NCBI RefSeq assembly: GCF_036670015.1
Contig: NZ_CP137636.1
Location: 970,501-1,034,500, forward strand
Direction: 5' to 3'
From: Niallia sp. XMNu-256
GTDB taxonomy: Bacteria; Bacillota; Bacilli; Bacillales; Cytobacillaceae
Length of the DNA stretch: 64,000 bases
The translations under genes were made by a program, and so were the position numbers. Below, piece by piece: positions 1 through 64,000 of this stretch; positions within the stretch are counted from its first letter, which is position 1, and every line of letters starts with the position of its first letter. The notes beneath the pieces are model-generated. The model made no database searches. It saw only the letters and a program-made list of their open reading frames with translations, and was not told the DNA's origin.

Positions 1-1
1 A

Positions 2-508
2 ACTATGGGTACACGTTCTGGGGATATTGATCCTGCATTAATTCCATATATTATGGAAAAAACAAATCAAAATGCTGATGAGGTATTAGAAGTCTTAAAC
101 AAAAAGAGTGGAATGCTTGCCCTATCAGGTTTCTCTAGTGATTTACGTGACATTGAACAAGCAGCAGCTGAAGGGAACGAACGAGCTGAACTTGCATTAA
201 CTGTTTTTGCAAGCCATATCCATAAATATATTGGTTCTTATGCAGCACGTATGTATGGTGTTGATGCAATTATTTTCACAGCTGGTATTGGTGAAAACAG
301 TGACACGATCCGTGCACGTGTATTAAATGGCCTTGAATTTATGGGTGTGTATTGGGATCCATCTCTTAATGAAGTTCGTGGGGATGAACGTTTTATTAGT
401 TACCCACACTCACCGGTTAAAGTAATGATTATTCCTACGGATGAAGAAGTAATGATTGCAAGAGACGTTATGCGCTTAAGCAATAAAGAAACAGCAAAGT
501 CAAACTAA
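2..508 (+). CDS. ackA: Acetate kinase, C-terminal part (5' truncated by window)
   Basis: This is the last 168 codons of acetate kinase, which interconverts acetate plus ATP with acetyl phosphate plus ADP in the cytoplasm. The frame is open to the window edge, so the start lies outside. The fragment begins in the conserved [12 protein letters not shown] segment, and continues through FTAGIGENS and the IPTDEE segment near the C terminus, all typical of the second ASKHA domain. It ends at TAA 506-508, directly before a strong terminator. The family is about 395 residues, so a little over half is missing. No internal defect is visible. Confidence 0.95.
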
Positions 509-518
509 TGGATTCATC

Positions 519-549
519 AAAGACAAAGGGCCAACCCTTTGTCTTTTTG
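519..549 (+). terminator. Rho-independent terminator of ackA
   Basis: A perfect 12-bp stem (AAAGACAAAGGG paired with CCCTTTGTCTTT around CCAA) followed by a T-rich tail, beginning 10 bases after the ackA stop codon. Confidence 0.9.
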
Positions 550-727
550 TATGCAAAGAAATTCCGATTGCGAATATGTTATACTGATAAAAAATAAGCG
601 GTATAATTAAATACACATAATCCCTGGATTCGAAAAAAGCTAACTTTGCTTGAGCAAGCCTCTTATTTTTCAAATAGCAGTGAGGTAAGTAGGTTAGCCG
701 ATATTTCAAAACTCAAGGAGGGGCAAT

Positions 728-1570
728 ATGACGTTAACGATTCGGGAACAAAAGGTTCTGCAAGAGATTCGTGAATGGGAAAATCGTATGTACAATTCTG
801 AGGCAAATGATTTTCAACGAACTTACGATAGATATATTGAAAATGCCATCCAACAACTACCCCAAAAGGTGAAAGAACAAGTTTTTTCAAATCTTGATAA
901 TTGGTTGTTTCATCTTCATGCAATGATTCAAGGATCTGAAATGCAAATTGATGCAAAGGAGAGAATCATTGCTAGTGGGAGGGTTTTTCTAGAAGATATT
1001 CATTCTATAGAAGATCTAAAACAGCTTACGATCGATCAACTACAATACATAGCAGGACAGCAAATTATTCGGCATCGGATTTATTCTTTCGCACAAGGTG
1101 GGATTTCCGGAACCGGTGGAACGCTTTTATTAGGAGCGGATATACCAGCAATGGCGGTCATCAATTTGCGAGCTGTTCAATTAATTGCAATGACGTATGG
1201 GATTGAGGTCAATACTCCTTTTGAAATGATGACTGCACTAAAGGTTTTTAATGCATCCATTCATCCTCCTTATTTACAAAGTGCTGGCTGGCAAGATTTA
1301 ATGAATGATTTTGGTGGAGAAGATCCGCGTTATTTTTATGAAGGAAATGAGGACTTAGCAAATATTACATGGCTGGATCAATTATTTAAACAGCTTCTCA
1401 AAGGAATGGCCATTGTATTATTTAGAAAAAAAATGATTCAAGGAATACCATTTGTGAGTATGGCGATAGGGGCAGGGGTCAATTATCAATTTACAAAAAA
1501 AGTAACTGAATTTGCCCATAAATATTACCAAGCAAGATACTTAATTGAGAAAGAAGGTGGACGCAGATGA
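728..1570 (+). CDS. EcsC family protein
   Basis: A 280-residue protein resembling the EcsC family, whose biochemical role is not established. The middle (about residues 120-155) is a Gly/Ala-rich hydrophobic stretch, with GGISGTGGTLLLGADIPAMA followed by NLRAVQLIAM, the recognisable core of the family. A second hydrophobic stretch lies near residues 225-260. The N-terminal third is charged and probably helical. The ATG at 728 follows an AGGAGGGG ribosome site. The stop overlaps the moaB start in an ATGA junction, so the two are translationally coupled. Here the gene stands without ecsA or ecsB, so it belongs to the stand-alone EcsC-like proteins; the function is not assigned. Confidence 0.8.
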   Translation: MTLTIREQKVLQEIREWENRMYNSEANDFQRTYDRYIENAIQQLPQKVKEQVFSNLDNWLFHLHAMIQGSEMQIDAKERIIASGRVFLEDIHSIEDLKQLTIDQLQYIAGQQIIRHRIYSFAQGGISGTGGTLLLGADIPAMAVINLRAVQLIAMTYGIEVNTPFEMMTALKVFNASIHPPYLQSAGWQDLMNDFGGEDPRYFYEGNEDLANITWLDQLFKQLLKGMAIVLFRKKMIQGIPFVSMAIGAGVNYQFTKKVTEFAHKYYQARYLIEKEGGRR

Positions 1571-2079
1571 GTCTGCAGGAACATAAGAAAAATGCGTTAA
1601 AGAGTGTTCGTTGTCAAGTGATAACAGTAAGTGATACAAGAAATAAAGACAATGATAAAAGCGGGAAATTAATAATCGAACTGTTAGAGAATGCTGGACA
1701 TACGATTGTCGATTATTTGATCGTGAAGGATGAAAAGGAATCGATTAAGGAAGCGGTTCTAAAAGGATGTGACAATCCAGATGTCGATGTGATTTTGACA
1801 AATGGTGGAACTGGGATTGCCATGAGGGATGTCACCATTGAAACAGTTAAATCACTGTTCGATAAGGAAATTGATGGCTTCGGTGAATTATTTAGGATGT
1901 TAAGCTATACAGAGGATATTGGTTCAGCAGCCATTCTATCTAGGGCAGTCGCAGGGGTAATTGGTCATAAAGCGGTATTTTCAACCCCAGGATCATCGGG
2001 AGCGGTTAAACTAGCTATGAATAAATTAATTCTGCCTGAATTAGGTCATGTTGTGAAAGAGCTTCAAAAAGACTTATAA
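1567..2079 (+). CDS. moaB: Molybdenum cofactor biosynthesis protein MoaB
   Basis: MoaB/Mog family protein of 170 residues. The family binds molybdopterin and is involved in its adenylation before molybdenum insertion. The ITVSDTR motif near the N terminus, the TNGGTGIAMRDVT loop in the middle and the FSTPGSSGAVKLAM segment near the C terminus are the conserved substrate-binding elements. The ATG overlaps the stop of the EcsC-like gene by 4 bases. It is far from the moaA-moeA-mobB group at 48-51 kb in the same window, which supplies the other steps of the pathway. Confidence 0.93.
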   Translation: MSLQEHKKNALKSVRCQVITVSDTRNKDNDKSGKLIIELLENAGHTIVDYLIVKDEKESIKEAVLKGCDNPDVDVILTNGGTGIAMRDVTIETVKSLFDKEIDGFGELFRMLSYTEDIGSAAILSRAVAGVIGHKAVFSTPGSSGAVKLAMNKLILPELGHVVKELQKDL

Positions 2080-2080
2080 A

Positions 2081-2117
2081 ACGAAAAGAGTGACTTGGTG
2101 TCACTCTTTTTCCGTTT
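2081..2117. terminator. Bidirectional terminator between moaB and the next minus-strand gene
   Basis: The inverted repeat AAAAGAGTGAC / GTCACTCTTTT with T-rich ends on both strands sits exactly between the convergent stop codons of moaB and the gene at 2116-2430. Confidence 0.85.
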
Positions 2118-2430
2118 ACATATGCACTTTTTCGCTAATGTCCTGATCTGTACGAAACCACAGCCATAAATCATTAATTGTAGAAGCAAGATCTGCGATT
2201 TCACGATTTAATTGACAGGATCGATCAAAATTAGATTCGTTGGAAAGCTGAGACTGTTTAGTATTGATGATTTTTTCTAGATCCTTTATACGGTCTGGAA
2301 TCTTTCCGCGAATCTTTTCCCAATGCAGCAAAATGGATTGTTGGATATCAGTTGTTAACGAATCCCAATCTTCTTTTATAACAGGAACATCAATTCCTAA
2401 TCGTTCATTATAGTAAAAATATTTATCCAA
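2116..2430 (-). CDS. Small hypothetical protein, charged and helical
   Basis: A 104-residue protein that I do not recognise with certainty. It is rich in charged residues and Gln/Asn, with no signal peptide or membrane segment, and residues about 45-95 look like a long amphipathic helix, suggesting an all-helical cytoplasmic protein. The start is TTG at 2430 with a good GGAGG site 9 bases upstream. It is convergent with moaB and divergent from argG, sharing the 213-base argG promoter region. Nothing in its context points to a role in either arginine or molybdenum metabolism. Confidence 0.6.
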   Translation of the reverse strand: MDKYFYYNERLGIDVPVIKEDWDSLTTDIQQSILLHWEKIRGKIPDRIKDLEKIINTKQSQLSNESNFDRSCQLNREIADLASTINDLWLWFRTDQDISEKVHM

Positions 2431-2584
2431 TCCATTTCCTCCTATATGTTTTCTCTATTTTACTACAGAATGGTAAGAACTTCTATTAGTCAAATCTTAA
2501 CAGTAATTTGCATAATATTTTTGTTAATTTTTTTATTTACCTATTGAATTTTAGCGAAAAAGTTGTTAAAGTTTAATTCATAGA

Positions 2585-2623
2585 GATGAATAAAAATATA
2601 ACATTATGTATAAATATTCGTTT
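2585..2623. promoter_or_regulatory. Putative pair of ArgR (ARG) boxes upstream of argG
   Basis: GATGAATAAAAATATAAC at 2585-2602 matches 14 or more positions of the Bacillus ARG box consensus CATGAATAAAAATKCAAK. A second, inverted box follows at 2606-2623. The pair ends 20 bases before the argG start, a position suited to repression by ArgR with arginine. Matching was by eye. Confidence 0.65.
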
Positions 2624-2643
2624 ATCATATAGGGGGATTAGTA

Positions 2644-3852
2644 ATGGAAAATCCAAAAGTTGTTCTCGCATATTCAGGTGGTTTAGATACATCAGTTGCT
2701 GTAAGTTGGTTAAAGGACCAAGGCTATGATGTTGTAGCGTGCTGCTTAGATGTCGGTGAGGGAAAAGACTTAGATTTTATTAAAGAAAAGGCGCTTAAGG
2801 TTGGGGCGGTACAATCTTATGTGATTGATGCTAAGGAAGAGTTTGCGCATGATTATGCATTGGTGTCATTACAAGCACATACATTATATGAAGGAAAATA
2901 TCCACTTAGTTCTGCACTTTCAAGACCATTAATCTCAAAAAAACTAGTTGAAGTAGCAGAAGAAGTTGGTGCGGTAGCTGTTGCACATGGTTGCACAGGC
3001 AAAGGAAACGACCAAGTACGTTTTGAAGTATCAATCCAAGCATTAAATCCAAACTTAGAAGTAATCGCTCCCGTACGTGAGTGGGCTTGGTCAAGAGAAG
3101 AAGAAATTGAATATGCGAAGAAAAAGAATATTCCAATTCCAATTAATTTAGACAGTCCATATTCAATCGACCAAAACTTATGGGGAAGAGCGAACGAATG
3201 TGGAGTCTTAGAAGATCCATGGGCAACTCCTCCAAAGGATGCATATGAATTAACGGCTGAATTAGAAGATACTCCTGATACGCCAGATATTATTGAAATT
3301 GGCTTTGAAAAAGGGGTACCTGTTACTATTAACGGACAATCTTATCCATTAGCAAATTTAATTCAAGAATTAAATGTACTCGCAGGAAAACATGGGGTTG
3401 GAAGAATCGACCATGTAGAAAATCGTTTAGTTGGAATTAAGTCAAGGGAAGTATATGAATGTCCAGCTGCCATGACATTAATTAAAGCTCATAAAGAATT
3501 AGAAGACTTAACACTTGTTAAAGAAGTGGCCCATTTTAAACCAGTAATTGAGAAAAAAATAACGGAAATGATCTATGATGGACTATGGTTCTCTCCTTTA
3601 ACTTCAGCTTTAAAGGCCTTCTTAGTAGAAACTCAAGAATATGTAACAGGTATAGTAAGAGTCAAACTGTTCAAAGGTCACGCGATTGTAGAAGGAAGAA
3701 AATCAGTACACTCGTTATATGATGAAAATTTAGCAACTTATACTTCAGATGATCAGTTTGATCATGCTTCAGCAGTAGGATTTATTAAGCTTTGGGGTCT
3801 ACCAACAAAAGTTCAAAGTATTGTTCAATCAAACAAGAAGGTGACAGTGTGA
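2644..3852 (+). CDS. argG: Argininosuccinate synthase
   Basis: This 402-residue enzyme joins citrulline and aspartate with ATP to argininosuccinate, the seventh step of arginine synthesis. The N-terminal [10 protein letters not shown] is the PP-loop ATP-binding motif, and [14 protein letters not shown] and [10 protein letters not shown] are further substrate-binding segments. The length is the usual one. The ATG at 2644 follows a GGGGG ribosome site. The stop overlaps the GTG start of argH by four bases, so argG and argH are translationally coupled. ARG boxes upstream suggest ArgR control. Confidence 0.97.
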
Positions 3853-5222
3853 AAAAACTTTGGGGCGGAAGATTTACCAAATCTGCAGAAGAATGGGTCG
3901 ATGAATTTGGCGCCTCTATTTCCTTCGACCAAGAATTAGTAATAGAAGATATAACTGGCAGCATCGCCCATGTGACGATGCTTGCCAAAACAGGTATTTT
4001 GACAAATGAAGAAGCCCAGCAAATTAAAGGTGGATTAGAGACACTAAAGGCAAAGGCGCTAAATGATGAATTAAAATATTCCGTTGCACTTGAAGATATC
4101 CATTTAAATCTTGAAAGCCAGTTAACCAATTTAATTGGTCCTGTTGGTGGGAAGTTACATACGGGAAGAAGCCGTAATGACCAAGTAGCGACAGATATTC
4201 ACTTATATTTACGAGAACAAGTCAACCTTGTTATAGATTTAGTGGAAGAGCTTCAACAGGCATTATTGGATAAGGCAGAGAGCCACATTGAAACCATTAT
4301 GCCAGGCTATACTCATCTACAAAGAGCACAGCCGATCTCCTTTGCTCATCATTTAATGGCCTACTTTTGGATGTTAGAGCGTGATAAACAACGTTATAAG
4401 GAAAGTTTGAAACGAATCAATATTTCTCCGCTTGGAGCAGGGGCATTAGCGGGTACTACTTTTCCAATTGATCGAGAATACAGTGCGGAATTGTTAGGGT
4501 TTGATGGTATTTATGAGAACAGTCTAGATGCTGTGAGTGATCGTGACTTTATTCTTGAGTTTCACTCCAACAGCTCAATTTTAATGATGCATCTTTCCCG
4601 CTTAAGTGAGGAGATCATTTTATGGTCGAGTCAGGAATTTCGATTTATCGAACTTGATGATAGTTTCTCTACGGGGAGCAGCATCATGCCGCAAAAGAAA
4701 AATCCGGACATGGCAGAACTTATTCGTGGGAAAACAGGACGTGTGTATGGTAATTTAATGGGACTATTGACTGTCTTAAAAGGTTTGCCACTAGCTTATA
4801 ATAAAGATATGCAAGAAGATAAAGAAGGGCTGTTTGATTCAGTTAAAACAATCACAGGTTCATTGAAAATTTTTGCAGGAATGATTCGCACGATGAAAGT
4901 GAATCAAGCTGAGATGATTCAAGCAACAAAACAAGATTTCTCGAATGCAACCGAGTTAGCTGATTACTTATCTGATAAAGGGATGCCGTTTAGAGAAGCG
5001 CATGAAGTTGTTGGAAAACTTGTTCTCCAATGTGTTCAGAAAAATTGTTACTTAGTTAATTTATCAATGGATGATTATAAAGCGGCCAGCAGCCTGTTTG
5101 AAGAGGATATTTATGAAGTACTAGCACCTGAAACTGCAGTAGCACGCCGTAACAGTGCTGGTGGGACAGGCTTCGCGCAAATAAAGATCGCCATTAATAA
5201 AGCGAAAAACTGCTTAGCCTAA
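3849..5222 (+). CDS. argH: Argininosuccinate lyase
   Basis: This enzyme cleaves argininosuccinate to arginine and fumarate, the last step of the pathway. The family signature [20 protein letters not shown], with the flexible catalytic-serine loop, lies near residue 280, and [12 protein letters not shown] near residue 110. The chosen start is GTG 3849, overlapping the argG stop, because it has an AGAAGGTGA ribosome site and gives the expected KKLWGGRF N terminus (457 residues). An upstream ATG in the same frame would add 19 unrelated residues translated from the argG region. A strong terminator follows. Confidence 0.97.
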
Positions 5223-5227
5223 AATAG

Positions 5228-5262
5228 AAAGCCACGTTATCAATTGGTAACGTGGCTTTTAT
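5228..5262 (+). terminator. Terminator of argGH
   Basis: A ten-base inverted repeat (AGCCACGTTA / TAACGTGGCT) followed by TTTTATAT directly after argH. It also faces the minus-strand usp gene. Confidence 0.88.
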
Positions 5263-5278
5263 ATAGAGGTATTCACGA

Positions 5279-5731
5279 TTACTCATCTACATCTTCACTG
5301 CGAACAACTAATACATCACAACGTGCATGACGTGTGATATGTTCAGATACGCTACCAATTAAGAAACGTTCAACTGCATTTAACCCCGTTGCTCCACACA
5401 TGATTAAGTCAATTTCATTCTTTTTAGCAATATCTTTTGGAATTTTAATTTTTGGAGAACCATAATCAATGACATATTCTACATCTGCTACGCCAGCATC
5501 ATTTGCTTCCTTTTTATAATTTTCCATTAATTCTTTTGCAAATAATTCAGCTCTTTCTGCAATGGTACGATCGTACGCTTCGACTGTTGCAAATGTACGT
5601 GTATCAATAATATGGGCAATGACTAATTTAGCGTTATTTCGTTTAGCAACTGCAATTGCCTTCTTAAAAGCCCATTCTGCTTCCTTAGATCCATCAACAG
5701 CGACTAGGATTTTCTTATAAGATAGTGCCAT
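5279..5731 (-). CDS. Universal stress protein (UspA family)
   Basis: A 150-residue single-domain Usp protein, a cytoplasmic ATP-binding stress protein of undefined client. The N-terminal KKILVAVDGSKEAEWA strand-loop, and GATGLNAVERFLIGSVSEHI with the G-x2-G-x9-G(S/T) ATP-binding pattern near residues 113-132, are both present. The ATG at 5731 has a GGAGGGAAT ribosome site. It lies 103 bases downstream of the peptidase gene on the same strand and may be read with it. The pairing of Usp genes with the ackA-arg region is common in Bacillus. Confidence 0.92.
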   Translation of the reverse strand: MALSYKKILVAVDGSKEAEWAFKKAIAVAKRNNAKLVIAHIIDTRTFATVEAYDRTIAERAELFAKELMENYKKEANDAGVADVEYVIDYGSPKIKIPKDIAKKNEIDLIMCGATGLNAVERFLIGSVSEHITRHARCDVLVVRSEDVDE

Positions 5732-5834
5732 TAGAATTCCCTCCTTTTTCTACAACTTCATTATACAACATTTTTCGAGCCTATTTGTGAAAAGATTTAG
5801 AAAAGTTCGTTAAAAACAGGAAAATATTTTTGAC

Positions 5835-6932
5835 TTATAGGAATAATTGAAGTTCTTTTGGAAACTTCGTTAAAATTTCAACTCCATCTTCAGTCACAAG
5901 AATGTCATCTTCAATTCGAACACCTGCCACACCTGGAACATAAATACCTGGCTCAATTGTATAAACCATTCCAGGTTCTAATACTAATGGGTTTGTTTCA
6001 GTTAAAGAAGGGTATTCATGAACTCCAATTCCCAAACCATGACCGAGCCGATGGGGGAAGTAATCTCCAAATCCCGCATTACGAATTATATTCCTAGCCG
6101 TTAGGTCAAGACTAGCACAGGTGACTCCTGGCTTGCTGGCTTCAATGGCTGCTAGTTGTGCTTTTAACACTGTATCGTAGATTTCTTTTTGTTTGTCATT
6201 TATATCACCGTATGCCACTGTACGGGTAATATCTGAACAATATCCATCAACGATGACTCCTAAGTCAAAAAGAACGAGGTCGCCTTTTTGAATTTTCGTC
6301 ATTCCGGGAGTACCATGTGGAGACGCACCGTTTGCTCCAGTTAACACCATTGTTGCAAAGGACATGTCTGTAATCCCTTTTTTCTTTAATTCATATTCAA
6401 TAGCAGCAACAATTTCTAATTCTGTTTTTCCTTCCTTAATTTCTGCACAACCGACTTTTACTGCATAATCGGCTAGCTTACAGGCTTCTCGAATGATTGA
6501 AACTTCTTTTTTATCCTTAATCATGCGGAGCTTTTGTAATTTTTCTTCGGCTGAAGTAAATATAGCGCTAGGAAAGATTGACCCAATGGCCTCAAAGCGT
6601 TCAACATTCATATGTGCCTTCTCAATCGCCACTTTTGAGACTTTTGAGATTCTTGAATAAATGGCTTTATTAATAAGCTCCCAAGGGTTTTCAATATCAG
6701 TATAGCCAATGATGTCATGATTCCAGCCTGAGCGTCTAGCATCTTCTATTTCCATTGCAGGGCAGACAAGAAACGGTTCTGCCTCTTGAAATAACAGTAG
6801 ACCAAGCAACCTTTCATGCGGATCACTATAAAAACCACTTAAATAAAATACATTTTCTGTGGACGTAAGAAAAGTAACGTCTATTCCGTTTTCCTTCATC
6901 CAATGCAATAACTTTTCCAATCTTTGTTTCAT
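5835..6932 (-). CDS. M24 family Xaa-Pro aminopeptidase-like protein
   Basis: A cytoplasmic pita-bread metallopeptidase of 365 residues, likely to remove N-terminal residues before proline. The N-terminal creatinase-like domain (residues 1-130) is followed by the M24 catalytic domain, with metal ligands visible in LVLFDLGVIVDGYCSDITRT (two Asp), HRLGHGLGIGVHE (His), TIEPGIYVPG (Glu) and GVRIEDD (Glu). All five positions are intact. I chose ATG 6932 over an in-frame TTG three bases upstream because AAGGAGG then has 7-base spacing. It resembles YpdF/YqhT-type peptidases of Bacillus; the exact substrate cannot be read from sequence. Confidence 0.9.
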   Translation of the reverse strand: MKQRLEKLLHWMKENGIDVTFLTSTENVFYLSGFYSDPHERLLGLLLFQEAEPFLVCPAMEIEDARRSGWNHDIIGYTDIENPWELINKAIYSRISKVSKVAIEKAHMNVERFEAIGSIFPSAIFTSAEEKLQKLRMIKDKKEVSIIREACKLADYAVKVGCAEIKEGKTELEIVAAIEYELKKKGITDMSFATMVLTGANGASPHGTPGMTKIQKGDLVLFDLGVIVDGYCSDITRTVAYGDINDKQKEIYDTVLKAQLAAIEASKPGVTCASLDLTARNIIRNAGFGDYFPHRLGHGLGIGVHEYPSLTETNPLVLEPGMVYTIEPGIYVPGVAGVRIEDDILVTEDGVEILTKFPKELQLFL

Positions 6933-6935
6933 CAA

Positions 6936-7551
6936 GCTACCTCCTTATTCTATAGGCCACTACATTTAATTAATGTCATTGTAAACCTTTCAAATTAGAT
7001 ATGAAAGGGGATAAAAAAACTGAAATACTAGGGCAAAAGAAAACTAAGCATGTTCTAAGGGGAATTAAGAACTATAATTCAGGAATGAGATAAATATTGT
7101 ACCTATTGGTAAAGTGATAACGTAAAAATAAGGAGACTAGCTGAAAATTGCGTAATCTGTAAGGTAATACAGCAAAAAACAAAGGGTAAAATGGGGATGC
7201 CCTAAAAAACAGCGTTATAAGAGAATAATCCTTAATAATTGAATTAAAATAATCGGAATCCTACCAAAATGACGAATAACACCACATAATAAAATAAATA
7301 GATCGAATAGTGTGATATGTTGAAAAATGTAGTATTATAGACATAGCTAAATGACGGAGCTGGAAAAAGAAAATTTGAATATTCAAGTTACTAGTACAAT
7401 GATTTTTTAGAAAAAATTTTTTAAAAATTAATAAAATAGATTGAAATAATATTATTTTAATATTATAATTTACTACACAAAAGCATAACAGTACAAAAGC
7501 GTAAAAGCGGTAAATAGAGAGAGAGCTATACAATTAAAGGGGGATAAAAAG
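6936..7551. other. 616-base AT-rich leader with no assigned element
   Basis: There is no convincing gene here. Open frames are short and AT-biased, with no ribosome sites. The stretch should hold the promoters of the divergent peptidase and ABC-importer genes. Small hairpins are visible around 7158-7172 (CTGTA / TACAG) and 7183-7203, but I could not match a T-box (no GGTGGNACCGCG), SAM, purine, c-di-GMP or c-di-AMP riboswitch core. The 350 bases before the importer start are close to 80 percent A+T. Confidence 0.5.
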
Positions 7552-8550
7552 GTGAAGAAGAGAAAGTTTTTTAGTTTTGCAGCAATAGGATTAGCTGGTT
7601 CATTATTACTTAGTGCATGCAGTGGAGATAGTACATCTGGTGATAATGCTGGGGAAGGGGAAAAAGTGTACAAAGTTGGAATTACGCAATTTGTCACACA
7701 TCCTTCTTTAGACTCTGCTACGGAAGGGTTTAAGAAAGCTTTAAAAGAAGAAGGCCTTACTGTTGAATATGATGAACAAAATGCAAATGGAGACCAAACT
7801 ACCGTTCAAACTATTGCTGCTAATTTAGCAGGTGATAATGTTGATTTAATCTTTGCGAATGCAACTCCGAGTGCACTAGCGGCGTTAAATGCGACGAAAG
7901 ATATTCCAATCGTGTTTACATCAGTTACAGATCCGGTAAAAGTACAACTTGTTCAATCCATGGAAGAGCCTGGTGGTAATGTAACAGGTACAGCTGACAT
8001 GCATCCTGAAGCGATTCCAAATACGGTTAAATTCATTCATGAAAATTTTCCAGATGCAACGATTGGAACAGTTTATAGCGCTGGTGAACCAAACTCAGTT
8101 GTTCAAGTTGAAGTGATGAGAGAGGCTGCTGAGGAATTAGGAATGAAAAAGCCTGTTGAATCTACAGTAGCAACATCAGCTGAAGTTAAGCAAGCAGCAG
8201 AATCACTAGTTGGCAAAGCTGATGTCATTTTTATTGTTACTGATAATACAGTGGTTTCAGCATTAGAATCTGTTGTCCAAGTAGCAGAGGAGAAAGATAT
8301 TCCATTATTTGTTGGTGAACTAGATTCAGTAAATCGCGGAGGCTTTGCTGCATATGGATTTAGCTATGAAGATATCGGTTATGAGGCTGGTACTATGGCA
8401 GCTCAAATTTTAAAAGGTGAAAAAGAACCTTCTGAATTACCTGCTCAATATCCACAAAATCTAAAATTAGTAATGAATAAAAAGGCAGCAGAAGAAATGA
8501 ATATTGAATTGAAAGATGAATGGAACGATATTGCAGAGTTTATTGAATAA
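7552..8550 (+). CDS. ABC transporter substrate-binding lipoprotein (ABC_sub_bind family)
   Basis: A 332-residue extracytoplasmic binding lipoprotein. The N-terminal KKRK is followed by a hydrophobic signal and the lipobox LLSAC, with the lipidated Cys near residue 23, then a Ser/Gly/Asp linker. The mature part resembles the TrpX-type periplasmic fold, with VGITQFVTHPSLD, FANATPSALAALNAT and TSVTDPV. Known relatives carry aromatic amino acids or are unassigned, so the ligand here is inferred only loosely. The GTG at 7552 has an AAAGGGGGAT ribosome site. The permease and ATPase follow on the same strand after a hairpin and an interspersed repeat. Confidence 0.9.
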   Translation: MKKRKFFSFAAIGLAGSLLLSACSGDSTSGDNAGEGEKVYKVGITQFVTHPSLDSATEGFKKALKEEGLTVEYDEQNANGDQTTVQTIAANLAGDNVDLIFANATPSALAALNATKDIPIVFTSVTDPVKVQLVQSMEEPGGNVTGTADMHPEAIPNTVKFIHENFPDATIGTVYSAGEPNSVVQVEVMREAAEELGMKKPVESTVATSAEVKQAAESLVGKADVIFIVTDNTVVSALESVVQVAEEKDIPLFVGELDSVNRGGFAAYGFSYEDIGYEAGTMAAQILKGEKEPSELPAQYPQNLKLVMNKKAAEEMNIELKDEWNDIAEFIE

Positions 8551-8562
8551 TAAACGTATTAT

Positions 8563-8597
8563 AATGGGGCTCCGAACTTTTATGGAAGCCCCATTAT
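8563..8597 (+). terminator. Terminator or processing hairpin after the binding-protein gene
   Basis: ATGGGGCT pairs with AGCCCCAT through a mostly paired stem, followed by TATTCTAT. It would limit read-through, so that the binding protein is made in excess over permease and ATPase. This effect is inferred. Confidence 0.65.
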
Positions 8598-8643
8598 TCT
8601 ATATGGAACGCAATTGTAAGAATAGTTTTGAACTTAGACTAAT

Positions 8644-8753
8644 GTTTAGCTTTAGCGCCTAGCCCCTAGAGATCACAAATCAAACCAAAAGGGCAATCTT
8701 CATTCCGACTCGTCTTGTGCTTGTCGGGGCTGAATAAGGCGCTTACGCTTTTC
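8644..8753 (+). repeat. Bacillus-type interspersed structured repeat inside the ABC operon
   Basis: A G+C-rich block whose ends pair: AGCGCCT at 8654-8660 with AGGCGCT at 8737-8743, then AGCCCC at 8661-8666 with GGGGCT at 8726-8731. An inner hairpin CCGAC / GTCGG sits at 8705-8727. I recall very similar intergenic blocks, with the tract AGCGCCTAGCCCCT at one end and TGTCGGGGCTGA-AAGGCGCTT at the other, in many Bacillus genomes. That is memory, not a search. No ORF lies within. It separates the binding-protein gene from the permease gene, 17 bases before the permease ATG. Confidence 0.65.
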
Positions 8754-8770
8754 ACGAAAGGAGATGCAAC

Positions 8771-9760
8771 ATGTTTAATGCTATATTTGGTTCCTTTGAG
8801 GCAGGGATTATTTATGCCCTGATGGCCTTAGGAGTTTATTTATCTTTTAGAATCTTAGACTTTCCAGATATGACAGTCGATGGTTCTTTCGTAACAGGAG
8901 CGGCAACAGCATCAGTATTAATTGTTAATGGGACAGATCCATTTATTGCGACATTTATAGCCCTTATTGTTGGATTTGTCGCTGGATGTATAACTGGACT
9001 TCTTCATACAAAAGGAAAAATCAATGCACTCCTAGCAGGGATTTTAATGCAAATTGCCCTTTATTCAATTAATTTACGCATTATGGGAAAACCAAACGTG
9101 CCATTGCTTCAGGAGGAAACAGTTATTACGAAGCTTACAAGCTTCTGGCAAAACTTAAAAATTGATGATGCGATTAACTCAGTTTTGTCGGCAATTGGAC
9201 TGGGGGCTTTTATTCCTAAATCTTGGGGGATTCTGATCATTATGATCGTCGTTGTTTTTATTGTGAAAAAAGCTATAGATTTTTTCCTTAGAACAGATAT
9301 TGGATTGGCTGTCCGTGCCACTGGTGATAATGAAACAATGATACGTAGTTTTTCGGCTGATACAGACTCTCTGAAAATCTTAGGATTAGGAATCTCAAAT
9401 GCACTAGTCGCTTTTGCAGGTGCTATTATTGCTCAGTATAATGGATTTAGTGATGTTGGAATGGGAATTGGGTTAATCGTTATTGGTTTAGCCTCTGTTA
9501 TTATCGGTGAAGCGATTTTCGGTGCGAAAAATGTTGTTAGAGCAACTTTAGCTGTTATTGGTGGTTCCATTTTATATCGTATCATTGTTGCATTGGCCCT
9601 TCGTGTTGAATTTTTGGATACGGGCGATATGAAGCTCATTACAGCAGTGATTGTAATTATTGCTTTAGTTTTGCCGAAAATAAATGATAGTCGGAAAGAA
9701 AAGCAGCGAAAAAAGAAAAGAATACAGACTATGACGAATGATCGTACCATTGGAGCATAG
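8771..9760 (+). CDS. ABC transporter permease (TrpY-like, BPD_transp_2 family)
   Basis: A 329-residue integral membrane protein with roughly eight to nine hydrophobic segments spread from residue 10 to 305, the channel of the importer encoded here. The N-terminal MALGVYLSFRILDFPDMTVDGSF and the internal ATGDNETMIRSFSADTD cytoplasmic loop match the branched-chain or nucleoside-type permease family used with ABC_sub_bind proteins. The C-terminal tail is strongly basic (RKEKQRKKKR). The ATG at 8771 has a GAAAGGAGATG ribosome site. The ATPase gene follows after 42 bases. Confidence 0.9.
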   Translation: MFNAIFGSFEAGIIYALMALGVYLSFRILDFPDMTVDGSFVTGAATASVLIVNGTDPFIATFIALIVGFVAGCITGLLHTKGKINALLAGILMQIALYSINLRIMGKPNVPLLQEETVITKLTSFWQNLKIDDAINSVLSAIGLGAFIPKSWGILIIMIVVVFIVKKAIDFFLRTDIGLAVRATGDNETMIRSFSADTDSLKILGLGISNALVAFAGAIIAQYNGFSDVGMGIGLIVIGLASVIIGEAIFGAKNVVRATLAVIGGSILYRIIVALALRVEFLDTGDMKLITAVIVIIALVLPKINDSRKEKQRKKKRIQTMTNDRTIGA

Positions 9761-9802
9761 CGTATTAGAAACTTATTAAATTGATCTTGAACTGAAAACG
9801 AG

Positions 9803-10606
9803 GTGAAACCTTTGTTACAATTAGAAGGAATTAATAAAGTATTTAATGAAGGAACGCCAGATGAAAAAATAGCCTTACAGGAAATTACACTTAATCTAGA
9901 GCAAGGGGATTTTGTAACAATCATCGGCAGTAATGGCGCTGGTAAATCAACTTTGATGAATATTATTTCTGGAAAAATAATTACAGATCTTGGGTCTGTT
10001 TCCATTGATGGAAAAAATGTTACAAACATGAAAGAGCATAGCCGAGCTAAATTAGTCGGCCGTGTATTCCAGGACCCAATGGCAGGAACAGCCCCAACGA
10101 TGACGATTGAAGAAAATTTAGCGATCGCTTATGCCAGAACTAAGCGAAGAGGCCTTCGGGTAGGGGTAACGAAAAAGAGAAGAGCCTTTTTTAAAGAGAA
10201 ATTAGCTACGTTAAATCTCGGTTTGGAGAATCGACTAGAGGCTAAAGTGGGGCTACTATCAGGGGGGGAAAGACAGGCACTGTCCTTGTTAATGGCAACA
10301 TTTACGGATCCAAAAATCCTTTTACTTGACGAACATACAGCTGCGCTCGATCCTTCCCGTGCAGAATTGATTACAAATTTAACGAGAGATATCGTACAAA
10401 ACAATCGTCTAACGACATTAATGGTAACTCATAATATGCAACAAGCTTTAGATTTAGGGAATCGTCTTATTATGATGGATAAAGGCCAAGTTATTTTTCA
10501 GGCGAATAAAGAAGAAAAGAAACAATTGACCGTTGAGAAGCTTTTAGCAGAATTCCAAAGAATTCGCGGAGAACAACTGAATAGCGATAGAGCAATATTA
10601 ATTTAG
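9803..10606 (+). CDS. ABC transporter ATP-binding protein
   Basis: The cytoplasmic ATPase of the same importer, with Walker A GSNGAGKST near residue 40, signature LLSGGERQALSLLMA near residue 153, Walker B KILLLDEHTAALDP, and switch His in MVTHNM. All catalytic motifs are intact. The frame opens at GTG 9803, but the AGGTG at 9801-9805 would serve better as ribosome site for TTG 9812, making MLQLEGINK the probable N terminus (264 residues). A terminator overlaps the stop codon. Loss of any of the three genes would disable uptake of the unknown ligand. Confidence 0.93.
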   Translation: MKPLLQLEGINKVFNEGTPDEKIALQEITLNLEQGDFVTIIGSNGAGKSTLMNIISGKIITDLGSVSIDGKNVTNMKEHSRAKLVGRVFQDPMAGTAPTMTIEENLAIAYARTKRRGLRVGVTKKRRAFFKEKLATLNLGLENRLEAKVGLLSGGERQALSLLMATFTDPKILLLDEHTAALDPSRAELITNLTRDIVQNNRLTTLMVTHNMQQALDLGNRLIMMDKGQVIFQANKEEKKQLTVEKLLAEFQRIRGEQLNSDRAILI

Positions 10607-10640
10607 GAGACTGACAAGAATGTTCAGCTCCTTTTTTTGT
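10606..10640 (+). terminator. Terminator of the ABC importer operon
   Basis: GGAGACTGA pairs with TCAGCTCC (one bulged A), followed by seven T; it begins at the stop codon of the ATPase gene. Confidence 0.85.
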
Positions 10641-10699
10641 TCTAAGATGTCCTCACTTTTATTACACTATAATAAGGGGCTGTACAAGGGGGAGATCTT

Positions 10700-11965
10700 T
10701 TGGCAAGAAAAATAGGGTTATATGGCATGTTAGCCTATTTTCTTTATGGGTTATTTTTTTATTGGTATTTATTTTATTTTGCTGATACGTCCTTACCTTT
10801 TGAATATCAAGGAACAGGAGCAGATCCGGCGACATTTTTTAATGGAAGAGAGCTAATGCTATCAGAAGAGTATTCAAAAATCCGTAATTTATTATTTTTC
10901 TTAGCAACTCCATTTGAATGGCTATTTTATTTGTTTATCCTACTATTTGGATTATCTAGAACTATTGAAAACTGGGCAAAGAATAGTTCAACTCATAAAT
11001 CGATACAGACTGCCATTTATTTATTTTGGTTATCGATTATTTCGTTTGTTGTCACTTTTCCAATTAGTTATGTAAGCTATAAATTATCGAAAAGCTATCA
11101 TATTTCAATCCAAACATTTTCTTCATGGATGAAGGAAGAACTCATTGATTTTTGGGTTAACTTTGGTTTGACTTTTGTCATTGTAGCGATTCTCTACTGG
11201 TTAATGAGGAAAAGTGAAAAAAGATGGTGGCTATATACGTGGCTTCTATCTGTTCCTTTTACGTTGTTTTTAACTTTTATACAACCAGTTGTCATTGCAC
11301 CGCTATATAATGATTTTTATCCATTAAAAGATCAAGAGCTTGAAACAAAGATCCTAGAGTTGGCTAGCCAAGCTGATATTCCAGCCGATCATGTTTATGA
11401 GGTGAATATGGCTGATAAGACCAATGCATTAAATGCCTATGTCACTGGCATTGGCTCTAATGCACGAATTGTTCTCTGGGACACTACGCTTAATCAATTA
11501 TCACATGAACAAATATTATTTATAATGGCACATGAAATGGCCCATTACGTTGAAAAGCATATTTATATCGGGATTGGAATTTCCTTGATTCTCTCTATTG
11601 TGGGGCTATATCTTATTTATCGGATGATGAATTGGGCGGTTCGACGCTATGGAGAAGCGCTAAAAATTTCCTCAGTTTCGGATTTGCGTTCATTGCCTCT
11701 ATTTTTAATGATTATGTCTATGCTGTTTTTTGTAGCAAGTCCAATTGAAAATACCATTTCAAGATATCAAGAAATAAGGGCGGATCGGTATGCAATTGAA
11801 TTAACAAAAGATACAGAAGCAGGCATAACTACTTTTCAAGAATTAGCTCGAGCTGGACTTAGTCAGGTAAATCCTCCGTTTCTAGTGAAAGTTTTCCGTT
11901 ACGGTCATCCTACTATGTTAGAAAGAATTTCGACTTTAGAAGAGTACGAGATAAAACAAAAATGA
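10700..11965 (+). CDS. yhfN: M48 family membrane metallopeptidase (YhfN-like)
   Basis: A 421-residue membrane zinc protease of the Ste24/CAAX-protease type. The N-terminal half has about four membrane segments (near residues 8-28, 60-85, 105-125 and 155-200). The catalytic HExxH is in IMAHEMAHYVEKH near residue 280. Two more segments follow, and the third zinc ligand Glu is in ENTISRYQEIRADRYAIE. Length and organisation match B. subtilis YhfN. TTG 10700 was chosen because AAGGGGGAG lies 8 bases upstream. Its substrates are unknown. It is the first gene in the window following the B. subtilis 1.1-Mb gene order. Confidence 0.88.
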   Translation: MARKIGLYGMLAYFLYGLFFYWYLFYFADTSLPFEYQGTGADPATFFNGRELMLSEEYSKIRNLLFFLATPFEWLFYLFILLFGLSRTIENWAKNSSTHKSIQTAIYLFWLSIISFVVTFPISYVSYKLSKSYHISIQTFSSWMKEELIDFWVNFGLTFVIVAILYWLMRKSEKRWWLYTWLLSVPFTLFLTFIQPVVIAPLYNDFYPLKDQELETKILELASQADIPADHVYEVNMADKTNALNAYVTGIGSNARIVLWDTTLNQLSHEQILFIMAHEMAHYVEKHIYIGIGISLILSIVGLYLIYRMMNWAVRRYGEALKISSVSDLRSLPLFLMIMSMLFFVASPIENTISRYQEIRADRYAIELTKDTEAGITTFQELARAGLSQVNPPFLVKVFRYGHPTMLERISTLEEYEIKQK

Positions 11966-11993
11966 CTAGATGGAATAAATTCTACATTAATTG

Positions 11994-12030
11994 AAAACAT
12001 CCTCCTAGTGTTTTAGGAGGATGTTTTTTT
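11994..12030 (+). terminator. Terminator of the M48 protease gene
   Basis: AACATCCTCCTA pairs with TAGGAGGATGTT around a short loop, followed by seven T. Confidence 0.9.
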
Positions 12031-12100
12031 GTGGAAATTGTAATTACATAATTATTAAACTTTATTTAGCAATAAATTGTATCATCAGCTGGCCAAGGTA

Positions 12101-12225
12101 CAGAGGTCTCCACTTCTATAAGTGGTGGGATGAATGCAAATGGTTTACTTATTCAGTGAGGGTCCCACCCTGACTGAATACAGTTAATGCCACTGGCGGA
12201 TAATTTGAATGCAAACACGCCAAGG
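12101..12225 (+). repeat. Structured intergenic element with two hairpins
   Basis: In the 263 bases between the M48 gene and yhzC lie two strong stems: CCACTT-CTAT-AAGTGG at 12110-12125, and TATTCAGT / ACTGAATA at 12150-12180 with an inner AGGGT-CCC-ACCCT. A GCCACTGGCGG tract and CGCCAAGGCG follow. The base composition is higher in G+C than the flanks and no ORF is present. The look is that of an end of an IS200/IS605-type element or a structured RNA remnant. It differs from the six-copy repeat family elsewhere in the window. Confidence 0.45.
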
Positions 12226-12296
12226 CGATTTTGATTTGAATGATGGAAAAAGGAGAATATTCTTGAGGGGAAAATAGGGTGCATTGACTCCTCTTT

Positions 12297-12533
12297 CTAA
12301 GTGCCAAATCGTTTAGTCAATTCTTTGTATTGATCTGATAGTTCCATAAAATTTTTTCGATTGCGTTGATCAATGGCTAGATCAATTTTGTTCAGTAACT
12401 TTTCCCTTTCTGCTTTTAACATAATTTCTGCTAAAAACATTTCAAGATACAAATCAAGCATATAACCCTCCTTAAGTTTCTTTTGTTTCAAGGCATTGGA
12501 CTTAATCAATTCAGTGTTTGAGTTCTCTTTCAT
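12297..12533 (-). CDS. yhzC: IDEAL-domain protein YhzC
   Basis: A 78-residue cytoplasmic protein with the C-terminal IDEAL domain, seen in MFLAEIMLKAEREKLLNKID followed by AIDQRNRKNFMELSDQYKEL (residues about 30-75). This short helical domain is found in several Firmicutes proteins and its function is not known. ATG 12533 is preferred over the in-frame GTG at 12542 because GAGGTGA then sits at normal spacing. It is divergent from comK, exactly as in B. subtilis, with a shared AT-rich promoter region of about 240 bases. Confidence 0.85.
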   Translation of the reverse strand: MKENSNTELIKSNALKQKKLKEGYMLDLYLEMFLAEIMLKAEREKLLNKIDLAIDQRNRKNFMELSDQYKELTKRFGT

Positions 12534-12770
12534 TTTGTTCACCTCGTTTTCTTATAAAACTCGCTTTTTAGTGAGTTTTCCTTATATTATATGAAATTAT
12601 GATTCGTTAATCAACTGAATTTTACAAATTTTTAGAAAATATTAAATCTGTTTAATTGTGAACAATTTAGCAAACTTCAGTTTTTACTAGAAATAAAGAC
12701 CTATATTTAAGGAAAATATTGGGTTTGTTTGCTATGATTGTACCTGTATATGTTAAAGGAGATGAATGGT

Positions 12771-13343
12771 ATGAATGAAAAAATACTTATTGAGGATTTT
12801 GAAATTAACCCCCTGACGGTCGCGGTCCTCCCTTTGGAATATGAAGGTGATAAGATCTATTCAAAAGTATATCAGCTTGACGAGGAATCTGAATTATACG
12901 CCCCTTTTAAACCGCTGGATCTAATTAAAACCGCTTGTAACATCTATGGATCAAGTTATGAAGGCAGAAAAGATGGTTCTAGGCATTTAGTAGGAATTAC
13001 TCATAAAATACCGATTGCCATTGACCCCACAAATTCCATTTATTTTTTCCCAACAACTTCACCAAGTAGGCCACAATGTGCATGGATTTCCTATGAGCAT
13101 ATTTGTGCATATAAGAAGATTGATTCTAAAAATACACTTGTTACGTTCCATAATAACAAGTCAATTGTCCTCCCAATTTCAAAGTACTCCTTTGATAGTC
13201 AAGTTAAAAGAGCAGCTTTACTACAAACAAGGATTATGCAAAAGATTAGAGATTACAAAAGACGTTCTAAAAATCATTCCAAAGCTTCTGAAAGTATAAC
13301 CAAATATGGTGAGAGCGAGGAATATATTAAGATATACGGTTAG
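12771..13343 (+). CDS. comK: Competence transcription factor ComK
   Basis: A 190-residue homologue of ComK, the DNA-binding master activator of genetic competence, which binds AT-boxes in the minor groove. Diagnostic conserved stretches are GSSYEGRKDGS, IDPTNSIYFFPTTSPSRPQC followed by AWISYEH, and ITHKIPI. The frame is complete. The frame opens upstream, but ATG 12771 has AAAGGAG nine bases before it, while ATG 12762 abuts the ribosome site. The 228-base upstream region is rich in A-tracts and T-tracts suited to autoregulation, but I could not place an exact AAAA-N5-TTTT box pair. Post-translational control by MecA/ClpCP is expected from the family. Confidence 0.92.
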   Translation: MNEKILIEDFEINPLTVAVLPLEYEGDKIYSKVYQLDEESELYAPFKPLDLIKTACNIYGSSYEGRKDGSRHLVGITHKIPIAIDPTNSIYFFPTTSPSRPQCAWISYEHICAYKKIDSKNTLVTFHNNKSIVLPISKYSFDSQVKRAALLQTRIMQKIRDYKRRSKNHSKASESITKYGESEEYIKIYG

Positions 13344-13368
13344 CTGATAATCCTACCTATAACATTAA

Positions 13369-13405
13369 GCAGAAGCATGAATCATAAAGCATGCTTCTGT
13401 TTTTC
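13369..13405 (+). terminator. Terminator of comK
   Basis: A nine-base stem AGAAGCATG / CATGCTTCT followed by GTTTTT, 27 bases after the comK stop. Confidence 0.88.
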
Positions 13406-13436
13406 TTTATTTTCTATATTTAAATTTAATATATGT

Positions 13437-13811
13437 TTAGTTTTTTGAGTTAGAAGAAAATCTTTTGTATAAATAAAAACTAAGCAGTTCTTGAACTTTA
13501 TTTCGGATTCTTGGATTAAAGTAATTATGTTGCTCCTCATATCCTTTATACAAAAAGAGAAAGCCGGTAAAGGCATCATCGTGACTGATCTGCTCGACTT
13601 TTAACTTTTGTTGTCTCATATAATATTTAACCTCTTTTAGTTCCTTTTGTATCGTTTTCATCGTTTCTTCAATTAGTTCTAAGTACGGCTGCTTTAATTT
13701 AAAAGGACTAGAGTTAACGATTTGAATGTCGCGGTTTAGAATGGTAAGTACCATCGGTAAATAGATGGCCTGTTCCATAACATTTCGATCTTGCTCAGGA
13801 ATTCTAGTCAT
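13437..13811 (-). CDS. yhjD: YhjD-like conserved protein
   Basis: A 124-residue soluble protein with the conserved stretches AIYLPMVLTILNRD, SPFKLKQPYLELIEETM and YFNPRIRNKVQELL that I associate with B. subtilis YhjD, a small Bacillus protein of unknown biochemical function found between comK and addB. It is charged, probably helical and has no signal or membrane segment. ATG 13811 is chosen over TTG 13817 because AAGGAGG is then spaced by 8 bases. It is convergent with comK. Confidence 0.75.
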   Translation of the reverse strand: MTRIPEQDRNVMEQAIYLPMVLTILNRDIQIVNSSPFKLKQPYLELIEETMKTIQKELKEVKYYMRQQKLKVEQISHDDAFTGFLFLYKGYEEQHNYFNPRIRNKVQELLSFYLYKRFSSNSKN

Positions 13812-14035
13812 CTTCAAAACCTCCTTATCTCAAATGGGAACATTAGTTCTGTTTATTTTACATGAAATATATAGTGATTTCAAGTGCACATATCAAATAT
13901 ATCAACAGGTGTATTAGGTCATTTAACCCTTCACTTCACAATGGTTTTGAAAAAAATGACGTGACGAACAGGTTATTGGTTCGCAGGTACTTCGTTTTTA
14001 AGGTAAAATAAAGGAACACGTAAGTAAATCTGATT

Positions 14036-14222
14036 TTTCAGGCTTAACGGGCAGTAAAATCCACAACTCAAGATACTGAGTAGAGATCAACTGTCCGGTA
14101 AAGCTCCGAAATAATGAACACAGACTAACTACGCCAGCGGCAACGTCTGCGTGACCAGCATGCTGCCGGCCTCAACTAACCATCAGTGGCAAAGAACTCC
14201 ACTGATAGAAGTTTCACTTTAT
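14036..14222 (+). repeat. Structured dispersed repeat, copy A
   Basis: The first of six related copies. It begins TCAGGCTTAACGGGCAGTAA and ends AAGTTTCACTTTAT. Shared blocks are AAAGCTCCGAAATAATGAAC, CGGCAACGTCTGCGTGACC and a terminal hairpin ATCAGTGG / CCACTGAT. It lies in the 432 bases between yhjD and the LCP gene and ends 22 bases before the LCP start, so an open frame from 14151 runs through its 3' part into the LCP gene. The remaining 14 kb-side gap (13812-14035) shows only AT-rich sequence. The copies are probably mobile or RNA-coding; see findings. Confidence 0.75.
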
Positions 14223-14243
14223 TTAGGGCGGGGATCTAGCGCA

Positions 14244-15194
14244 ATGAGATATGAAAAAAATCAAGAAAGAAAAAAATTAAAGAGAAGGCGAAAAAAGCGG
14301 AGATTACGGAAAGTTGTACTATTATTCTTTCTTCTCATCTTACTCTCGTTCGGATATGTTTTTATCCAGTACATACAGGGAATTAAAAATTCAATGGATG
14401 ATACCAATATCAATCAGATAGAATATGAATTTAACGGAAAGAAAGATCGTTATGGCGGTACAAATGTATTATTGATTGGGAGCGATTCAAGAGGAGAGGA
14501 TCGTGCACGCTCAGATACAATCATGGTTGCCCAATATCATCCTGAGAAACATTCTTACAAATTAATCTCAATCATGCGTGATACATATGTTGATATCCCT
14601 AACCATGGAAAAAATAAAATTAATACAGCCTTTGCAATAGGGGGGCCAGAGCTACTCCGGAAAACCATTAAAGAAAATTTTGATGTGGACGTCCAATATT
14701 ATGCGATTATTGATTTTGAAGGTTTTGTTCATTTAATTGATGAGGCTTTTCCAGATGGGGTCGAAATTGAAGTGGAAAAGGCGATGTCGAAATATATTGG
14801 AGTTACGCTTGAACCAGGACTACAACGTCTTGATGGAGAACATTTATTAGGGTATGTACGGTTTCGACATGATGCCATGGGTGACTTTAATCGAGTTGAG
14901 CGACAACAAAAAGCCTTAAAAGAAGTAGCTGCTCAATTTTCTTCGATCCAAACTTTAACGAAACTACCCAAATTAGTGGGAGTCGTAAAGCCATTTGTGA
15001 ATACAAACATGAATACATCAGATATTATTTATATAGGTAAAGATTATTTAACAAAGGATAATCGTAATATTGAGACACTAAGAATACCCGTAGATGGTGA
15101 ATATGAACCACAAAGAATTAGCGGAGTCGGAGAAGTATTACGGATCGACCTTGAAGCAAACAGCGAGGCCATTGAAACATTTTTAGAAAAGTAG
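14244..15194 (+). CDS. LytR-CpsA-Psr (LCP) family cell-wall glycopolymer ligase
   Basis: A 316-residue type II membrane protein. A basic cytoplasmic N terminus (KKLKRRRKKRRLRK) and one membrane segment (about residues 22-42) precede an extracellular LCP domain. That domain shows NVLLIGSDSRGEDRARSDTI, SIMRDTYVDIP, NKINTAFAIGG and GYVRFRHDAMGDFNRVERQQ, the Arg/Asp residues that bind polyprenyl pyrophosphate and Mg. LCP enzymes attach teichoic acids or capsule to peptidoglycan. ATG 14244 has a GGCGGGGA ribosome site; an upstream GTG in the same frame lies in repeat copy A and is not believed. It is not in the B. subtilis yhjD-yhjE interval as I remember it. Confidence 0.9.
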   Translation: MRYEKNQERKKLKRRRKKRRLRKVVLLFFLLILLSFGYVFIQYIQGIKNSMDDTNINQIEYEFNGKKDRYGGTNVLLIGSDSRGEDRARSDTIMVAQYHPEKHSYKLISIMRDTYVDIPNHGKNKINTAFAIGGPELLRKTIKENFDVDVQYYAIIDFEGFVHLIDEAFPDGVEIEVEKAMSKYIGVTLEPGLQRLDGEHLLGYVRFRHDAMGDFNRVERQQKALKEVAAQFSSIQTLTKLPKLVGVVKPFVNTNMNTSDIIYIGKDYLTKDNRNIETLRIPVDGEYEPQRISGVGEVLRIDLEANSEAIETFLEK

Positions 15195-15294
15195 TGAATG
15201 GACAGGACCTCTAAAGGCCCTGCTTATGAAAGTTCCACTAGATTTACTGGGGATCTGTCTTGCGAATTTGATTGTAGGGTAGGAGAAATTGTGA

Positions 15295-15918
15295 ATGGAA
15301 TTTGAGACATTAAAAGATTGGATAACACTTGAAAATATTATGGAACTTATACAGGAATACCGATCGTTTGGTCCCTTAGCGGGTATCCTATTGCCGATGC
15401 TTGAGGCATTTTTTCCATTTTTGCCATTGTTCTTATTTGTTATGGCTAATGCAAATGCCTTTGGACTTTGGTTTGGATTTATTTTTTCATGGGTTGGAGC
15501 CTGTATAGGTGCCTTATTTGTTTTTTGGATTGTGAGAAAATACGGTCGTAAACGAGCTTTGAACTTTTTAACAAAACATAAACAAGTTCAAAAATTAATG
15601 AAGTGGGTTGAACGTCATGGGTTTGGCCCTCTGTTTATTCTCCTATGTTTTCCATTTACACCATCGGCCATTGTCAATATTGTAGCTGGTCTCTCAAAAA
15701 TCAGTAGAAAACAATATATGTTGGCGGTCCTGAGTGGAAAGTTTGTAATGATATTTACAGTGAGCTTTATTGGACATGATATTCAATCTCTTTTAACCCA
15801 ACCATTCAGAACAGCTATTGTCGGTGTGGTTATTTTTATTCTTTGGTATGTTGGAAAGAGAATCGAAGTAAAGATAAATAAAGGTGCAGAAAAAGTACAA
15901 AGGCGACAAGAAGGTTAA
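15295..15918 (+). CDS. yhjE: TVP38/TMEM64 (DedA-like) membrane protein YhjE
   Basis: A 207-residue polytopic membrane protein with the VTT/SNARE-associated domain. The re-entrant family motif appears as FSWVGACIGALFVFWIVRKYG near residue 65, and LLCFPFTPSAIVNIVAGLSKI near residue 120. About five to six hydrophobic segments are present and the tail is basic. Members are implicated in lipid or undecaprenyl-phosphate translocation; this is family knowledge. ATG 15295 lies 9 bases after AGGAG. The signal-peptidase gene follows, the order of yhjE-sipV in B. subtilis. Confidence 0.85.
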   Translation: MEFETLKDWITLENIMELIQEYRSFGPLAGILLPMLEAFFPFLPLFLFVMANANAFGLWFGFIFSWVGACIGALFVFWIVRKYGRKRALNFLTKHKQVQKLMKWVERHGFGPLFILLCFPFTPSAIVNIVAGLSKISRKQYMLAVLSGKFVMIFTVSFIGHDIQSLLTQPFRTAIVGVVIFILWYVGKRIEVKINKGAEKVQRRQEG

Positions 15919-15990
15919 TGCAGAAAAACGATTAATAGAAAGTTGCAGTTTGTCATTTGTCTACAAAAATCTATTGAAAGTGTGATGCAT

Positions 15991-16545
15991 ATGAAAGAGG
16001 AGTTGAAAAAAGAAGGGATTGAATGGTTAAAGGCATTTGCGATCGGAACGGTTGTTTTCGTTTTTATTCGTACATTTTTCTTCTCTAATTATGTAGTTGA
16101 AGGAGAGTCAATGATGCCAACTCTCCAAGATGGAAACAAGCTCGTTGTAAATAAAATTGGTTATCAAATTGGGGATTTAAATCGGTTTGATGTGATTGTC
16201 TTTCATGCCAATCAGGAAGAGGACTATGTTAAGCGGATTATTGGGTTGCCCGGAGATCAGTTGGAATATCGTGATGATGTGCTGTATATTAATGGGAAAA
16301 AATACAAAGAACCGTATTTAGAGAAATATCGAAAAGAGGCTTTTGGCGGTCGTTTAACCGGTGATTTTACTTTATTAGAAATGACAGGTAAAGAAACGGT
16401 ACCTAAAGATCATATCTTTGTACTGGGAGATAATCGGCTTGGTAGTCGGGATAGCCGTGAATTTGGGTTTGTGTCTGTTGATCAAGTTGTTGGAAAGGTG
16501 GATCTACGTTATTGGCCCATCGATCAAATTGAGGTAACGTTTTAA
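15991..16545 (+). CDS. sipV: Type I signal peptidase (SipV-like)
   Basis: A 184-residue membrane-bound signal peptidase, which removes signal peptides from exported proteins outside the membrane. One N-terminal membrane segment (AIGTVVFVFIRTFFF) is followed by box B VEGESMMPTLQDGN with the catalytic Ser, box D YVKRIIGLPGDQ with the catalytic Lys, and box E GDNRLGSRDSREFG. All are intact. The start is uncertain: no strong ribosome site exists, and ATG 15985 or 15991 fit best. The frame is open from 15943. The symbol rests on synteny between yhjE and addB. Confidence 0.88.
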   Translation: MKEELKKEGIEWLKAFAIGTVVFVFIRTFFFSNYVVEGESMMPTLQDGNKLVVNKIGYQIGDLNRFDVIVFHANQEEDYVKRIIGLPGDQLEYRDDVLYINGKKYKEPYLEKYRKEAFGGRLTGDFTLLEMTGKETVPKDHIFVLGDNRLGSRDSREFGFVSVDQVVGKVDLRYWPIDQIEVTF

Positions 16546-16561
16546 TAACAATTTTGGCTTT

Positions 16562-16590
16562 TAGATTCGTGACGTGCGAATCTTTTTTTT
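16562..16590 (+). terminator. Terminator of the signal peptidase gene
   Basis: AGATTCG / CGAATCT stem with a GACGTG-type loop and eight T. The following 283 bases to addB hold no gene. TTGTTA with TATGAT about 16 bases later near 16830 could be the addB promoter. Confidence 0.88.
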
Positions 16591-16873
16591 GTTAAAGGCT
16601 GTTTTCGTAAAGTTTGTTGTTAAAATTTTAAGGCCAAATTTAACGTGGACATAGCTTTTTCCGGGCTTTGAATTCATTTTGCAGCTCTTTTCTCTTCTGA
16701 TAAAACTTGATACACAATATAAAAATAGATCAAACATCCTATTTTTCATGCTATAAGCAACAATGTCTGAGAAAAGAGCCTTGTTAAATGGAAGATAATA
16801 ATACCGAAAAGATAATAAAAGAGCTTGTTAAAATATGATAAGATAAAAAGGCAAACCTGAAAGGGGGAGAAAC

Positions 16874-19800
16874 ATGTCCGTTCGTCTAATCATAGGGAGA
16901 TCTGGAAGTGGAAAAACGACCCGTTGTCTCGATGAAATCAAAGCTAAATTAATGGAGAATCCGCAAGGAAATCCAATACTATATATTGTGCCAGACCAAA
17001 TGACTTTTTTATCGGAATATCAATTAGTGCAAACGCCTGAACTAGGTGGAATGATCCGCGCTCAAGTCTATTCTTTTACAAGGCTTGCGTGGAAAATCCT
17101 TCAAGAAACTGGCGGAATTAGTCGTTATCACTTGAATAGTACGGGAATCAGTATGTTAATTCAAAAAATAATTGAGGATAAAAAAGAAGAGTTGCATTTA
17201 TACAAACGTACGGCAGACAAAGCCGGTTTTATTAATCAAATGGAGCAAATGTTAATTGAATTTAAACGTTATTGTGTAGAGCCTCAAGAATTGATAGAGG
17301 TTGGTCAAAATGAATACAGCGGTAAAGTCTTAAAAGACAAGCTTCATGACTTACAGCTTATTTATGAAAATTTCGAAAGAGAACTAACGAATAAATATAT
17401 TGACTCAGAAGATTATTTTCGATTGTTATCAGAGAAGATTGGTGAATCGAAATTGCTGAAAGAAGCTGAAATTTATATAGACGGCTTTCATGGTTATACG
17501 CCGCAAGAATATATGATCATTGAAGGGTTAATGAAACATTGCCCCCAAGTAACTATTACCTTAACATTGGATAAACCATTTTACGGTCAAGGACCTGATG
17601 ACTTACATTTATTCCGTCTAACAGGTGAGAATTTTAGAACCTTAGTTGAAATGGCTAAAGTGAATGAATTGCCAGTTGAGGAAGTGCGATTAAAAGGACA
17701 AAAGAGATGGGGAAATTCTGCTTTACAGCATCTTGAAGCTTATTTTGACACAAGACCGGCCAAGACGTACAATGGCGACCATTCAATTTATATGGCAGAG
17801 GCTGTAAATCGCCGGGCTGAAATTGAAGGGGTTGCTCGGCAGATAAGACACCTTGTTTATAAAGAAAATTATCGCTATCGTGACATTGCAATCCTGATGA
17901 GAAATGGTCAAGATTACCAAGAAATAATCGAAACGATTTTTGGTGATTATGAAATTCCTTATTTTATTGATCAAAAACGAACGATGTTACACCATCCATT
18001 AGTTGAACTTATACGTTCTGTCCTTGAAATAATTAACAGTAATTGGCGATATGAACCCGTATTTCGAGCAATAAAAACAGAACTCTTATTCCCGTTTGGC
18101 CAAAATGTTGAAAAGCTACGGGAACAAATGGATCTTCTCGAAAATTACGTATTAGCCTATGGGATCAAAGGCGATAAGTGGATTAAAAGGGAGCGATGGA
18201 AGTATCGCCGAGTTCGTGGTTTAGAATTGGAAAATGTTGCACAAACGGATAAGGAAAGACAGATCGAACAAATTTTAAATGAATTACGTTTAATGATTAC
18301 AGCACCAATTCTTCGCTTATCAAGAAGATTGAAAAAAGCTGAAAGTGGCCGTCAGTTGGGAGAAGCTCTTTATTTGTTTATCGAGGAATTAGATATTCCT
18401 GTAAAGTTGGAAAGCTGGAAAACGATCCAAGAAGAAAAAGGCAATCTTGTTAAAGCTCGAGAACATGATCAGGCTTGGAATGCAATTATTGACATTCTCG
18501 ATCAATTTGTTGAAATTTTAGGGAATCAATCCATTTCTCTACCTGCATTTTTAAAAATAATGGAGGCTGGTTTAGAATCGCTACGATTCTCACTTGTTCC
18601 ACCTGCCATGGATCAAGTGTTAGCAGGTGATTTAGAAAAATCCAGATTATCTAGTGTAAAGGTTGCCTTTGTCATTGGAATGAATGAAGGGGTCCTGCCA
18701 AAAAAGTTCACAGATGATGGAATTCTGGCTGATGAAGACCGTGAGAAAATCATTGTTAGTGGGCTAAAAATTGCACCATCAAGCAGATCTAGATTACTAG
18801 ATGAAGAGTTTCTAGCGTATATGGCGTTCACGACTCCATCGGATCAACTATACATTAGCTATCCACTTGCTAATGAAGAGGGAAATGCGTTAATGCCTTC
18901 TCTTTATATTAAAAGAATCCAAGACTTATTCCCGAATTACACAAGGCTTGTTTATATGACAGATCCAAATGAAACGATTGAGGTAGATCAATTATCCTAT
19001 ATCTCTCATGAAAATAGAAGTCTATCCTATTTAACATCTCAGCTGCAGATGAAAAAGCGTCAATATCCTGTAGCAGACTTTTGGTGGGATGTTTATAACT
19101 GGTATGTCGAAGGGCCAAAGAAAGAGACAGCTCTCAGGGTGCTATCTAGTTTAACTTATAAAAATGGAGCTAAGCGATTACCGAACGAGTTGAGTCAAGA
19201 ACTTTATGGAGATCATATTCAAGCAAGTGTTTCAAGAATGGAGCTGTTTCACAGCTGTCAATTTTCTCATTTTGCTCATCATGGCCTCAAGCTTCGCGAA
19301 CGTCAAATGTTTCGTTTGGAGGCGCCAGATATAGGAGAGCTTTTCCATTCTGCCTTAAAGCATATTGCCCAAACCGTTATGGACAGTCAATTATCTTGGT
19401 CTGAATTAACGAGAGAACAGTCTGAAAGGTTAGCAAAAGAGGCAGTAGAAATATTAGCTCCAAAGCTGCAGAATGAAATTTTATTAAGTTCCAATCGTCA
19501 CGCTTATATTATGAGAAAGCTCCAGCAAATCATTACTCGGGCTTCGATTATTTTAAGTGAGCATGCGAAGGCCAGCGGCTTTACTCCGGTAGGATTAGAA
19601 GTTGATTTCGGACCGAAAAAGGAATTGCCGCCATTAACGTTTAAATTGCGCAATGGAACAAATATGCAGCTTGTAGGCAGAATTGACCGAGTCGATAAAG
19701 CAGAGGATGAAAATGGTGTTTATTTAAGGATTATTGATTATAAATCAAGTGCCCAAGAGCTCAACCTTGCTGAAGTTTATTATGGAGTTGCATTGCAAAT

Positions 19801-20359
19801 GCTAACGTATTTGGATATTATCCTTCATCATTCCAAGGAGCTTATTGGGCAAGAAGCCATACCTGCAGGTGTCCTTTATTTCCATGTGCATAATCCAATG
19901 CTAAATGCGAAGAAAATTATGACGATAGAAGATATTGAAAATGAGCTGTTTAAAAAGTTTAAAATGAATGGACTTGTTTTAGGTGAAGAAAATGCCGTCC
20001 AATTAATGGATTTAAGTTTGGATGCCGGATCAACATCTAATATTGTTCCCGCAAAAATGAATAAAGACGGAAGCTTTTCTAAACAATCAAAGATTGCTAG
20101 TAAGCAAGAGTTTAGTACAATTAGCGAGTACTTACACCATTTATATGTTAAAACGGGGAATGCGATTACAGAAGGCAATGTAGCCATCTCTCCTTATAAG
20201 TTAAAAGATCGGACCCCATGTACATTTTGTAGTTTTAAATCCTTTTGTCAATTCGATGACTCGATGGAGGAAAATCAATATCGTTTGCTTGTTCCAAGAT
20301 CTAAAGATCAAGCAATTCAAATGATGGAGAAGGAGGTTGCAGATAATGACGACAAATAG
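16874..20359 (+). CDS. addB: ATP-dependent helicase/nuclease subunit B
   Basis: A 1161-residue subunit of the AddAB recombination complex, the Bacillus equivalent of RecBCD, which resects double-strand breaks to Chi sites. The N-terminal GRSGSGKTTRCL is the Walker A of its (non-translocating) helicase domain. The C-terminal RecB-like nuclease shows GRIDRVDKAEDE and LRIIDYKSSAQ. The iron-sulfur staple is visible as one Cys in MELFHSCQFSHFAHHG near residue 793 and three in RTPCTFCSFKSFCQFD near 1125. ATG 16874 has an AAGGGGGAG site. It overlaps addA by 14 bases. Confidence 0.96.
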   Translation: MSVRLIIGRSGSGKTTRCLDEIKAKLMENPQGNPILYIVPDQMTFLSEYQLVQTPELGGMIRAQVYSFTRLAWKILQETGGISRYHLNSTGISMLIQKIIEDKKEELHLYKRTADKAGFINQMEQMLIEFKRYCVEPQELIEVGQNEYSGKVLKDKLHDLQLIYENFERELTNKYIDSEDYFRLLSEKIGESKLLKEAEIYIDGFHGYTPQEYMIIEGLMKHCPQVTITLTLDKPFYGQGPDDLHLFRLTGENFRTLVEMAKVNELPVEEVRLKGQKRWGNSALQHLEAYFDTRPAKTYNGDHSIYMAEAVNRRAEIEGVARQIRHLVYKENYRYRDIAILMRNGQDYQEIIETIFGDYEIPYFIDQKRTMLHHPLVELIRSVLEIINSNWRYEPVFRAIKTELLFPFGQNVEKLREQMDLLENYVLAYGIKGDKWIKRERWKYRRVRGLELENVAQTDKERQIEQILNELRLMITAPILRLSRRLKKAESGRQLGEALYLFIEELDIPVKLESWKTIQEEKGNLVKAREHDQAWNAIIDILDQFVEILGNQSISLPAFLKIMEAGLESLRFSLVPPAMDQVLAGDLEKSRLSSVKVAFVIGMNEGVLPKKFTDDGILADEDREKIIVSGLKIAPSSRSRLLDEEFLAYMAFTTPSDQLYISYPLANEEGNALMPSLYIKRIQDLFPNYTRLVYMTDPNETIEVDQLSYISHENRSLSYLTSQLQMKKRQYPVADFWWDVYNWYVEGPKKETALRVLSSLTYKNGAKRLPNELSQELYGDHIQASVSRMELFHSCQFSHFAHHGLKLRERQMFRLEAPDIGELFHSALKHIAQTVMDSQLSWSELTREQSERLAKEAVEILAPKLQNEILLSSNRHAYIMRKLQQIITRASIILSEHAKASGFTPVGLEVDFGPKKELPPLTFKLRNGTNMQLVGRIDRVDKAEDENGVYLRIIDYKSSAQELNLAEVYYGVALQMLTYLDIILHHSKELIGQEAIPAGVLYFHVHNPMLNAKKIMTIEDIENELFKKFKMNGLVLGEENAVQLMDLSLDAGSTSNIVPAKMNKDGSFSKQSKIASKQEFSTISEYLHHLYVKTGNAITEGNVAISPYKLKDRTPCTFCSFKSFCQFDDSMEENQYRLLVPRSKDQAIQMMEKEVADNDDK

Positions 20360-23300
20360 AATTCCTCCTAAACCAGAAGATGCAACTTGGACAGATGACC
20401 AGTGGAAAGCAATAATGGCAAGTGGTCAGGATATATTAGTAGCGGCTGCAGCTGGATCTGGAAAAACGGCTGTGCTGGTTGAGCGGATCATTAATAAAGT
20501 CATTTCAAAGGAAAATCCAATTAATGTGGATGAACTATTAGTCGTTACCTTTACAAACGCGTCAGCGGCTGAAATGCGAAATCGTATTAGTGAAGCATTA
20601 GAAAAGGCGATCAATGATGATCCAACTTCCGCTCATTTACGAAAACAGTTAAGTTTATTAAATAAAGCTTCGATTTCAACGATTCACTCCTTTTGTTTAG
20701 ATGTGATTCGAAAATATTATTATTTAATTGATATTGACCCAGGATTTCGAATTGCTGATTCAACAGAAGCCCAGATTTTGCGAGATGAGGTTTTAGATGA
20801 GTTATTTGAAGAGGAGTATGGGAAGCCAAATAATGAAGACTTTTTCAGATTGGTAGACAGTTTTACAAATGATCGAAGTGATGTTGCGTTAATGGATATC
20901 ATTCGTGACCTATATGATTTTGCCCGTTCAAACCCTTCACCAAAAAGTTACTTACAAGACATTATCAATATGTATGAAGTTGAAAATGTAATAAAGCTTG
21001 AAGAGCTGCCGTTTATTGAAGCATTACTATTTGATGTGAAGCTTCAGCTTGAAGGGATTAAAGGATTACTAGAGACGGGACTGAATTTAACAAAGCAACC
21101 AGGGGGTCCAGCACCGCGGGCCGAAAACTTCATCGATGATTTGAAAATCATTGATACGATGATAGCTGCAAGCAAGGAATCGTGGAATGCCTTATATGAT
21201 GAAATCCAAACCTGGTCGTTTTCGCGGGCCAAAACCTGTAAAGGTGATGAATATGATAAGTCATTAATCGAGCGGGCCCAGAAACTAAGAGATGACGCGA
21301 AGAAAAAGTTAAAAGCATTACAAGAAGAACTGTTTAATCGTAAACCAGAAAGTTTTCTTCACGATATGCAGGAAATGAAACCGTTAATTGAAACATTAGT
21401 GCGGTTAGTTCAATCTTTTTCGGATAAGTTTAACAAGCTGAAAACCGAAAAAGGATTAGTCGACTTTGCAGATTTAGAGCATTATTGTCTTGATATCCTT
21501 CAAGATCCATTAACAAAACATGAAGGGCAGTTAGTACCTTCGGAGGCAGCCCTTCATTATCGAAATACATTTAAAGAAGTACTAATAGATGAATATCAAG
21601 ATGTCAATATGGTACAGGAAGCAATTATCAAACTAGTGTCAAAAGAAGAGGAAAGTACAGGAAATAAATTTATGGTCGGCGATGTAAAGCAATCAATTTA
21701 TCGATTTCGATTGGCAGAACCGAATTTATTTCTCGGAAAATATAATCGATTTACTAGTGAAGGTGAAAATACAGGGTTGAAAATCGATTTAGCCCGTAAT
21801 TTCCGTAGTAGGAAAGAGGTATTGGCTGGAACGAATTTTTTATTTAAACAAGTGATGGGAGTAACTGTTGGGGAGATAGAATATAACGAAGAGGCAGAAC
21901 TCGTAAAAGGAGCTTCTTATCCAGAGGACGATTCATTCCCTGTTGAATTGCTGTTAGTTGATCTTGAAAAAGAAGAAAGTGATGAAGTACCGGTTGAGAG
22001 TGAGGAAGATTCAACCTTTGATGTCATTGAATTGGAACAGTCCCAACTTGAAGCAAGAGTAATGGCGAACAAAATTAAAGACATGATTGCAAACAAGAGC
22101 CCGGTTTATAATCCAAAAACGAATACTGCTCGACCTGTCATGTATCGAGATATTGTCATTTTATTACGTTCAATGACGTGGGCTCCACAAATTATGGAAG
22201 AATTTAAACAGCAAGGCATTCCAATTTATGCAAACCTCTCAACAGGCTATTTTCAAGCAACAGAAGTAACGATTATGATGTCGCTGTTAAAAGTCATCGA
22301 TAACCCATTTCAAGATATCCCCTTAGCTTCGGTATTGCGTTCACCGATTGTGGGGTTACAAGAGGATGAGTTGGCGCTAATCCGAATACATCAAAAAAAC
22401 GGCTCGTTTTATGATGCTTTATCCTCTTTCTGCCGTCAAAAACATACTGGGAATAACGAGTTTGTCTATGATAAAGTGAAACCTTTTTATATGCTGCTTA
22501 AGAATTGGCGTTCTATGGCAAGACAAGACTCTTTAGCCGCCTTAATTTGGCAACTTTACCGGGATACCCATTTCTATGATTATGTGGGAGGACTTCCGGG
22601 TGGTAAACAACGGCAAGCGAATTTACGAGCACTATATGATCGTGCCCGCCAGTATGAAGCAACTTCATTCCGGGGATTGTTTCGCTTTCTCCGGTTTATT
22701 GAACGAATGCAGGAGCGTGGGGATGATTTAGGAGCAGCGCGTGCATTAGGAGAACAAGAAGATGTAGTTCGTATGATGACGATCCACAGCAGTAAAGGTT
22801 TAGAGTTTCCAATCGTATTTATTGCAGGTCTGGGTCGTAGTTTTAATACGATGGATTTACGAAAACCTTATCTGTTGGATAAAGAATTTGGATTTGCCAC
22901 TAAATATGTGAATGTAGATAAACGAATTACGTATTCCTCTTTGCCGCAGCTTGCTTTTAAACGAAAGAAAAAGATGGAGTTGCTTGCAGAAGAAATGCGT
23001 GTTTTATATGTTGCTTTAACTAGGGCAAAAGAGAAATTATATTTATTGGCATCTGTTAAAAGTCTGCAAAAGAATCTGGAGAAATGGGCAAATACCCTTG
23101 AACATCATGAATGGCTATTGAATGATTATGATCGTTCTGCTGCAGGCAGTTATCTCGATTGGGTAGGTCCATCACTCATTCGCCATCGGGATTGCCATTT
23201 GTTGCTAGGTGAAAATGCTCGACCATCCTCAATGATTCCAAAGGATCTTCTCCAGCATCCATCTTGTTGGAAGGTCGATATCTTGAAGCCTGCAGATATT

Positions 23301-24116
23301 AACATAATCGAAGAAATGGATGAAAATGATGAAACATGGTTAGAAAAAGTCACTGAAGGAAAGCCGATTTCAATTACATCTCCTTTTAAAGAGGATATTA
23401 ATGAAGTGTTATCATGGAAATATCCCTTTACTAGTGCTGCTTCCTATCGCTCGAAGCAATCTGTTTCAGAAATTAAAAGACAAAGAGAAGTGGCTGATGA
23501 AGGCAGCGGAATTGAAATTTTAAAGAAATTTAAAAAGCCATTAATGAGTAGACCTCGTTTTATGCAAGAAAAAGCTTTATCACCAGCTGAAATTGGAACA
23601 GCTATGCATATGGTAATGCAGCATATCGAGTTTTCAAAAGAGCTTGATCATAATTATATTGAATCATTGATACAGGAAATGGTCCGTAAAGAATTAATTA
23701 CTGAAGAGCAGAAAAATGTCATTAATCCTGAACTGATTGTTTCATTTGCAAGAAATCCATTAGGCCAGCGGATGAAAGCAGCGGAAAAATTAGATCGAGA
23801 GGTACCTTTCAGTTTTGCTCTTAAGGCAAGTGAAGCATATGCTGACTGGAAGGGAGATGATGAGCCGGTATTAGTTCAAGGGATTATTGACTGTATATTT
23901 GAAGATAGAGAAGGTTTAGTATTAGTAGACTATAAAACAGATGGAATAACTGATCGGTTTAAAGGCGGGTTTGAAGAAGCCAGACCGATTCTAGAGAAAC
24001 GCTATCGAGTACAAATTGAACTATATACTAGAGCGATCGAACAAATATATAAACGAAAAGTAGCTGAACGATATTTGTTCTTCTTTGACGGAGCTCATCT
24101 TTTAAAATTGGAATAG
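20346..24116 (+). CDS. addA: ATP-dependent helicase/nuclease subunit A
   Basis: A 1256-residue UvrD-like helicase plus nuclease, partner of AddB. Helicase motifs in order are VAAAAGSGKTAVLVERI (I), VTFTNASAAEMRNRI (Ia), VLIDEYQDVNMVQ (II), VGDVKQSIYRFRLAEP (III), MMTIHSSKGLEFPIVFIAGL (V) and RVLYVALTRAKEKLYLL (VI). The C-terminal nuclease has GIIDCIFEDREGLVLVDYKTD. All are intact. ATG 20346 is chosen because AAGGAGG sits 9 bases upstream; an in-frame TTG at 20337 lies on the ribosome site. In B. subtilis sbcD and sbcC follow addA; here the gerP operon does. Confidence 0.97.
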   Translation: MTTNRIPPKPEDATWTDDQWKAIMASGQDILVAAAAGSGKTAVLVERIINKVISKENPINVDELLVVTFTNASAAEMRNRISEALEKAINDDPTSAHLRKQLSLLNKASISTIHSFCLDVIRKYYYLIDIDPGFRIADSTEAQILRDEVLDELFEEEYGKPNNEDFFRLVDSFTNDRSDVALMDIIRDLYDFARSNPSPKSYLQDIINMYEVENVIKLEELPFIEALLFDVKLQLEGIKGLLETGLNLTKQPGGPAPRAENFIDDLKIIDTMIAASKESWNALYDEIQTWSFSRAKTCKGDEYDKSLIERAQKLRDDAKKKLKALQEELFNRKPESFLHDMQEMKPLIETLVRLVQSFSDKFNKLKTEKGLVDFADLEHYCLDILQDPLTKHEGQLVPSEAALHYRNTFKEVLIDEYQDVNMVQEAIIKLVSKEEESTGNKFMVGDVKQSIYRFRLAEPNLFLGKYNRFTSEGENTGLKIDLARNFRSRKEVLAGTNFLFKQVMGVTVGEIEYNEEAELVKGASYPEDDSFPVELLLVDLEKEESDEVPVESEEDSTFDVIELEQSQLEARVMANKIKDMIANKSPVYNPKTNTARPVMYRDIVILLRSMTWAPQIMEEFKQQGIPIYANLSTGYFQATEVTIMMSLLKVIDNPFQDIPLASVLRSPIVGLQEDELALIRIHQKNGSFYDALSSFCRQKHTGNNEFVYDKVKPFYMLLKNWRSMARQDSLAALIWQLYRDTHFYDYVGGLPGGKQRQANLRALYDRARQYEATSFRGLFRFLRFIERMQERGDDLGAARALGEQEDVVRMMTIHSSKGLEFPIVFIAGLGRSFNTMDLRKPYLLDKEFGFATKYVNVDKRITYSSLPQLAFKRKKKMELLAEEMRVLYVALTRAKEKLYLLASVKSLQKNLEKWANTLEHHEWLLNDYDRSAAGSYLDWVGPSLIRHRDCHLLLGENARPSSMIPKDLLQHPSCWKVDILKPADINIIEEMDENDETWLEKVTEGKPISITSPFKEDINEVLSWKYPFTSAASYRSKQSVSEIKRQREVADEGSGIEILKKFKKPLMSRPRFMQEKALSPAEIGTAMHMVMQHIEFSKELDHNYIESLIQEMVRKELITEEQKNVINPELIVSFARNPLGQRMKAAEKLDREVPFSFALKASEAYADWKGDDEPVLVQGIIDCIFEDREGLVLVDYKTDGITDRFKGGFEEARPILEKRYRVQIELYTRAIEQIYKRKVAERYLFFFDGAHLLKLE

Positions 24117-24117
24117 G

Positions 24118-24155
24118 AAAAACGGTAGGTGTAGACTCTCCTACCGTTTTTTTTT
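24118..24155. terminator. Bidirectional terminator between addA and gerPF
   Basis: AAAACGGTAGG / CCTACCGTTTT stem with a T-rich tail on the plus strand and A-rich on the other side, located between convergent genes. Confidence 0.9.
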
Positions 24156-24372
24156 AATTGTTTCCAACGTTAGGTTGGTCAATTAAGTTTGTATCAAAAT
24201 GATTGGTTGCACTTATTCCATTGTTTGCCATGACGAATCCGGCAGTATTTGCAGCACCTGAACCTAAAGTTGATTTTGTATTACTTTTAGGTGAGATATT
24301 TAATGCATCACCAAATTGTACATTTCCTCCACCAATGTTAACAATTTGTGTCTGACCAACAAATGCAGGCAT
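24154..24372 (-). CDS. gerPF: Spore germination protein GerPF
   Basis: The last gene of the gerP operon, 72 residues. GerP proteins are made in the mother cell and help nutrients pass the spore coat to the inner-membrane germinant receptors. The protein starts MPAFVGQTQIVNIGGGNVQFGD and has the NTAGF and Asn/Asp-rich C-terminal features shared with GerPA, its paralogue at the other end of the operon. The ATG at 24372 has a GAGGAGGATT ribosome site, 13 bases after gerPE. Confidence 0.93.
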   Translation of the reverse strand: MPAFVGQTQIVNIGGGNVQFGDALNISPKSNTKSTLGSGAANTAGFVMANNGISATNHFDTNLIDQPNVGNN

Positions 24373-24385
24373 AATAATCCTCCTC

Positions 24386-24775
24386 TCAAGTAGGGTTCAT
24401 CGGTTCATCAATCGTCTCGAGTTGCCTAATGTGTAAAACTCTAGATTCCATACGAATATGTTCGGTATTTCCAATATGCATAAAGGCTGATGTACTCATC
24501 GCAGTTACATCGATGGATCCCACTTTAATAATAGGGTTTGGTGAAGTTGTATGGATCCCGATCGGTTCATTGATAGGTGGCAGTGGGAGTGAATAGGAAT
24601 AAATATTAAAAAGAGAAAAATCGCCTTCATTACTATAAAATACTTCCCTTTGTCTTTGTACCGCAAGAACACGGGCCAAACCATTCACTTCGTTTGAATC
24701 GCCAATTTGGATGTAAGAACCGAAAATGACTGATTTGACCTTAACGTTGTCGACTTTCGAAATTCTAGCTAACAT
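24386..24775 (-). CDS. gerPE: Spore germination protein GerPE
   Basis: A 129-residue component of the GerP coat-permeability system. The N-terminal RISKVDNVKVKSVIFGSYIQ with QIGDSNEV, and the later DVTAMSTSAFMHIGN, are two copies of the V-x-S-x-hydrophobic-IGD/N motif common to GerP proteins. The ATG overlaps the gerPD stop in a TAATG junction, showing coupling. No signal peptide is present, as expected for a coat protein assembled from the mother-cell cytoplasm. Confidence 0.92.
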   Translation of the reverse strand: MLARISKVDNVKVKSVIFGSYIQIGDSNEVNGLARVLAVQRQREVFYSNEGDFSLFNIYSYSLPLPPINEPIGIHTTSPNPIIKVGSIDVTAMSTSAFMHIGNTEHIRMESRVLHIRQLETIDEPMNPT

Positions 24776-24948
24776 TAGAGTCCCAAAGGTACAAATGGAC
24801 CGATAATTAATGATTCAGGCGGAGTATCGAAAAGAGAAGTAAGTTGAATGGTATTGGTATCACCGACCATTAAAACTGAGGAACTTGAAACACCGAGTAC
24901 GGTAATATTACCGACACAAATATCACGGTTTACTACTTCAAAATTCAT
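24775..24948 (-). CDS. gerPD: Spore germination protein GerPD
   Basis: A 57-residue gene. The translation begins MNFEVVNRDICVGNITVLGV and contains SSSSVLMVGDTNTIQLTSLF, the typical GerPD make-up with one V-L-x-VGD motif. Its ATG overlaps the gerPC stop (ATGA) and its TAA overlaps the gerPE ATG, so it is locked between them by two coupling overlaps. The C terminus is the hydrophobic IIGPFVPLGL. Confidence 0.92.
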   Translation of the reverse strand: MNFEVVNRDICVGNITVLGVSSSSVLMVGDTNTIQLTSLFDTPPESLIIGPFVPLGL

Positions 24949-25553
24949 TCTTTTTTCTCTCCATTCATATTATGGGGTAAATGTTGAAGAAAGACTAAAA
25001 CACCATTTTGAATTTCTGTCTTTAACTGTTCAACAATCGATTCTATTTGTTGTTCTTTCGTTTGTTCATTTCTCATTGGTTGATTTAAATAAGCTTCAAT
25101 TCGATTAGGAAGCTGTCTTTTAATATCTTGAAGAATAAAGTCGTGATAAGTTTCGTCAACATTATATTGTAATTGCTGGCAAGTTTCAGCAACAATAGAC
25201 TGGAGATTTTCATCGAGAAATTGGTTAGTCAAATTTTCTACTTCTGTAAACATAGACATTCTTTCCTTTGGTTCAGGAGGCCCTTTTCCATTTCCGTTAG
25301 GTACTGAAAGATCCTCTATACCTTGCAAGTCAGAGGGGTTGAGCCCGATATTTAAAGTGCCTTCCAGGGTTTCGACTTTTAACTGATCAAACTTATATTC
25401 CATGCGATCGATATGAACGGAAGGTCGCTTTTGAAGTTCCGATATTTGCTTCTCTAAGGATTTGATTTTTTTTTGCATTCCTCGTATTAGATGATCTTGG
25501 CTATACATATAAGTTTGCATGGATTGGATTATTTGGTATATATCCTGATTCAT
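24945..25553 (-). CDS. gerPC: Spore germination protein GerPC
   Basis: A 202-residue GerP component and the only large one. The N-terminal half is a coiled coil (LIRGMQKKIKSLEKQISELQ), followed by a beta-strand segment RMEYKFDQLKVETLEGTLNI and the conserved GLNPSDLQGIEDLSV. The C-terminal half is helical and charged. The ATG at 25553 follows GAGGTGAAG. The stop overlaps gerPD. A possible 34-codon ORF ends on its start codon. Confidence 0.92.
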   Translation of the reverse strand: MNQDIYQIIQSMQTYMYSQDHLIRGMQKKIKSLEKQISELQKRPSVHIDRMEYKFDQLKVETLEGTLNIGLNPSDLQGIEDLSVPNGNGKGPPEPKERMSMFTEVENLTNQFLDENLQSIVAETCQQLQYNVDETYHDFILQDIKRQLPNRIEAYLNQPMRNEQTKEQQIESIVEQLKTEIQNGVLVFLQHLPHNMNGEKKE

Positions 25554-25654
25554 ATCTTCACCTCACGATGCTTTCTATTCATATTGATAATTTCTTCAAA
25601 GGAATAATCGTCATCTTGGATTTTGAGAAAGGCCAATGAGATGTCGTGCAACAC
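25550..25654 (-). CDS. Candidate 34-residue ORF between gerPB and gerPC
   Basis: A short frame reading from GTG 25654 (or TTG 25651) to TGA 25550-25552, which overlaps the ATG of gerPC. The peptide is acidic and helical, with SLAFLKIQDDDYSFEEIINM in the middle and a basic end (NRKHREVKI). An in-frame TAA stands just upstream of the start. The AAAAG ribosome site is weak. It could be a genuine micro-protein, a leader that couples gerPB and gerPC translation, or chance. I know no seventh gerP gene, so this is a low-confidence call. Confidence 0.3.
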   Translation of the reverse strand: MLHDISLAFLKIQDDDYSFEEIINMNRKHREVKI

Positions 25655-25664
25655 CGACTTTTAT

Positions 25665-25892
25665 TTAACTTGTTGGGGTTAATGGAACCAGTGGTGCTGT
25701 CTGTTGATATCCAGCGGTTATGGGTATCGGTGTTTGTGCTTGTGGAGCCGCTCCTGTAAATCCACCGGTGTTATATAAATTGGTGGCTGGTTTTATAATA
25801 CCTGCACTGCCAATTTGTAAAACGGAGGAATTTGTTACACTGTTAACTTTTAAGAAATGAATGGTTATCGATTGTTGAACGTAGAGATTCAC
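25665..25892 (-). CDS. gerPB: Spore germination protein GerPB
   Basis: A 75-residue component of the GerP system. The N-terminal NLYVQQSITIHFLKVNSVTN and SVLQIGSAGIIKPATNLYNTGGF show the GerPB pattern, and the C-terminal part is Pro/Thr/Ala-rich (QAQTPIPITAG, PLVPLTPTS). The start is GTG 25892 with a modest GTGGTGA ribosome site. It lies 64 bases after gerPA. Confidence 0.9.
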   Translation of the reverse strand: MNLYVQQSITIHFLKVNSVTNSSVLQIGSAGIIKPATNLYNTGGFTGAAPQAQTPIPITAGYQQTAPLVPLTPTS

Positions 25893-25956
25893 TAAAAATC
25901 ACCACTTTATTTTTTGTATGATGAAGAGGTTGGAGATTTTGTGAAAGAAATGAAAT

Positions 25957-26178
25957 CTAAATATTAAAGTAATTGCCTTGATCCATATTATCTTGATCAA
26001 ATGTATTTGTTGCACTTTGATAGTTTTGTAAATGAACCTGATCACCTGTATTAAAGGAACCAGCTCCGGCAAAGGTTTTTGCATTAGAATGAGCCGATAT
26101 TTTAAACGTATCACCGATATGAAAGACAGCAGCAGAACTGACGTTTATAACTTGAACAACACCTACAATAGCTGGCAT
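25957..26178 (-). CDS. gerPA: Spore germination protein GerPA
   Basis: The first gene of the gerP operon, 73 residues. It begins MPAIVGVVQVINVSSAAVFH and carries IGDTFKISAHSNAKT, and it is a paralogue of GerPF. The ATG at 26178 has an AAAGGGTG ribosome site. A near-perfect sigma-K promoter lies 68 bases upstream, in line with late mother-cell expression. The order gerPA-PB-PC-PD-PE-PF is the standard one. Confidence 0.93.
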   Translation of the reverse strand: MPAIVGVVQVINVSSAAVFHIGDTFKISAHSNAKTFAGAGSFNTGDQVHLQNYQSATNTFDQDNMDQGNYFNI

Positions 26179-26245
26179 TACTTACACCCTTTATGTTATT
26201 AATTAAGATAAAATATGAAACACTTGGACTTTGCCCAGTTTTTTA

Positions 26246-26273
26246 TATTGTATGTATCGATGGAAAAAAGGTG
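26246..26273 (-). promoter_or_regulatory. Sigma-K-type promoter of the gerP operon
   Basis: On the minus strand CAC, 16 bases, then CATACAATA, an exact fit to the sigma-K consensus (mAC, N16, CATAnnnTA). It is about 70 bases upstream of gerPA. The family operon is known to be sigma-K dependent. Confidence 0.8.
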
Positions 26274-26408
26274 AATTTTGTTGTAGGGTTAGTTTGTTTA
26301 TAAATATGCTGTTTTTATTCTTGATATGCAAAATCAAATGAAACGAAGATTTTTCTTTAGCTTAGACAAATAAAATAAGTGATCGTTATCTTTAAAAGGG
26401 GTTTGATT

Positions 26409-27599
26409 ATGAGGGGAATGACAGCTGGAATTTTAGAAAAGAATCGAATGGTTTCTTTAGATATAATAAGGGGACTTGCTATATTAGGTATTTTTTTAGT
26501 AAACATGTTGTCTTTTCATTCACCATTATTGTATATAGAACCTTTAGAATGGTGGCAGGAACCTTTTGACAAATGGGTTTATATGTTTATAGATATTTTT
26601 ATTGGGGCGAGTTTTTATCCATTATTTTCAATGCTTTTCGGATATGGACTTGTCATGTCATGGGATCGAGCCAGGAAAAGAGGGATCAACTTTTATCCAA
26701 TTATATTTAGAAGACTGTTTTTGTTATTAATCATTGGATTAACCCATGCTTTTTTGATTTGGCACGGTGATATTTTATTTAATTATGCGCTACTAGGCTT
26801 TATTTTCCTCTTTTTTATAAAATTAAGTGGAAAAAGGATGCTGATTATCGGAAGTATTTTTTATCTTTTGCCAAACTTATTTCTATTTAGTTTGCTTGCT
26901 TTTACGATGTTTATCATGGGAGCAACAGATTTTTCTATATCTAAACCGACATTGATTTCTCAGTCAATCGAAGTCTATCAAACTGGAAGCTTTTTAGAAA
27001 TAACAAGACAACGAATAGCCGATTGGTCATACAGTAATAATCTGTTTGGGCTCCTCACACAGCTATTCACTTTATTGCCGCTTTTTTTTATTGGTGCTGG
27101 GGTTGCTAAGCTTAAATGGTTGGAGCGGGTTAGAGAACATCAGAAGGCATTTACGATCATCTTCTTGATTGCTTTTATATTAGGAGGATTGCTGAAAATC
27201 CTACCTTATATCCTGACTAATAATTTGGCAACTAGTTATGTACAAGACCTTTTTGGAGGTCCACTTTTAGCAATAGCTTACGGTTTAGTTATTGCTTTAC
27301 TAGCAGAGAAGAAAGGGATCAGGAAAGGGATGATAAACTTTGCATATGTAGGAAGAATGTCTTTCAGCAATTATTTGTTTCAATCAATTGTTGCTACACT
27401 GATTTTCTACGGTTATGGATTAGGGTTATATGGAAAGGTTTCGGTTACTTTTGGAACCCTTCTTGTGCTGATGATTTATAGCGGTCAAATTTTGCTTAGC
27501 AGACTGTGGTTAAAGTTTTATTATTATGGCCCTGCAGAGTGGGGATGGAGAAATTTTACTTATTGGAAGAAACAAAAATTTCTTAGAAAAGGAGAGTAA
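26409..27599 (+). CDS. DUF418 (YeiB-like) membrane protein
   Basis: A 396-residue polytopic membrane protein with about ten hydrophobic segments. The N-terminal MVSLDIIRGLAILGIFLVNM is the acyltransferase-3/HGSNAT-like opening of the family. The C-terminal DUF418 part has GRMSFSNYLFQSIVATLIFY and a final GPAEWGWRNFTYWKK, a hallmark of the group. The function is unproven; transport or acyl transfer is proposed for relatives. ATG 26409 is chosen for its AAAGGGG ribosome site; an upstream in-frame ATG at 26379 has none. It is divergent from gerP. Confidence 0.85.
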   Translation: MRGMTAGILEKNRMVSLDIIRGLAILGIFLVNMLSFHSPLLYIEPLEWWQEPFDKWVYMFIDIFIGASFYPLFSMLFGYGLVMSWDRARKRGINFYPIIFRRLFLLLIIGLTHAFLIWHGDILFNYALLGFIFLFFIKLSGKRMLIIGSIFYLLPNLFLFSLLAFTMFIMGATDFSISKPTLISQSIEVYQTGSFLEITRQRIADWSYSNNLFGLLTQLFTLLPLFFIGAGVAKLKWLERVREHQKAFTIIFLIAFILGGLLKILPYILTNNLATSYVQDLFGGPLLAIAYGLVIALLAEKKGIRKGMINFAYVGRMSFSNYLFQSIVATLIFYGYGLGLYGKVSVTFGTLLVLMIYSGQILLSRLWLKFYYYGPAEWGWRNFTYWKKQKFLRKGE

Positions 27600-27686
27600 T
27601 AGCAGGCAAGGTATCCATCATTTGAATAGGTTTTTCCAATTGGCTGTGTTAAGATAAAACTGAATATTCTTGAGGAGGGGAAAAAA

Positions 27687-28037
27687 ATGACACATGCACA
27701 TATTACAACGTGGGTTATTGCATTAATTTTATTTTTTGTGGCGATTTCACTACATAAGAAGGATAATAAACGACCGTATAAAATTGTTACAATGATTTTG
27801 CGATTATTCTATGTTTTAATTATTGTAACAGGAGTGATGTTGTTACCTGGGATTACCGGAAGCTATGGAGTTAAGGCCTTACTAGGAGTGCTAGTAATTG
27901 GTTTCTTGGAAATGGTTTTAGGTTTAACGAAAAAAGGAAAATCAGCTGGTTTTGCGTGGATTTTATTAATTATTGGATTAATTGCTGTTATTTATTTAGG
28001 CCTTTCTCTTCCAATGGGAATTTATATTGGGTCTTAA
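27687..28037 (+). CDS. yisL: YisL family membrane protein (UPF0344)
   Basis: A 116-residue protein with four membrane helices filling nearly the whole chain (about residues 7-24, 38-55, 62-82 and 92-112). The N terminus THAHITTWVIALILFFVAIS and the internal KRPYKIVTMILRLFYVLIIVTG match YisL of Bacillus. The function is unknown. The ATG at 27687 has an AGGAGGGG ribosome site. Its place after the gerP region agrees with the B. subtilis yis gene order. Confidence 0.88.
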   Translation: MTHAHITTWVIALILFFVAISLHKKDNKRPYKIVTMILRLFYVLIIVTGVMLLPGITGSYGVKALLGVLVIGFLEMVLGLTKKGKSAGFAWILLIIGLIAVIYLGLSLPMGIYIGS

Positions 28038-28040
28038 TAG

Positions 28041-28088
28041 AAGAGTGCGAGGGAGCTTCCGGTTCTTAGAAGATCTCTCGCACTCTTT
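28041..28088. terminator. Bidirectional terminator between yisL and yisN
   Basis: An 11-base stem AAGAGTGCGAG / CTCGCACTCTT with partial pairing further in, placed between convergent genes. Confidence 0.82.
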
Positions 28089-28096
28089 GCATCTAT

Positions 28097-28657
28097 TTAG
28101 CCGATTTTTTCAATAACCATTCGTTTCCCCGAACTTAATGTGAACTCAAAACGATCACTCTTTGTCTCATAATAAACGAAGTGATGTTGAACACTGCAAA
28201 TGTTGTCTCCATTATCAAAGACAATAAAGTTAACACCACTTTTTTGACTGCTTTCGGTAAGAAAGTTTAAATGATTATAGCAATAAATGCAATCATAAAT
28301 TGAAAAGTGCAACGAATTTAAATTGACGATAAATTGACAGAAGGCATCATCGTTAATTTCACCCAATAATTGTTCTAACGAGTAGACTAAACGTTTACGA
28401 AATCGAATTAAATCTTTATCTTTTAAGTAATAGTCTTCTTGTCTAAATCCAATCATGCCATCATTTTTTAATAAGCCTTTTCGCCAACGATTATACACGT
28501 ATACTTCAATTTCTTCATTTAACCAAGCATTTAAAAGTGTGGCCTCATCTGTTTCCTCATCAAAAAACACCCATTGCTCATTTATATATTCAACAGTTCC
28601 CTCTGTAAAGGCACGCTGCTGATGTTGGATTAGTTTATTACGTTGTTGCTTTCTCAA
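28097..28657 (-). CDS. yisN: DUF2777 family protein (YisN-like)
   Basis: A 186-residue cytoplasmic protein matching, as far as I can judge, the DUF2777/YisN family: an N-terminal basic stretch (RKQQRNKLIQHQQRA), then EYINEQWVFFDEETDEATLL, YNRWRKGLL and a Cys/Tyr-rich IYDCIYCYNHLNFL segment around residue 125. The function is unknown. The start is TTG 28657 behind GGAGGTG. It is convergent with yisL, which matches the yis cluster order and supports the assignment. Confidence 0.7.
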   Translation of the reverse strand: MRKQQRNKLIQHQQRAFTEGTVEYINEQWVFFDEETDEATLLNAWLNEEIEVYVYNRWRKGLLKNDGMIGFRQEDYYLKDKDLIRFRKRLVYSLEQLLGEINDDAFCQFIVNLNSLHFSIYDCIYCYNHLNFLTESSQKSGVNFIVFDNGDNICSVQHHFVYYETKSDRFEFTLSSGKRMVIEKIG

Positions 28658-28750
28658 AGACTTAAAACACCTCCAAACAGAAGAAATTCCATGATGTCAT
28701 TCTTGTTCTCATTTTAGACAGATCAATTTCAGAAACACCATGGTATTGTT

Positions 28751-28966
28751 CGATAAAGTGAAACTTCCATCAGTGGGGGTTTTCTTTCATCCCCCACTGA
28801 TGGTTAGTCACGCAGAGCCTGATTGATTTATCTAAGGGCTAAAGCCCAAAGATAAATCTTATTTCACCAATCGGAGCTTTACGGGCAGTTGATCTCCCAC
28901 CTAACTTCTTTTATTTTACTCAGAATCTTGAGATGGGGGGCTTACTGCCCGTTAAGTCTGATAAAA
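28751..28966 (-). repeat. Structured dispersed repeat, copy E
   Basis: A minus-strand copy and the best paired of the six. Read on the minus strand, ACGGGCAGT pairs with ACTGCCCGT. AAAGCTCCGATTGGTGAA follows, then a copy-specific hairpin (AAGATTTATCTTTGGGC with a complementary arm). A terminal hairpin CCATCAGTGGGGG / CCCCCACTGATGG and AAGTTTCACTTTATC end the copy. The middle segment differs from copies A-D, so this copy has swapped or re-evolved its second stem. Confidence 0.75.
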
Positions 28967-29316
28967 TTATGCATTATCTATTTTTAGACAGAATGCCACA
29001 GTTTTAAACACAATCCCTTAGTTTCGAGACAAATAACCATTTCGGGATAACAAGCATAGGCTATATGTTACTTTTATTATAAGGGATACTACTGGTAGAA
29101 TATTCTGTTAATAACGATTGTGACACTGAAGTACTATAATCGCCTAAGCAAGATGAAAAAGAGTTTACGAGCGGTCTATTTGTATGTATTAGATAAATGC
29201 AGAAAATTTTAAAGTAATAGTATATTTATTGACGGTTTTTTTGTAAAAGGCTACTCTAAAAAGAGCGAATAAAAATCATTTAATATACTATCTAAGTGGG
29301 GATATGGAGGATGGAT
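28967..29316. other. Gene-free stretch upstream of the GH13-like gene
   Basis: About 350 AT-rich bases with no supported gene. It should contain the promoter of the GH13-like gene; no clear consensus promoter was identified. Confidence 0.5.
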
Positions 29317-30780
29317 GTGAAAAAAGTATTTATTAGCATCATTTTATTATTATTACTTCTAACAAATGGTATGTCAGTTGGAGCCAATGATACACAGGAT
29401 CGGAGATGGCAGGATGAAACGATTTACTCCATTGTAATTGACCGTTTTTATAATGCTGATCACAGCAATGATTTCGATGTTAATATGGATGACCCTAATG
29501 CTTATCATGGAGGAGATTTTAGAGGAATCATTGAAAAGTTAGATTACATAAAGGACATGGGTTTTACAACCATTTTATTATCAACTGTTTTTGATCAGAC
29601 AGATGGTGATTATTATGGGGCTGGAGTGAAGGATTTTTATGGAACCGACGAACATTTTGGTACAATCGAGGATTTTAAGAGATTAATAGACGAAGCCCAT
29701 AAACGGGATCTAAAAGTGGTGATAGACTTTGTCTTTAATGTTGATCCTAATCACCCTTGGAGGAACGATTCTACAAAACAAGGATGGTTGGTGACCTCTG
29801 ATAACGATATGCTCCAAATTAATTTAGAAAATTCAGATGCCCGTCAGTATATCTTTGATGTGGCAAAATGGTGGATAGAAGAAACGGAACTTGATGGCTA
29901 CCGGATTCTCTCCGCAGATAGGCTTTCTAATCAGTTTTTGTATGAATTTTCACAAAATATTAAACCAATGAAGGCTTCATTTTATCTAATGTGGGAATCC
30001 CAAGTTGAAAATGCTGATGGCTATTTAGAAATAGGGATGGATGGATTTACAAACTATAGGTTAAGCCAAGAACTAAGAAATGTTTTTCATAAACCTGATC
30101 ACTCTTTTACAACGTTGTTCTCACAAATTGACAGTATTCACAATCCGTATGCTATGGCAACTTATATCGATAATGAACAAATGTCCAGGTTTACGAGACT
30201 CATCATTGAACAGAATGAACATCCAGGTCCTCGTTGGAAGCAGGCATTAACTTTCCTCTATACAACACCAGGGGTTCCAATTGTGTTTTATGGCAGTGAG
30301 ATTGCCTTGGATGGTGGGGGAACACCGGATAATCTTCGACAAATGAATTTTCGAACAGATCCAGAGTTAATGGATTATATAACGAAAATAGGGGATGTCC
30401 GATCGAAACTTCCTTCACTTACTAGAGGGAACATGGAAGTTTTGTATGAAAAAGACGGCTTTTCTATTCATAAAAGGGAATATGAAGATGAAGTTATCGT
30501 TATTGCTATTAATAATACAACAAAAACACAGACAGCTTCCATTCCTGCCGAGAAGCTAAGTCATGACATGGAATTAAGAGGGCTGTTAAAAGGGGATTTG
30601 GTTCGTAGTAATTCTAAAGAGTACGCAATTACGATTAATCGAGATGAATCGGAAATCTACACATTGCAAGAAAAAACAGGTTTGAATAAGTCCTTTATAA
30701 TCGCTACTGCCCTAGTACCCATTTTATTTGGAGTATTTTTATACTTAGTTTGGAGAAAATCTCGCAAACAACAAGTCTAA
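29317..30780 (+). CDS. Membrane-anchored GH13 alpha-amylase-like protein, catalytically degenerate
   Basis: A 487-residue exported protein. It has a signal peptide (residues 1-26), a GH13 barrel from RRWQDETIYSIVIDRFYNAD to about residue 390, a C-terminal beta domain, then a membrane helix (IIATALVPILFGVFLYLVW) and a basic tail, so it is surface-anchored. The fold is clear (NAYHGGDFRGIIEKLDYIKD, GPRWKQALTFLYTTPGVPI). The active site is not: region II reads GYRILSADR, so the nucleophile Asp is Leu (residue 198). Region IV reads IDNEQ instead of DNHD (Gln at 288). Region I lost its NH. The acid Glu (227) remains. GTG 29317 has GGAGG at 6-base spacing. It is probably a pseudoenzyme or binding protein. 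Confidence 0.85.
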   Translation: MKKVFISIILLLLLLTNGMSVGANDTQDRRWQDETIYSIVIDRFYNADHSNDFDVNMDDPNAYHGGDFRGIIEKLDYIKDMGFTTILLSTVFDQTDGDYYGAGVKDFYGTDEHFGTIEDFKRLIDEAHKRDLKVVIDFVFNVDPNHPWRNDSTKQGWLVTSDNDMLQINLENSDARQYIFDVAKWWIEETELDGYRILSADRLSNQFLYEFSQNIKPMKASFYLMWESQVENADGYLEIGMDGFTNYRLSQELRNVFHKPDHSFTTLFSQIDSIHNPYAMATYIDNEQMSRFTRLIIEQNEHPGPRWKQALTFLYTTPGVPIVFYGSEIALDGGGTPDNLRQMNFRTDPELMDYITKIGDVRSKLPSLTRGNMEVLYEKDGFSIHKREYEDEVIVIAINNTTKTQTASIPAEKLSHDMELRGLLKGDLVRSNSKEYAITINRDESEIYTLQEKTGLNKSFIIATALVPILFGVFLYLVWRKSRKQQV

Positions 30781-30788
30781 TAAATATC

Positions 30789-30826
30789 AGTGCCAGGAAC
30801 CCTCCGAGGGGGTGCCTGGCACTTTG
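30789..30826. terminator. Terminator-like hairpin of the GTGCCTGGCAC type
   Basis: AGTGCCAGG / CCTGGCACT stem with an inner ACCC / GGGGT, followed by TTTGG. A relative of the same design ends the Hsp20-like operon at 41751. Such palindromes are frequent in Bacillus intergenic regions. Confidence 0.65.
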
Positions 30827-30842
30827 GTATGTTTAAATATCA

Positions 30843-30962
30843 TTAAGCTTGATTACCTGATTCCTCACGTGTAAAGAAGAAGATAAATGTAAGTATCACT
30901 AAAGCGACAAAGTAAATGCCGTTTTCAGATAATTTTATTACGGGTAACTTATTTAAAGACAT
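30843..30962 (-). CDS. 39-residue single-helix membrane protein
   Basis: A small protein: N-terminal MSLNKLPVIKLSENG, a 17-residue hydrophobic helix (IYFVALVILTFIFFFT) and a charged end REESGNQA. The ribosome site AAAGGA lies within the last codons of the 149-residue gene, 6 bases upstream of which the stop occurs, so the two are a coupled pair. No family is recognised. The compact form (polar, helix, acidic tail) is typical of small Bacillus membrane proteins. Confidence 0.5.
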   Translation of the reverse strand: MSLNKLPVIKLSENGIYFVALVILTFIFFFTREESGNQA

Positions 30963-30967
30963 GTTTA

Positions 30968-31417
30968 TCATTCCTTTTCAATGTTTCTAAATAGGTTGGG
31001 GTCAATATTAAAGTGTGTTGATATCATTCGGTGAAAAAAGTAATAACTTTCTCTTTCTATTGGAAGTGAGGGTTTGTTTAAAGGTTCTCCAAATATAGGC
31101 CCACTGACAGTTAATGAAAGCCTTCCCGGTCCAACCAAAACACCAATTAGTCGGATTTCGTCTAGTATTAATAAGATAGAAGTAATGACATCAATGGTAT
31201 CGATCAATGTATTGATGGCTACTTCTCCTGACTTGGCTTCTGTTCGGGCACCGCCAATTATAGGCCCGCTTAATGAAATAGTAAACCCACCTGAAGTGAC
31301 GATAACCCCTCTGATTGTAAGCTGTCCTGATAGTATTAAAAACGCAATAGTAAGGTTTAAATCTCGCTGAATAGATGCAATTACAAGATCATCTTTTTCT
31401 ATAGTAGTTTTGTACAA
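30968..31417 (-). CDS. Hypothetical protein with repeated hydrophobic GPI(I/F)G segments
   Basis: A 149-residue protein not assigned to a family. It has an internal near-duplication: residues 28-60 (LSGQLTIRGVIVTSGGFTIS, ending LSGPIIGG) and residues 80-110 (LDEIRLIGVLVGPGRLSLTV, ending SGPIFGE) share the pattern hydrophobic strand, G-V-(I/L)-V-x-G-G/R-x-(S/T)-(I/L)-(S/T)-V/L-S-G-P-I. The rest is charged and helical. The start is TTG 31417 behind GAGGTGAA. It precedes a 39-residue membrane protein with which it is coupled. The neighbourhood of spore genes makes a spore role possible but unproven. Confidence 0.6.
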   Translation of the reverse strand: MYKTTIEKDDLVIASIQRDLNLTIAFLILSGQLTIRGVIVTSGGFTISLSGPIIGGARTEAKSGEVAINTLIDTIDVITSILLILDEIRLIGVLVGPGRLSLTVSGPIFGEPLNKPSLPIERESYYFFHRMISTHFNIDPNLFRNIEKE

Positions 31418-31610
31418 GGAAAGTTCACCTCTTCATCATCTTATTCAGAATAGCCCAAAATGACAGTAATAATGATTAATAAATTTGTGGATTTTAATTT
31501 ATAACAGTTCTTCCAGATATCATGACTCTTTACGTTTAGCTTCAGAAGAAACTCCGAATACTAACGATATCATTTTATAGGGGATTTTATGAAAGGCTGG
31601 ACAAAGGAAA

Positions 31611-32318
31611 ATGGATATAATTTACAATGCAATCATAGTTTTTACGACAGGATTTTTCTTTTTAAAAATAACCGGAAAAAAAGCCGTTTCCCAAATGCAC
31701 ACTTTTGACTTATTGTATCTCTTTGTGCTCACTAATATTATTAGTGAGCCCGTGGAAGTTCATCATACCGGAAAAGCAATTGCTTATTCAGGAGTTATCG
31801 TCCTTTTATATAAACTATTTGTCCGTTTATCGTTGAATAACACATTTCGATGGGTTTTATATGAAAGTCCGACCGTATTGATTCGCAATGGGGATATTGA
31901 TAGAAATGGATTGAAAAAGGTACGTATGCCAATGAATGAATTATTATCACAATTGAGAGTAAAAGGATTTACGGACACTCGAAATATTGCTATGGCGATA
32001 ATGGAAGAGACTGGTAATTTGAGTGTGATTCCTAAGTCCGCTTATCGGCCCTTACAACCCATTGATTTAAACTTAAAAGTAAACAGAGAGTATTTACCTA
32101 TCCCACTAATTATGGACGGTCAAATCATTCATGCTAATTTAAAGTATCTACAATTAGACCAGAACTGGTTATTAAATGAAGTTAAAAAAAGGGGGGGAAT
32201 CGTAAAAAATATTATGTTAGCAACTTTTTTAGAAAATGGAAAGTTATATATTGATAATAATGGAATATCTGACCATGAACATGACCCATATTACTATGAT
32301 CCGGGAAAAGATCATTAA
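31611..32318 (+). CDS. DUF421/YetF family membrane protein
   Basis: A 235-residue member of the YetF family. Three N-terminal membrane helices (residues 1-20, 28-45 and 55-75) carry the motifs FLKITGKKAVSQMHTFDLLY, and the cytoplasmic DUF421 domain shows SPTVLIRNGDIDRNGLKKVRMPMNELLSQLR with VKGFTDTRNIAMAIMEETGN. B. subtilis has several paralogues, some under sporulation sigma factors; biochemical function is unsettled. ATG 31611 has only AAAGGAAA immediately before it, a short spacing; an out-of-frame ATG at 31588 is better spaced but opens nothing sensible. A terminator follows at 32386. Confidence 0.85.
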   Translation: MDIIYNAIIVFTTGFFFLKITGKKAVSQMHTFDLLYLFVLTNIISEPVEVHHTGKAIAYSGVIVLLYKLFVRLSLNNTFRWVLYESPTVLIRNGDIDRNGLKKVRMPMNELLSQLRVKGFTDTRNIAMAIMEETGNLSVIPKSAYRPLQPIDLNLKVNREYLPIPLIMDGQIIHANLKYLQLDQNWLLNEVKKRGGIVKNIMLATFLENGKLYIDNNGISDHEHDPYYYDPGKDH

Positions 32319-32385
32319 ATGGAGGTTGTTTGTAATATGTGGAGTTAATGAACACGGAGATCTTTCTAGTCTGCAAATAACAACG

Positions 32386-32423
32386 AAGCCACTAATCGTC
32401 TAAAAAATTAGTGGCTTTTTTAT
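32386..32423 (+). terminator. Terminator downstream of the YetF-like gene
   Basis: AAGCCACTAAT / ATTAGTGGCTT stem and a run of T. Confidence 0.88.
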
Positions 32424-32490
32424 TAGTTTTCGTTATTATTTACCAGAAAAATCGAAAAATATTCAATGTAAATTCCCTAAGTTTTTTTTA

Positions 32491-32527
32491 GAACGAGTGC
32501 CTATAGGCAAAAGCCTGCTCTTTTTTA
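32491..32527 (+). terminator. Weak terminator-like hairpin
   Basis: AGGC-AAAA-GCCT with a flanking GAG / CTC and six T, between the previous terminator and the yheA-like gene. No transcript start between the two is evident, so its purpose is unclear. Confidence 0.4.
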
Positions 32528-32605
32528 ATTGGGACACATACACTAATCTTGAAACCAATGTGGGGTAAAAAAGCACCAAAAATAAGGTAGGGAGGAAGTG
32601 TTGGT

Positions 32606-32962
32606 ATGTCCGCAAACTTAATGGAGGCTGCAAAGTATTTTGAAAAGTTTTTTCGTGAAAGCAATGAATATAAAAATTTACAAAGAGTTAGTATGGAACT
32701 AAATAAGGATCCACAAGCAAAACAGGTTTTAAATCGAATAAACTATTTAAATTCCCAGTTGCAACAAAAACAAATGATGGGGCAGGAAATTCGGGAGCAG
32801 GAAGTGGCAGCATTACAAAATTTGGAAGCAGCTGCCCAGCAAAATGAAAAGATTAGACGCTTAATGGAGGCAGATTATCAAGTTAATATGCTAATGATGG
32901 AAATGAATAAAATAATTTCAAAGCCCCTAGAGGAATTATACGGACAACTGGTTGAAAAATAA
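32606..32962 (+). CDS. yheA: YlbF/YmcA family protein (YheA-like)
   Basis: A 118-residue all-helical cytoplasmic protein of the Com_YlbF family. It shares with B. subtilis YheA the segments NSQLQQKQMMGQEIREQEV, EKIRRLMEADYQVNMLMMEM and the end NKIISKPLEELYG. The related YlbF-YmcA-YaaT complex acts on RNase Y in development; YheA itself has no settled role. The ATG at 32606 follows GGGAGGAAG. It precedes three coat-like genes, but a separate sigma-K-like -10 element suggests independent transcription of those. Confidence 0.85.
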   Translation: MSANLMEAAKYFEKFFRESNEYKNLQRVSMELNKDPQAKQVLNRINYLNSQLQQKQMMGQEIREQEVAALQNLEAAAQQNEKIRRLMEADYQVNMLMMEMNKIISKPLEELYGQLVEK

Positions 32963-33029
32963 ATTTCTCATATAAAATTTAAATATTCTAAAAGGTAGGC
33001 ACTTATCTATTCAGCAAATGTCACAAACG

Positions 33030-33038
33030 CATACTCTA
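33030..33038 (+). promoter_or_regulatory. Sigma-K-like -10 element before the coat-like gene at 33069
   Basis: CATACTCTA fits CATAnnnTA about 30 bases before the start codon. No AC at the right -35 spacing was found, so the call is tentative. Confidence 0.4.
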
Positions 33039-33068
33039 TTTGTGAAATGATTTTTAGGAGGAGAGAAA

Positions 33069-33284
33069 ATGGAAAGGCAATTCTTTGGAGGTAGTCCTAT
33101 TTATGGTGGGTATGGTATGGGATACGGTGGTTATCCATTTCATCATTATGGATACGGAGGCTATCCATTTCACCATCACGGATACGGCGGTTATCCATTC
33201 CACCATCATGGATACGGGGGCTACCCGTTTCACCATCGACCATGGATCTATCGTGACGAATTCGAATCAGTTTATGACTATTAA
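33069..33284 (+). CDS. Gly/Tyr/His-rich repeat protein, probable spore coat
   Basis: A 71-residue low-complexity protein. After MERQFFGGSPIYGGYGMG come four copies of a ten-residue unit of the form YGGYPFHH(H/Y)G, in 30-base DNA repeats, then a charged end RPWIYRDEFESVYDY. Composition (Gly, Tyr, His) resembles coat proteins that can be cross-linked or bind metal. AGGAGGAG precedes the ATG. The next coat-like gene follows after 60 bases and is likely co-transcribed. Reading frames open on other strands come from the repeat and are ignored. Confidence 0.75.
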   Translation: MERQFFGGSPIYGGYGMGYGGYPFHHYGYGGYPFHHHGYGGYPFHHHGYGGYPFHHRPWIYRDEFESVYDY

Positions 33285-33344
33285 GAAGAATAAAGTTAAA
33301 AATAAATAAATTAGATAGAATAAACAACTAGGAGGAATAAAAGG

Positions 33345-33728
33345 ATGTACAGTGAGCTTGAGCCTGTTCAAACACATGAGGGTGAGGAAAGAATTTTTGG
33401 AAGAAGACCGTTTGGTTTTGGCCGACCGTTTGGTTTCGGAAGACCTTTTGGTTTCGGAAGACCATTTGGTTTTGGGAGACCGTTCGGATTCGGAAGACCG
33501 TTTTTTGGAAGACCTTTCTTTGGGGGACCGTTTGGTTATGGATTTGGTTTTGGCGCCCCGTTTTTAGGAGGACTTGCAGGAGGATTATTATTGGGCAGTG
33601 CATTGGGTGGTTTTGGTTACCCTGGATATGGCTATGGTTATGGCTACGGATACCCATATTATGGCTACGGATATCCATATTATGGCTATGGATATCCTGG
33701 ATATGGCTATGGTTATCCATTCATTTAG
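33345..33728 (+). CDS. Phe/Gly/Arg-rich then Gly/Tyr-rich repeat protein, probable spore coat
   Basis: A 127-residue low-complexity protein. Residues 20-60 are six-residue repeats RPFGFG, followed by a short hydrophobic Gly/Leu stretch (LGGLAGGLLLGSALGG, about 77-92) and a C-terminal GYGYGYPYYGYGYP repeat region. The N terminus is acidic (YSELEPVQTHEGEER). The AGGAGG site precedes the ATG. It probably forms a transcription unit with the gene at 33069. No enzyme domain is present; a coat or crust role is inferred from composition and neighbours. Confidence 0.72.
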   Translation: MYSELEPVQTHEGEERIFGRRPFGFGRPFGFGRPFGFGRPFGFGRPFGFGRPFFGRPFFGGPFGYGFGFGAPFLGGLAGGLLLGSALGGFGYPGYGYGYGYGYPYYGYGYPYYGYGYPGYGYGYPFI

Positions 33729-33852
33729 TCATTTCTCGTCAAATATGTTTAACTCATAAATAAAAATAAAAAGATTCTCCATTTTATCAGTCAATCCTTA
33801 TAAATAAGTCAAAATAGCTCAGTCATATTGAACTGGGTTATTTTTTTCTTTT

Positions 33853-33963
33853 CAATAAAGTGAAATTTCCATCAGCAGAGGTTTTTCTTCATCCCCCACC
33901 TATCCTTATTATCCATAGAATCTTGAGATGGGGGTCTTGGTCCGTTAAACCTGATAAAAACCC
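33853..33963 (-). repeat. Structured dispersed repeat, copy F (deleted)
   Basis: A minus-strand copy reduced to about 110 bases. It keeps the 5' block (TTATCAGGTTTAACGGACC, then CCCCCATCTCAAGATTC) and the 3' block (CATCAGC hairpin remnant and ATTTCACTTTAT). The whole central stem region is missing. It lies in the gap 33729-34034 between a coat-like gene and the molybdenum hydroxylase gene. A possible terminator (AGCTCAGTCATATTGAACTG with T-run, near 33816-33848) precedes it. Confidence 0.65.
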
Positions 33964-34034
33964 CTTAAAGAAATCTATGATTAAAATACTGTACCAATCA
34001 TACATTGTATATTAAATCAAATGGGGGTGATCAA

Positions 34035-36350
34035 GTGGAGATTATTGGGAAATCCGTCATTCGCAAAGATGCATTTGCAAAAGTAACTGGAAGGGCGAGG
34101 TATACGGCAGATGAACTTGCAGGACCGACTCTTCATGCAAGGATGGTTACAAGCCCATATGGACATGCCAAAATCGTTTCCATTGATGTTTCTGAGGCAA
34201 AAAAAATACAAGGAGTGAGGGGCATTGTATTAGGAAGTCGTGATTTACCTCTAACTGGGGAGGAAATTAGAGATCGTCCTCCACTTGCTGTTGGCAGAGT
34301 TCGATACTACGGAGAACCAGTTGCTCTTGTTGTTGCGGATACCTTTCATATAGCGAAAAAAGCGGCAGATGCAATTGATGTGAAGTATGAACTTCTGCCT
34401 GTTGTAAATTCTCCGACTGAAGCGTTAAAGCCAGATGCACCACTACTTCATGAAAATCTAGCTTCATACGAAAAAATAGGAACTGCTTATCCCGTGCCAC
34501 AATCGAATATTTCAAATGTGACCAAAATCCGTAAGGGCAATATGGAAAAAGGATGGTTAATGAGTGATTTCGTTGTGGAAGGTACTTATGGTTTTTCTCC
34601 TTCAGATCATGCTGCCATGGAAACAAGATGTGCGACAGCAGAAATAGATCCAGAAGGTTATATTCATATCACAACATCCTCGCAAGCTCCATTCATGGTT
34701 AAAAAATTGTTGAGTATTTATTTTAAAATTGATATTGGGAAAATTGTAGTGGAGACCCCTTTTGTTGGGGGTGCGTATGGGGGAAAGGCACCCATTCAGT
34801 GGGAAATTTTAGCCTATCTTGCGTCACAAGCGGTCGGAGGAAGACGAGTAAAAATTGTTTATTCAAGAGAAGAAGATTTACTGACAGCCCCTTGTCATGT
34901 AGGTCTTGAGGCAAAAGTAAAACTGGGGTGTACCGCTGATGGAATCATTAAGGCTGCTGAAATCCTCTACTTGTTCGACGGTGGAGCTTATTCAGATAAG
35001 GCAATCGATGTTAGCCGAGCTGGAGGCGTCGATTGTACTGGACCATACAATATTGAAAATGTTTGGTGTGATTCACTCTGTGTTTATACAAACCATCCTT
35101 ATGGCAGTCCTTTTCGGGGCTTTGGACATTCAGAGGTCTTATTTGCATTTGAACGGACAATGGATATGCTGGCAGAAAAATTAGGAGTGGATCGACTCGA
35201 ATTACGAAAAAAGAATGCGATTCGTCCAGGGCATACAACGCCTACACAAGTTTTGCTGAATAAAAGTAATGTCGGGAATGTTCATGCATGTATTGAACGG
35301 TTAAAAGAAATGATCCAGTGGGATCAGGGACAAATTCAAGAAATTGATGAAAGAAGAATAAGAGTAAAAGGAATATCTTGCAGTTGGAAAACCTCTACCA
35401 TTGATCCTGATGCAAGTTCAGGTGTAATCCTAACTTTTAATCCTGATGGCAGTGTGAACCTAATCTCGGGTGTGATCGAAATTGGAACAGGAACTAAGAC
35501 GGTTCTGGCTCAAATTCTTGCAGAGCGCTTAAAAATAGGGATCGATAGGATCCATGTGAAAATGAAAGTCCAGACGCAAACAACGCCTGAACATTGGAAA
35601 ACGGTAGCTAGCCGTGGCACGTTTATGGGCGGAAGAGCGGTGTTGGAAGCAGCAGATGATGTCATCCGCCAAATTAAAGCAATCGCGGCATGTGTTCTAA
35701 GAGTGTCAACAGAAGATCTCGAGGTAGCTTACGAACGGGTATTTTTAAGAGATGATCCTAAAATTGGGTTAGATTTTAAAGAGGTTGTATATGGATATAA
35801 ATATCCTAATGGCAACTCAATTGGTGGCCAAATTATGGGACATGGAAATTATATATTAAGACGGATGACTTCTCTAGATCCGGAAACCGGAGCGGGGCAG
35901 CCTGGTCCAGAATGGACGGTTGCCGCTCATGGTGTGGAGATAGAATTTGATAAAAGAGACTTGACTTATAAACTGCTTCAGGCAGTAACAGTAGTTGATG
36001 CTGGGACCGTTTTAAATTTGATGACAGCACGTGGCCAGGTAATGGGTGCCATGAGTATGGGATTATCCTTTGCTGGGAGAGAAACTTTCGTTTTTGATGA
36101 TCTAGGAAGAGTACTAGATCCACAATTACGCACTTATCGACCGATACACTATGGAGAAAACCCTCATTATAAAGTTGACTTTGTAACAACTCCGCAAATA
36201 GACGCCCCCTATGGAGCTAGAGGGGTTGGAGAACATGGATTATTAGGAATTCCCGCCGCACTTGCAAACTGTTTAAGTAAAGCGGCAGGTGTTGAGTTGA
36301 ATGAACTTCCGTTGACCCCCGAATTGATTTGGAGATCGATGAAAACATAA
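34035..36350 (+). CDS. Molybdenum hydroxylase (xanthine dehydrogenase family), molybdopterin-binding large subunit
   Basis: A 771-residue subunit that would bind the Mo-molybdopterin cofactor and the substrate. It has an aldehyde-oxidase N-terminal domain (residues 1-130: GKSVIRKDAFAKVTGRARYT) and a Mo-binding domain with TPFVGGAYGGKAPIQWE, GSPFRGFGHSEVLFAFERTM, and the catalytic Glu in DAPYGARGVGEHGLLGIPAA near the C terminus. PucD of B. subtilis is a relative. The GTG start 34035 follows GGGGGTGA. FAD and 2Fe-2S subunits lie 2.7 kb downstream, separated by a peptidase and a coat-like gene. Substrate is unknown; purine oxidation is possible. Confidence 0.88.
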   Translation: MEIIGKSVIRKDAFAKVTGRARYTADELAGPTLHARMVTSPYGHAKIVSIDVSEAKKIQGVRGIVLGSRDLPLTGEEIRDRPPLAVGRVRYYGEPVALVVADTFHIAKKAADAIDVKYELLPVVNSPTEALKPDAPLLHENLASYEKIGTAYPVPQSNISNVTKIRKGNMEKGWLMSDFVVEGTYGFSPSDHAAMETRCATAEIDPEGYIHITTSSQAPFMVKKLLSIYFKIDIGKIVVETPFVGGAYGGKAPIQWEILAYLASQAVGGRRVKIVYSREEDLLTAPCHVGLEAKVKLGCTADGIIKAAEILYLFDGGAYSDKAIDVSRAGGVDCTGPYNIENVWCDSLCVYTNHPYGSPFRGFGHSEVLFAFERTMDMLAEKLGVDRLELRKKNAIRPGHTTPTQVLLNKSNVGNVHACIERLKEMIQWDQGQIQEIDERRIRVKGISCSWKTSTIDPDASSGVILTFNPDGSVNLISGVIEIGTGTKTVLAQILAERLKIGIDRIHVKMKVQTQTTPEHWKTVASRGTFMGGRAVLEAADDVIRQIKAIAACVLRVSTEDLEVAYERVFLRDDPKIGLDFKEVVYGYKYPNGNSIGGQIMGHGNYILRRMTSLDPETGAGQPGPEWTVAAHGVEIEFDKRDLTYKLLQAVTVVDAGTVLNLMTARGQVMGAMSMGLSFAGRETFVFDDLGRVLDPQLRTYRPIHYGENPHYKVDFVTTPQIDAPYGARGVGEHGLLGIPAALANCLSKAAGVELNELPLTPELIWRSMKT

Positions 36351-36457
36351 GGATTAATCTTTTAATCCCTATAAACTGTTCTTCTTGTAAGAATACTTCC
36401 GATTAACACTTTGTACTGTGAATTACAAGGGATAGGGTTTTCAAGTAGAAAGGCTGG

Positions 36458-38263
36458 GTGGTAAGGATAATGGGTTCAGTAGAATTAAGTGCCATTGTAA
36501 GCACCCGAAGTATTAAATCCTTTGAATATGAGCCTCATGGAAAAAGAGTCAGTTTTATTACTGATCGGCAAGGGTCTGCGCAGGTTTGGGGATATGAAAT
36601 AGGCAATAGAAGGGCACAAACTCCCTTGCTCCAAGAAGGAATAACCTTTATTAAATATGTTGATGTAACATCAGATTTAATAATTGGGAGAGATGAGTCC
36701 GGAAATGAAAGGATCCAATTATACTTACTGAAAGAAGCTGGTAAATTAATTCCTTTAACAGATTCTCCGCAGCACGTTCATTTGTATGGAGGTAGCTCCC
36801 CTGATGGTAAGTGGATTGCCTGGTCCAGTAACCGACGAAACCAAGCCTTTTTTGACATTTATTTACAGAGCCTTGAGACACTGGAGATTCGTCTTGTTTT
36901 TGCTTCTGACGGGCAATATACGGTTGAAGCATGGTTTCCTGATGGGAAATCATTATTGGTCAGTAGAATGAATTCGCCCCTTGATAATGATTTGGGCATT
37001 TTATCCCTTTTAACGGGTGAGGTGAAATGGATAACTGAACATTCAGGAGAAGCAGGTTTTAAGGATGTTCATTTTAATCAAAAAGCCGATCATCTATATC
37101 TATTATCAAATAAAGACAGGGAATTTTATGGCCTTGCTTGTTTAGATTTGCATACCTTTCAGCTTACATGGCTTGAACAAGGTAATTGGGATTTTGAAGG
37201 ATTGGCGATGAATGAACAGAAGAATTTGTTAGCTTTTAGTATGAACGAGGCAGGAATATCTAAAGGTTATTTAGTAGATTTAAAGAGTAGTACGCTTAAA
37301 ACATGGGGAACACCCATGGGAGTAATCAAAAATCTTAGATTTTCACCAGATAGTGAAAGGCTGCTCTTTTTATTAAACGGACCTGCTCATCCACCTGAAA
37401 TTTGGGAGCTGAATCTTCATACCCTTAAAGTTGATACGCACTTATCCTTTTCAGATCAGTCTTTCTTAAAAAAGATACTAGTTGAGCCTGTACCCATTTA
37501 TTATCGTTCATTTGATAACCTGCTTATCCACTCTTTCTACTATAAGACTAAAAATACAGGAAAAAAGTTTCCGGTGGTCATTTATATTCATGGAGGTCCA
37601 GAGAGTCAAAGCCGTGCTGCTTTTAATCCTTTATTGCAATACTTATTAAATATTGGGTATTCCGTGGTAACGCCAAATATCCGAGGGAGTACAGGATTTG
37701 GAAAAACGTACTCTCATCTAGATGATGTTCGGAATCGGATGGATGCGGTAAAGGACCTGATTTGTTTAGTAAATTGGCTTAAAAGGGAAACGAATGTCGA
37801 TCCTGGTAAGGTTGCAGTAATGGGAGGAAGCTATGGAGGATTTATGGTGCTTGCTGCCATTAGCCACTATCCTCAACTGTGGGCAGCAGCCGTTGATATT
37901 GTAGGGATGTCAAGCCTTCGATCATTTCTCAAAACAACAAGTCCTTGGAGGAAAAAGAACAGAGAGAAAGAATATGGAACGATTGAAAAAGATGGAGACT
38001 TTTTTGATCGGATTGATCCATTACATTATGCAGATTATATAGAATCACCACTCTTGGTCGTACATGGTGTAAATGACCCGCGAGTACCGATTGTAGAATC
38101 CGAGCAGATCATTAAGAAATTAATGAAACGAAATCATCCTGTTACATTTATTCGCTTAGAGGATGAGGGACATACATTAGAAAAAGAAAAAAATCAGTTA
38201 TTTATCTATTCACAAATAGCTGATTTCCTTGAAAAATCCATGAAACGAAATCGATTCTACTAA
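36458..38263 (+). CDS. S9 family prolyl oligopeptidase-like serine peptidase
   Basis: A 601-residue cytoplasmic peptidase of the acylaminoacyl-peptidase group. Residues 1-340 form a beta-propeller with repeats such as DGKWIAWSSNRRNQAFFDIY, and residues 360-600 are the alpha/beta-hydrolase domain. The nucleophile is in VAVMGGSYGGFMVLAAI, the Asp in VVHGVNDPRVPIVESEQ and the His in LEDEGHTLEKEKN, so the triad is complete. The GTG at 36458 and ATG at 36470 are both possible starts. It sits between subunits of the molybdenum hydroxylase, with 107 bases to the large-subunit gene, and may share its transcript. Confidence 0.9.
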   Translation: MVRIMGSVELSAIVSTRSIKSFEYEPHGKRVSFITDRQGSAQVWGYEIGNRRAQTPLLQEGITFIKYVDVTSDLIIGRDESGNERIQLYLLKEAGKLIPLTDSPQHVHLYGGSSPDGKWIAWSSNRRNQAFFDIYLQSLETLEIRLVFASDGQYTVEAWFPDGKSLLVSRMNSPLDNDLGILSLLTGEVKWITEHSGEAGFKDVHFNQKADHLYLLSNKDREFYGLACLDLHTFQLTWLEQGNWDFEGLAMNEQKNLLAFSMNEAGISKGYLVDLKSSTLKTWGTPMGVIKNLRFSPDSERLLFLLNGPAHPPEIWELNLHTLKVDTHLSFSDQSFLKKILVEPVPIYYRSFDNLLIHSFYYKTKNTGKKFPVVIYIHGGPESQSRAAFNPLLQYLLNIGYSVVTPNIRGSTGFGKTYSHLDDVRNRMDAVKDLICLVNWLKRETNVDPGKVAVMGGSYGGFMVLAAISHYPQLWAAAVDIVGMSSLRSFLKTTSPWRKKNREKEYGTIEKDGDFFDRIDPLHYADYIESPLLVVHGVNDPRVPIVESEQIIKKLMKRNHPVTFIRLEDEGHTLEKEKNQLFIYSQIADFLEKSMKRNRFY

Positions 38264-38362
38264 CATTAAAATCTAATGATTAATGGGATAAGGTATGAAC
38301 AGGTTAATGGTGTGAAACAAGCATCACTGTGTAAATATTGATTCTTCTTTCCACATTGCCTA

Positions 38363-38371
38363 CATACAATA
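38363..38371 (+). promoter_or_regulatory. Sigma-K-like -10 element before the tandem-repeat coat gene
   Basis: CATACAATA, identical to the gerP -10, lies 30 bases before ATG 38402. A matching -35 was not found. Confidence 0.45.
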
Positions 38372-38401
38372 AGGTTGAAATGACTTAAGGAGGCGACAAA
38401 A

Positions 38402-38911
38402 ATGGCACAACCATTTTTTGATGAAAGAAGTATGGGATATGGGACTCAGCCGGGCTATGGGGCTGGCTATGGCATGGGCCATGGGGGATATCCAGGAGGC
38501 TATGGCATGGGCCATGGGGGATACCCGGGAGGATACGGCATGGGCCATGGAGGATATCCAGGAGGCTATGGCATGGGCCATGGAGGATATCCAGGAGGCT
38601 ATGGAATGGGCCATGGGGGATACCCGGGAGGATACGGCATGGGCCATGGAGGATATCCAGGAGGCTATGGCATGGGCCATGGAGGATACCCAGGAGGATA
38701 CGGCATGGGCCATGGGGGATACCCAGGAGGATACGGCATGGGCCATGGAGGATACCCAGGAGGATACGGCATGGGCCATGGGGGATACCCAGGAGGTTAT
38801 GGAATGGGCCATGGAGGATCTCATGGCTTTGGAACTAGCAGCACACAGCCAACCCAGCATCAATCGTATGCGCAACAGCCAGGGCGCGATGATTTTGATT
38901 ATGAACTTTAA
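38402..38911 (+). CDS. GYGMGHGGYPG tandem-repeat protein, probable spore coat
   Basis: A 169-residue protein. After a 21-residue N terminus (MAQPFFDERSMGYGTQPGYG) come ten perfect copies and one changed copy of the 11-residue unit GYGMGHGGYPG, then a Ser/Thr/Gln tail ending in GRDDFDYEL. Gly, Tyr and His dominate. The composition and a sigma-K-like -10 element point to a coat or exosporium role. The ATG has AAGGAGG at 8-base spacing. The gene interrupts the molybdenum hydroxylase set. Open frames on the other strand and in +2 are artefacts of the 33-base repeat. Confidence 0.75.
   Translation: MAQPFFDERSMGYGTQPGYGAGYGMGHGGYPGGYGMGHGGYPGGYGMGHGGYPGGYGMGHGGYPGGYGMGHGGYPGGYGMGHGGYPGGYGMGHGGYPGGYGMGHGGYPGGYGMGHGGYPGGYGMGHGGYPGGYGMGHGGSHGFGTSSTQPTQHQSYAQQPGRDDFDYEL
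38465..38827 (+). repeat. Tandem 33-base repeat array, 11 units
   Basis: In-frame repeats within the coat-like gene. Units differ only at silent positions (ggatac/ggctat, ggggga/ggagga, ccgg/ccag), in mosaic combinations, which suggests recent unequal exchange or replication slippage. Confidence 0.9.
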
Positions 38912-39100
38912 GTAGAAATGGAAACCGAATAATAAATGTGTATTATTTTTATAATATAAAAATGGAGGAAGCTGTTCTGTACTATATATGCTTATTAAAA
39001 GTTTGTAGGAGAAGCTCAGGCTGTGCTTTACTGAGCTCTTTTTTTGCTTTTTCTATGAGGTAGATTGATGTTCATCTAATTTAACAAGGAGGGCAGATTC

Positions 39101-39949
39101 TTGATCTCATACGACTTCGAGTATTATCTTCCGATATCCATTAAAGAAGCAGTCCAATTATATGAGGATTTACAAAAGAAAGGAAAGGATCCGATTTATT
39201 TTTCAGGAGGAACAGAAATCATTACGCTAGGAAGATTAAATGCTGTAAAGACCGGGGCCGTCATTGATATTAAAGGGATACCAGAATGTAGAACATTCCA
39301 AACTCATAAGGAGCATTTATTAATTGGTGCAGCTACTACCTTGACTGATATCGAAGAGAGGAATCCTTTTCCATTATTAAGTAAAACCGTTAGTGAGATT
39401 GCTGATCGGACGGCCAGAAATAAAATTACAGCAGGTGGGAATATTTGCGGACAAATTTTTTATCGGGAAGCAGTCCTGCCTTTTTTATTATGTGATAGTG
39501 AAATGGTGATTGCGGGCTTAAACGGAATCAAAACTGTACCCATAAACGAAATTTTTAATGAAAAGCTTTTATTAGAACGCGGTGAATTACTTGTCGGAAT
39601 TAAAACGGATATAAGCTATCTTGAACTACCATATGTCAGTATAAAAAGAAGAAGGCAATGGAATACAGGTTACCCACTTATTACTGTTGCGGCTTTAAAG
39701 GTTAATGGAAATATCAGAATAGCTATAAGCGGTCTGACTTCCTATCCATTTCGTTCTAAGCAGATGGAAGAGCAGCTTAATAACAAGGGGTCTTCTTTAC
39801 ATCAGAGAATTGATGAGGCAATCCAAACTTTAACGGTACCGCCCTTAGATGATTCAGAAGGATCTTTTCAATATCGATTATTTGTATTAAAGAATACACT
39901 ACATGATGTGTTTCGCCAACTAGAAGGAGAGGAGCAAGACAATGTCTGA
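39101..39949 (+). CDS. Molybdenum hydroxylase FAD-binding subunit
   Basis: A 282-residue medium subunit, CoxM/PucC-like, passing electrons from the 2Fe-2S centres to FAD. The flavin-binding signatures are FSGGTEIITLGRLN near residue 36 (phosphate loop) and TAGGNICGQIFYREAVLPFLL near residue 111. The C-terminal CO-dehydrogenase-flavoprotein domain follows (SIKRRRQWNTGYPLITVAAL). The TTG start at 39101 has AAGGAGGG at 8-base spacing. It overlaps the small-subunit gene by 8 bases. Its partners are the small subunit next door and the large subunit at 34035. Confidence 0.88.
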   Translation: MISYDFEYYLPISIKEAVQLYEDLQKKGKDPIYFSGGTEIITLGRLNAVKTGAVIDIKGIPECRTFQTHKEHLLIGAATTLTDIEERNPFPLLSKTVSEIADRTARNKITAGGNICGQIFYREAVLPFLLCDSEMVIAGLNGIKTVPINEIFNEKLLLERGELLVGIKTDISYLELPYVSIKRRRQWNTGYPLITVAALKVNGNIRIAISGLTSYPFRSKQMEEQLNNKGSSLHQRIDEAIQTLTVPPLDDSEGSFQYRLFVLKNTLHDVFRQLEGEEQDNV

Positions 39950-40415
39950 CGCTTTGAGTGTAAGTACAATCCTAGTGGTCAATGGGGAAGAAAAGAGAGT
40001 AATTTTCCGTTATGCTGATATTCTATTAGATGTTTTGCGTTATCAATTAGGTCTTACAGGTGCCAAGCCTGGTTGTCTAAATGGAGATTGCGGTGCATGT
40101 ACGGTAAACATCAATGGTGTCTCACAAAAGTCTTGTTTGACCTTAGCTGTTGAGGCCATCGGCAAGGACATCCTTACAATTGAGGGACTAAATGATCCTA
40201 TTCAAGGGGCCTTTGTTGATCAATTTGCTTTTCAATGTGGATATTGTACGCCAGGGTTTATTATGAATTGCCATTCCTTATTGGAGCATCGTAAAGATCC
40301 TTCTAACCATGAAATTAAGAAATGGCTGGAGTCTAACATTTGCCGCTGTACGGGATATTTGGAAATTGAGGAGGCGGTTAAATCAGCGCTCCATTTATCA
40401 AAAAAACATAAATAA
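39942..40415 (+). CDS. Molybdenum hydroxylase 2Fe-2S subunit
   Basis: A 157-residue small subunit with two [2Fe-2S] centres. The plant-ferredoxin-type cluster is CLNGDCGACTVNINGVSQKSC near residues 45-65. The second, helical cluster is FQCGYCTPGF with ESNICRCTGYLEIEEAV near residues 98-145. All eight Cys are present. The ATG at 39942 lies inside the end of the FAD-subunit gene, with AAGGAGAGGAG upstream. It is the last structural gene of the hydroxylase; XdhC-type maturation factors are not in this window. Confidence 0.9.
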   Translation: MSDALSVSTILVVNGEEKRVIFRYADILLDVLRYQLGLTGAKPGCLNGDCGACTVNINGVSQKSCLTLAVEAIGKDILTIEGLNDPIQGAFVDQFAFQCGYCTPGFIMNCHSLLEHRKDPSNHEIKKWLESNICRCTGYLEIEEAVKSALHLSKKHK

Positions 40416-40752
40416 GGGGGTAATAGGAACATTAAGTGAATATATACGTATGATACGAATATCGTTTAGAAACTTGACCCATAATAAAGGAGAAAAAAAT
40501 AAAAACAGCGATTAAAGAAAATCCCCCCATCTGATCCTATATCCTTCATAACAAACATATTTTCCAACCTCTCTATATAAATAGCTATGTATATAAACCA
40601 ATTGATAACTTGGAAGGAGTTAAAGCTTATTTACTTAGAAATTAATAAGGCAACTTTTAACTTTCTTAATCTTGTTAGACTGTTACAGGAACCTATAGGC
40701 CTCTTATCGCATATAGTACCGATAAGATACATGATAGAAGGGTGTTTTTAAA
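40416..40752. other. 337-base gene-free stretch before the second gerP-like operon
   Basis: No gene is supported. Apart from the sigma-K-like promoter at 40689-40718, it shows AT-rich sequence with several imperfect palindromes (for example around 40441-40465) but no strong terminator after the 2Fe-2S gene. Confidence 0.5.
40689..40718 (+). promoter_or_regulatory. Sigma-K-like promoter of the GerPA/GerPF-like operon
   Basis: AAC at 40690-40692, 17 bases, then CATATAGTA (CATAnnnTA) at 40710-40718. The start codon of the first gene is 34 bases downstream. Confidence 0.6.
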
Positions 40753-41031
40753 ATGCCGTCAGTTGTCATTAATTTACATTACTTAAAGATCAATAGTATT
40801 TCAGGTAATGGTTCCATCACAATTGGTGAAGCATCTTACAATAGTCCAACAGCTTATAACAAATCCCAAGGAATGAATGCTTCTTACGGAGATACATCAC
40901 CAACCGAAGCCTTCATGGAGAATTTATTAAATGATCCTGATGTGAACGATCAAACAAATATTGGAAATGCCGATAACGCTTATATGAGTACACCTGTGCC
41001 ACCCCCACCGCCAATACCACCAACTTATTAA
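40753..41031 (+). CDS. GerPA/GerPF family spore protein
   Basis: A 92-residue protein with the GerPA/GerPF pattern: MPSVVINLHYLKINSISGNG, then SITIGEASYNSP, an Asn/Ser-rich middle, DQTNIGNADN, and a Pro-rich tail (PVPPPPPIPP). It is not part of the canonical gerP operon, which is complete at 24-26 kb. It heads a three-gene unit with a second family member and an Hsp20-like protein behind a sigma-K-like promoter, so a coat function late in sporulation is inferred. No typical ribosome site other than AAGGGTG upstream of ATG 40753. Confidence 0.75.
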   Translation: MPSVVINLHYLKINSISGNGSITIGEASYNSPTAYNKSQGMNASYGDTSPTEAFMENLLNDPDVNDQTNIGNADNAYMSTPVPPPPPIPPTY

Positions 41032-41045
41032 AGGAGTAACTTAAT

Positions 41046-41288
41046 ATGCCATATCAAATAAATATTTTTAATATAAAGGTCAATGGAGCTAATCAGAACG
41101 GAAATATAGATATAGGACCTACTGTCCATAACAGTCACACAGCTAATAGTAAGTATGTGGGTGCTAATTTTTCTTTAGGAGATTTTTCACCACCATCGGC
41201 TATTTGGGGCTCGGGAAACTTGGATACAGATATTAGTGACCAAGATCAAATCGGTAACCCATCTATGCCAATTGCCAACCAGCTATAA
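41046..41288 (+). CDS. Second GerPA/GerPF family spore protein
   Basis: An 80-residue paralogue of the preceding gene. It begins MPYQINIFNIKVNGANQNGN and continues IDIGPTVHNSHTANSKYVG, with DQDQIGNPSM near the end. The ribosome site AAAGGAG is well placed before ATG 41046, 14 bases after the first gene, and 12 bases separate it from the Hsp20-like gene. It could associate with its neighbour or with GerP components in the coat; that is inference from family and context. Confidence 0.75.
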   Translation: MPYQINIFNIKVNGANQNGNIDIGPTVHNSHTANSKYVGANFSLGDFSPPSAIWGSGNLDTDISDQDQIGNPSMPIANQL

Positions 41289-41300
41289 AGGAGCAGAAAC

Positions 41301-41726
41301 ATGGATATAGAAAAAATGAGAAAGTGGTTGGAAATTACAAATGAATACAAAAAAACAGACTTTTGGACTCGAGTACTCCAAGAAAGATATCCTAATGAAA
41401 ACATCAAGGAAGATAAGTACCAACCCAAATGTGATATGTATCAAAATGAAAGTTATAACTTTATTATTATTGAAATACCGGGTGTGACTCGTGAAAATCT
41501 TTCCTTAAGCTTAATTTCAAATACACAGCTAAAAATTAACGGAAAATGTCAGCCTATTTTCCTGCTAGAAAAGGAAATTAGAAGAGAAAGAGTGTATGGA
41601 GACTTCCAGCGAATCATTGATCTTCCTGAACCGACAAAGCCTGAACTGATGCATATTCAAATCGATAACGGGTTACTACTGGTTTCGTATCCTAGACAAA
41701 CTGTAGAACCAATAAAATTAATTTAA
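41301..41726 (+). CDS. Hsp20/alpha-crystallin-like protein, probable spore component
   Basis: A 141-residue small-heat-shock-type protein. The alpha-crystallin domain runs from MYQNESYNFIIIEIPGVTRE at about residue 46 to the end, with ISNTQLKINGKC and the RRERVYGDFQRIIDLPE segment; the usual A-x-x-x-n-GvL motif appears as IDNGLLLVSYP. Bacillus spores contain divergent Hsp20-like proteins (CotM, CotP, GerT), and I compare it with those. It ends the three-gene operon. A role in coat or germination is inferred from its GerPA-like partners. Confidence 0.78.
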   Translation: MDIEKMRKWLEITNEYKKTDFWTRVLQERYPNENIKEDKYQPKCDMYQNESYNFIIIEIPGVTRENLSLSLISNTQLKINGKCQPIFLLEKEIRRERVYGDFQRIIDLPEPTKPELMHIQIDNGLLLVSYPRQTVEPIKLI

Positions 41727-41750
41727 TATAAAGAAACATAATAATAAAAA

Positions 41751-41790
41751 TGCCAAGCACTCTTCCGAGAGGACGATGCTTGGCACTTTT
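41751..41790. terminator. Bidirectional terminator after the Hsp20-like gene
   Basis: TGCCAAGCA / TGCTTGGCA stem with loop and TTTT, between convergent genes. The plan resembles the hairpin at 30789. Confidence 0.85.
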
Positions 41791-41792
41791 CA

Positions 41793-42287
41793 TTAGCGAT
41801 AATTAACAAATTGCACATCGACAGTCAAATCTGCTTCTTTCACTGCTTGGATGATTTTTTGTAAGTCATCACGGCTTTTTGCTGTTACACGGATTTGATC
41901 ATCTTGTAATTGGCTTTTCACTTTTAGTCCGCTGTTTTTAATAAGGGTGTTAATTTTTTTAGCGTTCTCTTTATCGATTCCTTGGACAAGCTTAGCCCTT
42001 TGTCGAACCGTACCGCCACTAGCTTTTTCAACTTTGCCATAATCAAGGTTTTTAACAGGCACTCCACGTTTGATGAGTTTGCTAAATAACACGTCTTTTA
42101 CTTGATCTAATTTGTACTCATCATCTGAAACAAGCACAAGTTCTTCTTTATCAAGTGAAATGTCACTTTTACTGCCTTTAAAATCATAACGTGTTTGAAT
42201 TTCTTTCATTGCAATTTGAATTGCATTCGTTACTTCTGAAAAATCAACGTTTGATACAATATCAAATGAACTTTCTTTTGCCGCCAT
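41793..42287 (-). CDS. yitK: YajQ family nucleotide-binding protein
   Basis: A 164-residue YajQ-family protein with two duplicated RNP-like half domains. It has [20 protein letters not shown] and [20 protein letters not shown] near the N terminus, [20 protein letters not shown] in the centre, and [20 protein letters not shown] at the C terminus. Relatives bind nucleotides, and some bind c-di-GMP. ATG 42287 is used; the frame continues to GTG 42299 but GGAGG then overlaps it. The adjacent cvfB/yitL-like gene matches yitK-yitL order in B. subtilis. Confidence 0.9.
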
Positions 42288-42310
42288 ATGAACCTCCACT
42301 TATCTATATT

Positions 42311-42525
42311 TATCAGGCTTAACGAGCAGGAAGACCTTCCACCTTAGGATGCTGATTACAATAAAAAAGATGGGTGGGGATCAACTCCTGTAAAGCTCCG
42401 AAATAATGAACACAGACTGATTACACTACGGCAACGCCTGCGTGACCAGCATGCTGCTAGCTTCAGCTAACCATCAGTGGGGGTGTGAAAGAACTCCCCT
42501 CTACTGATGAAAGTTTCACTTTATC
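42311..42525 (+). repeat. Structured dispersed repeat, copy B
   Basis: A plus-strand copy between yitK and yitL. It begins TATCAGGCTTAACGAGCAGG and ends AAGTTTCACTTTATC. It contains AAAGCTCCGAAATAATGAAC, GGCAACGCCTGCGTGACCAG, and a terminal hairpin CATCAGTGGGGG / CCCCTctACTGATG. The outer stem is weakened, but the inner stem CCACC / GGTGG is kept. The gap 42288-42678 otherwise contains AT-rich sequence with a possible yitL promoter. Confidence 0.75.
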
Positions 42526-42678
42526 ATTCTTTTCATCCATTTGGAGATAATAGAAAGAAGTTTCCCTTTACAAACCAATTATAGTAAAATAAACCAGTCG
42601 ATACAACCTTTGGACAATGCTCAATCTTCTAGATGAATGATTGAAGAAAAAACAACAAACCTTTAAGGAGGGATTTGA

Positions 42679-43548
42679 GTGGCAATACAAGATCATATTG
42701 GTCAAGTGATTACCTTAAAAGTAACCAGACAAACGGAGTTCGGTTACTTTTTAACGGATGGAACAGAAGATATTCTTTTACATAATAATGAAGTGCATCG
42801 CGAATTAGAAAGTGAAGAAGATGTGGAAGTCTTTTTATATACAGATTCACAGGGAAGAATTGCAGCGACAACAACGATACCGAAAGTAACAGTAGGAACT
42901 TATGATTGGGCAACTGTTACTGATATGAAACAAGGGCTAGGTGTATTTTTGGATATTGGTATTCAAAAAGATATGCTTCTGGGGAAAGAGGATCTTCCCG
43001 TTCATAAAAGTGTTTGGCCTGATATAGGGGATATGCTGTTTATTACTTTACGGGTAAATAAAAATAATCGAATCTATGTTAAAACAGCGACTGATCCAAT
43101 TATTGAGGAACATTCGGTCAAGGCCACAAGGGAGATTTTTAACAAATCGGTTCATGGTTTTATTTATCGAACAGCTAAAGTGGGTTCATGGATTTATACT
43201 GTAGAAGGCTATAAAGGCTTTATCCATGAGTCACAGCGAGATGTAGAACCTCGTCTTGGTGAAAAGGTAGAAGGCAGGGTCATTGATGTGAAGGAAGATG
43301 GCACGATAAATGTGTCTTTACTACCTAGAAAGCACGAGGCACTGGATAAGGATGCGGAAGAAATCTTGTCCATTCTTCAAGCAAGAGGTGCGATGCCATA
43401 CTGGGATAAAAGTATGCCTGAAGACATCCAAGAGCGGTTCAATATGAGTAAAGCTGCATTTAAAAGGGCGTTAGGAAGATTAATGAAAGAGGGAATGATC
43501 TATCAAGAAGAAGGATGGACATATTTAAAAAAAGAAAATGCGGAATAA
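42679..43548 (+). CDS. yitL: S1-domain RNA-binding protein (CvfB/YitL family)
   Basis: A 289-residue cytoplasmic protein of the CvfB family. There are three S1-like domains (residues about 1-60, 65-130 and 150-215: KVGSWIYTVEGYKGFIHESQ and GEKVEGRVIDVKEDGTINVS) and a C-terminal winged helix (SILQARGAMPYWDKSMPEDI; MSKAAFKRALGRLMKEGMIY). CvfB controls virulence gene expression in Staphylococcus through RNA; no target is known here. The GTG at 42679 follows AAGGAGGG. It lies beside yitK as in B. subtilis. Confidence 0.88.
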   Translation: MAIQDHIGQVITLKVTRQTEFGYFLTDGTEDILLHNNEVHRELESEEDVEVFLYTDSQGRIAATTTIPKVTVGTYDWATVTDMKQGLGVFLDIGIQKDMLLGKEDLPVHKSVWPDIGDMLFITLRVNKNNRIYVKTATDPIIEEHSVKATREIFNKSVHGFIYRTAKVGSWIYTVEGYKGFIHESQRDVEPRLGEKVEGRVIDVKEDGTINVSLLPRKHEALDKDAEEILSILQARGAMPYWDKSMPEDIQERFNMSKAAFKRALGRLMKEGMIYQEEGWTYLKKENAE

Positions 43549-43570
43549 TATCTGCATCAATCTTTCTACG

Positions 43571-43760
43571 TTATAACAGGCAGAAAAACCCTACATCAAG
43601 AGTAAAGTGAATAGAGATAGGTAGGGGTTTAACTGCCTGTAATGTATTGATAAATGAACGTAGACTAAGTATGCCTGCGGCAACGTCTACGTGACCAGTT
43701 TTCACTGGCTCTAACTAACGATCAGTGGAAACCCCTCACCGATGGGAGTTACACTTTATA
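43571..43760 (+). repeat. Structured dispersed repeat, copy C
   Basis: A divergent copy that keeps pairing by compensatory changes: ACAGGCAG / CTGCCTGT (outer), CCCTAC / GTAGGG (inner), ACGTAGAC / GTCTACGT (second stem). It then has CGATCAGTGG with a CACCGATGG arm, and GAGTTACACTTTATA. Its last bases overlap the stop codon of the minus-strand DUF3941 gene. Confidence 0.75.
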
Positions 43761-43887
43761 AATGGTCTGTTTTCTTTGAGTATTGGTGTTTACCAGCTTT
43801 ACGATTTTTTTCTCTCATCATATTCTTTTCATGGCGAAGGGCATTATTGTCCTTTGCTTTTTTGTCATTGTCAGATGTATGAGGCAT
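43756..43887 (-). CDS. DUF3941 family small protein
   Basis: A 43-residue, highly charged, Lys/Asn/His-rich protein: MPHTSDNDKKAKDNNALRHE, then KNMMREKNRKAGKHQYSKKT and DHL. I recognise it as the DUF3941 family, small proteins of spore-formers with unknown function. The start ATG at 43887 has AAAGGAGATTC upstream. Repeat copies C and D flank the gene in the same orientation (C overlaps its stop codon). It is not linked by transcription with its neighbours. Confidence 0.78.
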   Translation of the reverse strand: MPHTSDNDKKAKDNNALRHEKNMMREKNRKAGKHQYSKKTDHL

Positions 43888-43967
43888 ATAATGAATCTCC
43901 TTTCCTTTATCCTTCTCTTGTAGTATGAGTGTTAAGGAAAAGAGTATGTTAGTGAGTTTTTACCAAC

Positions 43968-44180
43968 TTATCAGGCTCAACAGCAGTAAGAGCTCAACCT
44001 CAAGGTTCTGAGTACAATATTAGAAGATAGTTGGGGATAACAGCTGCCGTAAAGCTTCAAAATAATGAACCCAGACTTAATGCGCGTACGGCAACGTCTG
44101 TGTGACCACTAAGCCTGGGCTGGCCTTGGGCTTTCCATAGTTAGGGGATGAAAGAAAATCACCACTGATAAAGTTGCCAT
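43968..44180 (+). repeat. Structured dispersed repeat, copy D
   Basis: A plus-strand copy ending a base or two before the stop codon of the minus-strand degV gene. It begins TTATCAGGCTCAACAGCAG. It has CAAC / GTTG in the inner stem, CAGAC / GTCTG in the second stem, GGCAACGTCTGTGTGACC, and the degraded terminal hairpin CATAGTTAGGGG with CACTGATAAAGTTGCC. Together with copy C it brackets the DUF3941 gene. Confidence 0.7.
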
Positions 44181-44181
44181 T

Positions 44182-45039
44182 CTATTGAATCTTATTTAAA
44201 AAGAATATTGCAATCGTCCCGGGACCTGTATGAGAACCAATGACTGCGCCAATTTCTGTAATCAGCACCTCTTTTGCATGGAGCTCGTCTTCAATGAGCT
44301 TCTTCATTTCTGATGCTGTTTTTATATCATCGCCATGGCTGATCCCAACGGTTTGATTTTCAAAATCTCCCCCTCGTTCTTTCATGAGATCCACCATTCG
44401 ACGCAATACTTTCTTTTTGCCACGAATTTTTTCAATGGGGACTAATTTCCCGTCATCGACATTTAATAGAGGTTTAATATTTAATAATCCCCCTAAGAAA
44501 GCGGAAGCCTTTGATAATCGACCACCCTTTGCTAAATAGTCCAAATCCTCAACGGTAAATAAATGTTCAATGTGGGAGGCTGTCGATTTAGCTCTTTTTA
44601 CCACTTCATCAAGTGAAGCTCCTTTTCTGGCATGTTGCAAAGCATCCATGACAACTAGACCTTGCCCTAAGGAAGCGCATTTTGTATCAACAATCGCCAA
44701 ATTAAAGTCAGGGTAGGCTTCTTTAACTTGGTCTCGAATCATAACAGCTGTTTGATAAGTTCCAGATAATTTGGATGAGAAAGCAATGTAAACTCCATCT
44801 TCATTATTTTTAGCCATCTCAGTAAACGTTTTTTCAAAATCAAGAGGTGATACTTGAGCCGTTTTCGGCACTTCCCCATTCCGAATCTCGTCAAAAATCG
44901 TTTTCGGTTTTATTGTTAATAAATCCTCGTATTCTTGGCCTTTTAACAGAACCTTTAAAGGGAAAAGGGTAATGTCATTTTCTTGATAAAATTGTAAGGG
45001 TAAGTCACTCCCGCTGTCCGTTAATATTTTTACTGGCAA
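44182..45039 (-). CDS. yitS: DegV family fatty-acid-binding protein
   Basis: A 285-residue cytoplasmic protein of the DegV/FakB fold, which binds long-chain fatty acids for phosphorylation by FakA. The N-terminal VKILTDSGSDLPLQFYQEND, the YIAFSSKLSGTYQTAVMIRD segment with the head-group-binding Ser/Thr, and HTGPGTIAIFFLNK at the C terminus are visible. The start is TTG 45039 behind AGGTGTTC. The position in the yit block suggests yitS. FakA itself is not in the window. Confidence 0.88.
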   Translation of the reverse strand: MPVKILTDSGSDLPLQFYQENDITLFPLKVLLKGQEYEDLLTIKPKTIFDEIRNGEVPKTAQVSPLDFEKTFTEMAKNNEDGVYIAFSSKLSGTYQTAVMIRDQVKEAYPDFNLAIVDTKCASLGQGLVVMDALQHARKGASLDEVVKRAKSTASHIEHLFTVEDLDYLAKGGRLSKASAFLGGLLNIKPLLNVDDGKLVPIEKIRGKKKVLRRMVDLMKERGGDFENQTVGISHGDDIKTASEMKKLIEDELHAKEVLITEIGAVIGSHTGPGTIAIFFLNKIQ

Positions 45040-45190
45040 CTGAGAACACCTGCTTTCATTAAATCTTTTTATTTAAACTCTATGTACAATTATGAAATGT
45101 CATGCCAATCTAACTTTAGTGTATCATTAATTTTTTTACAATAAAGCAAGGGGAAAAAGAACTTTTAGTGAATTTTGGGGAGAAATACAA

Positions 45191-45221
45191 ATAAAGAGGT
45201 TGAGTGTATCAACCTCTTTAT
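45191..45221 (-). terminator. Terminator-like hairpin after the DUF3813 gene
   Basis: AAAGAGGTTG / CAACCTCTTT stem, 8 bases downstream of the stop on the minus strand, with a TATTT tail. Confidence 0.7.
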
Positions 45222-45227
45222 GGAACC

Positions 45228-45404
45228 TTATGATAAGGAACCTAGCTCTTCTTGTAGTTCTTGGAGTTGCTTTTTTTCTGCAGTGGTGGAGTTAGCATAA
45301 GCGGACGATAACGCATTTTGTGCCTTTAAGTGCGCTTCTTCCGAGTAGCTATTTTTCGCTGCTTCGACCAATTTTCTAGCGTCTTGAAAAAGTCGATTAC
45401 TCAT
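45228..45404 (-). CDS. yitR: DUF3813 family small protein (YitR-like)
   Basis: A 58-residue soluble helical protein (SNRLFQDARKLVEAAKNSYS, EEAHLKAQNALSSAYANSTT, AEKKQLQELQEELGSL), matching the DUF3813/YitR type. ATG 45404 is chosen for its AGAGG site; the open frame starts earlier at 45422. The gene begins right after the stop of the 53-residue gene, so they form a pair. Function is unknown. Confidence 0.72.
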   Translation of the reverse strand: MSNRLFQDARKLVEAAKNSYSEEAHLKAQNALSSAYANSTTAEKKQLQELQEELGSLS

Positions 45405-45405
45405 A

Positions 45406-45567
45406 TTATAAGCCCTCTCCAAGTTGAGATTCTGATTCTTTCACATTTGACATTTTATAAGCCTCAGCTTCAGCATATGTCATGTGATACGGGATACGTT
45501 CAGCATGTTTCGTGACAGAGTCTACACCTTGCTGTACAAAACGTTTTGATTTATTACGTTTACCCAT
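45406..45567 (-). CDS. Small basic conserved-type protein, 53 residues
   Basis: A short basic protein: MGKRNKSKRFVQQGVDSVTK, HAERIPYHMTYAEAEAYKMS, NVKESESQLGEGL. GGAGGGGATT stands before ATG 45567, a strong site; the frame continues upstream to 45609 without a site. The stop TAA lies one base before the ATG of the DUF3813 gene, so the two are translationally coupled. I do not know its family. Confidence 0.6.
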   Translation of the reverse strand: MGKRNKSKRFVQQGVDSVTKHAERIPYHMTYAEAEAYKMSNVKESESQLGEGL

Positions 45568-45687
45568 TCGAATCCCCTCCAAAAAGAGTTTTGAAGCAAG
45601 AAGCTTCAATACTAGTATGGTCCATAGTTAAAAAAATAATATGGAAAAGTAAGGAGGCCCTCAATGATTAATATCATGTAAGAATTC

Positions 45688-46506
45688 TTAGATTGCTTTT
45701 AAATTCAGTAAATCATTTAAATAGTGACCGATTCCGTCTTCCTCATTGGTATAAGTTACTTCCTTAGCGATATTTTTTAATTCGTCAATTGCATTTCCCA
45801 TTGCAATTCCGTAACCAGCATAATCAATCATTTCTAGATCATTATCCTCATCCCCAAAAGCAATAATTCGATCACGTGGAATTCCATAATATTGGGATAC
45901 TTCTTTTAAACCGACCGCCTTACTAAGACCGTGTTTGACAATTTCAATGATTGGGAATGGATCGCCCCAGCTCCGTTGTTCAATGACCTCAGCATGGACA
46001 TCTGCTAGATGCTGGCGAATGATCTTCAATTGTTCTTCTTCGGTATGAATTAACAAGGAGGTTGGAGAAGCATTTAGAAATTTACGTAGATCTCCAGTTG
46101 TAATTGTTGGGTTCCCATAATTAAATATTTGAAGAAGTTTTTCATCATGATAATGTATGTATACATCATCGATTACTTCTGCGATAATATTATGAAAATC
46201 AAAAGAGTTGCACGATTCAACAATGTCCTTTGCGACAGACATATCTAAAGGAGTATGACGGATGCCAAAACTGTTGTCTTTCGGATGGTGAACAAAAGCC
46301 CCATTAAAATTAACGATAGGGGATGTTAATTTTAATTCATTGTAATACATTTCTGAAGAGCGATAAGGCCTACCCGTTGCAATCATTACTTCATGTCCCA
46401 ATTCTTTGGCCTTATTAAGAACCTTTTTTGTTTTACTTGAAATGGTTTTATCATCTTTTAATAATGTACCATCTAAATCCAATACAATTAAATGTTTTTC
46501 TGCCAT
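45688..46506 (-). CDS. yitU: Cof-type HAD phosphatase (YitU-like)
   Basis: A 272-residue cytoplasmic HAD hydrolase. Motif I IVLDLDGTLLKDDKTIS (nucleophile Asp and acid Asp), motif II MIATGRPYRSSEMYY, motif III Lys in KHGLSKAVGLK, and motif IV IIAFGDEDNDLEMIDYAG are all intact, with a C2B cap between II and III. It resembles YitU, described in B. subtilis as a phosphatase in flavin synthesis (5-amino-6-ribitylamino-uracil phosphate); specificity here is inferred. ATG 46506 with GGGGAGTT is used rather than the longer frame from 46611. Confidence 0.87.
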   Translation of the reverse strand: MAEKHLIVLDLDGTLLKDDKTISSKTKKVLNKAKELGHEVMIATGRPYRSSEMYYNELKLTSPIVNFNGAFVHHPKDNSFGIRHTPLDMSVAKDIVESCNSFDFHNIIAEVIDDVYIHYHDEKLLQIFNYGNPTITTGDLRKFLNASPTSLLIHTEEEQLKIIRQHLADVHAEVIEQRSWGDPFPIIEIVKHGLSKAVGLKEVSQYYGIPRDRIIAFGDEDNDLEMIDYAGYGIAMGNAIDELKNIAKEVTYTNEEDGIGHYLNDLLNLKAI

Positions 46507-46707
46507 TCTAACTCCCCTTTTATCAATTTTTTCTATTATTAATAAGTGTAATCCTTTTGGAAAACAAAAGTCTAATGTTAAACTTAATCTGTAATCAATG
46601 GTCGGATGCAATTCATTTAGTATGGATTTAATACTAATACTATTTTGTTAATAGTATAATCTTTTTTTGTAAAAATATCTTTACAAAACGTTTGGAGGCT
46701 TTATAAG

Positions 46708-47478
46708 TTGATACTAGTTGAAAATAAGCATATTAACGGAATCCCTTCCTTACATTTGGCACAAAAAGATCGTTATTATGATCAACTTCCATTAGTTATT
46801 TTTGAACATGGCTTTACAAGTGCAAAAGAACATAATTTACATTATGCTTATTTACTCGCTGAAAAAGGCTTGCGTGTTGTTTTGCCTGAAGCAGCTTTTC
46901 ATGGAGAGCGCAGTGCAAATCTAGATACGGAACAGTTAGCTTTTCATTTTTGGGAAATTGTATTGCAGTCTATCAACGAATTAGACACGATCAGGCAATA
47001 CTTTGAAACCGAAAAGTTAATTGACCCAGCAAAAATAGGGCTAGTTGGTACCTCAATGGGTGGAATTGTTACACTTGGTTCATTAACAAAGTATGAATGG
47101 ATAAAGGCGGCAGCCAGCTTAATGGGTATGCCATCATATGAAAAGTTTGCACGATGGCAGTTAGAAACTTTGAAGAAAAATGGTATTCACCTGCCATTAC
47201 AGCAAGAAGAAATTGAACGACTTCTTAATAAAATAAATACGTTTGATTTAAGTAAAAAACCTGAAAAATTAAATGGCAGACCTCTTCTCTTTTGGCACGG
47301 GAAGCAAGATCCGATTGTTCCATTTAATTATACTTATGATTTTTATGAAAAAATTAAACCATTTTATCAGGATTCACCAGGAAAGTTACTTTTTATTGTT
47401 GACGAAAAATCCGGACACAAGGTTAGCAGAGAAGGGCTTCTTAAAACAGTAGAATGGTTTGAGCAGCATTTAGCTTAA
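46708..47478 (+). CDS. yitV: Alpha/beta hydrolase (YitV-like esterase)
   Basis: A 256-residue cytoplasmic alpha/beta hydrolase. The nucleophile elbow is LVGTSMGGIVTLGSL near residue 114, the Asp is in FWHGKQDPIVPFNYTYD, and the His is in VDEKSGHKVSREGLL. HGFTSAKEHN forms the oxyanion region. All members of the triad are present. The start is TTG 46708 with GGAGG. It is divergent from yitU and precedes yitW, as in B. subtilis. Substrate is unknown. Confidence 0.87.
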   Translation: MILVENKHINGIPSLHLAQKDRYYDQLPLVIFEHGFTSAKEHNLHYAYLLAEKGLRVVLPEAAFHGERSANLDTEQLAFHFWEIVLQSINELDTIRQYFETEKLIDPAKIGLVGTSMGGIVTLGSLTKYEWIKAAASLMGMPSYEKFARWQLETLKKNGIHLPLQQEEIERLLNKINTFDLSKKPEKLNGRPLLFWHGKQDPIVPFNYTYDFYEKIKPFYQDSPGKLLFIVDEKSGHKVSREGLLKTVEWFEQHLA

Positions 47479-47535
47479 TTAATAGAGGTTGATTTGTTAT
47501 GATATAATGTGATTAGAGAACAGGGGGTTTGAAAA

Positions 47536-47844
47536 ATGGAAGAAGCGTTAAAAGAGAATATTATGGGAGCTCTAGAAAATGTAGTCGATCCCGAACTTGG
47601 CATAGATATTGTTAATCTAGGTTTAGTCTATAAAGTAGAAATGGACGATGCAGGGATATTAACTGTTGACATGACTTTAACTTCAATGGGTTGTCCAATG
47701 GCTGGGGTAATTGTAGACCAAGTAAAAGCTGCGGTAAGTGAAATTCCAGAGGTAAAAGATGCAATTGTTAATGTTGTTTGGAGTCCCCCATGGACAAAAG
47801 ATAAAATGTCTAGATATGCAAAAATTGCTCTTGGAGTTCAATAA
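47536..47844 (+). CDS. yitW: MIP18/DUF59 iron-sulfur assembly protein (YitW)
   Basis: A 102-residue MIP18-family protein, involved in iron-sulfur cluster assembly or transfer. It shows VVDPELGIDIVNLGLVYKVE, LTSMGCPMAGVIVDQVK with the conserved Cys, and VVWSPPWTKDKMSRYAKI. The ATG at 47536 has a GGGGGTTTG site. It follows yitV after 57 bases, and a strong terminator follows. The size matches SufT/PaaD-like single-domain proteins. Confidence 0.9.
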   Translation: MEEALKENIMGALENVVDPELGIDIVNLGLVYKVEMDDAGILTVDMTLTSMGCPMAGVIVDQVKAAVSEIPEVKDAIVNVVWSPPWTKDKMSRYAKIALGVQ

Positions 47845-47862
47845 TAAAGAATTTATCCAATC

Positions 47863-47886
47863 AAAAGCCGGCAACTGCCGGCTTTT
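47863..47886 (+). terminator. Terminator of yitVW
   Basis: AAAAGCCGGC-AACT-GCCGGCTTTT, a perfect ten-base stem. Confidence 0.9.
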
Positions 47887-47921
47887 CGCTATAGAGGTTA
47901 AAAGTACTAATTTCAATCCAT

Positions 47922-47937
47922 AGTGAGTAACCTCACT
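47922..47937. promoter_or_regulatory. Fnr-like palindrome upstream of moaA
   Basis: AGTGAGTAACCTCACT fits the Fnr/Crp core GTGA-N6-TCAC exactly, with one mismatch per side to TGTGA / TCACA. It lies 225 bases before moaA in a gene-free 317-base gap (47845-48161). The fnr gene itself is 3 kb away. The match was by eye, and the large distance to moaA weakens it. Confidence 0.4.
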
Positions 47938-48125
47938 TCATTAGGGGAAAAGGTCATATATAATGTAAAAAGTATAAGCACAATGAGTTAACCAAAATGT
48001 TTTTTTATAGTACAATGAAAGTAACCTCAAGATTGTCAATAGTTGGCTGTGAAACAATAGGTCAAAAAAGTCTATAATGAGGTATGGATAAAAAATAATC
48101 ATTAATAACATTTCTAATTCAATGG

Positions 48126-48149
48126 TTTAGAGGTTAATAAATCTCTAAA
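48126..48149 (+). promoter_or_regulatory. Hairpin next to the moaA ribosome site
   Basis: TTTAGAG / CTCTAAA, a 7-base stem with a 10-base loop; its 3' arm runs into the AAAGGAG ribosome site of moaA, so it could affect translation. Confidence 0.3.
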
Positions 48150-48161
48150 GGAGTTGACTAA

Positions 48162-49178
48162 ATGACAAAAGAAATAATAAAAGATAAATTGAATCGGCCA
48201 CTGAGGGATTTACGTATATCTGTGATTGACCGCTGTAACTTCCGCTGTCAATATTGCATGCCTGCTGATCTATTTGGTCCAGATTTTGCTTTTTTACCGA
48301 AGAAAGAACTACTAACGTTTGAAGAGATTGAACGATTAGCACGAATCTTTATTGGTCTTGGAGTAGAGAAAATTCGATTGACAGGTGGAGAACCGTTATT
48401 AAGGCAGGATTTGCCCGTTTTAGTGGAAAAGTTATCCTCAATTGAAGGTTTACACGATATAGCATTAACAACAAACGGTGTTTACTTGCCCAAATATGCC
48501 CAAGCTTTGAGAGATGCAGGTTTACAACGTGTGAATATTAGTTTAGATAGTTTAAAGGATGAATTATTTGGGGAAATTAATGGCCGAAACGTTGGAACCA
48601 AGCCGGTCCTTAAAGGGATCAAAGCGGCCCAAGAAGCAGGACTAGGTATAAAAATCAACATGGTTGTCAAAAAGGGTTTAAATGACTCCGAGATTATTCC
48701 GATGGCCCAGTTCTGTAAAGATGAGGGGTTGCAACTAAGGTATATTGAATTTATGGATGTAGGCAGCACGAATGGTTGGAAAATGGATGATGTGATTACG
48801 AAGAAAGAAATTTACTATATGTTGAAAGAACATTTTGAGTTAGAATCGCTTTATCCTGATTACTATGGGGAAGTTGCAAAGCGTTACAAGTATAAAGATA
48901 ATGGGGTTGAGGTCGGGTTTATTACTTCTGTATCTGAGGCATTTTGTTCTACTTGTACAAGGTCTCGTTTGTCTGCGAATGGACAAATTTTTACTTGTTT
49001 ATTCAATGGAAACGGCCATGACATTCGCGACTTTATGCGAAATGGTGCATCAGATCAAGAAATCCGAAATCGAATTATAGAGATTTGGCAGGGTAGAACC
49101 GATCGATATTCCGAAGAACGAACAGCTGAAACGGTAGCCAATCGAAAGAAAATAGAGATGTCTTATATCGGTGGCTAA
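48162..49178 (+). CDS. moaA: GTP 3',8-cyclase MoaA
   Basis: A radical-SAM enzyme of 338 residues that, with MoaC, converts GTP to cyclic pyranopterin monophosphate, the first step of molybdenum cofactor synthesis. The N-terminal cluster is [14 protein letters not shown] (CxxxCxxC). [12 protein letters not shown] follows. The C-terminal second cluster is seen in [19 protein letters not shown]. The essential C-terminal GG is present (MSYIGG). The ATG at 48162 has AAAGGAG. moaC, moaD and moaE are not in the window. Confidence 0.95.
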
Positions 49179-49203
49179 AACCCCTTTTTAAGGGGTTTTT
49201 TCT
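49177..49203 (+). terminator. Terminator of moaA
   Basis: AAAACCCC-TTTTTA-GGGGTTTT followed by T; it begins at the stop codon. Confidence 0.85.
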
Positions 49204-49305
49204 CATTCAGAGGAGGTTAGGATAAAAAAGATTGTCGCAATGATTATTCTTTTCATACATAAATAGTTATAATAAAAAATAGAAAACATAGGAGTGAGTG
49301 ATTTT

Positions 49306-50571
49306 ATGGTTGAGATGAGAACGCCTATTCCAGTAGGTGAAGCTGTCAAAAGGGTAATGACATATAATAAACCAGGCAGTGTCGAATATGTATCCATTGA
49401 CGAGAGTTATGGCAGATACTTGTCCGAGGATTTAGTGGCTACAAATAATGTACCACCATTTGATAAAGCACCATATGATGGATTTGCGATTCGATCAGTT
49501 GATACAAAAGAGGCGTCGCTTTCCAATCCAGTAGAATTCGAGGTAATAGATCATATCGGTGCAGGGATGGTCAGCTCAAAAGTATTGGGACCGTTTCAAG
49601 TGGTACGGATTATGACAGGTGCACAGATGCCAGAGGGCAGTGATGCTGTAGTCATGCTTGAACTAACAAAGGAATTAGAGAAAAGCGGAAAACCATACAT
49701 AACGATTAAAAGATCATATAATAAAGGGGATAATGTTTCTTTTTGCGGGGAGGATGCCAAAGAGGGGGAAGTCCTAGTTAAAAGGGGAACCTTCATTAAT
49801 CCTGGTGTACAGGCGATGTTGGCAACTTTTGGCTATGCAAAAGTACCTGTCGCAAAGAAACCAATCGTTGGACTTTTTGCTACGGGAACAGAGTTACTGG
49901 ATGTGGATGAACCTTTGCAACCGGGTAAAATTCGAAATAGTAATTCTCATATGATTATGGCACAAATTGAACGTGTTGGCGCTGAACCTCGCTATTATGG
50001 CAAATTACCTGACGAATTAGATTTATGTTATAAAGCAATTTCTAAAGCGCTTCCTGAGGTTGATATGTTAATTACTACAGGTGGCGTTTCTGTTGGGGAT
50101 TTTGACTTACTTCCTGAAATTTATGAAAAGCTTGGGGCGGAAATTCTATTTAATAAAATTGCCATGCGCCCTGGAAGTGTCACAACTGTTGCTCAGTTTG
50201 AAGGGAAACTCCTTTTTGGATTATCCGGAAATCCTTCAGCGTGTTATGTAGGCTTTGAGTTGCTTACAAGACCGATTATTAGAAAGATGCTGTTTTCTAC
50301 TCATCCACATTTACGTAGAGAAAAAGCAATTTTAGAAGCTGATTTTCCCAAAGCAAATCCATTTACACGATTTGTTCGAAGTGCACTTTCAGTCTCTGAT
50401 GGAAAGTTGGTCGTGAAGCCGAATGGAAAGGATAAATCTAATATTGTTATGAGTTTAGCTGGAGCCAATTCATTCATTATTTTGCCTGGTGGAACGCGTG
50501 GGTTCGGGTCAGGGGATGAAGTAGATGTATTATTGCTGGACGAGGTTGAGGGAAGTCAGTGGCCTTGGTAA
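49306..50571 (+). CDS. moeA: Molybdopterin molybdenumtransferase MoeA
   Basis: A 421-residue enzyme that inserts molybdate into adenylated molybdopterin. Conserved stretches are PPFDKAPYDGFAIRSVDT, RIMTGAQMPEGSDAVVMLE, FATGTELLDVDEPLQPGKIR with NSNSHM, TTGGVSVGDFDLL, RPGSVTTVAQFEGKLLFGLS and SGNPSACYVGFELL. Length and motif order are complete. ATG 49306 is used; the frame opens at GTG 49294, which sits on the ribosome site. The end overlaps mobB by 13 bases, so moeA and mobB form an operon. Confidence 0.95.
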   Translation: MVEMRTPIPVGEAVKRVMTYNKPGSVEYVSIDESYGRYLSEDLVATNNVPPFDKAPYDGFAIRSVDTKEASLSNPVEFEVIDHIGAGMVSSKVLGPFQVVRIMTGAQMPEGSDAVVMLELTKELEKSGKPYITIKRSYNKGDNVSFCGEDAKEGEVLVKRGTFINPGVQAMLATFGYAKVPVAKKPIVGLFATGTELLDVDEPLQPGKIRNSNSHMIMAQIERVGAEPRYYGKLPDELDLCYKAISKALPEVDMLITTGGVSVGDFDLLPEIYEKLGAEILFNKIAMRPGSVTTVAQFEGKLLFGLSGNPSACYVGFELLTRPIIRKMLFSTHPHLRREKAILEADFPKANPFTRFVRSALSVSDGKLVVKPNGKDKSNIVMSLAGANSFIILPGGTRGFGSGDEVDVLLLDEVEGSQWPW

Positions 50572-51068
50572 AACCCTTTGTTTTTCAATTTGTAGGATAT
50601 CAAAATAGTGGAAAAACAACATTTGTAAACACATTATTGTCCCAATTAAAAAAGTTTGGGGTTAAGACTGTTACAATTAAGCATCACGGACATGGTGGCA
50701 AACCTGCTATAGCAAATGAAAAAGACTCGACCACACATATATCCTCAGGAGCAATTGCTTCTTTAGTAGAAGGTGGTGGTAGACTACTTCTACAGATTGA
50801 AAATAGTGAAAGCTCTTTGGAAGATAAAATAAAGTTAATTTCGATAACAAAACCGGATCTCATTCTGATCGAGGGGTATAAGCGTGAGGCCTATCCAAAA
50901 GCCGTCTTTATTCGTAATGATGAGGATGTTGATCTCTTAAATGACTTGAAAGAGATTGAGCTTGTTTTATATCGAGATGAGGCCCCAGAAACAGAAATTG
51001 TTTCTTTCCATCGAGAAGATGAAGAAGCCGTTAAATGGATGGTAGATTACTTCCTCAAAATGATATAA
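50559..51068 (+). CDS. mobB: Molybdopterin-guanine dinucleotide biosynthesis protein MobB
   Basis: A 169-residue GTP-binding adapter that helps MobA make the guanine dinucleotide form of the cofactor. Walker A GYQNSGKTTFVN near residue 13, the KHHGHGGKPAIANEKDSTTH switch region and LILIEGYKREAYPKAVFIR are the family hallmarks. The GTG at 50559 lies inside moeA with a GAGGG site; TTG 50565 is an alternative. A terminator follows immediately. mobA is not in this window. Confidence 0.92.
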   Translation: MALVKPFVFQFVGYQNSGKTTFVNTLLSQLKKFGVKTVTIKHHGHGGKPAIANEKDSTTHISSGAIASLVEGGGRLLLQIENSESSLEDKIKLISITKPDLILIEGYKREAYPKAVFIRNDEDVDLLNDLKEIELVLYRDEAPETEIVSFHREDEEAVKWMVDYFLKMI

Positions 51069-51110
51069 TAGAAGGGCTGATCCTTGTTAGGAGGATCAGC
51101 CCTTCTATTA
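51067..51110. terminator. Bidirectional terminator between mobB and fnr
   Basis: A long perfect stem (ATAGAAGGGCTGATCCT / AGGATCAGCCCTTCTAT) between the convergent genes. Confidence 0.92.
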
Positions 51111-51803
51111 TTCAATCGTACATATATGTGTTGGACAGTTTTCACAGTTAATTTCTATTTTCAAATAATCCAAATCATGAACGGTAATCATTCCTTTATC
51201 TACCGAAATGACACCTAATTTACGCAAGTCGCTTAGTAAACGGTTAATGACTTCCCTTGAGGTCCCACAAAAATTAGCAATTTCCTGATTGGTTAAAGGG
51301 TGGTCGATTAAGATGCCATCATTTGTATTCAATCCATAACTATTTGTAAGCCGAATCAGTGTCGAATACAAAGCCCCTTTTTTTCCTTTTAAGACTAGGT
51401 CGCGGAGCTTACTCTGGGTGATCTCATTTTGTGTACTCAACCATTTCATAAATTCAAGGGCTAATTTACTATCAGAGAGAAGATGATGTTCTAGATCATT
51501 TTTATAAATAACTCCTACTTTTCCATCCTCTAACACCTTTGCATTTAAGTTATGCTTTGTATGAAGACAACCTAAAGTTAATTCACCAACAAGATCATTC
51601 GTAGAACATAATCGTAAAGTGAGTTCATTGCCATCGGGTGTTAATTTACCAACTTTAACTTTTCCACTGTGAATGATATACAGTTCAGAAGCTGTCTCGC
51701 CTTCTTGATATAAAAAGCTTCCTTTCTCAATTTTAGTTTCATGATGAACATAAGGTTCTAACAAATGAGAAAGCTCTGCATATACTTCTTGAGTAGGTCG
51801 CAT
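51108..51803 (-). CDS. fnr: Anaerobic regulator Fnr (CRP/FNR family, Bacillus type)
   Basis: A 231-residue transcription factor. The N-terminal cyclic-nucleotide-like domain (YQEGETASELYIIHSGKVKV) is followed by a dimer helix and a winged helix (NQEIANFCGTSREVINRLLS). The C-terminal NCENCPTHICTIE gives C220, C223 and C228 in the C-x2-C-x4-C spacing of B. subtilis Fnr, which holds a [4Fe-4S] cluster at its C terminus. It should act as activator of anaerobic genes such as nitrate respiration. AAAGGTGG precedes ATG 51803. It lies beside moaA-moeA-mobB, a likely target group. Confidence 0.93.
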   Translation of the reverse strand: MRPTQEVYAELSHLLEPYVHHETKIEKGSFLYQEGETASELYIIHSGKVKVGKLTPDGNELTLRLCSTNDLVGELTLGCLHTKHNLNAKVLEDGKVGVIYKNDLEHHLLSDSKLALEFMKWLSTQNEITQSKLRDLVLKGKKGALYSTLIRLTNSYGLNTNDGILIDHPLTNQEIANFCGTSREVINRLLSDLRKLGVISVDKGMITVHDLDYLKIEINCENCPTHICTIE

Positions 51804-52068
51804 TTTATAACCACCTTTTTTGCGGAGAATACCACTTTATATTAGTATGATTCTCCGTTCAAAAATAATTTTTTCTAAAAGTTTTTGTAATATAAAAATA
51901 ACTATCACTATTCACAGAATATTATATAGAAAGAAAAACTCTTTATAATTAATATTATACTATTTTTATAGTGTTTTGTATGCAAAAAAATATTTTGTAA
52001 AAAAACATTGATTTTATAGTTACATATTTCTATAATGAGAGAAATAAAACTTATAAATATAAATAATT

Positions 52069-52086
52069 ATGATTAAATATTCATTT
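52069..52086. promoter_or_regulatory. Putative ArgR box upstream of argC
   Basis: On the minus strand AATGAATATTTAATCATA matches ATGAATA and the TCA part of the ARG consensus. It is 23 bases before the argC start and the surrounding 60 bases are AT-only, in keeping with repeated weak boxes. Confidence 0.5.
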
Positions 52087-52109
52087 TTGTATATGGAGGT
52101 AGAGTTAAA

Positions 52110-53144
52110 GTGAAAGTTTCTGTGATCGGTACAACGGGTTATGGAGGAATCGAATTACTGAGAATTCTTCATAACCATCCTATATTTCAAATACAATCTA
52201 TCCACTCATCAAGAGGAGAGTCTCCTATTTGGACGGAATACCCACATTTATTCGATATTAATAAACAAAAATTAGAAAAAATTGATCCAGAAAAGATTGC
52301 TATGAATGCAGATTTGGTCTTTTTTGCAACCCCATCAGGAGTTTCAAGTGAACTTGCAGCTGCATTTGCAGACTATGATGTAAAGGTGGTTGACTTGTCT
52401 GGTGATCTACGTTTAAAAAATCAAGAAGATTATAAAAAATGGTATAAACAGGAACCAGCGCCACAGTCGCTTTTAGATAAAGCAGTATATGGATTATCTG
52501 AATGGAACCGCGAGAACATCGAAAATGCTGAATGGATTTCAAATCCAGGATGCTATTCAACCGCATCGTTACTTGGATTGGCACCGATTGTTAAAGAAAA
52601 CTGGGTAGTGCCAACATCAATTGTGATTGATGCTAAATCGGGCACTTCTGGTGCGGGGAGAAAACCATCAAGAATGCATATGATGGCAGAGATGACGGAA
52701 AACTTTAAAATTTATAAAGTAAACGAACACCAACATATCCCTGAAATTGAACAACAATTAGTCGATTGGAATAAAGATATTAAACCAATTACATTCTCAA
52801 CACATTTACTTCCAATATCTCGGGGAATTATGGCCACTATCTATGTGCAATTAGGAAAAGAAAAAAAACTTACGGAAATTCATGAGCTATATCAACATTA
52901 TTATGAAAAAGCTCCTTTTGTAAGAGTTCGTCCGATTGGAAATGACCCTGCTATAAAGGAAGTAGCCGGTTCAAATTATTGCGACATTGGTATTCATTTG
53001 GATGAGAGAACAGGAAGATTAACGATTGTATCGGTTATCGATAATTTAATGAAGGGTGCCGCAGGTCAAGCGGTACAAAATGCAAACATTATGAATGGGC
53101 TAGACGAGAAGACTGGAATTGACTTTATTCCAATGTATCCATAA
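52110..53144 (+). CDS. argC: N-acetyl-gamma-glutamyl-phosphate reductase
   Basis: A 344-residue enzyme for the third step of arginine synthesis, reducing N-acetylglutamyl phosphate with NADPH. The N-terminal VSVIGTTGYGGIELLRIL is the Rossmann loop. The catalytic Cys is in WISNPGCYSTASLLGL near residue 148. HQHIPEIEQQL and HLLPISRGIMATIYVQ complete the family core. The GTG start at 52110 has ATGGAGGTAG. It heads the argCJBD-carAB-argF operon. Confidence 0.95.
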   Translation: MKVSVIGTTGYGGIELLRILHNHPIFQIQSIHSSRGESPIWTEYPHLFDINKQKLEKIDPEKIAMNADLVFFATPSGVSSELAAAFADYDVKVVDLSGDLRLKNQEDYKKWYKQEPAPQSLLDKAVYGLSEWNRENIENAEWISNPGCYSTASLLGLAPIVKENWVVPTSIVIDAKSGTSGAGRKPSRMHMMAEMTENFKIYKVNEHQHIPEIEQQLVDWNKDIKPITFSTHLLPISRGIMATIYVQLGKEKKLTEIHELYQHYYEKAPFVRVRPIGNDPAIKEVAGSNYCDIGIHLDERTGRLTIVSVIDNLMKGAAGQAVQNANIMNGLDEKTGIDFIPMYP

Positions 53145-53189
53145 AGAGGATTATATGTCTTGAGCTAACCACTGGAGGAGGAAACGCGC

Positions 53190-54413
53190 GTGCAGGCGGA
53201 ATCGAAAGTAAAGGAAATAAAAAATGGCGGTATTTTATCACCAAAAGGTTTTTTGGCCGACGGAATTGCAGCTGGAATTAAAAAAGAAAAAAAAGATATT
53301 GGTTTGATTCTAAGTGTTGTGCCAGCAACTGCTGCTGCTGTGTATACAACAAACCAGTTTCAAGCAGCCCCCCTCAAAGTAACACAAGATAGTATCTCCC
53401 ATGAAGGCCTGATTCAAGCGGTTGTAGTGAATAGTGGCTGTGCAAATGCCTGTACAGGTGACCAAGGGTTAAAGGATGCTTATGAAACGAGAGAATGGGT
53501 TGCTCAGAAGTTTAATATCCCTCAACATTTAGTGGCAGTTGCCTCAACAGGGGTCATTGGAGTTACCCTGCCTATGGAGAAAATAAAAGCTGGAATTGAG
53601 AAGTTAAGTCCTTTAGCAACGAAAGAGCATGCGAATTCCTTCCAAAAAGCAATTTTAACAACGGATACAACAATGAAAGCTTGTTGTTTTGCCACAGAAG
53701 TAAATGGAAAGACAGTCACAATGGGTGGAGCAGCAAAGGGATCTGGGATGATCCATCCAAATATGGCTACCATGCTTGGATATATTACAACCGATGCAAA
53801 CATTTCACAAGAGGCTCTTCAATTAGCATTAAGAGAAGTGACCGAAAAATCATTCAATCAAATTACCGTCGATGGGGACACCTCAACAAATGATACGGTT
53901 TTAGTTTTAGCGAACGGGCAAGCAGGGCATGACCCTTTAACACCTGCACATCCAGACTGGTCCAACTTTATGGGGATATTAACCTTAACATGTGAAAGTC
54001 TTGCTAAGCAAATTGCAAAAGATGGCGAAGGCGCTACAAAGCTAATCGAAGTAGAAGTGCAAGGAGCTCTAAATGAGCTTGATGCAAGAATAATTGCTAA
54101 GCAAATAGTAGGTTCCAGCTTGGTAAAAACGGCAGTCTACGGTGCTGACGCGAACTGGGGAAGAATTATTGGAGCAGTTGGTCAAACGAACGCCTATCTA
54201 AATCCCGAGAACGTGGATGTCTCAATTGGGTCGATTGAAATGTTGAAATCCAGTGTACCCGTTTCATTCTCGGAGGAAGTGGCTTTAGACTATTTAAAGC
54301 AGGATTTTATTCAAATTTTTGTTCATTTACATTGTGGTGAGGCAGTTGGTAAGGCATGGGGCTGTGATTTAACCTATGACTATGTAAAAATTAATGCAAG
54401 CTATCGAACTTAA
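53190..54413 (+). CDS. argJ: Bifunctional glutamate N-acetyltransferase/ornithine acetyltransferase
   Basis: A 407-residue enzyme that recycles the acetyl group from N-acetylornithine to glutamate (and can acetylate glutamate from acetyl-CoA). The self-cleavage site is AKGSGMIHPNMATMLGYITT near residue 190, with the Thr of ATMLG as nucleophile after autoproteolysis into two chains. VNSGCANACTGDQGLKD and VDGDTSTNDTVLVLANG are typical. The GTG at 53190 has GGAGGAGG. No separate argA/argE is therefore needed. Confidence 0.95.
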   Translation: MQAESKVKEIKNGGILSPKGFLADGIAAGIKKEKKDIGLILSVVPATAAAVYTTNQFQAAPLKVTQDSISHEGLIQAVVVNSGCANACTGDQGLKDAYETREWVAQKFNIPQHLVAVASTGVIGVTLPMEKIKAGIEKLSPLATKEHANSFQKAILTTDTTMKACCFATEVNGKTVTMGGAAKGSGMIHPNMATMLGYITTDANISQEALQLALREVTEKSFNQITVDGDTSTNDTVLVLANGQAGHDPLTPAHPDWSNFMGILTLTCESLAKQIAKDGEGATKLIEVEVQGALNELDARIIAKQIVGSSLVKTAVYGADANWGRIIGAVGQTNAYLNPENVDVSIGSIEMLKSSVPVSFSEEVALDYLKQDFIQIFVHLHCGEAVGKAWGCDLTYDYVKINASYRT

Positions 54414-54424
54414 GGGTGATAAAA

Positions 54425-55186
54425 GTGGGGAAAATTGTTATTAAATGTGGAGGAAGTATTCTCGATGAATTAACCTCAGAATTCTTTACTGGTTTAAAGC
54501 TTCTACAAGAACAGGGAAATCAAATCATTTTTGTCCATGGCGGGGGGCCAGATATTAATCAGATGCTCACCATGTACGAGGTTGAACCTGAATTTTATAA
54601 TGGCCTAAGAAAAACGACTGAACAAACATTAGAAATAGCTGAGTTAGTGTTATCAGGACGAACCAATCGTAAACTTGTTCAGAAACTAACTATGCATGGT
54701 TTTCAAGCGTTTGGAATTAATGGAAGTGATGTCGGTTTACTGCAAGCAGAATATATTGACCAGGATTCCCTTGGTTTTGTTGGTGAAATTGTCTCAGTAA
54801 ATAATAAAATGATCACGAACTTTATCCAGGATGGAATCGTTCCTGTCATTACGCCAATTGCAATTCATCGAAGCGGTCAAAAATTAAATGTCAATGCTGA
54901 TTATGCAGCGGCAGCTGTTGCTCAGTCAATAAAAGCGGATCAATGTATCTTTGTAACTGATGTTGCAGGAATTATGGTGAATCAACAAGTCGTTGATTCA
55001 TTAGAAAAAACACAGGTAGAGAGATTAATTGAGGATGGTACGATTTACGGTGGAATGATTCCGAAAGTAACATCTGCAATGTCAGCCCTTGAAAAAGGGC
55101 TGTCTAGTGTCATGATCGTTTCAGGAAAAGCTACATTTTTTGATGGCAATGGGTGGAAAGGCACTAAAATTATCGGAAAAGAGTGA
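54425..55186 (+). CDS. argB: Acetylglutamate kinase
   Basis: A 253-residue amino-acid kinase of the second arginine step. KIVIKCGGSI (phosphate-binding Lys), FVHGGGPDINQML, GLRKTTEQTLEIAELVLSGR, INGSDVGLLQAE, NADYAAAAVAQSI and FVTDVAGIM are family motifs. GTG 54425 is taken as start because AAGGGTGA is 5 bases upstream; an in-frame GTG at 54416 is on the ribosome site, right after the argJ stop. It lacks the long N-terminal helix seen in arginine-inhibited forms. Confidence 0.95.
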   Translation: MGKIVIKCGGSILDELTSEFFTGLKLLQEQGNQIIFVHGGGPDINQMLTMYEVEPEFYNGLRKTTEQTLEIAELVLSGRTNRKLVQKLTMHGFQAFGINGSDVGLLQAEYIDQDSLGFVGEIVSVNNKMITNFIQDGIVPVITPIAIHRSGQKLNVNADYAAAAVAQSIKADQCIFVTDVAGIMVNQQVVDSLEKTQVERLIEDGTIYGGMIPKVTSAMSALEKGLSSVMIVSGKATFFDGNGWKGTKIIGKE

Positions 55187-55193
55187 AGATGAT

Positions 55194-56339
55194 ATGAGCA
55201 ATTTATTCCCGACATACAGTAGATGGGAAGTTGAGCCTAAATGGGCTGAAGGTAGTTTTCTATACGGGAAAGATGGGAAAAAGTATTTAGACTTTACTTC
55301 TGGTATTGGTGTGAATAATTTAGGACATCGCCCAAAGGCTGTCCAAGAAGCGGTTCAAGAACAACTGAATAAATTTTGGCATGTGTCCAACTTATTTCCT
55401 GTGGAAATTCAAGAAACGGCTGCAGAAAAATTAGCACAAGCTGCTGGAATGGATCTAGTCTTCTTTGCAAATAGTGGTGCTGAGGCTAATGAGGCTGCTA
55501 TAAAGCTTGCAAGAAAAGCAACAGGAAGGAAAAAGATTATTACTTTTTATCAATCCTTCCATGGTAGGACATATGCTACTATGTCTGCTACAGGTCAGGA
55601 TAAAATTAAAAAAGGTTTTGGTCCAATGCTCGAAACCTTTACATATGTCCCTTACAATGATTTGGAAGCATTAAAAGCAGAAATAGATGATGAAGTAGCA
55701 GCAGTCATGTTAGAAGTGATTCAAGGTGAGGGAGGGGTGATCCCTGCCAACAAGGAATTTCTAAATGGGGTTGAAACTCTTTGTAAACAATACAATTCAT
55801 TAATGATCATCGATGAGATTCAAACAGGAATCGGTCGTACGGGCAAGCCTTTTGCTTTTCAACATTATGGATTAACACCAGATATCGTTTCGGTGGCCAA
55901 AGGGTTAGGCAATGGTTTCCCAATTGGTGCTATTATTGGAAGAGATGAATTAAAGGATGTATTTGGTCCAGGGAGTCATGGCACGACATTTGGAGGGAAT
56001 CCACTTTCAGTTGCATCCTCTATTGCAACGATGAATATAATATTCGACGAGGATTTCCTAGCCCAAGTAAATGAGAAGGCAGACTTTTTAAAGAAAAACT
56101 TAGATGAGCAGCTTTCAGGTCTTTCAAATGTTAGTGGAATTAGGGGTCTTGGTCTCATGGTTGGAATTGAAGTTAAAGGACAGGTTTCAGAACTGCTGCA
56201 AGAATTAAGAGTCAATGGATTGATTGTTTTATCAGCAGGTGAGAATGTTATTAGACTTCTCCCGCCATTAACCGTGACAATTGAGGAACTTAGAAGTGGA
56301 GTGGAAGTTCTCGCTCAAGTTCTTACAAAAAATAGTTAA
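55194..56339 (+). CDS. argD: Acetylornithine aminotransferase
   Basis: A 381-residue PLP-dependent class III aminotransferase converting N-acetylglutamate semialdehyde to N-acetylornithine. The PLP-binding region is LMIIDEIQTGIGRTGKPFAF, with the Lys in DIVSVAKGLGNGFPIGA. FANSGAEANEAAIKLARK and FYQSFHGRTYATMSAT lie earlier. ATG 55194 begins NLFPTYSRWEVEP, the usual N terminus; the frame is open from 55140 in the end of argB. A short hairpin follows the stop. Confidence 0.95.
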   Translation: MSNLFPTYSRWEVEPKWAEGSFLYGKDGKKYLDFTSGIGVNNLGHRPKAVQEAVQEQLNKFWHVSNLFPVEIQETAAEKLAQAAGMDLVFFANSGAEANEAAIKLARKATGRKKIITFYQSFHGRTYATMSATGQDKIKKGFGPMLETFTYVPYNDLEALKAEIDDEVAAVMLEVIQGEGGVIPANKEFLNGVETLCKQYNSLMIIDEIQTGIGRTGKPFAFQHYGLTPDIVSVAKGLGNGFPIGAIIGRDELKDVFGPGSHGTTFGGNPLSVASSIATMNIIFDEDFLAQVNEKADFLKKNLDEQLSGLSNVSGIRGLGLMVGIEVKGQVSELLQELRVNGLIVLSAGENVIRLLPPLTVTIEELRSGVEVLAQVLTKNS

Positions 56340-56360
56340 ACAGCCGTCTTGGCTGTTTAA
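56339..56360 (+). terminator. Small hairpin between argD and carA
   Basis: AACAGCC-GTCTT-GGCTGTT without a long T-run, immediately after argD. It may act as a partial terminator or RNA-processing site within the operon. Confidence 0.55.
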
Positions 56361-56381
56361 CATTACGGTTGACTGCATAAA

Positions 56382-56399
56382 TATGAATAAAGTATAATA
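56382..56399 (+). promoter_or_regulatory. Putative internal ArgR box before carA
   Basis: TATGAATAAAGTATAATA matches the ATGAATAAA core of the ARG box. With the preceding hairpin it suggests that carAB-argF can have its own arginine-regulated promoter. Confidence 0.5.
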
Positions 56400-56429
56400 A
56401 TTATACAAATTTTCGTGGGGTGGGGCAAA

Positions 56430-57509
56430 ATGGAAGGATACTTACAGTTAAAATGTGGGGATCGTTTTAAAGGGAAATGGCTAACCAATGTTCCTGAAAA
56501 AACGATAAAAGGTGAAATTGTATTTTTTACAGGAATGACTGGTTACCAGGAGGTATTAACAGATCCGTCTTATAGAGGAAAAATTGTTGTATTTACTTAC
56601 CCATTAATCGGTAATTATGGAATAAATGAGGCAGACTTCGAAAGTAAAAAATCACATGTTGCTGGTGTGGTCGTTTATGAAGCGAAGGAAGTATCATTCC
56701 ATTATGAGGCAAAGAAGTCCTTGAAAGAATATTTACAAAAATGGGGAGTCCCAATGTTGGGTCATATCGATACAAGAGCAGTAGTTAAAAAAATTCGTAG
56801 TATAGGAACAATGCCAGCTGTTTTATCGAAATCATCTGAAGTGGAAGAAAATGAGTTTATTTTGCCAGCAGAAGGAAAAGTGGAACAGGTGACAAGTACT
56901 ATAAATAAAACGGTGGGAATGGGTAAGCATCATATCGTATTACTTGACTTTGGTTCCAAAAAATCAATTGTTGAAAATTTAGTAAAACGTGATTGCAAGG
57001 TAACAACGGTTCCATCGAATATAACCTACGAAGCTATTAATCAGTTAAAACCAGACGGCATTTTATTATCAAATGGACCTGGGAACCCAAAAGAATTGGA
57101 ATATGCATTGCCTACCATTAAGAAGCTAATACAGCTATATCCAACTTTGGGAATTAGTCTAGGTCACCAAGTGGCAGCATTGGCTTTAGGGGCAGATACA
57201 GTAAAACTGACTTCTGGTCATCATGGAGCCTATCCGATTATTGATTTAGACACAAACAAAGTTTTGATGTCTTCACAAAGTCACAGTTATGTAGTAGATA
57301 AGGAATCGGTTAAAGGAACAGGTCTTGTTCTACGATATACCAATTTACATGATCACTCGGTTGAAGGGTTCATCCATGAAACTTATCCACTTCATACCGT
57401 ACAGTTTAATCCTGAATCACATCCTGGACCATTAGAAAGCAACTATGTATTTGACGAATTTATAGAAACAGTAAAAGCAAACAATGGGAGAGTATATGCA
57501 TATGCCTAA
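56430..57509 (+). CDS. carA: Carbamoyl-phosphate synthase small subunit, glutaminase triad altered
   Basis: A 359-residue small subunit that normally takes ammonia from glutamine for CarB. The N-terminal domain (FFTGMTGYQEVLTDPSYRGK; LIGNYGINEADFES) is normal. The class I glutaminase domain is changed: the nucleophile position in the GICLGHQ motif reads GISLGHQ (Ser243, codon AGT at 57156), and the motif FHPE reads FNPE (Asn327, codon AAT at 57408), while Glu329 is kept. Hydrolysis of glutamine is therefore unlikely. ATG 56430 has GGGGTGGGG. Arginine-operon linkage suggests the arginine-specific isozyme. The frame is intact, so a changed function rather than decay is suggested. Confidence 0.9.
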   Translation: MEGYLQLKCGDRFKGKWLTNVPEKTIKGEIVFFTGMTGYQEVLTDPSYRGKIVVFTYPLIGNYGINEADFESKKSHVAGVVVYEAKEVSFHYEAKKSLKEYLQKWGVPMLGHIDTRAVVKKIRSIGTMPAVLSKSSEVEENEFILPAEGKVEQVTSTINKTVGMGKHHIVLLDFGSKKSIVENLVKRDCKVTTVPSNITYEAINQLKPDGILLSNGPGNPKELEYALPTIKKLIQLYPTLGISLGHQVAALALGADTVKLTSGHHGAYPIIDLDTNKVLMSSQSHSYVVDKESVKGTGLVLRYTNLHDHSVEGFIHETYPLHTVQFNPESHPGPLESNYVFDEFIETVKANNGRVYAYA

Positions 57510-60500
57510 AGATACAACCATCCATTCAATCCTTGTTATTGGCTCTGGTCCGATTGTGATCGGGCAGGCGGCCGAATTTGACTATGCCGGAACGCAAGCA
57601 TGTTTGGCGCTGAAAGAGGACGGCTACGAAGTTATTTTAGTTAATGATAATCCTGCAACCATCATGACGGATCATAGTTTTGCAGATCGAATTTATTTTG
57701 AACCTTTAACTGTTAATGTATTAGAGAAAATCATTGCAAAAGAAAAGCCAGATGGATTGCTCGCAACACTTGGGGGGCAAACGGGGTTAAATTTGGCGTT
57801 TCAATTAAGTGAAAATGGAATTCTTGAAAAATACGGGGTGAAGTTGCTCGGCAGTTCAATTGAGTCAATCAAAAAAGGAGAAGATCGAGAGGCATTTCGC
57901 GCTCTTATGCACGAGTTGAATGAACCCGTTCCTGAGAGCACCATTGTGCACGAATTACAAGAGGCTCTTGATTTTGCAGAAAAGATTGGATTTCCGATCA
58001 TTATTCGCCCTGCCTATACTTTAGGTGGAACAGGGGGCGGGATCGCTTCAAATAAGGAAGAGTTCATCAAACTTGTATCAGGTGGGTTAAAGGAAAGTCC
58101 GATCCATCAATGCTTAATCGAGAAGAGTATTGCTGGATTTAAAGAAGTTGAATACGAAGTCATGAGAGATGCCAACAACACTTGTATCACGATCTGCAAC
58201 ATGGAAAATATTGACCCAGTGGGGATTCATACTGGAGATTCAATTGTTGTTGCACCAACACAAACATTAACAGATGTTGAAGTGCAAATGCTTCGGTCGG
58301 CATCAATAAAAATTATATCGGCACTAGAAATTATCGGTGGATGTAACATCCAATTTGCTCTTGATCCAAACAGCAAAAAATATTATTTAATTGAAGTTAA
58401 TCCAAGGGTAAGTCGTTCGTCTGCACTTGCGTCAAAGGCAACAGGGTATCCAATTGCGAGAATGGCTGCCAAGTTATCTGTTGGATATTTATTAAATGAG
58501 ATCATTAATCCAGTTACAGGGAATACATTTGCAAGCTTTGAGCCTGCGCTTGATTATGTTGTTGTGAAGGTTCCAAAATGGCCGTTTGATAAGTTTACTT
58601 CTCTTGAGCGTAAGTTAGGAACACAAATGAAGGCAACTGGCGAGGTAATGGGAATTGACCGCAATTTAGAAAGGGCTTTACTAAAATCGATTCAATCACT
58701 TGAAATTGAAAATAATGATTTAAAATTTATGGCTCTAAACAAGTTAGATACAGACCAATTACAGGAACTTCTTCTTCAACAAACGGATCAACGCTTTTTT
58801 GTGATTATGGAATTGTTAAGAAGGGGTCAATCAGTGAAAGCTTTACATGATGCCACAAAAATTGACTTATTTTTCCTTCAAAGCTTTTATGAAATGATCC
58901 AGCAGGAAAAGGAGATTTCGTCTACATCTTTAGAAAATGTAACGAAAGTACAATTTCATTTGTGGAAGGAAAAGGGATTCAGCGATCAGTTTATTGCTTC
59001 CGAATGGGGAGTTGAAGAGAAGAAAATTCGTCTTAAAAGACAAGAATTGGGCATCCTGCCTGTTTATAAAATGGTGGACACATGTGCGGGAGAGCTAGAG
59101 GCTGTATCAAACTATTATTACTCTAGTTATTTTGGTGAGAATGAACAAACTCCAAGTAATCGAAGAAAAGTAGCAATTATTGGAAGTGGTCCAATCCGAA
59201 TCGGGCAAGGGATTGAATTTGATTATTGTTCTGTGCATGGGGTACTGGCTCTAAAAGAGGAAAATGTTGAAACGATTTTAATCAATAACAACCCGGAAAC
59301 AGTAAGCACCGATTTTACAACGGCAGATCGATTATATTTTGAGCCTTTAATTTTAGAAACGATTTTAAATGTCATTGAAAGCGAAGGAATCTCGGAGGTT
59401 ATTGTTCAGCTTGGAGGTCAAACGGCCCTAAATTTAGCTAAGCAATTAGAGGATTATGGTGTAACCATTCTTGGAACCAATTCACAAACGATTGATATTT
59501 TAGAGGATCGCGAATTGTTTTATCAACTATTGGATCAATTGGAAATTCCCCATATTCAAGGGGATATTGCATATGACAGTGCTGGAATAACCCAATTAGT
59601 TTCAACATTAGGATTTCCCGTGCTAATTAGACCATCGTATGTCATTGGTGGTAAAGGGATGGAACGGATTAATAATGAAATAGAACTGGAAGCTTATTTG
59701 CAAAATGATGATATTCCTTATCCTGTATTGGTTGACCAATTTATGCAAGCTTCAGAGGCTGAATTGGATCTTGTCGCAGATGGAAGTCAAATTCAAGTGC
59801 CGGCAATTATGGAGCATATTGAAAAAACAGGTGTCCATTCTGGAGACAGCTTATCTATTTTACCTGCTCAGAATTTAACTGAAACTGCAAAATTAAAAAT
59901 GAAAGAATATGCTTTAAAGATCGTTCAAAAGCTAGGTTATAAAGGGCTTATGAACATTCAGTATATCGTAAATGGGGATGAAGTTTATTTACTTGAGGTC
60001 AATCCGCGTGCAAGTCGTACGGTTCCGATTGTAAGCAAGGTTACAGGGATTCCGTTAGTACAGCTTGCTACAAAAATTTTAATAGGAAAAGATCCATTGA
60101 CACCATTAACAACCGATATCCTAAATCAGGAAGAAGATATCCCTTACGTATGTGTCAAGTTCCCTGTATTTTCAAACTATGCATTAAGTGGTCTAGATTC
60201 AAAAGTAAGTGCAGAAATGAGATCAACAGGAGAAGGGATCTCCATTGCAGATAATTTAAACGAAGCTCTAAATAAAGCATTCCATGTATCCTTGAAAAAT
60301 AAACAAGGAAATGTCATCCTTGTCAGCACAATGGAGGACTTGGAACCTTTAAAAGAACTAGCCGCCCAATCAGGCTCAAAGCTCGTCTTAATTGGGAACG
60401 AGGAAACCTACCTAAAGGATTCACAAACCATTGCTTACTATAATCCAGGCGGCCATGAAGAGGATAAAGCCTTACGTGCTGTTGCTACAAAAAACCGTGT

Positions 60501-60624
60501 CATTACCTTTACAGAAAAGGAAAGCTTACAGGCATTTTTATTAGCATTAACAATAAAAGATTTTACTGTTCATTCCATCGAAGATTGGTACAATATGAAG
60601 AAAGAGGACGTGAATGCAATATGA
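57502..60624 (+). CDS. carB: Carbamoyl-phosphate synthase large subunit (arginine-specific)
   Basis: A 1040-residue synthetase with two homologous ATP-grasp halves. The N-terminal half carries [20 protein letters not shown] and [13 protein letters not shown], with [17 protein letters not shown]. The C-terminal half carries [36 protein letters not shown] and [17 protein letters not shown], and an allosteric domain ends the chain. All motifs are present, so it should be active with ammonia. ATG 57502 overlaps carA by 8 bases; ATG 57496 is a possible alternative. Confidence 0.95.
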
Positions 60625-61583
60625 TGTCACAACATACTACTGAATATAATTTAAATCTAAAAGGGAAAGACCTATTAACTCTAGCTGACCTGAGTCAAGA
60701 TGAAATTTTAGGGTTGCTGGCTAAGGCAAAGAACATCAAAGCACTTCATCTTGCTGGTGAAACGTACCATCCTTTAAAAGGGAAAACATTAGGGATGATT
60801 TTTGAGAAATCTTCAACGAGAACACGAGTATCTTTCGAAGCAGGAATGTACCAATTAGGTGGTCATGCATTGTTCCTCAGCAGCAATGATCTTCAAATTG
60901 GAAGAGGAGAACCTATTTCAGATACAGCACAGGTACTATCTCAATATTTAGATGGAATCATGATTCGGACATTTGAACATGAAAAAGTGGAAGAACTTGC
61001 AAAATATGCAACTATTCCAGTTATTAATGGACTAACTGATTTGTTTCATCCATGTCAAGCATTAGCGGATTTATTGACGATCCAAGAAAATAAAGGCGAG
61101 CAAATGAAAGGTTTAAAAATGACCTATATTGGTGACGGAAACAATATGGCCCATTCATTGATGATTGCTTCAGCTAAAGTGGGTATGGACTTTTCAATTG
61201 CTTGTCCTGATGGGTATAAACCAGATGAAAAAGTTGTTAAGATGGTTGAGGAATTTGCAAAAGAGACAAATTCAAAGATTGAGATTACACATGACCCCGT
61301 TAAAGCGGTAAAAGATGCCGATGTGATTTATACAGATGTCTGGACGAGTATGGGCCAAGAAATAGAAAATGAAGAACGTATGAAAGCATTTGCTGAAATT
61401 TATCAAGTCAATGGGGAGCTTGTCAAGCATGCGAAGCAAGATTATATTTTCTTACACTGCTTACCTGCACACCGCGGAGAAGAAGTAACAGCCGAGATCA
61501 TTGACGGCAGTCATTCTGTTGTGTTTCAAGAAGCAGGAAACAGACTTCATGCGCAAAAGGCATTAATGGCTGAATTAATGTAG
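60621..61583 (+). CDS. argF: Ornithine carbamoyltransferase
   Basis: A 320-residue cytoplasmic enzyme joining carbamoyl phosphate and ornithine to citrulline. The carbamoyl-phosphate loop [20 protein letters not shown], the [12 protein letters not shown] motif, the [11 protein letters not shown] ornithine loop and the [11 protein letters not shown] motif are intact. ATG 60621 (or 60624) overlaps the carB stop; the frame is open from 60585. It ends the operon; citrulline then goes to ArgG and ArgH at the left of the window. Confidence 0.95.
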
Positions 61584-61663
61584 GCTGGGTTTCCCTTATT
61601 TTCCTTTATAATGGTTATGAAAATAGCCATAATAATAGGGACCACAAATAAGGGGGAATTAAT

Positions 61664-61843
61664 ATGGGCCAAAACCGACAATTTCGTCCAGGTCAAAAAG
61701 CTCCGAATAATGGAATTTATATTGAAATTGGAGATACTGGAAGCAATGTCAATAACCCGAAATTGATTAAAATGAAGGCTGGCGATGCTTTCCCAGAAAA
61801 TTCAAATGACGAACGTCTGTGGACATATCAACGTAAACCTTAA
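61664..61843 (+). CDS. yjzC: YjzC family protein
   Basis: A 59-residue protein: MGQNRQFRPGQKAPNNGIYI, then EIGDTGSNVNNPKLIKMKAG, DAFPENSNDERLWTYQRKP. I recognise YjzC, a small protein of Bacillus of unknown function whose gene also follows the arg operon region in B. subtilis. AAGGGGGAATT precedes the ATG. A promoter-like TATAATG lies upstream at about 61606, and a terminator follows, so it is its own unit. Confidence 0.88.
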   Translation: MGQNRQFRPGQKAPNNGIYIEIGDTGSNVNNPKLIKMKAGDAFPENSNDERLWTYQRKP

Positions 61844-61854
61844 TAAATACGAAT

Positions 61855-61883
61855 AGGCCATCCTATAATGGGGTGGTCTTTTT
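61855..61883 (+). terminator. Terminator of yjzC
   Basis: AGGCCATCC paired with GGGGTGGTCT (one mismatch), followed by five T. Confidence 0.8.
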
Positions 61884-61930
61884 GCGCATTTTATGATGTA
61901 AACCTTCTGTTATTTTGCCGAAAAAACGGG

Positions 61931-61962
61931 TATAATAAAAATAAAGGTCAAATTAGGTCAAA
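61931..61962 (+). promoter_or_regulatory. clpB promoter with CtsR operator
   Basis: TATAAT at 61931-61936 is a perfect -10. Just downstream is GGTCAAA-TTA-GGTCAAA (61946-61962), the tandem heptad of the CtsR heat-shock repressor with the usual three-base spacing. It overlaps the region before the ribosome site. The -35 is weak. Confidence 0.8.
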
Positions 61963-61975
61963 GGAGGTCGTTGTT

Positions 61976-64000
61976 ATGGACATTAACTCAATGACTGAAA
62001 AGGTTCAAAAAGCCATTATGAACGCCCAAAACATTGCTGTTAGAGAACAGCACCAAGAGGTCGATGAAGTCCATTTATACGTTGCACTGGTAGAAGATCC
62101 AGAAAACCTGATTATCTCCATTTTGGAAAAAATGAACGTAGATATCAAGGAAATCCAGAAAGGGCTGCAGTCATTATTATCCAAAAAGCCTCAAGTGTCC
62201 GGCAGTGGAGTTGAACAAGGTAAACTTTATATAACAAATGGACTACAGAGAGTTTTTGCTGAGGCAGAAACATTTATGAGGCGATTTAATGATGACTACT
62301 TATCTGTAGAGCATATTATGATAGGATCGATTTCTCTTCCGTCTGAAATCGGAAATTATTTTAAATCAAAAGGAATTGCGTTAAAGCCTTTATTAGAGGT
62401 GATAAGAGAGGTTAGGGGGAATCAACGAGTGACATCACAAAATCCAGAAGGTACATATGAAGTATTAAAAAAGTACGGTAGAGACTTAGTCGCAGAGGTT
62501 CAATCTGGAAAGGTAGATCCTGTTATTGGCAGGGATAGTGAGATCCGCAATGTCATCCGAATATTATCTAGAAAAACGAAGAATAATCCCGTTTTAATTG
62601 GCGAACCAGGAGTTGGGAAAACGGCGATTGTGGAAGGATTAGCACAGCGAATTGTCCGCAAAGATGTTCCAGAGGGGTTAAAGGATAAAACAATTTTTTC
62701 CCTGGATATGAGCGCATTAATTGCAGGAGCAAAATTCCGTGGAGAATTTGAAGAACGTTTAAAAGCGGTTTTAAACGAAGTGAAAAAAAGTGATGGTGAG
62801 ATTATCCTCTTTATTGATGAAATTCATACGATTGTCGGTGCTGGTAAAACAGAAGGAGCGATGGATGCAGGGAATATGTTGAAGCCGATGCTAGCACGCG
62901 GGGAACTTCATTGTATCGGTGCCACAACTCTTGATGAATACCGGAAGTATATTGAAAAGGATCCTGCATTAGAACGACGCTTTCAACAAGTTCTCGTACA
63001 AGAACCGAATGTAGAAGACACGATTTCAATTTTAAGAGGACTAAAAGAGCGTTTCGAGGTTTTTCATGGCGTGAATATCCATGACCGGGCTTTAGTTGCC
63101 GCTGCGACATTGTCTGACCGGTATATTACCGATCGATTTTTACCAGATAAAGCGATTGACTTAGTTGATGAAGCGTGTGCGATGATTCGTACAGAAATGG
63201 ACTCCTTGCCATCCGAATTAGATGAAGTCACGAGAAGGGTCATGCAGCTAGAAATTGAGGAAGCTGCTTTAGAGAAGGAAAAAGACGATGCAAGCAAGGA
63301 AAGACTTGAATCTTTACGAAAAGAACTGGCTGAATTTCGTGAACAAGCCAATTCGATGCGGGCTAAATGGCAGGTTGAGAAGGAAAGTCTTCATAAAGTT
63401 CAAGAAAAACGTGAGCAATTAGAAAGACTTCGACGGGAATTGGAACATGCAGAAAATGAATATGATCTAAATAAAGCGGCTGAACTTCGGCATGGACAGA
63501 TTCCAGCTTTGGAAAAAGAATTGAAACAGTTAGAGGTCGAGGTTAATGAAAAACAAGGAGAGCGATTATTAAGAGAAGAAGTGACAGAAGAAGAGATCTC
63601 TTCAATTGTCGCTCGATGGACGGGAATCCCTGTTACGAAATTGGTTGAAGGGGAGCGGGAAAAACTTCTTCGTCTAGAAAGTATTTTACATGAAAGGGTT
63701 ATTGGTCAAGAGGAAGCTGTTGGTCTTGTCTCAGATGCCGTTTTAAGAGCAAGAGCTGGAATCAAGGATCCAAAACGCCCGATTGGTTCATTTATCTTCT
63801 TAGGCCCTACAGGTGTTGGAAAAACAGAACTAGCTAAAGCATTAGCTCAAAGTTTATTTGACAGCGAAGATCAAATGGTTCGGATTGATATGTCTGAATA
63901 TATGGAGAAACATTCTGTCTCAAGATTGATTGGAGCTCCTCCGGGATATGTAGGCTATGAAGAAGGAGGGCAATTGACAGAAGCTGTAAGAAGAAGCCCC
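61976..64000 (+). CDS. clpB: Chaperone ATPase ClpB, 5' part (cut by window end)
   Basis: The first 675 codons of the ClpB disaggregase, which with DnaK rescues aggregated proteins. The Clp-N domain ([20 protein letters not shown]) is followed by NBD1 with Walker [18 protein letters not shown] (about residue 215) and Walker [11 protein letters not shown]. The long coiled-coil middle domain (about 405-540) identifies ClpB rather than ClpC. NBD2 begins with Walker [15 protein letters not shown]. The ATG has AAAGGAGGTC. A CtsR operator precedes it. B. subtilis lacks clpB, while many other Bacillus have it. Confidence 0.95.

Follow-up and report, generated by a model that had tools for sequence, protein, structure and literature searches.

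What are the six short, structured repeats scattered over this DNA of Niallia sp. XMNu-256 (NZ_CP137636.1), and how did they get there? We use "the window" for the whole stretch of 64,000 nucleotides that was analysed, and address the question from the anatomy of the repeats to the enzyme that might move them.

Six copies of a folded element

All six copies described by the first-pass annotation, A to F, were found in the window upon scoring it with covariance models of the two element ends, which were built from copies in the XMNu-256 genome, window copies included. The left-end model matched at 14034-14111 (+), 28869-28965 (-), 33874-33958 (-), 42309-42403 (+), 43563-43652 (+) and 43967-44062 (+), and the right-end model at 14176-14222 (+), 28753-28807 (-), 33855-33909 (-), 42467-42524 (+) and 43715-43759 (+). 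The right end of copy D is degenerate (44131-44185, 13.3 bits, E 0.57 with the covariance model). The features assigned are these:

14034..14222, plus strand: copy A, whole element by the end models; left end TTTTT instead of TTTAT, right end TTTAT
14109..14169, plus strand: loop module of copy A; Rfam RF01690 (Bacillaceae-1), 45.9 bits
28753..28965, minus strand: copy E by the end models; best score among the window copies
28869..28965, minus strand: left-end hairpin of copy E; outer stem ACGGGCAGT/ACTGCCCGT, 109 bits
28808..28868, minus strand: loop module of copy E; a different hairpin of TTTATCTTTGGGCTTTAGCCC type, seen by eye also in genome G010
28753..28807, minus strand: right-end hairpin of copy E with terminal AAGTTTCACTTTAT; 83.9 bits
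33855..33958, minus strand: copy F by the end models; internal deletion, 104 bp, both ends kept
42309..42524, plus strand: copy B, whole element by the end models; site without a copy in genomes G001, G002 and G003
42401..42460, plus strand: loop module of copy B; Bacillaceae-1-like, 26.9 bits, below the gathering score
43563..43759, plus strand: copy C, whole element by the end models; left-end variant TTTCTACGTTATAAC, end GTTACACTTTAT; absent in G001-G003
43649..43708, plus strand: loop module of copy C; RF01690 (Bacillaceae-1), 37.5 bits
43967..44185, plus strand: copy D, decayed; left hairpin good (63.5 bits); absent in G001-G003

The core of the element spans about 158 bp between two TTTAT motifs (length estimates run from about 151 to 160 bp) and folds, from left to right, into one long hairpin, a tiny one in the middle and a third that ends in AAGTTTCACTTTAT; additional folded modules are located in the hairpin loops. 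Module-free cores are common: in 14 of the 100 paired copies of the XMNu-256 genome the gap between the end models is exactly 7 nt. Among 186 extracted spans, some of them nested in arrays, 85 are 150-169 bp long, and inspection by eye attributes the much longer ones to tandem arrays, to copies lying next to each other, to right ends matched by chance or to modules that do not code. No terminal inverted repeats were seen by eye (left TTTATCCCGC versus right reversed ATAAAGTGAAAC). In the alignment, again by eye, TAAA is nearly invariant at the 3' foot of the left hairpin, and its sequence makes it a candidate that could pair with TTTA.

The covariation originally claimed for the stems is real, as two-sided changes exceed those in shuffles both for 18 copies from the XMNu-256 genome and for 45 elements from many genera. 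In the larger set, 19 of 35 base pairs have two-sided changes, and the 74 two-sided cells compare with 19.6 in shuffles, none of 500 shuffles reaching 74. At one pair of the right hairpin, A-T and C-G replace each other across genera. Selection of these elements used their end patterns, allowing mismatches, and took a single element of 148-170 bp from each locus, with five more added by hand; choosing by end patterns favours copies that are well kept. The signal in the 18 copies is modest (16 two-sided cells versus 8.1 in shuffles, with 12.2% of cells unpaired), and an automatic consensus fold of that alignment has a covariation term near zero. One of the controls ignores relatedness; slid controls were also run. 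A full-length copy outside the window (L013) folds far better than its shuffles, with z of -9.7 as RNA and -10.9 as DNA. The outer stems that had been quoted were seen by eye in copy E and, as ACAGGCAG/CTGCCTGT, in copy C. The second stem does vary as described, CAGAC/GTCTG in A and D versus TAGAC/GTCTA in C, but it belongs to the loop module and not to the core.

Mobility and orientation along replication

The element is mobile, because copies B, C and D are lineage-specific, being missing from the matching places in three genomes of the same genus (G001-G003), and because a copy in another genus (G010) interrupts a gene whose two parts are in register across one TTTAT: both halves match PDDEXK_2, and the gap between them is exactly the five profile positions expected. 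In two of 16 copies tested, joining the flanks through a single TTTAT leaves one reading frame open for at least 50 aa on either side. All 13 printed copies of G010 run from TTTAT to TTTAT in unrelated flanks, ten as cores of 159-160 bp and three with modules (214, 214 and 268 bp). In tandem arrays the units measure 151-155 bp, and adjacent units have one TTTAT in common.

A TTTAT at both ends and a single one at the empty site would be expected of an ordinary miniature element (MITE) that a DDE transposase inserts with a 5-bp TTTAT duplication, and bcr1, a repeat of the Bacillus cereus group to which we return below, is termed MITE-like in PMC3446304 and PMC3733652. The MITE class among which the latter lists Bcr1 is described there, however, as having terminal inverted repeats, which the element lacks; by eye, neither of its ends is an inverted copy of the other. 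The strong covariation of its hairpins and its orientation relative to the fork also speak against a DDE enzyme, and we consider this origin unlikely.

The XMNu-256 genome holds at least 138 right ends and at least 131 left ends (covariance models, E<=0.001), merging into about 165 loci; scoring covered 150 out of 2992 and 150 out of 2256 candidates, so that these counts are lower bounds, and a few matches to the left end alone are incomplete and may be due to chance. Many of the copies are decayed, as judged from the 18-copy alignment. Matches occur in 29 of the 61 genomes searched, the XMNu-256 genome counted, and in more than 20 genera, and 79 of 80 named stretches among the matches listed are labelled Bacillales. 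The family is spread widely over this order, beyond a single genus, and is very common in it.

In the XMNu-256 genome, with its terminus at 2.2 Mb, where the GC skew of the fetched stretches changes sign, the right end points along replication in 101 of 138 matches and the left end in 101 of 131. The same tendency was seen among the matches listed for other genomes (40/45 in G029, 46/68 in G064 and 26/36 in G020). Because the copies lie mostly along replication, movement as single-stranded DNA is suggested. The orientation of IS200/IS605 elements mirrors the direction of replication, and replication-linked orientation is also described for other transposon families (PMC5371812).

Two other sources of the bias were considered and rejected. 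One was the direction of the neighbouring genes. With plain open reading frames taken as genes, a test that covered 76 of the 138 copies, replication-aligned copies made up 10 of 11 with neighbouring genes on both sides directed against the fork, 14 of 14 with convergent neighbours, 13 of 19 with divergent ones, 18 of 30 between genes co-directed with the fork and 2 of 2 in unclassified positions. Gene direction does not explain the bias, which taken alone is not significant where the genes diverge or run with the fork. The other was the supply of target sites: the window has 50 intergenic TTTAT versus 68 ATAAA, numbers that give the observed strand no advantage.

The reading we favour, with a probability of about 0.64, is that of a non-autonomous element of the bcr1 type, present throughout the Bacillales and moved in trans as single-stranded DNA. 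Both ends would fold into conserved subterminal hairpins on the TTTAT...TTTAT strand, and a transposase supplied in trans would most likely recognise these hairpins in the single-stranded lagging-strand template. The enzyme would cut at TTTAT and paste the element beside another TTTAT on the lagging-strand template, which would leave one TTTAT at each end, and the loops would accept extra folded modules, such as Bacillaceae-1, to be carried along as passengers. That the intermediate is single-stranded, and that an HUH-type enzyme acts on the element in trans, we infer. For bcr1-type repeats, replication-coupled single-strand transposition becomes a testable claim because covarying end hairpins, a directional TTTAT and a gene-independent replication orientation are found combined. 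A bolder version, in which replication-coupled single-strand hairpins across the Bacillales are served by an enzyme outside the known Y1 and Y2 transposases, and in which the loops dock structured mobile modules, is doubtful at present. If it is true, folded elements nested in the loops, including Bacillaceae-1 RNA, are spread as passengers.

Orientation linked to the fork would also be expected of an element whose folded transcript is reverse-transcribed into lagging-strand DNA, since group II introns without an endonuclease have an orientation linked to the fork. The covarying structure fits this route, and in the left stems changes from G-C to G-T exceed those from G-C to A-C (129 versus 47, counted as cells and not as independent events). 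According to PMC3446304, mRNA contained 50.9% of the bcr copies of one B. cereus strain and 40.0% of those of another, taking 18 families together. On the other hand, copies stop precisely at TTTAT and carry no tail, the right stem has no clear excess of G-T (46 versus 34 cells), and the orientation ignores neighbouring genes, with 19 sense and 22 antisense copies between co-directed genes. We thus regard the RNA route as quite unlikely.

A tyrosine recombinase acting site-specifically on a folded single strand, in the manner of integron attC sites, might likewise use hairpins and produce tandem arrays. By eye, and following the core-site rules of attC, core sites of this type are not conserved at both ends, which makes such a recombinase highly improbable; in its favour, a TTTAT-linked mechanism resembling site-specific recombination is mentioned for BCRs in PMC6542083.

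bcr1, Bacillaceae-1 and the passengers in the loops

The first-pass annotation knew no named family that fits. This holds for the core in that it has no Rfam match at the gathering cut-off (L042, L304), but the loop module of some copies is RF01690, and the core resembles bcr1 in size and in its TTTAT ends. The size of bcr1 is about 155 bp. Okstad reportedly noted in 2004 a TTTAT at each end of bcr1, in a paper whose title calls it specific to the B. cereus group. A table in PMC2267715 gives a length of 147 from the literature and 167 in that paper's own model, and the TTTAT motif is tied to the mobility of BCRs in PMC6542083.

We consider the element probably the same kind of element as bcr1, likened by description and not by sequence. 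Like bcr1 among the group A B. cereus repeats (bcr1-bcr3), it is structured, MITE-like and of high copy number, has units of about 155 bp bounded on either side by TTTAT, and occupies positions that vary between relatives. In contrast to bcr1, which is reported from the B. cereus group only, it occurs in more than 20 genera, with passengers in its loops and an orientation that follows replication; the restriction to one group, which the element does not share, concerns the published range and not the kind of element. Searches of plasmids and phages with the element returned no B. cereus-group record among the matches listed, and a 149-kb contig of G077, which may be from outside that group, had no significant match. 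Three provirus contigs (L364-L366) may hold bcr1 itself; L364 and L365 had no match in the phages or plasmids searched. One of the three contigs adjoins a gene of the heterocycloanthracin/sonorensin family.

In the window, RF01690 exceeds its gathering cut-off only in the loop modules of copies A and C, not in the core, and 28 of 38 RF01690 matches in the XMNu-256 genome lie within 200 bp of an element match. Because Bacillaceae-1 is often carried within element loops, the genomic distribution of this Rfam family has to be read differently. Bacillaceae-1 differs from the element in that it also has stand-alone copies without element ends (L001, L009), some of them beside rRNA genes by eye.

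The alternative proposal of a dispersed RNA regulator has a point of contact only in the loop module, which in some copies is Rfam Bacillaceae-1. A functional RNA kept for its transcript, with mobility secondary, would account for this module and is compatible with the covariation; yet many copies in the XMNu-256 genome are decayed, cores without a module are common, B, C and D occupy lineage-specific positions, a G010 copy splits a gene, and the orientation is independent of flanking genes. We therefore judge it very unlikely.

The search for the moving enzyme

PATEs are non-autonomous derivatives of the IS200/IS605 family, and an IS200/IS605-like origin had been suggested for the repeats. 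Their behaviour fits, with subterminal hairpins, a short directional target (TTTAT), no terminal inverted repeats and an orientation along replication, but membership has no support, as neither tnpA nor tnpB was found inside or beside the copies searched. The left hairpin is also much longer than that of IS608. A search for a full tnpA/tnpB copy with the same ends, which the first-pass annotation had proposed, yielded none. No gene-sized interior of the element's own was seen in the 100 paired copies of the XMNu-256 genome or, by eye, in 122 other loci; gaps of 1.2 and 4.9 kb are nominal only, since another right end lies closer to the left end used. A search of 218 loci, mostly around copies, with a single TnpA, a single TnpB and a single RAYT as baits produced 0 matches. 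The idea of an omega-RNA origin was dropped because TnpB was not found beside the copies, with one bait and a set that held no positive control.

REPIN/RAYT systems likewise consist of small hairpin repeats and a Y1 enzyme believed to mobilise them in trans, but a tag of the GTAG or CGTC type was not seen by eye in the element. A single intact RAYT-like gene was noticed in the XMNu-256 genome (L063), and no right end lies within 1.5 kb of it. A scan for right ends at 33 Y1 loci, 29 from the survey of genomes for Y1 and four from XMNu-256, found only chance-level matches within about 1.5 kb (best E 0.068); these loci are a subset of all Y1 matches and include RAYT-like ones. The ends of seven Y1 elements in G029 are unlike those of the element, and at ten further Y1 loci the view covered only the region before the gene.

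G016 and G020 have 53 and 43 right-end matches, yet no Y1 (PF01797) match at E<=0.001. The enzyme has possibly been lost from these genomes, because the majority of 29 copies compared there have diverged (65-98.7% identity to the nearest copy). PF01797 matches occur in 11 of 13 genomes with at least ten element matches versus 40 of 48 others, and the presence of Y1 does not track copy number. The distribution of IS91-type Y2 genes (4 of the 13 versus 2 of the 48) hints at another enzyme.

As a separate observation, G010 and G029 have, by eye, many Y1 matches together with identical copies of the element.

A dispersed family of structured elements

The family is real, mobile and structured. All six copies that the first-pass annotation reported in the window are present within a few bases of the coordinates claimed, A to D on the plus strand and E and F on the minus strand, and genome-wide extraction with two covariance models, R1 for the left end (97 positions) and R2 for the right end (54 positions), carries the family far beyond them. 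With 150 of 2256 left-end and 150 of 2992 right-end candidates scored, the genome of Niallia sp. XMNu-256 yields at least 131 R1 and at least 138 R2 matches (E≤0.001), all on one 4.2-Mb contig, which merge into about 165 loci, a few of the left-only matches among them being partial. A left end lies within 400 bp upstream for 100 of the 138 right ends, at a distance of exactly 7 nt in 14 of these pairs and of 48-70 nt in 81. The 7-nt form is the core (159 bp at locus L042), and the longer form is the core with a module in its middle. The order of the core is TTTAT-C, left hairpin, TAAA, small hairpin, right hairpin and then AAGTTTCACTTTAT.

Parts of the core element
Left hairpin: outer stem ACGGGCAGT/ACTGCCCGT; inner stem CCCACCT/AGGTGGG
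Small hairpin: TTGGT-TCA-ACTAA, between TAAA and the right hairpin
Right hairpin: stem CAATCAGTGGGGG/CCCCCACTGATTG

Modules are seated in the small-hairpin loop. The Bacillaceae-1 RNA (Rfam RF01690) occurs as such a module at 28 element loci of this genome, which account for 28 of its 38 RF01690 hits, and a GGGCTTTAGCCC-type hairpin, in places tandem, is found in copy E and in another genome, G010. Modules are nested at L202 (1891-2380) and L171 (2773-3155), the latter with an RF01690 match; by eye, the right-hairpin loop of each carries further Bacillaceae-1-like modules, and the middle loop holds four tandem hairpin modules in L202 and two in L171. Bacillaceae-1 copies also stand alone, lacking element ends, at three loci of the Niallia genome (L001, L002 and L009), and those at L001 and L009 appear by eye to adjoin rRNA genes. 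Within the window, copy E is best preserved, A, B and C are whole apart from minor changes, F has an internal deletion and the right end of D is degenerate. The earlier view that no named family fits holds in part: at gathering level Rfam matches only the middles of A and C, to Bacillaceae-1 RNA, and those of B and D give weaker matches.

The proposed covariation of the stems is borne out across 45 elements chosen through end patterns with mismatches, a choice that favours intact copies. Here 93.5% of 1556 cells are paired, 19 of 35 pairs show two-sided changes, and two-sided cells number 74, where shuffles give 19.6 and slid controls 7-17. GC to UA and AU, AU to UA or CG, and CG to GC are among the swaps. 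The signal is weaker inside the Niallia genome: 18 copies give 16 two-sided cells against 8.1, and the RNAalifold covariation term for them is almost nil. In alignments fitted to the models, the left end (71 distinct rows) reaches 33 cells against 13.7, though its 9 pairs stand against 8.7; the right end (78 distinct rows) reaches 18 cells against 6.9. Changes from G-C to G-T and to A-C fill 129 and 47 cells in the left stems and 46 versus 34 in the right stem, cells that are not independent of one another.

Mobility and the flanking TTTAT

Copies B, C and D are missing from all three same-genus genomes that align there (G001-G003; a fourth, G004, had no match to the region), in which the region is intergenic and otherwise diverged. 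At the place of copy B, which in the window is bordered by TTTAT on either side, G001 carries a single TTTTT, and G003 has its own separate insertion in the same intergenic region. Near-identical copies in G010 sit in unrelated flanks, all running from TTTAT to TTTAT (13 printed). For two of 16 tested copies (G010, G020), both sides are open for at least 50 aa in one frame across a single TTTAT. One of these interrupts a PDDEXK_2 gene, whose halves match the profile at positions 10-100 and 106-191 and, if a single TTTAT is counted, are exactly five residues apart; the left piece of the other resembles tRNA threonylcarbamoyladenosine dehydratase, and a search with its right piece gave no match. 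Tandem arrays in genome G029 consist of 151-155-bp units sharing one TTTAT, with seven identical units in one array.

Replication-linked orientation and the search for an enzyme

GC skew of the fetched stretches changes sign between 2.15 and 2.29 Mb. With the origin set at the contig start and the terminus at 2.2 Mb (an alternative count used 2.1 Mb), the TTTAT strand runs along the fork, and is therefore the lagging-strand template, for 101 of 138 right ends and 101 of 131 left ends. Gene context was assessed with plain ORFs for the 76 of 138 copies, mostly the best scoring, that had fetched flanks.

Elements along the fork, by flanking genes (stricter ORF cut in brackets)
Both with the fork: 18/30 (20/31)
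Both against the fork: 10/11 (7/7)
Convergent: 14/14 (13/13)
Divergent: 13/19 (9/15)
Unclassified: 2/2 (8/10)

The bias is weak where genes diverge or run with the fork. On these counts, and with 19 sense and 22 antisense copies between co-directed genes, gene orientation does not drive it. Among the matches listed for other genomes, 40 of 45 run along the fork in G029, 46 of 68 in G064 and 26 of 36 in G020, with the terminus placed at the contig midpoint and, for G020, on the largest contig only. Passages of PMC5371812 and PMC6006769 report replication-linked orientation for IS608 and ISDra2, and the former also notes that other families can show such a bias.

The tnpA/tnpB partner that the first-pass annotation proposed to look for did not turn up: a search of 218 loci with a single TnpA, TnpB and RAYT as baits had 0 hits, and none of the copies examined was seen to have a gene-sized interior of its own. 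The Y1 transposase profile PF01797 is present in 51 of 61 genomes, comprising 11 of the 13 element-rich ones (at least 10 R2 matches) and 40 of the 48 others. G016 and G020 lack it; their right ends number 53 and 43, in copies that are mostly diverged (29 compared). The Niallia genome has the following Y1 genes.

Y1 genes of the Niallia genome
G000:C1:528724-529062, degenerate transposase gene
G000:C1:748453-748775, degenerate transposase gene
G000:C1:830574-830932, degenerate transposase gene
L063:1087-1881 (about 3.80 Mb), intact RAYT-like protein, 264 aa

No right end lies within 1.5 kb of the RAYT-like gene. A putative Y1 enzyme acting in trans and lost later is compatible with the data. 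The IS91-type Y2 profile PF04986, found in 4 of the 13 element-rich genomes and in 2 of the remaining 48, gives a hint of another enzyme, one that may reflect chance or kinship.

Relatives and host range

The closest known kind is bcr1, whose length and TTTAT ends were reportedly described by Okstad in 2004. Further information on bcr1 comes from passages of PMC2267715, PMC6542083, PMC3446304 and PMC8725734. A passage of PMC3733652 counts Bcr1 as a MITE, a class it describes as bearing terminal inverted repeats, and this description does not match the present element. Among the titles listed in our literature searches, none concerns such a family beyond the B. cereus group. We favour, at a probability of roughly 0.64, a novel form of bcr1-type element that behaves like IS200/IS605 and probably moves by a single-strand mechanism; this figure is slightly reduced in view of the Y2 profile counts and of the passage on MITEs. 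Of the earlier proposal of a non-autonomous IS200/IS605-like element, the likeness in working stands, whereas membership fails because no transposase was found.

R2 matches occur in 29 of the 61 genomes, the Niallia genome included, at 1 to at least 94 each. They are present in 5 of 5 named genomes, which were chosen for having the element, and in 7 of 19 of Ectobacillus's family, counting the Ectobacillus genome itself. A right-end pattern search returned at least 120 stretches; among the matches listed, 79 of 80 named stretches are labelled Bacillales, and the genera include Niallia, Cytobacillus, Peribacillus, Neobacillus, Lysinibacillus, Oceanobacillus, Sporosarcina, Psychrobacillus, Metabacillus and Lederbergia. 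One short contig with the pattern is labelled Modestobacter and is perhaps a contaminant, and a right-end match on a plasmid record labelled Klebsiella grimontii (CP079755.1, 221560-221631) possibly reflects mislabelling or contamination. A Pseudalkalibacillus hwajinpoensis plasmid (NZ_CP156675.1, about 67560-68068) has two to three adjacent element matches, and of two IMG/VR contigs with the element (L246:9085-9308 and L247:10063-10105) one has both ends and one a short remnant. Provirus contigs carry a 158-bp version (L364, L366) or a shortened one (L365); on L364 the element adjoins a heterocycloanthracin/sonorensin-family gene, a neighbour that hints at an origin in the B. cereus group.
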